A stretch of DNA of 34,444 nt. Source: Bacteroidaceae bacterium (GTDB taxonomy: Bacteria; Bacteroidota; Bacteroidia; Bacteroidales; Bacteroidaceae). Both the position numbers and the translations under genes were made by a program. The notes below the pieces were generated by a model that saw only the letters and a program-made list of their open reading frames with translations, made no database searches and was not told the DNA's origin. Within the stretch, counting starts at the first letter, position 1. Each line of letters begins with the position of its first letter. Of this stretch, positions 1-34,444 are shown piece by piece. The stretch is from the NCBI GenBank assembly GCA_017453465.1, contig JAFTEV010000063.1, positions 1 through 34,444 on the forward strand, in the 5' to 3' direction.

Positions 1-2
1 GG

Positions 3-110
3 ATGAATGGAGCTATTCAGGAAATCAGAACCATTGGCAGAGGCTATGCTACGGCCAAGCGCTTTAGGACTGCAATACTGTTCTTCTATGGAGACTTGGA
101 TTTGTACTAA
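3..110 (+). CDS. Transposase C-terminal end (partial, cut by window start)
   Basis: An open frame enters from the left edge and stops at TAA 108-110. The last residues read NGAIQEIRTIGRGYATAKRF followed by RTAILFFYGDLDLY. This resembles the C-terminus of ISL3-type (IS204/IS1001/IS1096/IS1165) transposases, where a conserved helix of the form N-x-x-I-Q-x-I-x-x-x-x-R-G-Y-x-x-x-x-x-F-R closes the DDE domain. Only about 35 residues are visible, so the family call is tentative. The 30 bp after the stop (about 111-140) would hold the right inverted repeat of the element, but the left end lies outside the window, so the boundary cannot be set. Confidence 0.55.
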   Translation: MNGAIQEIRTIGRGYATAKRFRTAILFFYGDLDLY

Positions 111-150
111 CCAACACAAAATCTCGTAGAACCCTTTTTTTGAATAGATA

Positions 151-182
151 TTTGCCTTTTTAAGGAATATTTGCTTACTTTG
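151..182 (+). promoter_or_regulatory. Bacteroidetes-type promoter for the caspase-locus operon
   Basis: TTTG at 151-154 and TACTTTG at 176-182 match the Bacteroidetes -33/-7 pattern (TTTG, about 20 bp, TAnnTTTG); the spacer here is 21 bp. It lies about 60 bp upstream of the chosen ATG at 242 and just outside the transposase remnant. Confidence 0.6.
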
Positions 183-241
183 CACATTGAAACTGCATGA
201 ACCAGCAAAGACCTAACTCTAAAAAACACTTAACAAAGACC

Positions 242-2029
242 ATGAAGCAATACGCGAAAGGATTATTCAGTTTGATTCTGCTGCTCACGTTTTCGCTCAC
301 GGCGATGGGACAGAAGCAGCAGGTGCGAATAGAGAGTTTAACTCGTGACCCGATGGACCAGGCGGCGAAGGAGCACCCGCAGCGTGACGGCAACGGCGAC
401 CTGTATGCCCTAATCAAGGTGCGCCCCAGCGCGAAGCAGTTCCGCTTCACGTTTGGCTACATGAAGAGCATAGCCGGGGGCGAGCACGACGACGAGACCT
501 GGATATATGTGCAGCGGAATGCCCGCAAGGTGACGGTGACGGGCGAGGGCTACGAGGCCATCCGCGATGCCGACCTGGGCCAGACGCTCAGCGCGGGCGA
601 GACGTACATCATGCAGCTGTCGTTTGACGAGGTGATTTCCATCCGCAAACATTCGCTCAGCAAGCAGATGGTGCAGTTCCAGGTGGAGCCGGCGGGGTCG
701 GGCGCAGTGGTGACCATCAGGAACAACGAAACGGGTGTGCAGGAAATGTTCGGCACGGTGGATGCCACGGGCGGCGTGGCGAAGAACCTGGACTTCGGCA
801 CCTACAGCTATCAGGTGATGTCGGACCGATATGTCACGGCTGAGGGTCTCTTGACGGTGAACACATCGGAAGGTACGCTGGTGGAGCGCGTCAGGTTGCA
901 GTCGAATACCGGCACGGTGGTGCTGACCACGGCACCAGGTGCCGACCTATATATAGATAATGTGAAGCGTGGCACGGGCACATGGCAGGGCGAGTTGAAG
1001 CCCGGCGAATATCTTGTGGAGGCCCGCCAGACGAGTCACGTCAGCACCAGCCAGCGCGTCACGGTCCTTCGTGGCGAGAAGACTCAGGTCACCATCCCTT
1101 CGCCCATCCCCATTACGGGCTTCGTGTCCGTCAACTCCACGCCCCTCGGTGCCAAGATACTGATTGACGGCCAGGAGGTAGGCAAATCCCCGATGAACGT
1201 GAACGACGTGCTGATAGGCAGCCACCAAGTGACCTTGAAGGCCGACGGCTACAAGGACTACACTACATCCGTCGTGGTGAAGGAGGGCGAGATGGCCTCC
1301 GTTTCCGCCACGATGGAGAAGGGCTTTACGCCCGGCGAAGGCCGCACTTTCACGGTGAACGGCGTGTCCTTCGTAATGGTTCCTGTGGAGGGCGGCACGT
1401 TCCAGATGGGTGCGACTTCCGAGCAGGGGAGTGATGCTTACGATTGGGAAAAGCCCGTCCACAGCGTGACGCTCAGCAGCTACTCCATTGGCCAGACAGA
1501 GGTGACACAAGCCCTCTGGGTAGCCGTCATGGGCAGCAACCCATCATACTGCAAGGGTGACAAGCTGCCAGTAGAGAGAGTCAGTTGGGAAGACTGCCAG
1601 ACGTTCATCGCGAAGCTGAACCAGCAGACAGGCATGAAGTTCCGTTTGCCCACCGAGGCGGAGTGGGAGTTTGCGGCACGCGGTGGCAGACAGAGCAAGG
1701 GCTACAAGTACAGCGGCAGCAACACGATAGGCGAGGTGGCATGGTATAAAGATAACAGCGACAGCACGACACACGAAGTAGGCACGAAGCGTCCCAACGA
1801 GCTTGGGCTTTACGACATGACCGGCAACGTGTGGGAATGGTGCCAGGACAGGTATGGCAGCTATTCTTCCTCTTCCCAGACGAATCCTACAGGTGCATCC
1901 AGTGGCTCTTACCGCGTGAATCGTGGTGGTAGCTGGAGCAACACAGCCAGGCTCTGTCGTGTGACGAATCGGTACGACGGCACGCCCACGAACACGAACT
2001 ACGACCTCGGCCTCCGCCTTGCCCTCTAA
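242..2029 (+). CDS. Secreted protein with PEGA-like repeats and a formylglycine-enzyme-like (SUMF1/FGE) C-terminal domain
   Basis: Start 242 was preferred over an in-frame ATG at 197 because MKQYAKGLFSLILLLTFSLT at 242 is a standard signal peptide; that gives 595 residues. After an N-terminal beta-rich region (about 20-145) come three related beta-sandwich segments (about 147-222, 223-288, 294-360). The last is a clear PEGA domain (VNSTPLGAKILIDG, then GSHQVTLKADGY). Residues about 370-595 form an FGE-sulfatase/C-type-lectin fold: FVMVPVEGGTFQMG, LPTEAEWEFAARGG, LGLYDMTGNVWEWC, NRGGSWSNTARLCR, LGLRL. True FGE uses two nearby cysteines near the end; here only Cys572 sits in that segment, so sulfatase activation is unlikely and a binding or structural role is more probable. 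First gene of the caspase locus. PEGA domains are generally envelope-associated, so an outer-face or periplasmic role is inferred. Confidence 0.85.
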   Translation: MKQYAKGLFSLILLLTFSLTAMGQKQQVRIESLTRDPMDQAAKEHPQRDGNGDLYALIKVRPSAKQFRFTFGYMKSIAGGEHDDETWIYVQRNARKVTVTGEGYEAIRDADLGQTLSAGETYIMQLSFDEVISIRKHSLSKQMVQFQVEPAGSGAVVTIRNNETGVQEMFGTVDATGGVAKNLDFGTYSYQVMSDRYVTAEGLLTVNTSEGTLVERVRLQSNTGTVVLTTAPGADLYIDNVKRGTGTWQGELKPGEYLVEARQTSHVSTSQRVTVLRGEKTQVTIPSPIPITGFVSVNSTPLGAKILIDGQEVGKSPMNVNDVLIGSHQVTLKADGYKDYTTSVVVKEGEMASVSATMEKGFTPGEGRTFTVNGVSFVMVPVEGGTFQMGATSEQGSDAYDWEKPVHSVTLSSYSIGQTEVTQALWVAVMGSNPSYCKGDKLPVERVSWEDCQTFIAKLNQQTGMKFRLPTEAEWEFAARGGRQSKGYKYSGSNTIGEVAWYKDNSDSTTHEVGTKRPNELGLYDMTGNVWEWCQDRYGSYSSSSQTNPTGASSGSYRVNRGGSWSNTARLCRVTNRYDGTPTNTNYDLGLRLAL

Positions 2030-2134
2030 GTTCAACCTCCAAAGCGACGTGCTGACAGCCATCGCACGGCGTGGGGCTAAGCGAAGCAAGCCCCCGCAGT
2101 GCAGATGGGAGGCGGCACGGAGCCAATCATTAAA

Positions 2135-2149
2135 GCCGGCTTTGCCGGC
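2135..2149. repeat. GC-rich hairpin in the 140-bp spacer after the FGE-like gene
   Basis: GCCGGC-TTT-GCCGGC forms a perfect 6-bp stem (2135-2140 with 2144-2149). On the plus strand it is followed by seven A residues, not T, so it is not a standard plus-strand terminator. A second small GC-rich fold, GGGGCT pairing with AGCCCC, lies around 2073-2095. The spacer 2030-2169 shows no gene. Confidence 0.5.
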
Positions 2150-2169
2150 AAAAAAATAAGCGTGTTTTT

Positions 2170-3999
2170 ATGAAACGTATGATGTTTTTATTGACTGCCG
2201 GATTGTTGCTGATGGCATCAGCGGTGATGGCAGAAGACTGGAACCACATTACGGCTTCGGGCCTTTACTACTATGGTGAAGGCACGGGCGAAACGGAGGC
2301 CGAGGCTGGCAGCGTGGCGCTGGACAACCTGCTGCAGATGATTTCGGTGAATGTGACGAGCGACTTTTCGTCTATCTACGACGGTGTGTCGGAGAACGGG
2401 CAGCTGAGCCACAAGGAGAGCGTGCGCCAGTGTGTGCAGACCTATTCCACGTCTGCCCTGACCAATGTGCAGACGTGGGTGGTGAGCAAAGCACCCCAGG
2501 CGGTGGTGCGCAAATACATGAAGCGCGCTGAGCTGGAAAAGATGTACGAGGAGCGCATCGGGCGACTGAAGGACATGGCTGCCCAGGCCGATGCAGCCCT
2601 GGGGCGCGGCAATGTGGATGTGGCCCTGCAGTATTATTACTGGGCCTACACGCTGCTCAGGTCGTTGCAGTTCCCCAACAGGGTGAAGGACGGGCAGGGG
2701 CGTGTGCTCATCAACACGCTGCCCCAGACCATTGCCTCCATCCTGAAGGACATCAAGGTGGAGTTTGCAGGGCGTGAGGGCGACGATGTGGACCTGTTTT
2801 TCACCTATCAGGGCAAGCCCGCGACGGTGGATTTCACCTACAACGACGGGCGCAAGGACGGCTGCGACGGCAAGGCGGACGGCGGCAAGGCGTACATCGA
2901 GATGGCGCAGGGCTATGCCGCCGACGGGGTGTATCACGTCAACATTGAGTATGAGTACAAGAACTGGGCACGGGGCGACGCGGAGATGCAGAGCGTGCTG
3001 AGCGTGATTCCGCGCCGTGCCTTTGGCGGGGAGTTTGTGGTGCGTGCCAAGGAGGACCGGAAGCAGGGCGGCGTGCGGCAGGACCGTGCGCAGCAGCATG
3101 GGCAGGTGGCGGTGAAGTCAGCCCCGTCGAATGAGCATGAGCTGACAGAGCCTAATGTGTATGCAGAGAAGGTGAACATGGTGCTCGATGCGCTGAAGAC
3201 GCGGCAGTATGAAAGGGCCATGGGCTGCTTCACCGACCGGGGGCGTGACAACTTTACACGGCTGGTGCGCCAGCGCAATGGGCGGCTGGTGGGCACTCCG
3301 TCGCCCAAGCTCTACACGGCTCCGAGCGGGTGTGTGATGGTGAGGGGAATCCAGATGTCGTTCTCCGTGACGGAACGCGGACACAAGACGACGCTGGTGG
3401 ACGATGTGGTCCTGACGTTTGACAAGAATAAGCAAATCTGCAACCTGACCTTCGGCATCGGCTCGATAGCGGAGGGCGACCTGCTGAACAAGAATGTGAG
3501 CTGGGGCGAGGACACGCGCCAGCTGGTGCTGGACTTCCTGGAGAACTACAAGACGGCCTACTGCCTGAAGGACAGCAGCTACATAGAGTCTATCTTCGAC
3601 GACAATGCCACCATCATTGTGGGTAATGTGGCGAAGCGCACGACCCGACCGGGCATCGCTGAGAATCAGCTGTCGGACCTGGGGCGTGACATCATTACCT
3701 ACAAGAAATACACGAAGGCGGAGTACCTGAAGAATCTGAGGCGGACGTTTGACCGAAATCAGTTTATCAACATCAAGTTTACGAACAATGATGTGCAGCT
3801 GCTGGAAAACGAGCAGGGGCAGGTGTTCTCCATCCAGATAGGGCAGGAGTATTCTTCTTCGACCTACGCTGACCAGGGCTACTTGTTCCTGATGGTGGAC
3901 ATGACGAACAAGGCTGAACCGCTCATCAAGATTCGCACCTGGCAGCCGAAGCCTGACCCGGAGTTTGGACTGTATGGGCCTGGACATTTTTATAAGTAA
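2170..3999 (+). CDS. Exported LPP20-like protein with C-terminal NTF2-like domain
   Basis: 609 residues with a signal peptide (MKRMMFLLTAGLLLMASAVM, cleavage near AEDW). Residues about 25-130 resemble the LPP20 lipoprotein fold (Y-x-x-G-E-G-x-G-x-T-x-x-E-A, then A-L-x-x-L-L-x-x-I), although there is no lipobox cysteine. A helical segment at about 130-170 (ADAALGRGNVDVALQYYYWA) looks TPR-like. A central beta-rich region follows. Residues about 455-600 (FLENYKTAYCLKDSSYIESI, then VFSIQIGQEY and WQPKPDPEFGLYGPGHFYK) look like an NTF2/SnoaL-type ligand-binding or dimerisation domain. No catalytic motif was found. It lies between the FGE-like and caspase genes and ends 62 bp before the caspase start. 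Periplasmic location is inferred. The family calls come from pattern reading and need a profile search. Confidence 0.7.
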   Translation: MKRMMFLLTAGLLLMASAVMAEDWNHITASGLYYYGEGTGETEAEAGSVALDNLLQMISVNVTSDFSSIYDGVSENGQLSHKESVRQCVQTYSTSALTNVQTWVVSKAPQAVVRKYMKRAELEKMYEERIGRLKDMAAQADAALGRGNVDVALQYYYWAYTLLRSLQFPNRVKDGQGRVLINTLPQTIASILKDIKVEFAGREGDDVDLFFTYQGKPATVDFTYNDGRKDGCDGKADGGKAYIEMAQGYAADGVYHVNIEYEYKNWARGDAEMQSVLSVIPRRAFGGEFVVRAKEDRKQGGVRQDRAQQHGQVAVKSAPSNEHELTEPNVYAEKVNMVLDALKTRQYERAMGCFTDRGRDNFTRLVRQRNGRLVGTPSPKLYTAPSGCVMVRGIQMSFSVTERGHKTTLVDDVVLTFDKNKQICNLTFGIGSIAEGDLLNKNVSWGEDTRQLVLDFLENYKTAYCLKDSSYIESIFDDNATIIVGNVAKRTTRPGIAENQLSDLGRDIITYKKYTKAEYLKNLRRTFDRNQFINIKFTNNDVQLLENEQGQVFSIQIGQEYSSSTYADQGYLFLMVDMTNKAEPLIKIRTWQPKPDPEFGLYGPGHFYK

Positions 4000-4001
4000 A
4001 C

Positions 4002-4030
4002 TTGGGGAGTTAGGGAGTTAGAGGAGTTAA
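4002..4030. repeat. GGGAGTTA micro-repeat directly after a stop codon
   Basis: Three imperfect copies of an 8-9 bp unit (GGGGAGTTA, GGGAGTTA, GAGGAGTTA) start 2 bp after the stop of the upstream gene and fill half of the spacer before the caspase gene. It belongs with three similar post-stop repeats at 8320, 11274 and 21767. Confidence 0.7.
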
Positions 4031-4061
4031 GCCAATACAGATATAATGATAGGATCATGAA

Positions 4062-4925
4062 ATGAAAGGAAAGGCGTGTTTTTGTGTGGCATTGTTTCTG
4101 TGGTGCAGTGTGTGGACGGTTGCTTCCACACGCCGCGCCTTGGTGTTTGGCCTGGGCCAGCAGGAAGACACGAGGTGGAGACGGATTCATGGCGACAAGG
4201 ATGTGGAGCTGGTGGTGCAGATGCTGGTGAAGGCGGGCTTTACAGACATACGCACGCTGATGAATGAACGTGCCACGAAGGCGGGCATGGAGCAGGCCTT
4301 CATGGGACTGATTAGCCGTCTGGAGCGGGGTGATGTGGTGTATGTGCACTATTCGGGTCACGGGCAGTTCATGACGGACGTGGATGGTGATGAGGCTGAA
4401 CGCTGGACGGGCCGCCATGCGCAGTGGGACGAGGCTTGGATTCCATACGATGCCTATATGACTTACTGTGAGCGGGACCGTGGCGAGAAGCATTTCTGTG
4501 ACGACGAGGTGGCTCGCTATATGCAGCAGGTGCGGCAGAAGGTGGGTGCTGAGGGCGAGGTGTATGTGGTGGTGGATGCCTGTCACAGCGGGGATGCCAC
4601 ACGGGGCGTGGATGACGAGTGTGTGCGGGGCGTGGATGTGGAGTTTATGATTCCTCGGCAGTTTGGCACGGAGCCGGCCAAGGCTGTGGCTGAAACGTGG
4701 CTGACGGTGAGTGCGTGCAAGCCTTACCAGCTGTGCTTTGAACACAAGAGTCCGCAGGTGGGCAAGCTGACTTACGCGCTTTACCGCCTGGGCGAGAGGT
4801 TGTTCAGCATGACGAATGGTGAATTGCAGGCCTGGCTGGACGGGTATATGGATGCCAACCCGTCGCGTCTGCCACAGAACCCTGTGGTCAGCGGCAAGAG
4901 GTGTTTGCGAGAAAAACGAAAATAA
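4062..4925 (+). CDS. Secreted caspase-fold (peptidase C14-like) protease
   Basis: 287 residues. The N-terminus (MKGKACFCVALFLWCSVWTV) is a signal peptide, so the protease should act in the periplasm or outside the cell. The caspase-hemoglobinase fold is clear: first strand RALVFGLGQ (about 25-33), a D-x-x-x-L-V-x-M-L segment, then the catalytic His100 in DVVYVHYSGHG, and Cys174 in VYVVVDACHSG. His and Cys are about 74 residues apart, usual for bacterial orthocaspase/metacaspase-like domains. The acidic DVDGDE at about 106-111 resembles the calcium-sensitive loop of metacaspases, and DACHSG implies an S1 pocket that favours a basic P1 residue (inference). There is no p10 partner or repeat domain. 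It is preceded by an LPP20-like gene and followed after 22 bp by a sigma factor, so it may be part of an envelope signalling or maturation module. Confidence 0.88.
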   Translation: MKGKACFCVALFLWCSVWTVASTRRALVFGLGQQEDTRWRRIHGDKDVELVVQMLVKAGFTDIRTLMNERATKAGMEQAFMGLISRLERGDVVYVHYSGHGQFMTDVDGDEAERWTGRHAQWDEAWIPYDAYMTYCERDRGEKHFCDDEVARYMQQVRQKVGAEGEVYVVVDACHSGDATRGVDDECVRGVDVEFMIPRQFGTEPAKAVAETWLTVSACKPYQLCFEHKSPQVGKLTYALYRLGERLFSMTNGELQAWLDGYMDANPSRLPQNPVVSGKRCLREKRK

Positions 4926-4930
4926 TGGCT

Positions 4931-4937
4931 TACTTTG
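4931..4937 (+). promoter_or_regulatory. -7 element immediately upstream of the sigma-factor start
   Basis: TACTTTG at 4931-4937 matches the Bacteroidetes -7 box; a TTTG at 4904-4907 is a possible -33 box with a long 23-bp spacer. The ATG is only 10 bp downstream, so a transcript from here would have almost no leader. The TTTG lies inside the end of the caspase gene. Confidence 0.5.
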
Positions 4938-4947
4938 TTAGTGTGAT

Positions 4948-5601
4948 ATGCATAAACTATTGAATTTTCAGAAGAACTATACGGACCAGGACGTGGTGAA
5001 GGAACTGCAGTGCAGGAATCGCAGGGTGGAGGAGTGGTTCTATCGTCAGGCAAAGAGTTATTTCATGGCAAAGTTTAACGAGGTGTTTTTTGACCAAGAC
5101 CGTAAGCAGGAAATCTTTCAGGAGTCGTTTCTGCGGTTGTGGACCGACATAGCGGATGGCACGATAGGTGTAGCGGACGGTGTGGTGTGCAGACAGCGGG
5201 CCGACGGCGTGTTCAAGCCGATGACATGCAGCTTGACTACTTTCTTGATGGCTATTGCGAGAAACGAATACAGGGAGGTGCTGCGCAACAGCAGAGAGGT
5301 GCTTTTGGCGGAGTTCTTCGAGGACGCGAATGGTGCAGAGGTCTTGGTGACGGCATGGAACTCGAAGGATGACGAGGAGCAGATGAAGAACCGCATTGTC
5401 AACCGGTGTATTCAGTGTATGTCGCCGAGTTGTGTGGACATCCTGACTTTGTCGCTGTGTGAAGAAAAGAGCCTGGACGAGATTATGGCGATTAGGCAAA
5501 ACAGCAGCAAGGATGGACTGAAGAGTGCGAAGCATAAGTGCATGAATACTTTGCGTGAACGCATTACGAGTGAGTTCAAGAGATATCATCTGACTGCTTA
5601 A
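4948..5601 (+). CDS. RNA polymerase sigma factor, ECF-like (sigma-70 region 2 and 4)
   Basis: 217 residues, no signal peptide. Residues about 25-75 (WFYRQAKSYFMAKF, then EIFQESFLRLWTDI) match sigma region 2, where a D/E-rich helix binds the polymerase clamp. The stretch TFLMAIARNEYREVLR at about 98-113 continues region 2 with the usual F-L-x-x-I-A-R-N-x-x-x-x-x-L-R pattern. Residues about 155-210 (LTLSLCEEKSLDEIMAIRQN then GLKSAKHKCMNTLRERI) form region 4, a helix-turn-helix for the -35-like box. A loop of about 20 residues (GTIGVADGVVCRQRADGVFK) is inserted in region 2. It is followed after 20 bp by a small one-TM protein that could be its membrane partner. It may control its own operon or the caspase genes upstream (inference). 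Confidence 0.82.
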   Translation: MHKLLNFQKNYTDQDVVKELQCRNRRVEEWFYRQAKSYFMAKFNEVFFDQDRKQEIFQESFLRLWTDIADGTIGVADGVVCRQRADGVFKPMTCSLTTFLMAIARNEYREVLRNSREVLLAEFFEDANGAEVLVTAWNSKDDEEQMKNRIVNRCIQCMSPSCVDILTLSLCEEKSLDEIMAIRQNSSKDGLKSAKHKCMNTLRERITSEFKRYHLTA

Positions 5602-5621
5602 ATAAAAGAAAGACTGATAAT

Positions 5622-6068
5622 ATGGAAGAACAAGATGTGTTGACCAGGCGCATTGCTGCGCAACTGGCTGAACGGAAACGGAGAATGGACCAGATGGAGG
5701 AATGGGAACGACCGGCGCGCCGCATTCCGATGTGGACGATAGCCACGGTGTTGGCTGCGGCTGCGTGTGTGGTGCTGGTGGTTTTGCTGTATCCTGTGCC
5801 CTCTGGCAATGATGGCAGCGGGGGCATTGTTACAGAACTGACACGCGGAACAGGGGAAAGCATTGAAGAAGCACTGGAGGCTGGCAGGTATGAGGATGCG
5901 CTGATGGCGATAGACAGTGTGTTGCAGCAGAAGGATAGTGCCATTGCTGCGCTGAAGGGGATGGAGCAGGATGAAGAAACGGCATACGAGCTGATGGATG
6001 CACAGCAAAAGCAGCGGGAACTGGCAGACCTGAAAAAGAAAATTCTGAAGGAAATGAAAAAAAGATGA
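5622..6068 (+). CDS. Small single-pass membrane protein, possible anti-sigma partner
   Basis: 148 residues. A charged N-terminal cytoplasmic segment of about 35 residues (rich in E, R, K, M) is followed by one transmembrane helix, about 36-57 (IPMWTIATVLAAAACVVLVV). The remaining 90 residues are periplasmic and helical: a TPR-like piece (SIEEALEAGRYEDALMAIDS) and a charged coiled coil to the end (QQKQRELADLKKKILKEMKK). There is no zinc-binding anti-sigma motif. The position directly after a sigma factor and the topology suggest membrane tethering or sensing, but the sequence does not prove an anti-sigma role. It is followed after 75 bp by the next gene; no separate promoter was seen. Confidence 0.65.
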   Translation: MEEQDVLTRRIAAQLAERKRRMDQMEEWERPARRIPMWTIATVLAAAACVVLVVLLYPVPSGNDGSGGIVTELTRGTGESIEEALEAGRYEDALMAIDSVLQQKDSAIAALKGMEQDEETAYELMDAQQKQRELADLKKKILKEMKKR

Positions 6069-6143
6069 TTTTTATGGGTTCCTTGTTTGGAAGGTTCTGC
6101 ATAAAGAGGCAAATCAACAGAATTATTAACCCTATAAAAAAAC

Positions 6144-6845
6144 ATGAAAGTTATGAAGAATTTGATGGTAATGGTGGCCATGGCAATGTTTGCCAGTGCT
6201 ACAGTGAATGCTCAGAGTGCTGCGGACCTCGCCAAGCAGCAGAAGGAACTGAACGCAATTAACATGAAGCTGCTGAACGCAAAGCCCAGCAAAGATGCCA
6301 AGAAGCGTGCCAAGAAGTTGACAAAGGAGGGGTGGATGGTTGTAGGCTCTGGCAAGTCGATTGAGAAACAAATCACAGACGACCAGTTGCTGGCTGAAGA
6401 ATTGATGGCCGACGAGAATGGAAGCCCGACAAAGCGTTTTATCCAGCATAGTTCGACAGCTGTGGCCGGAACTCAGAATGCTGCATACGCTACGGCTCGT
6501 TCAACCTGCCAGTCGGAAATTGCAGCCATGATTGAAACGAGAATTGCTGGTGCCATGCAGCAGAAGATTGACAATGCACAGAGTTCGGCCATTAATGCTA
6601 CTACCGTGAGCAAGTTCCACGAAAGGGTGAAGTCAATCATTGATGCTTCGTTGACCCGTGCTCGTGCCGGTTTGAACATCTATCGCGTGTTGCAGAACAA
6701 CAATTATGAATCGCAGGTGACCATCTCCTTCGACAAGCAGGAACTGGCGGCTCAGCTGAAGCGCAAAATGCAGCAGCAGCTGGAGCAGGAAGGTGATGAT
6801 GAACTGAACGAGGTGGTGGATGATGTCATGGCAAATTGGGAATAA
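6144..6845 (+). CDS. Exported LPP20-like protein (second in the locus)
   Basis: 233 residues with a signal peptide (MKVMKNLMVMVAMAMFASAT, cleavage after VNAQ). A Lys/Ala-rich segment (AKPSKDAKKRAKKLTKEGW) leads into VVGSGKSIEKQI, then YATARSTCQSEIAAMIETRI, which matches the LPP20-like pattern of a small residue-rich helix A-x-x-x-A-x-x-x-x-x-x-x-I-A-x-x-I. A strand region (YESQVTISFDKQ) and a Gln/Glu-rich C-terminal helix follow. No catalytic residues were seen. It shares its general fold with the N-terminal domain of the 2170-3999 protein. The stop (6843-6845) is 4 bp before the next ATG, so translation is probably coupled. Confidence 0.7.
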   Translation: MKVMKNLMVMVAMAMFASATVNAQSAADLAKQQKELNAINMKLLNAKPSKDAKKRAKKLTKEGWMVVGSGKSIEKQITDDQLLAEELMADENGSPTKRFIQHSSTAVAGTQNAAYATARSTCQSEIAAMIETRIAGAMQQKIDNAQSSAINATTVSKFHERVKSIIDASLTRARAGLNIYRVLQNNNYESQVTISFDKQELAAQLKRKMQQQLEQEGDDELNEVVDDVMANWE

Positions 6846-6849
6846 GGCT

Positions 6850-8319
6850 ATGAAACGGTTTTTCATTTTCTTGGGCATGGCTGGCATGGTTTTGGCCAGT
6901 CATGCCCAAAATCATAATCATCAAATGCAGAATGCTTTTGACCAGTTCCGAAAGCAGATTCAGGATGATTTTGAGGATTTCCGCAGTGAAATAAACAGGG
7001 ATTTTATTGAGTTCCTGCGAAATCCCTGGAAGGAATTTGAGTCGGAGGAACCTGTGCCGCAGCCCAAAGAAGACCCTGTGCCCCCTGTCGTGATGCCCGA
7101 AGAAGATAAGGACAAGCCTGTGGAGGACAATCCCGTTGTGATAGAAGATGTGGTGAAGCCTGTGCCAGTCACCCCACAGCCACAGCCGATTAAGCCCATA
7201 GAGGAGGTTCCTGTAGTGGAAGAAAAGACGGTGGCATTTACATTCTTCGGAACGGAAGGGAAAGTGCGTTACGATGGTAGCAAGACATTCCAGCTGAATG
7301 GGTTGGAAGGAAATGCGGTGGCTGATGCTTTCTCTGTGCTTGCTACGGAGGCGTATGACAATGTGATTTGTGATTGTTTGGCACTGCGCAAAAAGTTTCA
7401 TTTGTGTGACTGGACTTATTTGCTGATGCTAAAAGCCATGAGTGAGAAACTGTATGGGCCGGGAACGAATGAGGCTACCTTGTTGATGGCATACGTGTAT
7501 ATGCAGTCGGGGTATAGAATGCGCTTAGCCCATGATGGCCAGAAGCTCTATATGCTTTATGCCAGTCGGCACATCATTTATGGCCAAACTTCTTATGGGC
7601 TGAACGGCGAAATGTATTATGGTCTGGAAACGCTTCCTGCGCGGCTGTATATCAGTGAAGCGGCGTTTCCTAAAGAGCAAAGTTTGTCGCTGCTCATTAC
7701 TGACCGCCAGCAGTTTGCAATTGCTGCAAGTGCGGAACGGACGTTCCAGTCCAGTCGTTACCCTGATTTCAAGGTGACAACCAGCGTGAATAAAAATTTG
7801 ATGGATTTCTACAACTCTTATCCTACGTCGTATTATAATGATGATTTTATGACACGATGGGCTATGTATGCCAATACCCCGATGGAGGGTGGACTGAAGG
7901 CAAGCCTCAGTAAGCAGTTTGGAAAACTGCTGGCGGGCATGGGGCAACTTGCTGCCGTTGAGCGTTTGCTGAATTTGATACAGACGGGCTTTGTCTATGA
8001 ATATGATGACAAGGTGTGGGGTAATGACCGTGCTTTTTTCCCGGAAGAAACGCTGTTCTATCCATACTGTGATTGTGAAGACCGGAGTATATTGATGACT
8101 CGCCTTGTACGTGATTTGTTGGGCCTGAAATGTATCTTGATTTATTATCCGGGACACCTCGCTTGTGCCGTGAATTTTACGGAGGACGTGAAGGGAGATT
8201 ATATCATGGTGGGCGGAAAGAAGTTTGTTGTGACTGACCCGACGTATATAGGTGCCTCTGTGGGAAGGACAATGCCGGATATGGACAATGCCAAAGCAAA
8301 GGTCATCTTGCTTGAGTAG
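6850..8319 (+). CDS. Exported transglutaminase-like cysteine protein with a proline-rich linker
   Basis: 490 residues. Start 6850 (MKRFFIFLGMAGMVLASHAQ) was chosen over 6820 because it begins a clean signal peptide and does not overlap the upstream gene. Residues about 20-60 are a charged helix; about 65-125 form a Pro/Glu/Val-rich linker (PQPKEDPVPPVVMPEEDKDK and more). After a central alpha/beta region come the hallmarks of a transglutaminase-like (papain-fold) domain near the C-terminus: Cys in YPYCDCEDRSILMTRLVRDL, His in LIYYPGHLACAVNF, and Asp in FVVTDPTYIGA, which together give a Cys-His-Asp triad. Such domains act as proteases, peptide cross-linkers or amidases; the substrate is unknown. 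As last gene of the locus it adds a second cysteine-type enzyme to the caspase. Confidence 0.8.
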   Translation: MKRFFIFLGMAGMVLASHAQNHNHQMQNAFDQFRKQIQDDFEDFRSEINRDFIEFLRNPWKEFESEEPVPQPKEDPVPPVVMPEEDKDKPVEDNPVVIEDVVKPVPVTPQPQPIKPIEEVPVVEEKTVAFTFFGTEGKVRYDGSKTFQLNGLEGNAVADAFSVLATEAYDNVICDCLALRKKFHLCDWTYLLMLKAMSEKLYGPGTNEATLLMAYVYMQSGYRMRLAHDGQKLYMLYASRHIIYGQTSYGLNGEMYYGLETLPARLYISEAAFPKEQSLSLLITDRQQFAIAASAERTFQSSRYPDFKVTTSVNKNLMDFYNSYPTSYYNDDFMTRWAMYANTPMEGGLKASLSKQFGKLLAGMGQLAAVERLLNLIQTGFVYEYDDKVWGNDRAFFPEETLFYPYCDCEDRSILMTRLVRDLLGLKCILIYYPGHLACAVNFTEDVKGDYIMVGGKKFVVTDPTYIGASVGRTMPDMDNAKAKVILLE

Positions 8320-8400
8320 AATTAGGAATTACGAAATCCGAATTACGAATTATGAGTTATGAGTTGCGTAGTGGGATTTCGTATTTCGTAATTTTTATAT
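8320..8400. repeat. AATTACGAA micro-repeat and imperfect terminator-like hairpin
   Basis: Directly after the TAG stop, short units (AATTAGG, AATTACGAA, AATTACGAATTATGAG, TTATGAG) repeat. TACGAAATCC at 8330-8339 pairs with GGATTTCGTA at 8374-8383, and the right side ends in ATTTTTATAT, so it can also act as a terminator for the upstream operon. No gene is present. Confidence 0.6.
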
Positions 8401-8442
8401 TCTTTAAACACAATGCGTGTGGTGTGTTTCGGGAAAAAGGCG

Positions 8443-8450
8443 TAACTTTG
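8443..8450 (+). promoter_or_regulatory. -7 box of the SurA/MutL operon
   Basis: TAACTTTG matches the Bacteroidetes TAnnTTTG -7 box and lies 23 bp upstream of the ATG at 8474. No good TTTG -33 box was found at the right spacing. Confidence 0.6.
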
Positions 8451-8473
8451 CAGCAAATTTTGTTAAAACGATT

Positions 8474-9913
8474 ATGAAGAAAATGTTTGTGATGGCACTG
8501 GCGGCTCTGATGAGCTTGGGTGCAGTGGGACAGACGGATGACCCTGTTATCATGAAAATAAACGGAAAGCCTGTGTTGCGTTCCGATTTTGAATATTCTT
8601 TCAACAAGAACAATGCTGACGGTGTGCTGGACAAGAAGTCGGTGGCGGAGTATGTGCCGCTCTTTGTGGACTTCAAGCTGAAGGTGGCTGCGGCAGAAGA
8701 GGCTCAGCTGGATACCATCAGCAGCATCCGAAAGGAACTGGATGGATATAAGGAACAGATGGTGTTGCCTACCATTGTGGACTCTGCTTACATTGAACGT
8801 GAGGCACGGCGCACCTACGACAATACGGCAGCGCGGTTTGCCGGTGCAGATTTGTTGACGGCCAGCCACATTCTGTTTTTCATGCCCCAGACGGCTACGG
8901 ACGAGCAACATGCCAGCGTGAAACACGTCGTGGACTCCATTTACGACCTGTTGCGGGCTGTGCCTAAAGAGGAATTGGCCACGCGCTTTGCCGAAGTAGC
9001 CAAGGAGTGGTCGCAGGACAAGGCCAGTGCTGCACAGGGTGGCAGCATCGGGCAGTTTGGCAAGGGCATGATGATTCCCGACTTTGAAAATGCGGCCTAC
9101 AGCTTGCAGCCGGGCGAGATGTCGGCTCCCGTACTTTCCACCATAGGCTATCACATTATTTATTTGCAGGACAGACATCCGTTTGAGTCCTACGAGTTTC
9201 ATCACCAGAAAATCTTGGACTTCCTGGACAAGCGGGGCATCAAGGAGGCTTCGGCCAGTGCCTATATTGACTCCATTGCCCAGCAGGAAGGCATTACGCG
9301 GGCAGAAGAGATAGACAAGCTGTTCAATCAGCTTATTGCCAGCGATATGGAGACGAAGTATCTGGCACAGGAATATCACGACGGCACCTTGATGTATGAG
9401 ATTAGCAAGGCGCAGGTGTGGGACAAGGCACAGCAAGATGAGGCTGGGCAAGAGGCTTACTACAATGCGCACAAGAAGCAGTATAAGTGGACCGAACCTC
9501 GCTATAGCGGCATCATCATTCACGGTAAGGATGCTGCCACTGTGGAACAGGCCAAGAAGCTCTTGAAAGGCGTGGCCGAACCCGACTGGGCCGAGACCAT
9601 TGTGGGTGCTCTGAACAATGACTCCGTGAAGGTGGTGCGCATCGAGCGCGGACTGTTTAAGAAGGGCGACAATGCCACGATTGACCGTCTGGCTTTTGGC
9701 GACAAGAGCCAGGAAGTGAAGGTGATGAAGAGTTTGCCCGAAACAGCCGTGTATGGCAACATCGTGAAGAAGCCACGCAGCTATAAGGATGTGCACGGGC
9801 AGGTGACAACCGACTACCAGAACCAGATGGAACAGGAGTGGGTGGAAGGCTTGCGAGAGAAGTACGCTGTTGAGGTCTATGACGATGTGGTGAAAACAGT
9901 AAACAAGCATTAA
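8474..9913 (+). CDS. Periplasmic peptidylprolyl isomerase, parvulin type (PpiC/SurA-like)
   Basis: 479 residues; start 8474 gives the signal peptide MKKMFVMALAALMSLGAVGQ. The N-terminal SurA-like helical region (about 20-130) begins DDPVIMKINGKPVLRSDFEY, the usual opening of this family. The parvulin domain spans about 135-240: LTASHILFFM, WSQDKASAAQGGSIGQFGKG, MIPDFENAAYSLQPGEMSAP, STIGYHIIYL. A second, more divergent unit follows at about 330-430 (YKWTEPRYSGIIIHGKDAAT). It probably folds or escorts outer-membrane proteins in the periplasm. It is 4 bp upstream of a second isomerase gene. The cluster isomerase-isomerase-OstA-small TM-MutL is, from memory, a common order in Bacteroidales. Confidence 0.88.
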   Translation: MKKMFVMALAALMSLGAVGQTDDPVIMKINGKPVLRSDFEYSFNKNNADGVLDKKSVAEYVPLFVDFKLKVAAAEEAQLDTISSIRKELDGYKEQMVLPTIVDSAYIEREARRTYDNTAARFAGADLLTASHILFFMPQTATDEQHASVKHVVDSIYDLLRAVPKEELATRFAEVAKEWSQDKASAAQGGSIGQFGKGMMIPDFENAAYSLQPGEMSAPVLSTIGYHIIYLQDRHPFESYEFHHQKILDFLDKRGIKEASASAYIDSIAQQEGITRAEEIDKLFNQLIASDMETKYLAQEYHDGTLMYEISKAQVWDKAQQDEAGQEAYYNAHKKQYKWTEPRYSGIIIHGKDAATVEQAKKLLKGVAEPDWAETIVGALNNDSVKVVRIERGLFKKGDNATIDRLAFGDKSQEVKVMKSLPETAVYGNIVKKPRSYKDVHGQVTTDYQNQMEQEWVEGLREKYAVEVYDDVVKTVNKH

Positions 9914-9917
9914 GGTT

Positions 9918-11273
9918 ATGAATTACAAGTCTGTTATAGTGATACTGATGGCCTTGTGCCAGTCTGCGCTGGCTGTAGCACAGGGACACAATAATGTCAT
10001 TGACGAAGTGGTGTGGGTTGTGGGCGACGAGCCTATTCTGAAGTCGGACGTGGAGTTGGCCCGCATTGATGCCATGTCGCAAGGACAGCGTTTCGAGGGC
10101 GACCCCTATTGTGTCATACCAGAGCAGTTGGCCATCCGCAAGTTGTTCCTCCACCAGGCTGCTATCGACTCGGTCGATGTGTCGGACAGCGAGATTTATC
10201 AGAATGTGGACTCGCGCATCAACTACTTCGTGCAGCAGTTGGGCGGCAAGGAAAAGGTGGAAGAGTATTTCGGAAAGACCATGACCCAGATACGTGAATT
10301 GCAGTACGACATGGTCAGAGAGGAAACGCTGATGGGGCGTGTGCGTGAAAAACTGGTTGAAGGCATCAAGGTGACCCCTAAGCAGGTGAGCCAGTATTTC
10401 AAGGGACTGCCCGAAGACAGCCTTCCTTTTGTACCGACCCAAGTGGAGTGCCAGATTATTGTGCGCGATCCGGTCGTTACTCCTGAAGAGATAGAGCGAG
10501 TGAAGAACGAACTGCGTGACTACACGGAGCGCATCAACAGCGGAACCTCGTCCTTTGCTACGCTGGCCCTGATGTATTCTGAAGACCTGAACACAGCCCG
10601 TCAGGGTGGGGAATGCGGCTTTGCTGGCAGGGGCAGGTTCGTGCCCGAATTTGCCAATGTAGCTTTCAGCTTGAACGACCCGAAGGCTGTGTCGAAGATT
10701 GTGGAAACGGAGTATGGTTTCCACATCATCCAATTGATAGAGAAGCGTGGCGACGAAGTGAATGTGCGCCACATTCTGCGTAAGCCGAAAGTGTCGGACG
10801 ATGCCATTATGAAGGCCATCAACGACCTCGACTCTATTTCTGATGAAATCCGCCGGGGGCTTTACAAGTTTGAAGATTGTACAAAATACGTGTCGCACGA
10901 CAAGGATACCCGTAGCAACTACGGCACGATGTTCAATCCGAAAGACAATTCCTCCAAGTTTGAAATGAAAGACCTTCAGCCCGAAGTGGCCAAGGCTGTT
11001 GCTTCGCTGAACATCGGCGAAATCTCGAAGCCGTTTCTCATGGTGAACAGCAAGGGCAAGGAAGTGGTGGCTGTGGTGAAACTGAAGAACCGCATCAATG
11101 GCCATCGTGCCACAATGTCCGGCGACTATCAGGTTTTGCAGGATGTCGTTACTGAGAAACTGAGCGTGAAGAAGCTGGAGGACTGGATTCGCGATAAGCA
11201 GAAGACTACCTATGTCCACATCAATGATGACTGGAAGAAGTGTGAGTTCAAGTATCCAGGCTGGATAAAGTAA
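9918..11273 (+). CDS. surA: SurA-type periplasmic chaperone / peptidylprolyl isomerase
   Basis: 451 residues with signal peptide MNYKSVIVILMALCQSALAV. The SurA N-terminal domain is clear: VIDEVVWVVGDEPILKSDVE, then helices through about 160, including YFVQQLGGKEKVEEYFGKTM. The first parvulin domain lies at about 175-275 (VECQIIVRDP, YSEDLNTARQGGECGFAGRG, VPEFANVAFSLNDPKAVSKI, VETEYGFHIIQLIEKRGDEV). A second, weaker one follows from VRHILRKPKVSDDAIMKAIN (about 283-390). It guides beta-barrel proteins to the BAM machinery. It sits 4 bp after the first isomerase, with tight operon spacing. The symbol is given by family, not proven orthology. Confidence 0.87.
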   Translation: MNYKSVIVILMALCQSALAVAQGHNNVIDEVVWVVGDEPILKSDVELARIDAMSQGQRFEGDPYCVIPEQLAIRKLFLHQAAIDSVDVSDSEIYQNVDSRINYFVQQLGGKEKVEEYFGKTMTQIRELQYDMVREETLMGRVREKLVEGIKVTPKQVSQYFKGLPEDSLPFVPTQVECQIIVRDPVVTPEEIERVKNELRDYTERINSGTSSFATLALMYSEDLNTARQGGECGFAGRGRFVPEFANVAFSLNDPKAVSKIVETEYGFHIIQLIEKRGDEVNVRHILRKPKVSDDAIMKAINDLDSISDEIRRGLYKFEDCTKYVSHDKDTRSNYGTMFNPKDNSSKFEMKDLQPEVAKAVASLNIGEISKPFLMVNSKGKEVVAVVKLKNRINGHRATMSGDYQVLQDVVTEKLSVKKLEDWIRDKQKTTYVHINDDWKKCEFKYPGWIK

Positions 11274-11308
11274 TTGAAGATTGAAAATTGTAAAATTGAA
11301 GATTGAAG
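11274..11308. repeat. TTGAAGA micro-repeat after the surA stop
   Basis: Directly after TAA 11271-11273 come about six copies of a 7-8 bp unit: TTGAAGA, TTGAAAA, TTGTAAAA, TTGAAGA, TTGAAGA, TTGAAG. The last copy appears to supply the TTG start of the next gene at 11303. Confidence 0.7.
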
Positions 11309-12964
11309 ATTGAAGTTCGTCAAATATCACCCCGCTTGCTGATGGGCACTCTGTGCCTGTTTGCTTTTGGTATGCTCTTTGCAGCCCTTGTGCCCGAAGA
11401 CAGGAAGAAGTCGGACGAACAGATTCACCTGATTCACTCCGATGTGCTCTACAAGACGTGGCAATACCCCAATGCAGACATCCTGGTGGGGCACGTGAGG
11501 CTCTACCACGACGGCGTGTATCTGGATTGCGACAGTGCGCGGTTCTACAAGGCCGAAAACTCTTTTGATGCCTTTGGCCATGTGAAGATGGTGCAGGGCG
11601 ACACCGTCACGCTGACGAGCGACACCCTCTTCTATGATGGCTTCGACATGAAGGCACGCGCCAGGGGCAACTGTGTGCTGATTGACAAAAAGACCAAGCT
11701 GGTGACAGAGAATCTGGACTACGACCGAGTTTACAGCGTGGGCATGTACCTCTACGGCGGTACGCTCTACGACGACGACAATGTGCTGGTGAGCGACTGG
11801 GGACAGCTCACGACAACGACCCACGAGGCTTTCTTCACCGACAATGTGGTGCTGACCAACCCGCAGTTCAAGCTGGTGACCGACACATTATATTATTATA
11901 CGGACACGAAGGTGGCCCGCATCGTTACGCCGTCGAACATCATCTCGGACGACGGCACTTTCATCTATGGCATTCGCGGAGACTACAACACGCAGACGGG
12001 CGAAGCCTTTCTGCTCGACCGTTCCTACGTCATCAAAGATATGCGCAAGGTGGTGGGCGACAGTCTGCACACCAACAAGGAAACGGGCTTCAGCGAAGCC
12101 TTCAGGAATGCCGTGCTCACCGACGAGGAAAACGACTGTATGCTGACAGGCAACTATTGCAGTTATGACGACCAGACGGGCACAGCCGTAGCGACCGACA
12201 GTGCCGTGGCATACGAATATTCGCAGCCCCCCGACACACTCTACCTGCATGGCGACACGCTGAAGATGTTCACGTTCAACATGAACACAGACTCCGTCTA
12301 TCGCGACCTGCACGCCTACCACAAAGTCAGGTTCTACCGACGCGATGTGCAGGGCGTGTGCGACTCCATGGTGACCCACGAACTGGACTCCTGCACCTAC
12401 ATGTATGGGCAGCCCATCATCTGGAACGAACAGCAGCAGGTGTTTGGCGAAGAAATACGCATCTACAACAACGACAGCACCATCGACTGGATGCACGTCA
12501 TCAACCAGGCCATGACGATTGAACGGCTGGACTCCGTCTCCTACAACCAGGTTTCTTCAAAGGAAATGTTCAGCTATTTCGTGAACGGACAGGTGGACCA
12601 CAACATCGCCCGCGGCAATGTGTATGTGGACTACTTCATGGACGAAGAGGACGGCAACCGCATCGGCATGAACTACTCCGAGAGCACCGAACTCATCCTC
12701 TACATGAAGGACAAGAAGGTGCAGCGCATCTGGATGCCTGCCGCCACGGGCACGGTCTATCCCGAACCGATGATTCCTGCCGACAAGCGTTATCTGCAGA
12801 ACTTTGCCTGGTTCGACTACATCCGTCCCGTGGACAAGTACGACATCTTCCACTGGCGTTCCAAGGACGAAAAGAACGTGCTGAAGAAGACTGCGCCACG
12901 CAAGGTGCCATTGCAGAAACTGGACAAACTGAAGTTTAAAGAAGATAAAGAAGAAAAAGAATAG
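11303..12964 (+). CDS. OstA-like protein (LptA/LptD N-terminal fold), outer-membrane biogenesis
   Basis: 553 residues from a TTG start. The alternative ATG at 11342 would give MGTLCLFAFGMLFAALVPED, a signal-like helix without the usual positive N-terminus, so TTG (adding K and R residues) is slightly favoured; this is uncertain. The body is beta-jellyroll OstA repeats: IHLIHSDVLYKTWQYPNADI, LVGHVRLYHDGVYLDCDSAR, FDAFGHVKMVQGDTVTLTSD, LFYDGFDMKARARGNCVLID. These match the OstA-like family tied to lipopolysaccharide transport across the periplasm. The C-terminus is Lys/Glu-rich. Its place after two SurA-like genes supports a role in the outer membrane. The next ORF starts 2 bp after the stop. 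Confidence 0.82.
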   Translation: MKIEVRQISPRLLMGTLCLFAFGMLFAALVPEDRKKSDEQIHLIHSDVLYKTWQYPNADILVGHVRLYHDGVYLDCDSARFYKAENSFDAFGHVKMVQGDTVTLTSDTLFYDGFDMKARARGNCVLIDKKTKLVTENLDYDRVYSVGMYLYGGTLYDDDNVLVSDWGQLTTTTHEAFFTDNVVLTNPQFKLVTDTLYYYTDTKVARIVTPSNIISDDGTFIYGIRGDYNTQTGEAFLLDRSYVIKDMRKVVGDSLHTNKETGFSEAFRNAVLTDEENDCMLTGNYCSYDDQTGTAVATDSAVAYEYSQPPDTLYLHGDTLKMFTFNMNTDSVYRDLHAYHKVRFYRRDVQGVCDSMVTHELDSCTYMYGQPIIWNEQQQVFGEEIRIYNNDSTIDWMHVINQAMTIERLDSVSYNQVSSKEMFSYFVNGQVDHNIARGNVYVDYFMDEEDGNRIGMNYSESTELILYMKDKKVQRIWMPAATGTVYPEPMIPADKRYLQNFAWFDYIRPVDKYDIFHWRSKDEKNVLKKTAPRKVPLQKLDKLKFKEDKEEKE

Positions 12965-12966
12965 CC

Positions 12967-13263
12967 ATGGGAATGTTTACCGTCAGAAAGCCACGCGGCT
13001 TCCAGCATAATTACATCTACTACGACCCGCGCAAGGAGAAGCTGGCCAAGATAGAAGAGAACGCCAAGCGCGAACTGGGACTGCTGCCCCCCAAGGAATT
13101 TGAACCCGAAGACATTCGCGGAAAGTTCGTGGGCGCAACCACCCACCTGAAGCGTCGCAAGGAAAGCGGACGCAAGCCGCTCTCCTATGGTGTGCTCATC
13201 TTTGCCATTGTCCTGCTGCTCCTGCTGATGCACTACATTGTTACAGGCAACTTGATGTTATGA
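12967..13263 (+). CDS. Small one-TM protein between OstA-like gene and mutL
   Basis: 98 residues. A basic, soluble N-terminal part (FTVRKPRGFQHNYIYYDPRK, then EKLAKIEENAKRELGLLPPK) is followed by a single C-terminal transmembrane helix (YGVLIFAIVLLLLLMHYIVT, about 73-92). The tail-anchored layout places most of the protein in the cytoplasm. Function unknown. It starts 2 bp after the OstA-like stop, and its TGA overlaps the mutL ATG (ATGA), so it is cotranslated with both neighbours. Confidence 0.75.
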   Translation: MGMFTVRKPRGFQHNYIYYDPRKEKLAKIEENAKRELGLLPPKEFEPEDIRGKFVGATTHLKRRKESGRKPLSYGVLIFAIVLLLLLMHYIVTGNLML

Positions 13264-15140
13264 CCGATATAATTCACCTTTTACCCGACTCCGTGGCCAA
13301 CCAGATTGCGGCTGGCGAAGTCGTGCAGCGACCATCTTCCATCGTCAAGGAGATGGTCGAAAACGCTATTGATGCCGGCGCCGAAAACATTCAGGTGCTG
13401 GTGACCGACGGGGGCAAGACCAATGTGCAGGTGATTGACGACGGCAAGGGCATGTCGGAGACCGATGCTCGCATGGCCTTTGAGCGACACGCCACCTCGA
13501 AGATTCTGAAAGCCTCCGACCTCTTCACCCTCACCACGATGGGCTTCCGAGGCGAAGCACTGGCCTCCATCGCCGCCGTTGCACAGGTCGATTTGAAGAC
13601 ACGGCGGGCAGAGGACGAACTGGGCACCCTCATCCAGATAGCTGGCTCACGGGTGGAAAACCAGGAGCCTGTGGCTTGTCCCGTGGGCAGCAACTTTTCG
13701 GTGAAGAACCTCTTCTTCAATGTTCCCGCACGGCGCAAGTTCCTGAAGTCGAACCAGACCGAACTGACCAATGTGGTGGCCGACTTCGAGCGCATCGTCC
13801 TGGTGCATCCCGACATCGCCTTCACCCTGCGGGCGGGCGGGGCAGAAATGTACAACCTGCCTAAGTCAACCGTGCGCGGGCGCATCATCAATGTGTTTGG
13901 CAAGAAGCTGAACCAGGAGCTGCTGCCCGTCGAAGTGGAAACCTCGCTGGTGAGCATTTCGGGCTATGTGGGCAAGCCGGAGTCCGCCAAGAAGAAGGGC
14001 GCACACCAATACTTCTTCGTCAATGGCCGCTACATGCGACATCCCTATTTCCACAGTGCCGTCATGCGGGCCTACGAAAACCTTATTCCCGCAGGCGAAC
14101 ACATTTCCTACTTCATATACTTCTCCGTTGACCCTGCTGCCATCGACGTGAACGTGCATCCCACAAAGACCGAAATCAAGTTCGACAACGAACAGGCCAT
14201 CTGGCAAGTGCTTTCGGCAGCCGTGAAGGAGACCGTGGGCAAGTTCGCAGGTGTGCCCCTCATTGATTTCGACGTGGAGGGGCGGCCCGACATTCCCGCC
14301 TTCGGGTCGGCGACATCCATTCCGCAGCAGCCACGCCCCATCACGACGACCTACAATCCCTTTGCCGACACGCCCGCAGCGGGCTACAAGCGGCCAGCCG
14401 TGCCAGCGGGCTGGGATAAGCTCTACCGACCAGACGATGCAGCCGACGGACCGTCCGACCTCTTGCCCTCTGATGGCATCCAGGTGCTGAACGCCTATTC
14501 CGACGACACAGAACCCAGCACGCTCAACCTGTGGGCAGACGACGATGTGGAGGAAGTGCAGTCGAAGGTCTTCGATTCCGACATGCCCAAGTTCCAGTAC
14601 AAGGGGCGATACATCGTCTATCCCGACACCCGTGGCATCATCGCCGTTGACCAGCACCGTGCCCACGTCCGCATACTTTATGAACGCTACATGGCCAACC
14701 TGTCGGGACACCCGCACCCCACACAGAAAGTTCTTTTCCCCGACATCGTGCAGTTCACCAAGGCCGAGGCCATCACCCTCGATGCTGCCCTTGGCGACCT
14801 GCTCAACATTGGTTTTGAGCTAACCAGTCTGGGCGGCGGCTCCTATTCCGTCAGTGGTGTTCCTGCCGACATTGAGGGTGTCAACGTCTGCGACTTGCTC
14901 CACGAACTGGTGGCTACCCTTCAGGACAACCCCGCCGTGCCCAGGGAAGACACATGGCAGGCTATCGCGCTCTCCATGGCACAAGCCTCAGCCATCGTCT
15001 ATGGGCAGGTACTTTCCTCGCTCGAAATGGACCAACTGCTGGCCGACCTCTTTGCCACCTCCGCTCCAGCCCGCACGCCCGACGGGAAAATTGTCTATTC
15101 TGTCATTGACAACAAGACCATTGACCACCTTTTTAATTAA
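13260..15140 (+). CDS. mutL: DNA mismatch repair protein MutL
   Basis: 626 residues, usual MutL length. The GHKL ATPase is intact: NQIAAGEVVQRPSSIVKEMV with catalytic Glu in MVENAIDAGA, DDGKGM, FERHATSKI, and TMGFRGEALASIAAVAQV. The transducer domain runs to about 330 (YFFVNGRYMRHPYFHSAV, DVNVHPTKTEIKFDNEQAIW). A linker of about 100 residues rich in Pro/Asp leads to the C-terminal dimerisation domain from about 450. There the usual endonuclease motif DQHA-x2-E-x4-E reads DQHRAHVRILYE from Asp464, so the key Ala and Glu are replaced and nicking activity is doubtful. MutL couples MutS mismatch recognition to strand removal. It is last in the operon; the start overlaps the preceding stop. Confidence 0.95.
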   Translation: MTDIIHLLPDSVANQIAAGEVVQRPSSIVKEMVENAIDAGAENIQVLVTDGGKTNVQVIDDGKGMSETDARMAFERHATSKILKASDLFTLTTMGFRGEALASIAAVAQVDLKTRRAEDELGTLIQIAGSRVENQEPVACPVGSNFSVKNLFFNVPARRKFLKSNQTELTNVVADFERIVLVHPDIAFTLRAGGAEMYNLPKSTVRGRIINVFGKKLNQELLPVEVETSLVSISGYVGKPESAKKKGAHQYFFVNGRYMRHPYFHSAVMRAYENLIPAGEHISYFIYFSVDPAAIDVNVHPTKTEIKFDNEQAIWQVLSAAVKETVGKFAGVPLIDFDVEGRPDIPAFGSATSIPQQPRPITTTYNPFADTPAAGYKRPAVPAGWDKLYRPDDAADGPSDLLPSDGIQVLNAYSDDTEPSTLNLWADDDVEEVQSKVFDSDMPKFQYKGRYIVYPDTRGIIAVDQHRAHVRILYERYMANLSGHPHPTQKVLFPDIVQFTKAEAITLDAALGDLLNIGFELTSLGGGSYSVSGVPADIEGVNVCDLLHELVATLQDNPAVPREDTWQAIALSMAQASAIVYGQVLSSLEMDQLLADLFATSAPARTPDGKIVYSVIDNKTIDHLFN

Positions 15141-15186
15141 ATTTTGCCTAAAAAGAGCCGCTTTAAGTAAAAAAACGCCGTAAAAG

Positions 15187-15217
15187 TTTGCTGATAATAA
15201 AAAAAGTCGTACCTTTG
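15187..15217 (+). promoter_or_regulatory. Promoter of the tRNA-Pro/tRNA-Val unit
   Basis: TTTG at 15187-15190, 19 bp, TACCTTTG at 15210-15217: a near-ideal Bacteroidetes promoter, about 54 bp upstream of tRNA-Pro. Confidence 0.8.
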
Positions 15218-15270
15218 CAACGCTTTTCGGGAATGCTCCCACACAAAGCAACGTTCTTTCAAGACAGAAT

Positions 15271-15343
15271 CGGGATGTAGTACAGTTGGTAGTATACTTG
15301 GTTTGGGACCAAGTGGTCGCACGTTCGAGTCGTGTCATCCCGA
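15271..15343 (+). tRNA. tRNA-Pro (anticodon TGG)
   Basis: Acceptor arms CGGGATG (15271-15277) and CATCCCG (15336-15342) pair perfectly, with discriminator A. The anticodon arm is CTTGG-TTTGGGA-CCAAG, which gives TGG, decoding CCA and probably other proline codons. The T-arm has GTTCGAGTC. No CCA is encoded. Length 73 nt. Confidence 0.95.
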
Positions 15344-15368
15344 CCTCTCCCACAGGGAAGAGCACAAC

Positions 15369-15443
15369 GGGCGCTTAGCTCAGCTGGTTCAGAGCGTCTG
15401 CCTTACAAGCAGAGGGTCGGCGGTTCGAATCCGTCAGCGCCCA
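15369..15443 (+). tRNA. tRNA-Val (anticodon TAC)
   Basis: GGGCGCT (15369-15375) pairs with AGCGCCC (15436-15442), discriminator A. The D-loop is TAGCTCAGCTGGTTCAGAGC. The anticodon arm CTGC-CTTACAA-GCAG gives TAC. The T-loop is GGTTCGAATCC. No CCA is encoded. It lies 25 bp after tRNA-Pro, probably on the same transcript. Confidence 0.96.
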
Positions 15444-15448
15444 CTACA

Positions 15449-15495
15449 GGAAAGACCATTTCGCACACACGCTGAAATGGTCTTTCCTTTTTTTT
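15449..15495 (+). terminator. Rho-independent terminator of the tRNA unit
   Basis: GGAAAGACCATTTC (15449-15462) pairs perfectly over 14 bp with GAAATGGTCTTTCC (15474-15487), with an 11-nt loop, followed by eight T. This is a very strong terminator 5 bp after tRNA-Val. Confidence 0.93.
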
Positions 15496-15506
15496 CTGCC
15501 CTAAAG

Positions 15507-15538
15507 TTTGGAGAATCAAGAAAGAAAACGTATTTTTG
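15507..15538 (+). promoter_or_regulatory. Promoter of the kinase pseudogene
   Basis: TTTG at 15507-15510, 20 bp, TATTTTTG at 15531-15538, with the ATG at 15561. The promoter looks intact although the gene is broken. Confidence 0.7.
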
Positions 15539-15560
15539 CAGCAGAAAACGAATATCACAA

Positions 15561-16379
15561 ATGACGAACACAGACTTTTGGACTTCCATTCAGCAAATCA
15601 TAGACGAGGATTTCACGTCCAAAGGTCTTGAAACACTGGATTTGTATGCAGAGCAATTTGTTACCAGACGGCTTATTTATCAACGATTTTCATCGCAAGA
15701 GCACTATGGCTGCACTCAGGGAGGTACAGTTCATGTCATTGCATCCCTACTCGCGGGAGCAGATGTTACAGCAAATCAACTCACTGCACCAGTCGGCAGT
15801 TTCTAAAGAGAACAGCAATGCGCAAAGGCGCAAGAAACTCGGATAGAACGATGGGCACAGGCCACGGGCTGCTGGTTTGCAGCAGTGGATAAATCTTTGC
15901 CTATTTCTTTGGGAGAACAAATTGCAGAGGGTGGGGAAGCACATGTATATTATCATGGTGCAACGCTAATCAAGTCCATTGGGCTTGATTATTTTATTCA
16001 GCCAGTCTTGGCTCTGGATCGTATCACGCTTCACAATGCTTATTTTCCACAAACACGAATGTCGGTGCTGGGCTTTGGACGTACAACTACAGGAGATTTT
16101 CAAATCATTGTTGAGCAGCCCTTTATTCAAGGTGATTGCATGGAGGATGAAGAAATTCGGATATATGCTGAACAGCTTGGTTTTGAACTGAAGAACCCTC
16201 GCAACTGGACATACGCCACTCCCGACATTTATCTAAGTGACCTGCATGATGAAAATGTTATCCGCTCCCAAGCGGGTACTGTTTTTGTTGTGGACTGTGA
16301 TATTCGCATCAACACTCCAGAGCTACATGCCGGAGGTAGGCGAGTGTTGACAAACACGGTAAGGTTTAACTTGTCGTGA
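15561..16379 (+). pseudogene. Polyvalent-protein-type kinase-like gene with one internal stop
   Basis: One frame from ATG 15561 to TGA 16377-16379 reads through 273 codons with a single TAA at 15804-15806 (codon 82). Both halves are in the same frame, so this is a nonsense change, not a frameshift. The first half reads SIQQIIDEDFTSKGLETLDL, then GGTVHVIASLLAGADVTANQ. After the stop it continues REQQCAKAQETRIERWA, then SLGEQIAEGGEAHVYYHGAT, a Gly-rich nucleotide loop, and later YLSDLHDENVI (catalytic-loop-like D-x-H-D-E-N) and VFVVDCDIRINTPE (DFG-like DCD). This matches the small kinase fold found in polyvalent proteins of phages and conjugative elements, also seen as a stand-alone gene in Bacteroidales (from memory). 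Lys (AAA or AAG) to TAA at codon 82 is the likely change. A restart at 15885 would leave a 164-residue piece with the kinase core. Confidence 0.8.
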
Positions 16380-16777
16380 GCTTCTTCTAAACGTTTAGGA
16401 CATCTTTGCAGACGGGTGGGGCAGTGTATTATAATACGCGAGCTAAAGTTTTTTGTCTTTTGAAAGGCCGTGACTGCGGTAAAACGGAGTTTTTTCACGT
16501 TGACACCTCCTTTCCATCGTTAAACATTGTTTATTGCAGTCAATAGACGTTCACAATCCGACTAAACATGGCAAGTTACCATGCCATTTTGGGCATTGGT
16601 AACAAGTTGAGGGCATTACGTGTGGAATGCCTCTCGCTCGCGTAGGCAATGCGTCGCTCCCGCATAGGCAATCAATCGCTGCACATTGCCTACGCGAGAG
16701 CAACGCATTGCTGACATTTTTTAAGAGTATGCTAAGTGGCACAGCGAAAGAACGCCTTTTGCTGATAGCTGGGGACG
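16380..16777. other. Intergenic stretch, no gene seen
   Basis: About 400 bp without a convincing coding frame on either strand. The only clear structure is the inverted repeat at 16637-16698, listed separately. The rest is mixed sequence with repeated words such as GGGCATT (around 16589 and 16611). Confidence 0.6.
16637..16698. repeat. 15-bp perfect inverted repeat with internal related copy
   Basis: CTCGCGTAGGCAATG (16637-16651) and CATTGCCTACGCGAG (16684-16698) are perfect inverses separated by 32 bp. The spacer holds a third degenerate copy (CTCCCGCATAGGCAAT), and the right side continues with CAACGCATTGC. It looks like a small REP-like palindromic element between convergent genes. Confidence 0.75.
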
Positions 16778-16810
16778 AAAAAAGGATGGACACTTCATCA
16801 ATGTCCATCC
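16778..16810 (-). terminator. Terminator of the BspA/dockerin operon (possibly bidirectional)
   Basis: GGATGGACA (16784-16792) pairs with TGTCCATCC (16802-16810), 9 bp, 9-nt loop. On the minus strand the stem is followed by six T; on the plus strand by CTTTTC. It lies 25 bp after the stop of the minus-strand gene. Confidence 0.85.
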
Positions 16811-16835
16811 CTTTTCAATGTCGCAAAGCTAAAAC

Positions 16836-17483
16836 TTACTTAGATGCGTTTTTCAGATTGTTTATTTCTGCTTTGAGTTCTTCAATGGTTGCTTGTAGTT
16901 CACCGATAGTTTGATATAACTTGTTGAATTTTTCTTGTTGGGAGACATCATAATTCGTGAGAGCAACATTGATGAGTTCATTAACCTCATCCTTGTTGAG
17001 AATCTGGTGGTTGTAAACCCATTCTGTGATGAGAATCTTAACATTATCTGCTGTCAGACCGTAATATTTAACTAGCTCCTCAACGTCATTCTCTGTCAGG
17101 CCAGGGTGTTCCATCATGTAACATTTAACGATAGTCTCAACATCCTCCTTTGACAGGCCAGGGTTTTCCCTCATGTACTCTTCAACGATTTTTCGAACCT
17201 TATCTTCATTGATGCCGTCATACTGATTCTTTATGAAATAGTCAATCCATTCTGTGTTTCTGGCAATCTTTGCTTCCAGTTCGCTGTTATCCACCGTCAC
17301 CGTGACTGTTTTGCGGGGTTCTTCGTCGTTCAGATAATAATCAATCAGACCTGTTACATCGCCTGTTGTGATTTTGTCGTCGTTGTCAAGGTCACCATCG
17401 AGAAATTCCACGTTGACCACTTGTTGTGCATTTGCCATGAGCATCATCAGCATCATGGAAATAGAAATGAATGCGCGTTTCAT
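16836..17483 (-). CDS. Exported dockerin-like protein with tandem short helical repeats
   Basis: 215 residues; the start at 17483 gives signal peptide MKRAFISISMMLMMLMANAQ and removes 18 spurious upstream residues. Residues 29-53 form one dockerin-like calcium half (DGDLDNDDKITTGDVTGLID). After a short beta stretch, residues 91-175 hold four to five helical units of 14-20 residues ending in a conserved P-G-L or similar: KVRKIVEEYMRENPGL, SKEDVETIVKCYMMEHPGL, TENDVEELVKYYGL, TADNVKILITEWVYNHQIL, NKDEVNELINVAL. The C-terminus (about 181-213) is a coiled coil (IGELQATIEELKAEINNL). No enzyme motif. It lies 28 bp downstream of the BspA-like gene, same strand, so it is probably cotranscribed with it. 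Role unknown; adhesion or oligomeric display is a guess. Confidence 0.72.
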   Translation of the reverse strand: MKRAFISISMMLMMLMANAQQVVNVEFLDGDLDNDDKITTGDVTGLIDYYLNDEEPRKTVTVTVDNSELEAKIARNTEWIDYFIKNQYDGINEDKVRKIVEEYMRENPGLSKEDVETIVKCYMMEHPGLTENDVEELVKYYGLTADNVKILITEWVYNHQILNKDEVNELINVALTNYDVSQQEKFNKLYQTIGELQATIEELKAEINNLKNASK

Positions 17484-17511
17484 ACTTTGTAAAATGTTTT
17501 TTAGTGAATGA

Positions 17512-19344
17512 TTATTTGATAAATACTTTCTGCCCATTTACGATGTAGATGCCTTTACGGGGTGCATGGGTGCGGACACCCTGTAGGTTGTAGTAACTGT
17601 TAGCATCCTGTGTCTCTGCATGAATGGCATGGATGTTTGTGGCAATCTCTTCTTTGCTGAAAGCAGGAATGTTTTCAACAGAAAGGCTGGCTGTGCTTTC
17701 TGCAACGTTTTTGGCTGGAATTTGCAGGAAGCCAGTCCCTATGGCCACGCCTTCCGAACCTACGACAGGTACGAAATCAGTGCCGTTGAACACGAAGTTC
17801 ACTTTGTCGCCGTCCGAAGCTGTGACGGATGTCTCCTCTGTGGCACCCGTCAGCAGGTTGTCTGTAAGGTTGGGCGCATCAGCATCGGAATGCAGGGCGT
17901 ATGTTTTGCCAGGTTCAGCTTTCAGCAATACACAATCGCCAGGCCCTGCTTTGTCTATTTCCATCAAGATGATGGGGCTGCTGTTTTTTGTGCTTGATGC
18001 AAGTTTGATGCGTTGCTTAGCTTCAGTGGCAGAATAATCGGGATTTTCCACCACCTTATAGGCTGTAATTCCTTCCGACTGGCTGAAGTCGATGCCCTCC
18101 ACGCAGCAGAACACCCAGAACCAATGGTCGTCATGCCAGTCAATGGCTGGGTCAATGTGGATGAGGTTCAGATTCTCTACTTGTCGGTAAGCTTCTATGC
18201 TGGTATATGGCACATAGATGACCAAGTTTTCGTTACCGCCAAAAACTCTCCAAGATGTAGCTGGTGGAGCAGCCGAGTGGAAATAGACCGATGTTAAATT
18301 GTAGCAGTAGTCAAAAGCTTGTGAGCCTATGTAATTGACAGATGCAGGAATGTCAATGCTTTGTAGATTATTGCAGGCAAAAAAGGCTAATGAGCCGATT
18401 CGTGTAATAGTATTGGGGAGAAATACATTTAAAAGATTGTTTGAAGATGCAAATGTCCAATCAAAAATTTGATTTGTTTCATTAAGAATGTCATAATTTG
18501 TTTGCATATTATTAGCTGGATAGCAAACTATAGTACTCAAATCTTTAGTGTAAAGCACGCCATTAACAACCGTATAAACAGGGTTCCTCTCATCTACTTC
18601 AAACTCCGTTAGTAAATTGGGACCAGCGAAAGCTCCTTCACCGATTTGTATGATAGAAGCCGGAATGCATACCCGCTGTAATTGAAGGCATTGCCAGAAA
18701 GCATGTTGACCAATTTCTAAAACTGACTCAGGAAAACTGACTTCTTTTAAATTTGTGCACCAGTCAAAAGCGTAATCAGCAATCCTATTTACTGTATTGG
18801 GTATGGTATAATAATTGTCTGGCAGACCACAAGCGTATTGCAAAAGAATTGTTCGTTCTTTATTGAATAGTACATTATCAATAGAAACATAGTTTTTGTT
18901 TCCTTGATTCACCACAAGGGTGTCCAATCTGCTATTTTGTTGAAATGCTCCCTCTTCTATTAATTCCACAGAAGAGGGGATGGTTAGAGATTGAATATAG
19001 GGGCAACTGCCTATTCCCCCTTCACGGATTGTAGTGATAGTTGGAGGCAGAGAAATGGAACGTATGGCACAACGATAAAATGACGCATGTCCTATTTCCG
19101 TTACAATGTATCTTTTTCCATTGTAACTGACGAATGCAGGGACGACCACATCGCCTTCATAGTCCCAGTCTATACAATGTTCCCAGCTTCCACCAGTCTG
19201 TACTGTGTTGTATTCTCCTTCTGACAGAATGGTGAATTCCATTTCAACGTCATTGGTGGTTTTCACAGTAAATGATTCCCCGACATAGCAATGTGCAGCA
19301 ATGGGGAAGATTGCTCCAAGGAGCAAGGTAAATAATTTCTTCAT
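17512..19344 (-). CDS. BspA-like leucine-rich-repeat surface protein
   Basis: 610 residues; start 19344 gives signal peptide MKKLFTLLLGAIFPIAAHCY. Residues about 20-400 contain LRR_5/BspA units with the usual core I-x-x-x-A-F-x-x-C-x-x-L-x-x-V-x-I-P: YIQSLTIPSSVELIEEGAFQ, IADYAFDWCTNLKEVSFPES, IGQHAFWQCLQLQRVCIPAS, IGSLAFFACNNLQSIDIPAS, IGSQAFDYCYNLTSVYF. Residues about 430-560 are a beta-rich region. The last 25 residues (YYNLQGVRTHAPRKGIYIVN then GQKVFIK) are the C-terminal tag common on Prevotella exported proteins, thought to serve surface sorting. BspA-type proteins are linked to adhesion to host proteins or other bacteria; that role is inferred here. It is led by a structured leader that ends 8 nt before the ATG. 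Confidence 0.88.
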   Translation of the reverse strand: MKKLFTLLLGAIFPIAAHCYVGESFTVKTTNDVEMEFTILSEGEYNTVQTGGSWEHCIDWDYEGDVVVPAFVSYNGKRYIVTEIGHASFYRCAIRSISLPPTITTIREGGIGSCPYIQSLTIPSSVELIEEGAFQQNSRLDTLVVNQGNKNYVSIDNVLFNKERTILLQYACGLPDNYYTIPNTVNRIADYAFDWCTNLKEVSFPESVLEIGQHAFWQCLQLQRVCIPASIIQIGEGAFAGPNLLTEFEVDERNPVYTVVNGVLYTKDLSTIVCYPANNMQTNYDILNETNQIFDWTFASSNNLLNVFLPNTITRIGSLAFFACNNLQSIDIPASVNYIGSQAFDYCYNLTSVYFHSAAPPATSWRVFGGNENLVIYVPYTSIEAYRQVENLNLIHIDPAIDWHDDHWFWVFCCVEGIDFSQSEGITAYKVVENPDYSATEAKQRIKLASSTKNSSPIILMEIDKAGPGDCVLLKAEPGKTYALHSDADAPNLTDNLLTGATEETSVTASDGDKVNFVFNGTDFVPVVGSEGVAIGTGFLQIPAKNVAESTASLSVENIPAFSKEEIATNIHAIHAETQDANSYYNLQGVRTHAPRKGIYIVNGQKVFIK

Positions 19345-19352
19345 GTAATTTT

Positions 19353-19458
19353 GGTTATAAGAAAGGCGTGCAACCATTCGACTTGTTCATATTCTGGGTA
19401 CCGCCAAGTAACCTTTGCACTAACAAGTATAGAATAGTCCACGCCTATCAACGTGAAC
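19353..19458 (-). promoter_or_regulatory. Structured leader RNA of the BspA-like gene (copy 1)
   Basis: Read on the minus strand: GTTCACG (19458-19452), GGCGTGG (19445-19439), ACTTGTT (19428-19422), an inner hairpin GGTTAC/GTACC (19413-19397), AACAAGT (19387-19381), CACGCC (19370-19365), then CTTTCTTATAACC ending at 19353. The ATG is at 19344. The same order occurs in copy 2 (33619-33716) with a compensatory inner helix. This predicts a three-part stem: outer GGCGTG/CACGCC, middle ACTTGTT/AACAAGT, and an apical hairpin. Function is inferred to be cis control of expression. No protein frame explains the conservation. Confidence 0.72.
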
Positions 19459-19820
19459 TTTCTAATCAACTTGTTCTCGTGCAAGATGTTTGTTACATCC
19501 TTAAAAAACATTGGCGGTGTTTAGAATATGAGAACAAGAGCAGAAAGCTCTATATTTTAATAAGTACGGAATGGGAACACAAACCTTTTAAGTTAATAAA
19601 TAGAATAGTGTTTCCCTTGTGGGCGAGCCGCACCCGTGTGGCTACATCCCGGTGTGTGTCTTTGTACTGTCTGGTTCTTTTAGAAGTTTGTTTTTTTTAG
19701 GGGTTAATACTTGTTTTTGTCTCTGTGGTGCGCTGAATGAGCACCATTGTGTGGTTTTCGCTGCAAAATTACATTAAATTTCGGAAAGAATAAAATAGAT
19801 TGGGGAAAAAGTTATTATGT
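19459..19820. other. Intergenic stretch, no gene seen
   Basis: No convincing coding frame. ACCGCCAA (19400-19407, inside the leader) and TTGGCGGT (19511-19518) are inverse, so the minus-strand leader may extend to about 19520. No clear TAnnTTTG box was found on the minus strand for the BspA operon. Confidence 0.5.
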
Positions 19821-19824
19821 TGCG

Positions 19825-19995
19825 TGCCACTGCGTTGTTGCAATTGGGGCGAAGCAGTCTTGTTGCAGTGGCATAGTTATGTTGTCATGGTGGCAGAGTT
19901 CTCCCGCTGTGGTGGCAGAACTGTGGGGCGGCAGCGGCACAGTTCTGCCAGAAAAGCAGCAATGCAGTGCCGTCGGGGTGGCACTGCATTGCTGC
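19825..19995. repeat. Three consecutive perfect palindromes downstream of pgpA
   Basis: (1) TGCCACTGC 19825-19833 with GCAGTGGCA 19865-19873. (2) TGGCAGAACTGTG 19913-19925 with CACAGTTCTGCCA 19938-19950. (3) GCAGCAATGCAGTGCC 19956-19971 with GGCACTGCATTGCTGC 19980-19995, 16 bp perfect, 8-nt loop. They share the words TGGCAG and CACTGC. No T-run follows on either side, so simple termination is unlikely to be the whole story. Confidence 0.8.
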
Positions 19996-20022
19996 GGTTG
20001 GAGTACTTGTGTGTCGGTGGAT

Positions 20023-20553
20023 TTATAGCAAATCGAGCAGTCCGCTGGCGCGAACTGCGAGCGTGAGGAGCATGGCGTAGAAGCCGGCCAGCAGGTCGTC
20101 GGCCATGCAGCCCCAACCGCCGTGGATGTTCTGGTCCACCCAGCGGCAACCGAGGGGCTTGGTGATGTCGATGATGCGGAAGAGGAGGAAGCCGAGGGTG
20201 GCGAGGGTGACGGCTTGCCACGCGGGGCCATGGAAGAAGCTGACGGCGAGGCAGGCCATCCAGGTGCCGAGGGGTTCGTCGATGACGACGGCTCGCGGGT
20301 CTTCGCCCCAGTAGCGTTCCATCACGTTGGTGGTCCAGATGCCCACGAGGGTGGTGCCGATGAGCAGGGCGAGGGTGGCTATGAGGAGGGCTGTGGGGGA
20401 CAGCACGCTCCAGAGGGCCAGCCAGATGAGCAGAGCCAGGAGGGCTGCATACGTGCCTGGCGCGCCGGGAATGAGTCCTGTGCCCAGGCACGTTGAGAGG
20501 AGAACGTGAAGCCAGGGGGCTTCACCCAGTTGTTTGTTGTTGTTGTTACTCAT
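20023..20553 (-). CDS. pgpA: Phosphatidylglycerophosphatase A (PgpA-like)
   Basis: 176 residues. Removes phosphate from phosphatidylglycerol phosphate to make phosphatidylglycerol in the inner membrane. The family motifs are present: STCLGTGLIPGAPGTYAALL near residues 20-39, DPRAVVIDEPLGTWMACLAV (metal-binding Asp/Glu) near 85-105, FRIIDITKPLGCRWVD near 125-140, and GGWGCMADDLLAGFYA near 145-160. Several transmembrane helices are visible, including ALLALLIWLALWSVLS and LLIATLALLIGTTLVGI. Its start overlaps the end of the upstream permease gene by 8 bp, so it is the last gene of the efflux operon. The link between phospholipid synthesis and efflux is probably transcriptional convenience. Confidence 0.9.
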   Translation of the reverse strand: MSNNNNKQLGEAPWLHVLLSTCLGTGLIPGAPGTYAALLALLIWLALWSVLSPTALLIATLALLIGTTLVGIWTTNVMERYWGEDPRAVVIDEPLGTWMACLAVSFFHGPAWQAVTLATLGFLLFRIIDITKPLGCRWVDQNIHGGWGCMADDLLAGFYAMLLTLAVRASGLLDLL

Positions 20554-21766
20554 GGCGGATGGCTTCGATGGGGTCCATGTTGGCGGCTTTCTGCGCGGGG
20601 ATGTAGCCGAAGAGCACGCCGATGATGACGCAGACGAGGAAGGAGACGTAGATGGACCAGGCTGGTACGCTGGAGGGCATTCCGAAGGCTGGCACTATCC
20701 ACTGGCTGGCACTGATGCCCAGCAGGATGCCGAGCAGTCCGCCCGTCAGCGAGATGATGACGGACTCGATGAGGAACTGGAGGGAGATGACGGCTCCGGT
20801 GGCTCCCACGGCCATGCGCAGGCCGATTTCCTTGGTGCGCTCGGTGACGCTGACCAGCATGATGTTCATGATGCCGATGCCGGCCACGAGCAGGGAGAAG
20901 GCGGCTGCCACGACGAGGATGAGTGTGACGGTGTCCATGGTGGAGGACATGGTCTCCATCATTTCGGCCTGTGAGCGGATGGTGAAGTCGTCTGCTGCTT
21001 CGCCTTTCAGCTTGTGGTTCTCGCGCAGAATCTGTGTGAGTTCCTCGATTGCAGCATCAGAGAGTTCCTCGGTGATGGCCGAGCAGACGATGCTGGAGAA
21101 GTAGGTCTGTGCGGCAATGCGCTTCATGACCGTGGTGTAGGGGGCGATGATGACGTTGTCCTGGTCCATGCCCCAGTTGTTGTAGCCTTTGGACTTCAGC
21201 ACGCCTACGATGCGCATGGGGATGGACTTGAAGCGGATGGTCTTGCCGATGGGGTCTGCGCCCTCGCCGAAGAGTTCGGTGACGATGGTCTTGCCCACGA
21301 CGGCTACTTTGGCTGCCTTGTGCACGTCTTCTTCGGTGAAGCAGTCGCCGCGCTCGATGGTCCACAGCTTGATGTCGAGGTATTCGGGGCTTTCGCCATA
21401 GACGGTGGTGTTGGTGTTGTTGTTGCCGTAGATGACTTGGCCACCCGATGTGACTTCGGGCGAGACATTGGTGACGTATTTCTTTTCAGCCATGATGCGC
21501 TGGTAGTCGGCCATTTTCAGTGTCTGCATACTGGAGGGGTCTTGGCGTACACCGCCACGCATGTCGGCTCCGGGGCGGATGGTCAGCAGGTTGGTGCCCA
21601 TGGTGGAGAGTTCCTTGCGGATGCTTTCTTTCGAGCCTTGTCCGATGGCCATCATGATGATGACGGCTGCCACGCCGATGATGATGCCCAGCATGGAGAG
21701 GAAGGAGCGCATCTTGTTGTTGGCTACAGCGTTGATGCTTACTTTGAAGAGGTTGAGTATGTTCAC
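20546..21766 (-). CDS. MacB-type ABC transporter permease (split form)
   Basis: 406 residues from a GTG start. N-terminal helix after FKVSINAVANNKMRSFLSML (MLGIIIGVAAVIIMMAIGQG) opens the MacB/FtsX family. A periplasmic domain of about 230 residues follows (TNLLTIRPGADMRGGVRQDP to FTIRSQAEMMETMSSTMDTV). Three C-terminal helices complete it: VAAAFSLLVAGIGIMNIMLV, VISLQFLIESVIISLTGGLL, YVSFLVCVIIGVLFGYIPAQ. The motif SVTERTKEIGLRMAVGA contacts the ATPase. The protein ends AANMDPIEAIRHE. Works with the ATPase, MacA-like adaptor and TolC-like channel of the same operon to export a peptide, lipid or drug. In E. coli these two parts are fused; here ATPase and permease are separate genes. The GTG follows a TAATTCC micro-repeat. 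Confidence 0.9.
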   Translation of the reverse strand: MNILNLFKVSINAVANNKMRSFLSMLGIIIGVAAVIIMMAIGQGSKESIRKELSTMGTNLLTIRPGADMRGGVRQDPSSMQTLKMADYQRIMAEKKYVTNVSPEVTSGGQVIYGNNNTNTTVYGESPEYLDIKLWTIERGDCFTEEDVHKAAKVAVVGKTIVTELFGEGADPIGKTIRFKSIPMRIVGVLKSKGYNNWGMDQDNVIIAPYTTVMKRIAAQTYFSSIVCSAITEELSDAAIEELTQILRENHKLKGEAADDFTIRSQAEMMETMSSTMDTVTLILVVAAAFSLLVAGIGIMNIMLVSVTERTKEIGLRMAVGATGAVISLQFLIESVIISLTGGLLGILLGISASQWIVPAFGMPSSVPAWSIYVSFLVCVIIGVLFGYIPAQKAANMDPIEAIRHE

Positions 21767-21789
21767 GGGGAATTAGGAATTAGGAATTA
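21767..21789. repeat. TAATTCC micro-repeat between MacB ATPase and permease
   Basis: Read on the minus strand, the ATPase stop codon TAA is itself the start of three tandem TAATTCC units, followed by CC and the GTG start of the permease. It matches the other post-stop micro-repeats in the window. Confidence 0.75.
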
Positions 21790-22551
21790 GTCATCTTGTG
21801 GTTTGGGCAGTGCTGCCAGTGCTTCGGCTGCCGACTTGATGTTGAGGTTGATGGTGTCTTCGCGAATCTTGCCGTCGCGCAGGTTGATGTTGCGGCTGGA
21901 GTATTCGGCAATCTCAGGGTTGTGGGTGACGAAGATGATGGTGTGTCCCTGCTTGTAGAGTTCCTGGAAGAGCACCAGCATTTCGAATGAAGTGCGTGTG
22001 TCGAGGTTACCCGTCGCTTCGTCGGCCAGCAGCACGGCAGGGTTGTTGACCAGGGCACGGGCAATGGCTACGCGCTGCATCTGTCCGCCCGACATCTGGT
22101 TGCTTTTGTGCTCCAGACGGTCGCCCAGCCCTACGGCCTGGAGTGCCTTGATAGCGGCTTCGCGGCGTTGGCGGGCATTGTACTTGTTGTTGTACATGAG
22201 GGGGAGTTCTACGTTTTCTACGGCTGTGGTCTTGGCCAGCAGGTTGTAGTTCTGGAAGACGAAGCCAATCTTGCGGTTGCGCAGCTTGGCTCGCTGGTTT
22301 TTCGTCATGCGGCGGACGGGCGTTCCGTCCAGGAAGTATTCGCCGCTGGTGGGGGTGTCGAGGCAGCCCAGCTGGTTGAGCAGGGTGGATTTGCCCGAAC
22401 CCGATGTGCCCTGGATGGTCACAAATTCGCCTTCGTATATCTTGAAGCTGACACCGCGCAGGGCTTTCACCGTCTCGCTGCCCACTTGGAAGTAGCGTTT
22501 GACGTTTTGCAGCTCGATGACAACTTTTCGGGAGTCTGTTTGTTCTGGCAT
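21787..22551 (-). CDS. MacB/LolD-type ABC transporter ATP-binding protein
   Basis: 254 residues from ATG at 22551 ([20 protein letters not shown]); an upstream extension of 44 codons overlaps the macA-like gene and is low-complexity, so it was rejected. Walker A is [13 protein letters not shown]-loop FVFQNYNLL, signature [15 protein letters not shown] (Met in place of Leu), Walker [15 protein letters not shown], and H-loop [12 protein letters not shown]. The insert [20 protein letters not shown] is usual for the MacB/LolD group. A 30-residue tail ([20 protein letters not shown]) follows the core. It powers the permease in the next gene; cytoplasmic face of the inner membrane. Confidence 0.93.
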
Positions 22552-22558
22552 AGCGGGT

Positions 22559-23713
22559 TTATTTTTTGTTGTTGTTCTTGTTGTTGCGTGGCTTTGGCAT
22601 GAAGGGGTTGCTGGCTTTTTCTTCTTCCTGCTCTTCACCCTCGTTGATGTTAAACTCGGTGATGACCTTTGTGCCCTCGTCAATGCCGCTCAGAATTTCG
22701 GTCAGCGTGCCGTTGGTAGTGCCAACCTCTACGGCATGAGCCTTGAAGGTATTGCCCTCCAGTGTCCACACTTTGCTGGCGGCTTCGCAGTCCTCGATGG
22801 TCTGGTCTTTGCCCGTGATGGCCTCGTTGGGCATGAAGCGGAGAGCCTTGGTTGGCACGGCCAGCACATTGTTCTTCTCCAGCGTGAAGATGGTCACGTT
22901 GGCGGTGAGTCCGGGTTTCAGCTTCAGGTCGTTGTTGGGGGCAGAGATGACCACTTCGTAGGTCACCACATTGCTTTCGGTTGTGGCTTGCTGACGTACC
23001 TGTGTCACTTCGCCTTCAAAGGTGTCGTCGGGGAAGGCATCTACGGTGAACGAAACGCGCTGCCCCTCAATCACGCCGCCAATGTCGGCTTCGTCAATGT
23101 CGGCAATGACGCGCATGTTGGTCAAGTCTTGGGCGATGATGAACAGGGTAGGGGTGGTCATGGCAGAAGCCACGGTCTGACCCTCTTCCACTTCTTTCGA
23201 CAGCACAACACCGTCGATTGGGGCAGTGATGGTGGCGTAGCCCAGGTTGGTCTGTGCCTTCTGCACGGACTGCTGCTGAACCTGCACGGTCTGTATGGCT
23301 TTCTCGTAGGAAAGCTTGGCACTTTCATAGTCGTTGGCACTGACCAGTCCCTTTTCGTACAGTGTCTTGTAGCGTTCATAGTTGGCTTTTTGGTAAGCCA
23401 AGTCTGACTTGGCATTCGACAGGTTGCTCTGTGCACTGGCCAGTTCGCTCAGCAGGTTGGTCTTGTCCAGCTCGGCAATGACCTGCCCCTTGTGCACTTC
23501 GCTGTTGTAGTCCACATAGATTTTGTCGATGATACCGCTGACCTGCGTACCCACTTCCACTTTGGTCACAGGTTCGATGGTGCCAGTGGCAGTGATGCTG
23601 GTCGAGATGTTTTGCCTTTCGGCAGTGGCTGTGTTGTAGGTTACTTTCGTTTCTTTTGAGCAGGATGCCAATACTGCAATGAAGAGTGCGATGTATAATG
23701 AATGAAGTTTCAT
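22559..23713 (-). CDS. MacA-like periplasmic adaptor (membrane fusion) lipoprotein
   Basis: 384 residues. A lipobox is present (MKLHSLYIALFIAVLASCSK, Cys19), so it is anchored as a lipoprotein. Biotinyl-lipoyl half: TATGTIEPVTKVEVGTQVSG, then DYNSEVHKGQVIAELDKTNL. A long alpha-hairpin lies at about 88-155 (AQSNLSNAKSDLAYQKANYE, YEKGLVSANDYESAKLSYEK). The second half: GYATITAPIDGVVLSKEVEE, GQTVASAMTTPTLFIIAQDL. The beta-barrel and membrane-proximal domains follow; the tail is Glu then Asn/Lys rich. It bridges the permease and the TolC-like channel. It ends 7 bp before the ATPase start; 56 bp separate it from the tolC-like gene. Confidence 0.92.
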   Translation of the reverse strand: MKLHSLYIALFIAVLASCSKETKVTYNTATAERQNISTSITATGTIEPVTKVEVGTQVSGIIDKIYVDYNSEVHKGQVIAELDKTNLLSELASAQSNLSNAKSDLAYQKANYERYKTLYEKGLVSANDYESAKLSYEKAIQTVQVQQQSVQKAQTNLGYATITAPIDGVVLSKEVEEGQTVASAMTTPTLFIIAQDLTNMRVIADIDEADIGGVIEGQRVSFTVDAFPDDTFEGEVTQVRQQATTESNVVTYEVVISAPNNDLKLKPGLTANVTIFTLEKNNVLAVPTKALRFMPNEAITGKDQTIEDCEAASKVWTLEGNTFKAHAVEVGTTNGTLTEILSGIDEGTKVITEFNINEGEEQEEEKASNPFMPKPRNNKNNNKK

Positions 23714-23769
23714 AAGTCGGAAAAATTAAAAGTTATAAGATTAAATGGCTGTTTCCTTATACAAGAATG

Positions 23770-25110
23770 TTAGAATGATAGGTTTTCTCCTGCATAGAAT
23801 TTCAGCAGGGCCTGATTCAGCAAGGCCGTGTATTTGGTTTGCAAGACTTGCTGTTCGGCCTGTAGCAGGTTGTTCTTGCCTGTGGTGAGTTCCACGATGT
23901 TCTTCAGTCCGCAGTTGAATTGCTCGCTGACCAGCCTGTAGCTTTCCTGCATACTCTCTTTGTTCTTCTTGGCATAGACGTATTGCTGCTGCGATGTGGT
24001 GGCATCGAGCCAGTACTTTTCTATCGAACTGTAGAGGGTTTTCTGTTTGTCCTGCAAGGCCAGTTCGTTGGTTTGCTTCGTGAACTTGGCTTTGCGGATG
24101 GCGGTGCGGGTAGAGAGGTTGTCGAAGATGGGCACGGAGAGTGTCAGTCCCAGTGCATTCGACAGGTTTGTCTTGATTTGTGTGCCAAACCCTGTTTGCT
24201 GGCCGCTTGAATTGCTGCTGCCAATGCTGGCTCTCAGGCTCAGCGTGGGCATGTAGCCTGTGCGAGCCGAGCGGATAGACAGGTCTGCGGCCTCAATGCT
24301 TAGCTGGCCTTGCTTGATTTCGGGCCGAGTCTGCAATGCTGACGCATAGACGGCAGATTTTTCAGGGATGAGGCTAAGCACCTCGCTGTCTGTCACGCTG
24401 GGTATGGCCACCTCGAAGTCCTCATCATCATGCAGTTCCAACAGTTGCTTCAGTTGCAGCTTGTAGTTGGCCAGCTGACTTTGGGCATTGACCAGCGAAT
24501 ACTTGTCTTTATCCACTTGTGCCTCCAGCTGCACTTGGTCCACACGGGCCAGACTGCCCACTTCCACCATTGCCTTGGCGCGGTCGGCTTGCAGTTGAGA
24601 TGCCTTCACGATTTCCTCGTTGACATGCACGGCTTCCGTTTCATAGAGAATCTGTACATACAGCTGTGCAATCTTCTCCTGAATGGTGTTGGCCTGTTGT
24701 TCCTCACTCAGTTCGTTGGTTTGCTCTGTCAGTCTGTTCTGCTTGATGGTCATGCGGTTTTTGTTGCCGTTCCACACCGTCCAGTTGGCATTGATGCCAT
24801 ACGAGCCGTTGTAGGTCCATTTTTTCGAGCTGGTTGTCATCGAACCGTTGGTCAGGTCGATGGTCGATTCACTGAACGGACGGTAATTCATGTTTTGGTT
24901 TGTGCTGAACGACACCGACGGAAACAAGGCAGAGCGGCTTTGCAGCACATCCTCATGGCTCTGCTGAGTCTTGATCTGTGCTTGCCGCAGGCTGATGTTG
25001 TTTGCCAGTGCATAATCAATGCACTCCTGCAAGGTCCATGTTTTTGCCGAAGCCATGTTCCCTGTCAGGAGTGCCACTGAAAAAGCGGTGATAAATTGCT
25101 TTCCTTTCAT
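23770..25110 (-). CDS. TolC-family outer-membrane efflux channel
   Basis: 446 residues; start 25110 (MKGKQFITAFSVALLTGNMA) gives a signal peptide, and five upstream codons are dropped. The OEP fold is shown by two similar halves: WTLQECIDYALANNISLRQA and, in the second half, LSIEAADLSIRSARTGYMPT LSLRASIG. Long coiled helices rich in Gln/Glu/Ala fill the rest, for example LEAQVDKDKYSLVNAQSQLA and TKYTALLNQALLKFYAGENL. It is first gene of the efflux operon, followed by the MacA-like adaptor. As a trimer it would form the outer-membrane exit duct. Confidence 0.92.
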   Translation of the reverse strand: MKGKQFITAFSVALLTGNMASAKTWTLQECIDYALANNISLRQAQIKTQQSHEDVLQSRSALFPSVSFSTNQNMNYRPFSESTIDLTNGSMTTSSKKWTYNGSYGINANWTVWNGNKNRMTIKQNRLTEQTNELSEEQQANTIQEKIAQLYVQILYETEAVHVNEEIVKASQLQADRAKAMVEVGSLARVDQVQLEAQVDKDKYSLVNAQSQLANYKLQLKQLLELHDDEDFEVAIPSVTDSEVLSLIPEKSAVYASALQTRPEIKQGQLSIEAADLSIRSARTGYMPTLSLRASIGSSNSSGQQTGFGTQIKTNLSNALGLTLSVPIFDNLSTRTAIRKAKFTKQTNELALQDKQKTLYSSIEKYWLDATTSQQQYVYAKKNKESMQESYRLVSEQFNCGLKNIVELTTGKNNLLQAEQQVLQTKYTALLNQALLKFYAGENLSF

Positions 25111-25207
25111 AAATATATAAATCAAAAAAACTTTCTCAAGCTTAGACTTTCATGTCACATCGCAGGTTTAATCCCTCTGTGCGTGAAAAGAATGTTAAAA
25201 AAGAAAA

Positions 25208-25620
25208 GGAAGCAGTCGGGCTATAAGCCGGGTTCTGTAAGACTTCTTCAATCGCAGAAATACATCTTGCCGAAAGTTTCAGTCCTGTTCGTCATTTATC
25301 CACGACGTGTGTCACCACACGCCTCCAGCGTTCTACCCTCTACCTCGGGCGGGCTACCCTCAAACGGCAGTTTACATGAACTTGCAGCTCCCAAGGTGCA
25401 CAGCCAGTGTGTCACCACACTGCTGGTGGGCTCTTGCCCCACCTTCTCACCCTTACCCTGCACACAGAGACAAGTATGCGGGGCGGTTGTTTTCTTCTGC
25501 ACTACTCAACCCTCGCGGACTGCTTCTACATTAGGAAGTGGGATGCCCTGTGCTGCCCGGACTTTCCTCTCCCTCCGCACGGAATGTGCATCGGCAGCGA
25601 CGAACCGTCCGACTGCTTCC
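25208..25620 (-). ncRNA. rnpB: RNase P RNA (class A)
   Basis: On the minus strand the 5' end GGAAGCAGTC (from 25620) pairs with the 3' end GACTGCTTCC (to 25208), forming helix P1. The conserved core is present at both ends: GAGGAAAGTCCGGGC near the 5' end (about 25570-25556) and AGAACCCGGCTTA near the 3' end (about 25236-25223). The length of about 413 nt fits bacterial type A RNA. The 3' end runs into TTTTCTTTTTT, which can terminate transcription. It matures tRNA 5' ends with the RnpA protein. Confidence 0.95.
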
Positions 25621-25626
25621 AAGGCG

Positions 25627-25656
25627 CAAAGGTACGATTTTTTGTTGAGATACAAA
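25627..25656 (-). promoter_or_regulatory. Promoter of rnpB
   Basis: Minus-strand TTTG (25656-25653), 18 bp, TACCTTTG (25634-25627), with the RNA 5' end 7 bp further on. It fits the Bacteroidetes consensus and lies in the gap after the GH51 stop. Confidence 0.82.
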
Positions 25657-25679
25657 GCCTTTGACCTTTACTTTTTTCT

Positions 25680-28160
25680 TTATTTCTGCTTCTTGCCCTT
25701 CTTCTGAATGCGCAGAATGGCCACGGTGTAGCCGGGCAAGTCGAGTTTTGTGGATTTGTCGATGTTGACCGTCCGGGTCTCGTTGGTGTCCCACTGGCGC
25801 TTGCTGTTGGGGTTGTTGGCGCAGCTGAGCAGGGTGAGTTGAGCCGTCGGGCTGTACTGGGCTGGGTCGAAGTCTGGGCCGAGGTTCAGCGTGACGGTGT
25901 TCTGCTTGTCAACGACACTGACCAGCTTGACGATGATGTCGCCCGTCTTGGAGTCGATGACCACGGAGTTCCTGACGCGCAGGTCGAGGTCGTCCGGCTC
26001 GTAGATGTCATCGTAGCCAATGTATTTTGCCTCCAGCTTGGAATACACATACTCATCGCCAGCATTCTGGCCAAAGGCACGGTGCACAAAGTAGTTGCAA
26101 GTGGGCTTCAGCTTTGTGCCTGTGAAGTAAATCATGTCGGGATTCCAGTTGGTGTGTCCCTCTCTGGCCAGCAGCGGGGCATAGCTCGACATCACTACTA
26201 CGTCCGCATTGCGCTCCACGTTGGTCAGGTAGAGAGCCTCCACCAGTGCATTGGTGATGTAGTTGCCCTTCGATGCCCATTCGCCCAGATAGACTTTTGT
26301 GCCCGTGCGCGAATAGTTGTCGTAGTAGTCCTGGTGGTGGAAGTACCAGCCAGGCGTGTTGTAGTAGTGTTCATCCACAATCTCAATGCCGTGTTCCTTG
26401 GCGTACTTCCAGCCATATTCATAATCGCTGCCTTCCCAGAAGGGGCCTACTGTGCCAACGACGGTAATTTCTGGATGTGCCTTCTTCACGCCGTCAATGA
26501 GGTAGAAGTAACGCTCCTTGAAGGTGTCGCTGATGAGGTCCTCGTTGCCAATGCCCAGATACTTCAGGTTGAAAGGCTTGGGGTGGCCAGCTTCGGCACG
26601 CAGACGTGCCAGCGGGCTGGTTTTGGCATCGCCGTTGGCCCATTCGATGAGGTCGAGCAGTTCTTGCAGGTAGCTTTCCATCGTCAGCGGCTTTCCATTA
26701 TATATATAAGGTGAAGGCTTTCCGTTCAGGTCTTTTTCAAAGGGAATGCCGCCTTGCTGTCCGTTGCCGCCACGCCATGAGTTCTGGCAGGGCACACCGG
26801 CAGCCAGCACGGGCAGTGGCTCGGCACCGATGTCCTCGCAATACTGGAAGTATTCGTAGAAGCCCAGTCCGCGTGACTGGTGGTAGTTCCAGATGTTCAT
26901 GTCGGGCTGGCGTTCCCACAGCGGGCCGATGGTGGCCTGCCAGTGGTAGATGTTGTCAATGCCCTGTCCGTGGGAGGCACAGCCGCCGGGGAAGCGGACA
27001 AAGCGCGGGTGCAGGTCGGCAATCATTTCGGCCAGGTCACGGCGCAGCCCATTCTTGTGACCCTTGTAAGTATCTTGCGGGAAAAGGCTGACGAAGTCGA
27101 TGTCCACCTCTCCGGCTTTTAGTGGTTCAATGACGAGTGCTGCCTTGTCTGCGTTGGCCTTGGGCGTGAGCACGGCTTTCAGCTGTTGCCAGTTCTTCTG
27201 GTTGGTAGAGAACGTGGTCTCGGCCAAGGTCTGGCCGTCGGCACGCAGACTGACGCGCACCTTGTTTGTGCCGCGCAGGAAGAAGCTGAAGTCGTATTTC
27301 GCTCCCTGTTTCAGGGGAATGCCGTCGAAGCCCTCGTTCAGAAGCAAGGCTCCGGGCTGGGTCGTATGGAGCTGGACGTAGTGTTTGTTGTTAGAGTGGA
27401 TGGGGTCGGCGGTGTTGATGCTCCATTCCGCCCCGCTGCCCTCCAGTCGCCACGCCGTCTGAGCGTTCCAGCCCTTGTGGTCGTCGCCCGTATATTCAAA
27501 GTCGCGGTTCTGCACCAGTTCGGCATAGAGTCCGCCGTCAGCGGCATAGCTGATGTCCTCGAAGAAGATGCCGTAGAGGTTGGGACTGATGGCCTTGCGG
27601 TCGCTGAGGTCCACGTCAATGGTCGTGACGAACTCCTTGGCCAGTTTCGAGACCTTGTCGCTGCTGATGATGTTCTCGCGCTCGTCTGCTGCATTCTGCT
27701 GGGCCAGCTTTGCACGCTGGAGCAAGCCTTCAAGGTCACGGTAGGGAATACGCAGCACGTTCTGCTTGCTGACTTTTGCCAGCTTTTCTTTTTCAGCTTC
27801 AAACCGTGCTGCGGGTAGTGTGGGGTAGTCCTGTGGTTTCCAGAGCACAAGATTTTCCGACTCGGTAATGGCCACTTGTGGATTCTTGGGACTGGGGATA
27901 AACTCGGCGTAGTATTTCTTGCCATCGTAGCGCAGCACCACAGAGTGCAGCTTCTTCTCGCTGCCCCAGGGACCGTAGTCGCTGCTGAAGATGGTGTAGG
28001 GGATGTGTGTCCAGTGCTTCTGGTCTATGGAGTAGTCCAGTTGCAGGGGCATGGTGCCTTCTTTATAGGAAGGACGGATATAGACGGAGTCGGGATTATT
28101 GCCGCCAGCCATCATGCTTGCAGCGAAAAGGCTGTGAAGAAGGAACAATTTGATTTTCAT
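25680..28160 (-). CDS. Alpha-L-arabinofuranosidase, GH51 (large form)
   Basis: 826 residues with a signal peptide (MKIKLFLLHSLFAASMMAGG). Residues about 20-165 are an N-terminal beta domain (IDQKHWTHIPYTIFSSDYGP, FIPSPKNPQVAITESENLVL). A family core starts near 175 with ISPNLYGIFFEDISYAADGG LYAELVQNRDFEY. A carbohydrate-binding segment follows at about 230-350. The catalytic barrel has FVRFPGGCASHG near 390, acid/base Glu540 in YLGIGNEDL, and nucleophile Glu627 in KVYLGEWASKGN. The spacing of 87 residues fits the large plant-like subgroup. The C-terminal beta-sandwich ends at KKGKKQK. It removes arabinose side chains from arabinan, arabinoxylan or rhamnogalacturonan I. The nearby PL11 lyase gene on the other strand points to pectin side chains. 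The upstream lipoprotein gene is 20 bp away, likely the same operon. Confidence 0.92.
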   Translation of the reverse strand: MKIKLFLLHSLFAASMMAGGNNPDSVYIRPSYKEGTMPLQLDYSIDQKHWTHIPYTIFSSDYGPWGSEKKLHSVVLRYDGKKYYAEFIPSPKNPQVAITESENLVLWKPQDYPTLPAARFEAEKEKLAKVSKQNVLRIPYRDLEGLLQRAKLAQQNAADERENIISSDKVSKLAKEFVTTIDVDLSDRKAISPNLYGIFFEDISYAADGGLYAELVQNRDFEYTGDDHKGWNAQTAWRLEGSGAEWSINTADPIHSNNKHYVQLHTTQPGALLLNEGFDGIPLKQGAKYDFSFFLRGTNKVRVSLRADGQTLAETTFSTNQKNWQQLKAVLTPKANADKAALVIEPLKAGEVDIDFVSLFPQDTYKGHKNGLRRDLAEMIADLHPRFVRFPGGCASHGQGIDNIYHWQATIGPLWERQPDMNIWNYHQSRGLGFYEYFQYCEDIGAEPLPVLAAGVPCQNSWRGGNGQQGGIPFEKDLNGKPSPYIYNGKPLTMESYLQELLDLIEWANGDAKTSPLARLRAEAGHPKPFNLKYLGIGNEDLISDTFKERYFYLIDGVKKAHPEITVVGTVGPFWEGSDYEYGWKYAKEHGIEIVDEHYYNTPGWYFHHQDYYDNYSRTGTKVYLGEWASKGNYITNALVEALYLTNVERNADVVVMSSYAPLLAREGHTNWNPDMIYFTGTKLKPTCNYFVHRAFGQNAGDEYVYSKLEAKYIGYDDIYEPDDLDLRVRNSVVIDSKTGDIIVKLVSVVDKQNTVTLNLGPDFDPAQYSPTAQLTLLSCANNPNSKRQWDTNETRTVNIDKSTKLDLPGYTVAILRIQKKGKKQK

Positions 28161-28180
28161 GGTTCTTGCGGTTTTTACGT

Positions 28181-28609
28181 TTATTCTATTACATTAAACG
28201 TGCAGTTGATACTTCCCATGGATGATGGGTCAAGATAGGGACTATCCCCTGCGTATGCAGCCATCATCTTGCCAGAAACAGTCAGCGTGAATGTGCCCAC
28301 AGAGTCGGGAGCCTTGAAGGTTTCGCTGAACGAATTGACTGGAGCATAGCGAGCCGTTTCGCCCGAAAGGAGAGTCTTGCCGTTCAGTCCTGTGACGGCG
28401 TACTTGTAGGTGCCGCCAATGTTCTCGCCGACCTCCTTGAACGTCACGGTGTAGGAAACGTCGGCACCCTTCTGGTAAGAAGCCGCATTGGTGACAACCT
28501 TGTCAAACGTGGGGGTGGTCGATGTACTCTTTTTTTCTGAGCAGCTGGTCATCAGCATGGTGGTGCTTAAAAGCATGGCCAAAGCCGCCGTTTGTTTCGT
28601 TTTTTCCAT
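28181..28609 (-). CDS. Small surface-type lipoprotein
   Basis: 142 residues. Lipobox at LMTSC (Cys23) after MEKTKQTAALAMLLSTTMLM. The mature part is a single beta-sandwich-like domain: ASYQKGADVSYTVTFKEVGE, KYAVTGLNGKTLLSGETARY, SVGTFTLTVSGKMM. It resembles an immunoglobulin-like fold, but no family is recognised. The first gene of the arabinofuranosidase unit; it could bind sugar or be an accessory for the enzyme (guess). Confidence 0.7.
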   Translation of the reverse strand: MEKTKQTAALAMLLSTTMLMTSCSEKKSTSTTPTFDKVVTNAASYQKGADVSYTVTFKEVGENIGGTYKYAVTGLNGKTLLSGETARYAPVNSFSETFKAPDSVGTFTLTVSGKMMAAYAGDSPYLDPSSMGSINCTFNVIE

Positions 28610-28641
28610 AATAATCAGTGTGAAAGTTTGCTTTTGATGGA

Positions 28642-28649
28642 CAAAGTTA
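28642..28649 (-). promoter_or_regulatory. -7 box for the lipoprotein/GH51 unit
   Basis: Minus-strand TAACTTTG, 32 bp before the ATG at 28609. No good -33 TTTG at normal spacing. It is back-to-back with the plus-strand promoter of ribE. Confidence 0.55.
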
Positions 28650-28679
28650 TTGCTTTTTAATGAAAAAAAGGTAACTTTG
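28649..28679 (+). promoter_or_regulatory. Promoter of ribE
   Basis: TAACTTTG at 28672-28679, with ATTG at 28649-28652 as a weak -33 box 19 bp upstream. The leader to the ATG at 28725 is about 40 nt, too short for an FMN riboswitch, and none of its motifs was seen. Confidence 0.7.
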
Positions 28680-28724
28680 CGGCAAAATTAACACAATTAA
28701 AACGGATTTTAGCCAATTAGCATT

Positions 28725-29327
28725 ATGTTTAGCGGAATCGTAGAAGAGTTTGCAACGGTCGTTGCCATAGAGAAAGACCAAGAGAACATGCACTTCACCC
28801 TGACCTGTTCCTTTGTGGACGAGTTGAAGATAGACCAGAGCGTGGCCCACAACGGCGTGTGCCTCACCGTCGTAAAGATTTCGGACGGCAAGTATGTTGT
28901 CACAGCCATGAAGGAAACGCTCCTGAAGTCCAACCTGGGACTCCTGAAGGTGGGCGACAAAGTAAACGTAGAGCGTTCCATGCTGATGAACGGTCGGCTG
29001 GACGGCCACATCGTGCAGGGGCATGTTGACCAGACAGCCGTCTGCACCGACGTGCAAGACCAGCAGGGTTCCTACACCTACACCTTCCACTACACCTTCG
29101 ACAAGGAAATGGCTCGCAAGGGCTACCTCACCGTGGACAAGGGCAGCGTCACCGTCAACGGCGTGAGCCTCACCGTGTGCAACAGCCAGGACGATTCCTT
29201 CCAGGTAAACATCATCCCCTACACCTACGAAAACACCAACTTCCACCAGATTCAGGTTGGCACCAAGGTCAACCTGGAGTTTGACATCATCGGGAAATAC
29301 ATAGCACGATTACAAACTATTAACTAA
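28725..29327 (+). CDS. ribE: Riboflavin synthase alpha subunit
   Basis: 200 residues, usual length. Joins two 6,7-dimethyl-8-ribityllumazine molecules to give riboflavin. Two homologous barrels are visible: MFSGIVEEFATVVAIEKDQE with SVAHNGVCLTVVKI, and LDGHIVQGHVDQTAVCTDVQ with KGSVTVNGVSLTVCNSQDD. The lumazine-binding motifs are GIVEE, NGVCLTV, GHIVQGHVD and NGVSLTV. It ends 13 bp before the rhamnogalacturonan lyase on the same strand, without a clear terminator between. Confidence 0.96.
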   Translation: MFSGIVEEFATVVAIEKDQENMHFTLTCSFVDELKIDQSVAHNGVCLTVVKISDGKYVVTAMKETLLKSNLGLLKVGDKVNVERSMLMNGRLDGHIVQGHVDQTAVCTDVQDQQGSYTYTFHYTFDKEMARKGYLTVDKGSVTVNGVSLTVCNSQDDSFQVNIIPYTYENTNFHQIQVGTKVNLEFDIIGKYIARLQTIN

Positions 29328-29340
29328 CCCTTTTTTCATT

Positions 29341-32300
29341 ATGAAGAAAACCCTATTAACCTTCTCCATGCTCCTGCTGGCCATGGCTGGCAAGGCACAG
29401 AGTGCCAGTGTGACATGGAGCCTGAGCGACAAGGACAACCTGAGCCAGGCAGAAGTGACAGGCGAAACCAACAACCTGTCGAACAGTTTCACGCTGGGCA
29501 GCAACATCGGGGCTACAGCCACCATGACCGGAACAAACGCCGACGAGGGCTATACTGCCGTGAGCTACGACCCCTCCTTCACCACCTTTACACCCACGAC
29601 ACGTGCTACAGGCAAGACTGCCGGACACTGCATCGAGCTGAGCGTAACCTCGCAGACGGGCCACACCTTCAAGCCCACCACCATTGCCTTCGATGCAGCC
29701 AAGGTAGGCACCGACGGCGGAAAGGTGGATGTCTATTACCAAGTGGGCACAGGCACAGAGACAGCCATTGCCACAGGGCTCTCTCCCCTGCGCAACAAGA
29801 TTACCGCTTCCAACTCCACGGGCTACACCCACTATGAGTACAGCCTCGGCGATGTCATTGCCAAGGGGCAGGCCTTCCGACTCTACCTTTATATATATGA
29901 GTTGAACGGAACAGACAACGCCAACCCCAAGGCCATTGGCTTCCGCAATGTCAGCATCACTGGAGCCGTGGATGAAAAGATTTTCGACGTGAGCCAATTC
30001 GTCTCGGCCTTCACCTGCCAAGGGAAGACTTCTGCCGACGGCCCTGCTGAAATCGACCTCTTCGACCTGACCAAGGAACTGAAGAACGGCGGCCTGGCCA
30101 CCTACGGCACGAAGCTCTACGGCGACCCCACCGACTTCAATGTGGTCTGCAACGACGGCTACACCGCCACCGTGGATTACTCTGGCCATGTTGCCATCGT
30201 GAAGATATACAACGAAAAGGAACAGGTGTTCTACTTTGAAACCCTCTTCACCGTAACCAATCGTCAGCCCAAGCCGGCAGCCACTCCGCTGAAGCGCGGA
30301 CTCATGGCCGTGAGCCTTTCGGGGGCTGGCATGGGCAACGGAAACCTTGTCAGCTGGCGGCACCGCGAGGCCGACGGCACAGGCGTGAAGTATAAGCTCT
30401 ACTATGGCTCTTCGACCAATCCATCCATCAAACTGAACAGCGGCAAGTACATTACCGACAAGACCAACTTCCTCCACACCTCTGGCACAGCCAACCACCG
30501 CTACAAGCTGGAGGTCTATGACAAGTATGGCAACCTGCTCGAAACAGAGATTTCCGAAAAGGCTTGGGCCAACCAGACGAAGACCATCAAGACTTCCACT
30601 CCACCAAATTCAGCCGAAGGTGCTACCTATACGCCCAACGATGCCAGCTTCTGCGACATGGACGGCGACGGCGAATACGAAATCATCCTCAAGTGGTCGC
30701 CCTCCAACGAGAAGGATGCTGCCAGCAGCGGCACAACCTCAGAGGTCATCTTCGACTGCTACAAGCTCGACGGCACGCAGCTCTGGCGCATCCACATGGG
30801 TCCCAACTTCTTCACCAGTGCACACACCATCCAGTTCATTGCATGGGACTTCGACGGCGACGGCTACGGCGAATTTATGTGCAAGACAGGCCCTGGCACC
30901 ATCGACGGCGAGGGCAATTACGTGATTATGAATGGCGACGACCCCACAGCCAACTGGCTCAACAGCCGTGGCAAGCAAGTGGAAGGTCCCGAATACATCA
31001 CGGTCTTCGACGGCATGACGGGTGCAGAACTCTCCACCATTCCCTATCACACCAACTATGCAGCTGGTTCAAACTACTGGGGCGACAGCAACCAGAACCG
31101 TTCTGAACGCTACCTCGCAGCCATCGCCTGGCTCGACGGTGCCGACAAGAACCCCAGCCCCATCTTTGCCCGTGGCTACTACAGCGGAGCCTTTGTCGGT
31201 GCTTACGACTGGGACGGCGTGCAGCTGAAGGAGCGTTGGGTCAGCCGCAACACCACCAAGGGACAGGGACTCTGGGGCGAAGGTGCGCACTGGATTTCTG
31301 TCGGCGACTGCGACGGTGACGGCAAGCAGGAAATCGTCTATGGTTCAGCAGCCCTCGACGACGACGGCAGTCTGCTCTACCGCACAGGTCTTGGCCATGG
31401 CGACGCGCTCCACCTGGGCGACCTCATCCCGGAGCGCGAGGGCATGGAACTCTTCATGGTACACGAGGAAAAGCCTTACGGCTACGACCTGCGCGATGCC
31501 AAGACGGGTGAACGTCTGCTCTACAAGACTGCTGGCAGCGACACAGGCCGTGGGTTGGCTGCCCACTTCGACTCTTCTTCTCCCCACTCGCAGTTCCTCT
31601 ACAGTGCAGCCGCAGGCATGTACGATTGTCTCGACGGCTCTGAGATAGCCCCCACTTGGGCCATTGGCAGCAGCGGTGCTGGCATCAATAACCGCATCTA
31701 CTGGGACGGCGACCTCTACGACGAGTTCTTCGACAAGAGCATCATTGCCCACTGGAACCCCACAGGCAAATACTTCGACCGCTACAAGTTCAACAACGGC
31801 AACTACGTCTGGGGCAAACTCAACAACAGCAGCAAGAACAACCCCTGTGTGCTGGGCGACCTCCTTGGCGACTGGCGCGAGGAAATCGTCACATGGAACG
31901 AAAGTGACAAGTCTCTCTACATCTGCGCCACCAGCTACACCACGGACTACCGCATCCCGCACCTGATGGACGACCTCAACTACCGTGCTCAAGTCATCAA
32001 CCAGAACTGCGCCTACAACCAGCCGCCTCACCTCTCGTTTGACCCCGCTGTGAAGTATGCCGGCAACCCCAACCAGGCTGTGCAGGAAGACCTCGAACCA
32101 GAGCCGGAACCAGAGCCACAGCCCGAAATCACATGGACGGAGAAGTACAAGATTGACTTCGAGGACGGCGACTACAGCATGTTCACCTTCAACGCCACCA
32201 AAGACGTGACACAGAGCATCGTCACCGAGGCCAATGGCACCAACTCTTACGAAATCTACACAACCGCCACTCGCACCGTGAATCTCGACCTCTCGCAGGT

Positions 32301-32928
32301 GGGCCTGGGCCAGTACGACCTCTACAAGTTTGAGTTCGACTGGGCAACAGGCGGTTCCAATACCGACCCCTCTACACTCACCGTGAAGGCCGACAACGCC
32401 GAGGGTCAGTTGCTCACTGTCAGCATTCCGCAGGGCTGGGCCACCATCGCCATGACCAGCGGAACCGACACCTTGGCCACTTACTACAATGCCCGTCCGC
32501 TCTCCACGCCCACCTCGCTGTTCCACTTCCAGTTTGTGGGTGGCGACGAAGGCGTATATCTCACAGTCACCAAGGATGAAACCATCTACGTTGACAGCGT
32601 GAAGATTTACGACACAGCCGCCCGCGTCACAGGCATCAACGAAGTGCTCGGTCGCAGCTACAACCACACCGTCTTCGACAACATCCAGTTCAGCACCTAT
32701 CAGGCCGAGACACCGCAGCCCGAACCCCTCCTGGGCGACCTCGATGGCGACGGTCACATCACCATCGGAGACATCACCCTCCTCATCAGCATCTACCTTG
32801 GCGACACACCCGACGTACCCCTCGCTGGTAGTGCAGACCTCGACGGCGACCAGCTGATTACCATCCAAGATGTCACTCAGCTCATCGAAATCTACCTGAA
32901 CGCCAATCCCGAACCAACGCAGGAATAG
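29341..32928 (+). CDS. Rhamnogalacturonan lyase (PL11-type) with dockerin-like C-terminus
   Basis: 1195 residues with signal peptide MKKTLLTFSMLLLAMAGKAQ. Residues about 20-205 are a beta-sandwich resembling a carbohydrate-binding unit. The PL11 catalytic part, about 308-915, is marked by KRGLMAVSLSGAGMGNGNLV SWRHRE at its start, then calcium-type loops DMDGDGEYE, DFDGDGYGE, GDCDGDGKQE, KTGPGTIDGEG and GDLLGDWREEIV, as in YesW/YesX eight-bladed propeller lyases. A PEPEPEPQPE linker (about 918-928) leads to a second beta domain (about 930-1125) and a complete dockerin-like pair: DLDGDGHITIGDITLLISIY and DLDGDQLITIQDVTQLIEIY (about 1131-1188). It cuts the rhamnose-galacturonate backbone of pectin. 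Together with GH51 it suggests RG-I and arabinan use. Gene order, directly after ribE, is unusual. Confidence 0.9.
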   Translation: MKKTLLTFSMLLLAMAGKAQSASVTWSLSDKDNLSQAEVTGETNNLSNSFTLGSNIGATATMTGTNADEGYTAVSYDPSFTTFTPTTRATGKTAGHCIELSVTSQTGHTFKPTTIAFDAAKVGTDGGKVDVYYQVGTGTETAIATGLSPLRNKITASNSTGYTHYEYSLGDVIAKGQAFRLYLYIYELNGTDNANPKAIGFRNVSITGAVDEKIFDVSQFVSAFTCQGKTSADGPAEIDLFDLTKELKNGGLATYGTKLYGDPTDFNVVCNDGYTATVDYSGHVAIVKIYNEKEQVFYFETLFTVTNRQPKPAATPLKRGLMAVSLSGAGMGNGNLVSWRHREADGTGVKYKLYYGSSTNPSIKLNSGKYITDKTNFLHTSGTANHRYKLEVYDKYGNLLETEISEKAWANQTKTIKTSTPPNSAEGATYTPNDASFCDMDGDGEYEIILKWSPSNEKDAASSGTTSEVIFDCYKLDGTQLWRIHMGPNFFTSAHTIQFIAWDFDGDGYGEFMCKTGPGTIDGEGNYVIMNGDDPTANWLNSRGKQVEGPEYITVFDGMTGAELSTIPYHTNYAAGSNYWGDSNQNRSERYLAAIAWLDGADKNPSPIFARGYYSGAFVGAYDWDGVQLKERWVSRNTTKGQGLWGEGAHWISVGDCDGDGKQEIVYGSAALDDDGSLLYRTGLGHGDALHLGDLIPEREGMELFMVHEEKPYGYDLRDAKTGERLLYKTAGSDTGRGLAAHFDSSSPHSQFLYSAAAGMYDCLDGSEIAPTWAIGSSGAGINNRIYWDGDLYDEFFDKSIIAHWNPTGKYFDRYKFNNGNYVWGKLNNSSKNNPCVLGDLLGDWREEIVTWNESDKSLYICATSYTTDYRIPHLMDDLNYRAQVINQNCAYNQPPHLSFDPAVKYAGNPNQAVQEDLEPEPEPEPQPEITWTEKYKIDFEDGDYSMFTFNATKDVTQSIVTEANGTNSYEIYTTATRTVNLDLSQVGLGQYDLYKFEFDWATGGSNTDPSTLTVKADNAEGQLLTVSIPQGWATIAMTSGTDTLATYYNARPLSTPTSLFHFQFVGGDEGVYLTVTKDETIYVDSVKIYDTAARVTGINEVLGRSYNHTVFDNIQFSTYQAETPQPEPLLGDLDGDGHITIGDITLLISIYLGDTPDVPLAGSADLDGDQLITIQDVTQLIEIYLNANPEPTQE

Positions 32929-32955
32929 CCCCTGACGCATACAAACAGAACGTCA

Positions 32956-33001
32956 GCAAAGACCACAAGTGGGGAGCCACATCCCCGTCTGTGGTCTTTG
33001 C
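32956..33001 (+). terminator. Terminator-like hairpin after the lyase
   Basis: GCAAAGACCACA (32956-32967) pairs perfectly with TGTGGTCTTTGC (32990-33001); an inner GGGGA/TCCCC extends the fold. The following tract is TTGTTC, weak in T. It lies 28 bp after the stop. Confidence 0.75.
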
Positions 33002-33446
33002 TTGTTCTCAGCCCTCAATTGGCCAAAGCAAACTGCACTGCGGTGATACCCTGACAGAGCTACATTCCAAACCTCACAGAAGAACAAAATTGCCAGTTTT
33101 GAGAAGCAAAACCACTCACGTCCGCAATGAAAGTTGACGCAACGGCGTTGTTTGTAAAAACAATGAGCGTTGTTTTCAAAAACAACGCCGTCGTTTATAA
33201 AAACAACGCCGTTGCGTCAACTTTTCTTGCCTACCAGAAAAAGAACGGATGGAAGCAATGCCAAAAAACACTCTCAATCAGGCTGAAGAAGCATCCCTGT
33301 CGGCGGCGGGCGGCACAGTTTTCCCTGAAGCAAATAGAGTTTTGGACACAGAGAAACAGAGGTGTCGGGGCAGTGAGGCAAACAACATAAATCTCAGTGC
33401 CTCTGTGTCTTTGTGTTTGGGTTTATTCAAAAAAAACTCCACATAA
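33002..33446. other. Intergenic stretch with a large palindrome, no gene
   Basis: An open frame at 33127-33390 is produced by the palindrome and has no domain, so it is not called. The palindrome is listed separately. A short GAGGCA/TGCCTC pair around 33375-33405 is the only other structure seen. Confidence 0.6.
33130..33224. repeat. 95-bp nested palindrome built from a GCGTTGTTT unit
   Basis: A 24-bp outer inverted repeat is perfect (33130-33153 with 33201-33224; left arm begins AAAGTTGACGCAACGGCGTT). Inside it lies a second perfect pair, GCGTTGTTTT (33167-33176) with AAAACAACGC (33179-33188), 2-nt loop. The core word AACGGCGTTGTTT or its reverse occurs four times. On a single strand it would form a cruciform or a hairpin in hairpin. 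Confidence 0.85.
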
Positions 33447-33478
33447 TTTGTTTCTTTGTCTTCTTTTCCTTACCTTTG
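33447..33478 (+). promoter_or_regulatory. Promoter of the second BspA-like gene
   Basis: TTTG 33447-33450, 20 bp, TACCTTTG 33471-33478. The ATG is 325 bp downstream, so the transcript has a leader of about 320 nt. Confidence 0.75.
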
Positions 33479-33618
33479 CCGCTGAATTTAAAAACATTTT
33501 GCCTATGGTATAAAACAACAAAACGAACTTAAAGACATATATAACGGAGCGTTAGCTTTTTGCCCTGTAATCTTGGAATCTGCAAATTCAAAGCCACTAA
33601 GGGACATAAAGATGTAAC

Positions 33619-33716
33619 GTTCACGCTCGTTGGGCGTGGGCTTATACTTTATTTAGTGGCAGGTATTGCAGAACCTCAAGATACGATAAAGTCGGTTCCA
33701 CGCCTTTGTTATATCC
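33619..33716 (+). promoter_or_regulatory. Structured leader RNA of the BspA-like gene (copy 2)
   Basis: In order: GTTCACG 33619-33625, GGCGTGG 33633-33639, ACTTTAT 33646-33652, TTAGTGGC, hairpin AGGT/ACCT (33661-33664 with 33673-33676), ATAAAGT 33686-33692, CCACGCC 33698-33704, and TTTGTTATATCC to 33716. GGCGTGG pairs with CCACGCC (7 bp) and ACTTTAT with ATAAAGT (7 bp). Copy 1 (19353-19458) has the same layout with a changed but paired middle helix. It lies 87 nt upstream of the ATG, versus 8 nt in copy 1. Confidence 0.72.
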
Positions 33717-33803
33717 CTGCCTTTCCACCGCATTTTACTAACCACTATTATTTACAGCCTATGGAGCCGGGGCACAACAAATCAAAAACAGAAAAGAAAA
33801 ACA

Positions 33804-34226
33804 ATGAAAAAAATTTTGTCTTTCCTTATCGCTCTATTGGCAACCTTCCCTCTCCACGCAGCCGATGGCGATGTGTTTACCGCCACTATAAACGGCGGCA
33901 TCAGTATGACATTCAAAGTGCTGAACGAAAGTCTGCAAACTATACAAGTGGGGAATGGAAGTTATGCCTGTATCCCTAAATCAACAATAGGAGCAATTAC
34001 TATTCCTGGCACCATAAAGAAAAATGGGACTAATTATTATTATAAGGTCACAAGCATAGGAGAAAATGCCTTCGCACACTGTAGCGGCTTGACCTCGGTA
34101 ACGATTCCAAGCGGCGTGACAGCCATCGGAAGTTATGCCTTCAATAACTGTAGCGGTTTGATTTCAATAACGATTCCAAGCGGCGTGACAGCCATCGAAA
34201 GATCTGCCTTCTCTGGCTGTATTTAG
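33804..34226 (+). CDS. BspA-like leucine-rich-repeat protein, short (probably truncated)
   Basis: 140 residues with signal peptide MKKILSFLIALLATFPLHAA. The N-terminal strand region (DGDVFTATINGGISMTFKVL) is the usual opening of these proteins and parallels the 17512-19344 protein. Two near-identical LRR_5 units follow (HCSGLTSVTIPSGVTAIGSY AF and NCSGLISITIPSGVTAIERS AF) whose DNA copies are 69 bp apart (28-bp identical cores at 34101 and 34170). The frame then stops within FSGCI, where another unit would be expected, and the C-terminal YNLQGVR...GIYIVNGKKV tag is absent. It is therefore either a deletion remnant or a minimal adhesin; without the tag, surface display is doubtful. Confidence 0.7.
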   Translation: MKKILSFLIALLATFPLHAADGDVFTATINGGISMTFKVLNESLQTIQVGNGSYACIPKSTIGAITIPGTIKKNGTNYYYKVTSIGENAFAHCSGLTSVTIPSGVTAIGSYAFNNCSGLISITIPSGVTAIERSAFSGCI

Positions 34227-34318
34227 AGACCTCTAAACAACCACAAACAACGAAAAGCACATAGAGATAAATCTCTGTATATCAAACACTTTTAGTTTTT
34301 AACACTTCAGACTTGCTT

Positions 34319-34350
34319 TTTGGTGGTTCTCAAAAATCCGCTTATCTTTG
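34319..34350 (+). promoter_or_regulatory. Promoter facing out of the window
   Basis: TTTG 34319-34322, 20 bp, TATCTTTG 34343-34350. No gene starts before the right edge, so it drives a gene or RNA beyond it. Confidence 0.7.
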
Positions 34351-34400
34351 CAACGCATTTCTACCGCGGAGAATTTTGAGGGCTTTTATTTTGCCATCTC

Positions 34401-34444
34401 GTGGACAGGGTTGACAAAGGTTGACAAGAGTGGACAACGGTTGA
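34401..34444. repeat. GTTGACA-type tandem repeat, cut by the window end
   Basis: Units of 10-11 bp: GTGGACAGG, GTTGACAAAG, GTTGACAAGA, GTGGACAACG, GTTGA. Four copies are visible and the array may continue. It lies 50 bp downstream of the outward promoter. Confidence 0.7.

Follow-up and report, generated by a model that had tools for sequence, protein, structure and literature searches.

Two copies of a structured RNA precede BspA-like genes in a 34,444-nt stretch of DNA from a Bacteroidaceae bacterium (contig JAFTEV010000063.1; the whole stretch analysed is hereafter the window), and both are members of a large family of 5'-leader RNAs with selected structure in the class Bacteroidia. Judging from the sequence, this family seems on balance to control transcription of genes for secreted and surface proteins by attenuation. 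Direct reading places copy 1 on the minus strand at 19353-19458 and copy 2 on the plus strand at 33619-33716, where a first-pass annotation had located a shared, covarying leader, and the blocks GTTCACG, GGCGTGG and CACGCCTTTnTTATA are present in both. That the two share such an RNA is borne out by covariation in 85 class B and 32 class A aligned copies (117 in total) and by matches to model R1, which consists of hairpin X and sequence only: 19358-19463 (-) at 83.9 bits for copy 1 and 33614-33711 (+) at 67.1 bits for copy 2, each copy being one of the 12 seeds from which R1 was built. The element is larger and more widespread than first described. It starts at hairpin P0, which precedes the earlier-reported start by about 70 nt in copy 2 and 90 nt in copy 1, giving a core of roughly 170-195 nt. 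Its copies fall into two classes, A (copy 1) and B (copy 2).

Architecture and covariation of the leader RNA

The strongest covariation lies in two helices absent from the first-pass annotation, the long-range helix A and helix D. In copy 2, downstream of hairpin P0 (33547-33558, from sequence and predicted folds), sequence, folds and covariation identify the 5' strand of helix A (ATCTTG..TCTGCAA, 33570-33585; partner 33666-33682) and that of helix D (GCCACTAA, 33593-33600; partner TTAGTGGC, 33653-33660). Hairpin X (GTTCACG...CGTGGGC, 33619-33641), an antiterminator-type arm, is assigned from sequence and class B pairing, and sequence and pairing place the 3' strand of helix BF (CCACGCC) with the U-run TTTGTTATA, a terminator-like arrangement, at 33698-33713. 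The same evidence as for copy 2 locates helix A in copy 1 (CATATTCT..ACCGCCAA, 19511-19530; partner 19388-19407) and helix D (TTGCAC 19484-19479 with GTGCAA 19420-19415; overall 19415-19484). Also in copy 1, helix E pairs CTTGTTCTC (19538-19530) with GAGAACAAG (19478-19470), within 19470-19538, as read from sequence and pairing, hairpin X (GTTCACG...CGTGGAC, 19437-19458) from sequence and covariation, and the BF 3' strand (GAATGGTT..CACGCC, then TTTCTTATA, 19356-19379) from sequence, pairing and the U-run count.

A single long nested arm is built from helices A, D and X, with a short helix K around the A' strand. When A, D, X and K are taken together, 94.0% of cells are paired in class B against 36-52% when the strands are slid, and 88.9% against 32-47% in class A. 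Two-sided changes number 410 cells in class B versus 126.7 (sd 12.5) after shuffling and 138 versus 58.0 (sd 6.4) in class A, although these shuffle tests are inflated by the relatedness of the copies. A structure-free scan of all column pairs ranks pairs of D and A as the top 8 in class B and the top 4 in class A; below the top ranks most column pairs are not base pairs (25/70 and 17/70 exceed 80% standard pairs, against a background of about 13%). The halves of each copy also fit one another: own halves pair at -34.0 kcal/mol versus -20.2 for swapped halves, and they beat at least 95% of swaps in 109/117 copies. Hairpin X is paired in 99.3% of class B cells, a near-universality that is partly ascertainment because both the seed pattern and R1 contained X.

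The opposing set, E with C and BF, is paired in 89.3% and 93.7% of cells in the class B and class A alignments, versus 41-54% when slid; it covaries weakly, with 22 two-sided changes against 10.4 shuffled in class B and 27 against 11.5 in class A. Helix C is the middle helix of the first-pass annotation and differs between the copies just as claimed, ACTTTAT (33646-33652) with ATAAAGT (33686-33692) in copy 2 and ACTTGTT (19428-19422) with AACAAGT (19387-19381) in copy 1. The other blocks named there are reinterpreted. TAGTG is present, not as a separate motif but within the 3' strand of helix D, and what was described as an apical hairpin is a region containing the 3' strand of helix A, which pairs with a strand further upstream. 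The outer helix GGCGTGG/CCACGCC (BF) does retain its pairing, but it competes with the local hairpin X (GTTCACG/CGTGGRC) for one strand, GGCGTGG. A U-run follows the BF 3' strand in 115/117 copies, and 8/174 random windows contain one.

Setting aside the conflict of X with BF and a few minor overlaps, all the helices could be present together in a single pseudoknotted fold. In nested folding the antiterminated form is on average 7.3 kcal/mol more stable, the terminated form being lower in only 4/117 copies, and termination would therefore need a factor or kinetics. Two further pairings were considered. Helix H, suspected by eye between TGCCTATG and CGTAGACG, was dropped: the 22 helices reported by the de novo scan do not include it, and it shares two bases with helix A. 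Helix G, which would join the strands flanking X, is seen by eye and in folds and is left unclaimed because its energy with own strands (-9.7) is little better than with swapped ones (-7.9).

Distribution, downstream genes and known RNA families

The source genome holds 15 R1 matches at E<=1e-3 (a single interrupted copy accounts for two of them, and a contig end truncates another), so the shared element is not a chance resemblance. Model matches occur in 37/45 genomes of the genus and 160/301 sampled genomes of the family. All searches with R1 and with R2, which adds helix A, were confined to genomes within the phylum: R2 matches 78/395 genomes of the class, representing 48/197 sampled genera, and R1 matches 10/345 genomes of the phylum in a different genome sample from that of R2. 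Loci L197-L205 were read by position.

Two observations had been named in advance as refuting a leader, namely loss of covariation once many copies are aligned and random placement relative to genes. Neither was found, and the nearest downstream gene lies on the same strand in 105/109 copies, starting a median of 46 nt past the end of the model match. Copy 1 is followed by a BspA-like gene at 17512-19344 (-; LRR_5 E 4.4e-49 for 17512-19377), whose likely start is the ATG at 19344; another in-frame ATG, at 19377, falls inside the RNA. The 8 bases that had been noted between the end of the block (19353) and the ATG at 19344 are indeed there. A 140-aa BspA-like ORF follows copy 2 at 33804-34226 (+; LRR_5 E 5.3e-19). 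The proposed link to BspA-family proteins covers a part of the family, as 23/104 downstream proteins are of the BspA type (LRR_5), a share that rules out a BspA-specific element. Secreted-looking proteins make up 91/104 of those downstream versus 98/272 in the background, and the leader RNA goes with signal-peptide proteins in general.

In line with the first-pass annotation, which could name no matching family, no Rfam 15 family reaches the gathering score on the core, which rules out known Rfam RNAs, Flavo-1 and 6S-flavo included. At gathering score the whole window yields RNase P and two tRNAs only, all away from the element, and the copy 2 region gives zero matches at E<=10. Nine loci of families f12 and f13 give 5 matches, none on the element, and a set of 8 loci gives 12, none at gathering score. 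Two of the latter touch the element, Atu_C9 on the same strand in L136 (16.7 bits against a threshold of 40, E 1.6) and CrcZ on the opposite strand in L058 (17.5 bits against 95, E 0.69). The Rfam model of 6S-flavo RNA (RF01685) is unmatched in the copy 2 region and the loci searched. A literature search found no description of the element, and the family is apparently not previously described, judged against RNAs with an Rfam number and the HMP2 candidates discussed below.

A start-stop reading frame and possible modes of control

In class B, 78/85 leaders carry the motif TGCCTATG, which starts a mini-ORF. A stop falls within 3 codons in 77 of these 78 leaders (7 and 21 in the other frames), with 0-2 codons before it in 76/78, and new copies bearing TGCCTATG have such a stop within 3 codons in 46/46. 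The mini-ORF, an AUG with 0-2 codons and a stop, lies about 110 nt before hairpin X and mostly 23-48 nt past the promoter box, where a box is visible. By eye, it is not seen in leaders of class A. The sequence of copy 2 reads ATG GTA TAA within TGCCTATG at 33505-33513, downstream of the box TACCTTTG (33471-33478), which we take to be a promoter -7 element on the strength of the Bacteroidetes motif TAnnTTTG. Boxes of this kind lie upstream of 44/117 copies versus 6.8 (sd 2.5) expected, with TAnnTTTG enriched in class B at the box distance of copy 2; they are enriched further upstream too (28/115 versus 6.1).

Under the attenuation model favoured above, formation of A, D and X would leave the terminator strand free and polymerase would read on, and formation of E and C+BF would stop transcription ahead of the gene. 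The U-run-tailed hairpin before the gene looks, in sequence and pairing, like an attenuator, and X and BF, which share GGCGTGG and are both nearly always pairable, would on the modelled pairings constitute a mutually exclusive antiterminator and its competitor. Ribosomes may start at the class B mini-ORF, and the start-stop event would then be part of the input or keep the leader's 5' portion occupied. A leader ORF ahead of the switch, as in a ribosome-mediated attenuator, is found in class B. In copy 2 it neither overlaps nor abuts the first switching strand: its last base is at 33513, leaving 49 nt to the 5' strand of helix E at 33563, too far for direct masking of E. The outcome would be common control over a large part of the secretome.

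The competing terminator-like helix would also suit a classical riboswitch, in which the A/D/K/X arm would bind a putative small molecule to control the terminator. This reading overlaps with attenuation and the two are not exclusive; conserved stretches around GGY...RCC and several copies per genome, a situation known from some riboswitches, agree with it. It is nevertheless doubtful, as helices A and D vary freely and what the downstream genes have in common is secretion, not a metabolic pathway. Control of translation, as first proposed, or of mRNA stability, with either the long arm or the helix at the 3' end hiding or freeing the start region, is retained as a rival and appears unlikely. 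It would fit the ATG 8 nt past the block in copy 1 and the many class A ATGs only 3-30 nt past the match end; those of class B, however, typically lie 25-100 nt past it, and a U-run kept in 115/117 copies is superfluous for such control. The U-run after the 3' strand and the competing hairpin point at least equally to transcription attenuation.

Less probable still, the strong default fold favouring read-through might belong to a put/EAR-type antitermination RNA, or to a site where a specialised NusG-like factor loads, with RNA polymerase itself as the target; surface polysaccharide operons use a comparable logic, yet the conserved competing terminator strand would go unexplained. A similarly small chance attaches to a free-standing small RNA that has a promoter and terminator of its own, either incidentally placed before genes or a by-product of attenuation acting in trans. 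Seven f13 loci, read by eye, start soon after a TAnnTTTG-like box and end in a U-run, and there the first following ORF of 70 aa or more on the same strand begins 137-314 nt away; across the 109 copies, however, the same-strand gene usually follows so closely (the median given above) that there is little room for a second promoter. That the element is a mobile repeat or recombination site is very improbable. Up to 15 matches per genome, weakly matching halves in 9/141 copies and an integrase element inside one copy would be in keeping with mobility, but orientation and distance to genes are fixed and compensatory changes are present. The one class B copy compared with phage and plasmid collections had no match in either, and a phage or plasmid origin was rejected on the result for that copy.

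Related regulatory systems and significance

The trp and his operons are controlled by ribosome-mediated transcription attenuators. With these the leader RNA shares its 5' position, competing helices, a terminator-like 3' hairpin with a U-run and, in class B, a short upstream reading frame. It differs in that this frame has 0-2 codons, contains no regulatory codon run, stops 49 nt short of the first switching strand in copy 2 and is not seen in class A, and in that the genes mostly encode signal-peptide proteins instead of biosynthesis enzymes. Terminator-controlling riboswitches likewise place a large covarying fold before a conditional terminator in several copies per genome, as the leader RNA does before its terminator-like helix; the genes behind the leader RNA, in contrast, lack pathway logic and its arms are freely variable.

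Start-stop ORFs have been described from ribosome profiling at scattered sites in Escherichia coli and Campylobacter jejuni (PMC11955535). They resemble the mini-ORF in having a start codon followed by a stop at once or after 1-2 codons and in their possible regulatory role, whereas the mini-ORF is known here from sequence alone and is fixed in a structured leader, in many copies and several genera. The structured RNAs from the same phylum listed in Weinberg 2010 (6S-flavo, Bacteroid-trp, Bacteroidales-1, Bacteroides-1 and Flavo-1) have no match to the leader core in the Rfam searches where they carry an Rfam number; Bacteroides-2 and GUCCY-hairpin appear there without one and hence fall outside the Rfam comparison (PMC2864571). 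The HMP2 candidate RNAs of gut bacteria were also computed, some lying upstream of genes and some being predicted terminators, and HMP2_1032 is found near tonB in Bacteroidetes; none in the described set is placed before BspA genes, and one of the 3161 supplementary candidates could overlap the leader element (PMC8040213).

We advance only tentatively the wider idea that one ancient class of RNA switch governs much of the secretome across Bacteroidia and, in Bacteroidales, monitors the state of translation by means of a dedicated start-stop mini-ORF with 0-2 codons, conserved only in its frame and immediate stop. Coordination of the very large repertoire of surface and secreted proteins in Bacteroidota is poorly understood, and a leader RNA shared by 160/301 sampled genomes of the family and 48/197 sampled genera of the class offers a common point of control that can be tested directly. 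The mini-ORF is among the rare cases in which selection on a reading frame is visible though almost nothing is encoded, and it opens the part that start-stop ORFs play in bacterial gene control to tests by comparison and by small changes.

Recurrence of the leader RNA in Bacteroidia

The first-pass annotation described two copies of a leader RNA, copy 1 (minus strand) and copy 2 (plus strand), and both are present as described on re-reading of the sequence; they are assigned here to class A and class B, respectively. Each precedes a BspA-type gene, at 17512-19377 on the minus strand (LRR_5, E 4.4e-49) and at 33804-34226 on the plus strand (E 5.3e-19). Folded alone, the blocks of that annotation are only moderately below shuffled energy (z -2.85 and -1.72), and a large portion of the leader RNA lies upstream of them. 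For the BspA-like gene behind copy 1, the longest ORF opens at an ATG within the leader RNA (19377), a start that could give the gene a false N-terminal extension in annotations; an in-RNA ATG likewise opens the longest ORF in several class A copies. By eye, many class A leaders are preceded by an extra conserved stretch (about 19573-19648, minus strand, in the window) that shows a hairpin around GCACGGGTGC and may also form a helix between GGGAACAC and GTGTTCCC. An inverted repeat at 33124-33230 (arms 38 nt, 89% complementary, spacing 31 nt) is found about 240 nt upstream of the -7 box of copy 2.

No named family had been recognized for the element, and neither window copy is covered by an Rfam family. 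Every Rfam 15 family scored below its gathering threshold on the leader RNA; far sub-threshold matches touch it in L136 (Atu_C9, same strand, E 1.6) and L058 (CrcZ, opposite strand, E 0.69). A literature search found no description of it, including in passages of PMC8040213, PMC2864571, PMC7366714, PMC2965389, and PMC11955535; an unnamed candidate of PMC8040213 may overlap it.

Short patterns recovered more copies in G000, the genome carrying the window, and in its relatives; nine pattern matches (L011, L013, L015, L017, L021, L022, L023, L025, and L027) were judged by eye to be chance and excluded. Search model R1, built from 12 copies with hairpin X as its sole paired element, matched 37 of 45 genomes of the genus, with 15 matches in G000 (both E<=1e-3), and 160 of 301 genomes from 21 of 30 genera of the family (E<=1e-4). 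Across a phylum sample it matched 10 of 345 genomes: G000 and nine from two further families, f12 and f13. Model R2, to which helix A was added, matched 78 of 395 genomes and 48 of 197 genera in a class sample. A pattern scan of named genomes matched at least 115 stretches; Prevotella disiens, Hoylesella buccalis, Paraprevotella clara, Muribaculaceae, and a large number of rumen MAGs are among the 80 matches listed. Partial copies of equal length and score occupy bases 1-90 of G000 contigs C1 and C52, so this genome may carry more copies than were counted. One copy (L333, G000:C15:500-9800) is split within its A' strand by an insert of ~8.9 kb encoding an integrase of the phage type (Phage_integrase, E 1.8e-24) along with a DUF5681 protein, with TTGGCGATA at both junctions.

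Counts were made on copies from 100 retrieved stretches (366,692 bases), where R1 gave 105 matches, three of them antisense echoes, by coordinates, of copies already counted (L144 1425-, L137 1424-, L101 2076+). Adding 42 profile finds (L156-L196) gave 147 matches. Removal of one without flank and of five others (the three echoes and two halves of one interrupted copy) left 141, which thinning on shared 7-mers reduced to 117. A regular expression split these into 86 class B and 31 class A; reassignment of L061 by hand to class A produced alignments A7 (85 class B) and A8 (32 class A).

Conserved pairing and two crossing helix sets

The leader RNA reads, 5' to 3', P0 hairpin, E, A, D, E', hairpin X, C, D', A', C', BF', and a U-run (primes denote 3' strands), and the A' strand sits inside GGY...RCC, which forms helix K. 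Covariation is strong on many aligned copies: both-side changes in A, D, X, and K number 410 in class B (126.7, sd 12.5, shuffled) and 138 in class A (58.0, sd 6.4, shuffled). Cells of these helices are paired in 94.0% of cases in class B, against 36-52% when slid, and in 88.9% in class A. R1 contained no A, D, or K pairs, so their pairing is not a product of the search; that of hairpin X is partly a consequence of it. A column-pair scan without preset structure also placed D and A pairs on top (the first 8 in class B, the first 4 in class A), with lower ranks mostly not base pairs (25/70 and 17/70 above 80% standard; background ~13%).

The A/D duplex averages -34.0 kcal/mol with own strands, -20.2 when strands are swapped between copies, and -17.7 when one strand is letter-shuffled; in 109 of 117 copies the own duplex is stronger than at least 95% of the 25 swaps. 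The corresponding means (own/swapped/shuffled, kcal/mol) are -13.4/-12.0/-9.3 for helix E, -9.7/-7.9/-6.9 for G, -23.9/-19.5/-11.2 for C+BF, and -16.6/-15.5/-6.5 for X, where the gap between own and swapped is small because conserved strands pair with any partner. Nine of the 141 copies (L069, L090, L096, L109, L120, L147, L160, L161, and L176) have poorly matched halves, defined by an own A/D duplex weaker than -26 kcal/mol, and for each a better-fitting half exists in some other copy; recombination between copies, or MAG misassembly at the conserved core, is possible.

Helices A, D, and X nest mutually, as do E and C+BF; the two sets cross, and X and BF share the GGCGTGG strand. E and C+BF cells are paired in 89.3% (class B) and 93.7% (class A) of cases, with both-side changes of 22 vs 10.4 and 27 vs 11.5 shuffled. 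Folded separately over 117 copies, the A/D/X set averages -58.4 and the E/C+BF set -51.0 kcal/mol, the latter being of lower energy in four. At least six T per nine bases follow BF' in 115 of 117 copies and, under the same scoring, occur in 8 of 174 random windows. From sequence, the two sets and the U-run are read as a predicted antiterminator and terminator. The same pairing counts could also reflect a single pseudoknotted fold in which either X or BF forms.

Genes downstream of the leader RNA

The element had been proposed as a leader, and its position relative to genes is indeed not random. Among the 109 copies with a qualifying downstream ORF (at least 60 aa, under the script's overlap rule; eight more have none), the leader RNA and its nearest ORF share a strand in 105. 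In 104 copies a same-strand ORF starts within 400 nt, and by a simple rule 91 of these ORFs are signal-peptide-like, against 98 of 272 other ORFs (at least 100 aa) on the same stretches; under an equal length limit the figure is 90/101. The ORF start lies a median 46 nt past the end of the match. A Pfam run on the first 420 aa of the 104 proteins gave LRR_5 (23), Big_2 (5), Por_Secre_tail (4), and dockerin (4); numerous other families occur once or twice each, and the non-secreted ones among them include PIF1-like helicase, DNA methylase, and band 7. Named genomes supplied another 63 non-redundant copies, and 50 of the 59 ORFs downstream of these were signal-peptide-like.

Of seven f13 loci, five have an ORF that by eye resembles a SusC-type receptor 225-314 nt downstream, a sixth has one at 491 nt, and the ORF of the seventh, at 137 nt, is of a different kind; four encode divergent upstream XRE-like proteins (by eye). 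Small XRE-like genes (by eye) lie downstream of copy L127 and a look-alike on G000 contig C38 (L004), which is absent among the G000 R1 matches listed.

An upstream box and a mini-ORF

Between -200 and -80 of X, 44 of 117 copies carry the promoter-type box TAnnTTTG (6.8, sd 2.5, expected); in class B, 34 of the 47 boxes located from -200 to -60 fall at -160 to -130. The adjoining stretch farther upstream has it in 28 of 115 (6.1 expected); the box is therefore not confined to -200 to -80.

A TGCCTATG-like motif, whose ATG opens a mini-ORF of a few codons, is present in 78 of 85 class B leaders at a median position of -109. In 33 of the 36 copies with the box within 70 nt upstream of this ATG, 23-48 nt separate the two; a Bacteroides transcript map reports a 5' UTR of 23 nt for most mRNAs (PMC7366714). 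In three f13 loci (L199, L200, and L205), the motif and early stop appear by eye downstream of the RNA, 5' of the receptor-like gene, in contrast to the upstream placement elsewhere.

The motif ATG is followed by 0, 1, 2, 3, or 4 sense codons in 18, 42, 16, 1, and 1 copies. A stop thus falls within three codons in 77 of 78 class B leaders. The corresponding figures are 7 and 21 for the two alternative frames, 58 of 259 for ATGs elsewhere in these leaders, and 30% for shuffled controls. A stricter motif has a stop within two codons in 70 of 72 cases (27 of 174 elsewhere on the stretches), and the stops in use are TAA (50), TAG (11), and TGA (11). Among the 63 new copies, 17 are without the motif and 46 carry it, all 46 with a stop within two codons (other frames, 3 and 14 within three). 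One copy from another Bacteroidales family (L208) reads ATG ATA TAA. From these codon counts we conclude that the mini-ORF frame is selected, and thus that the mini-ORF is probably translated.
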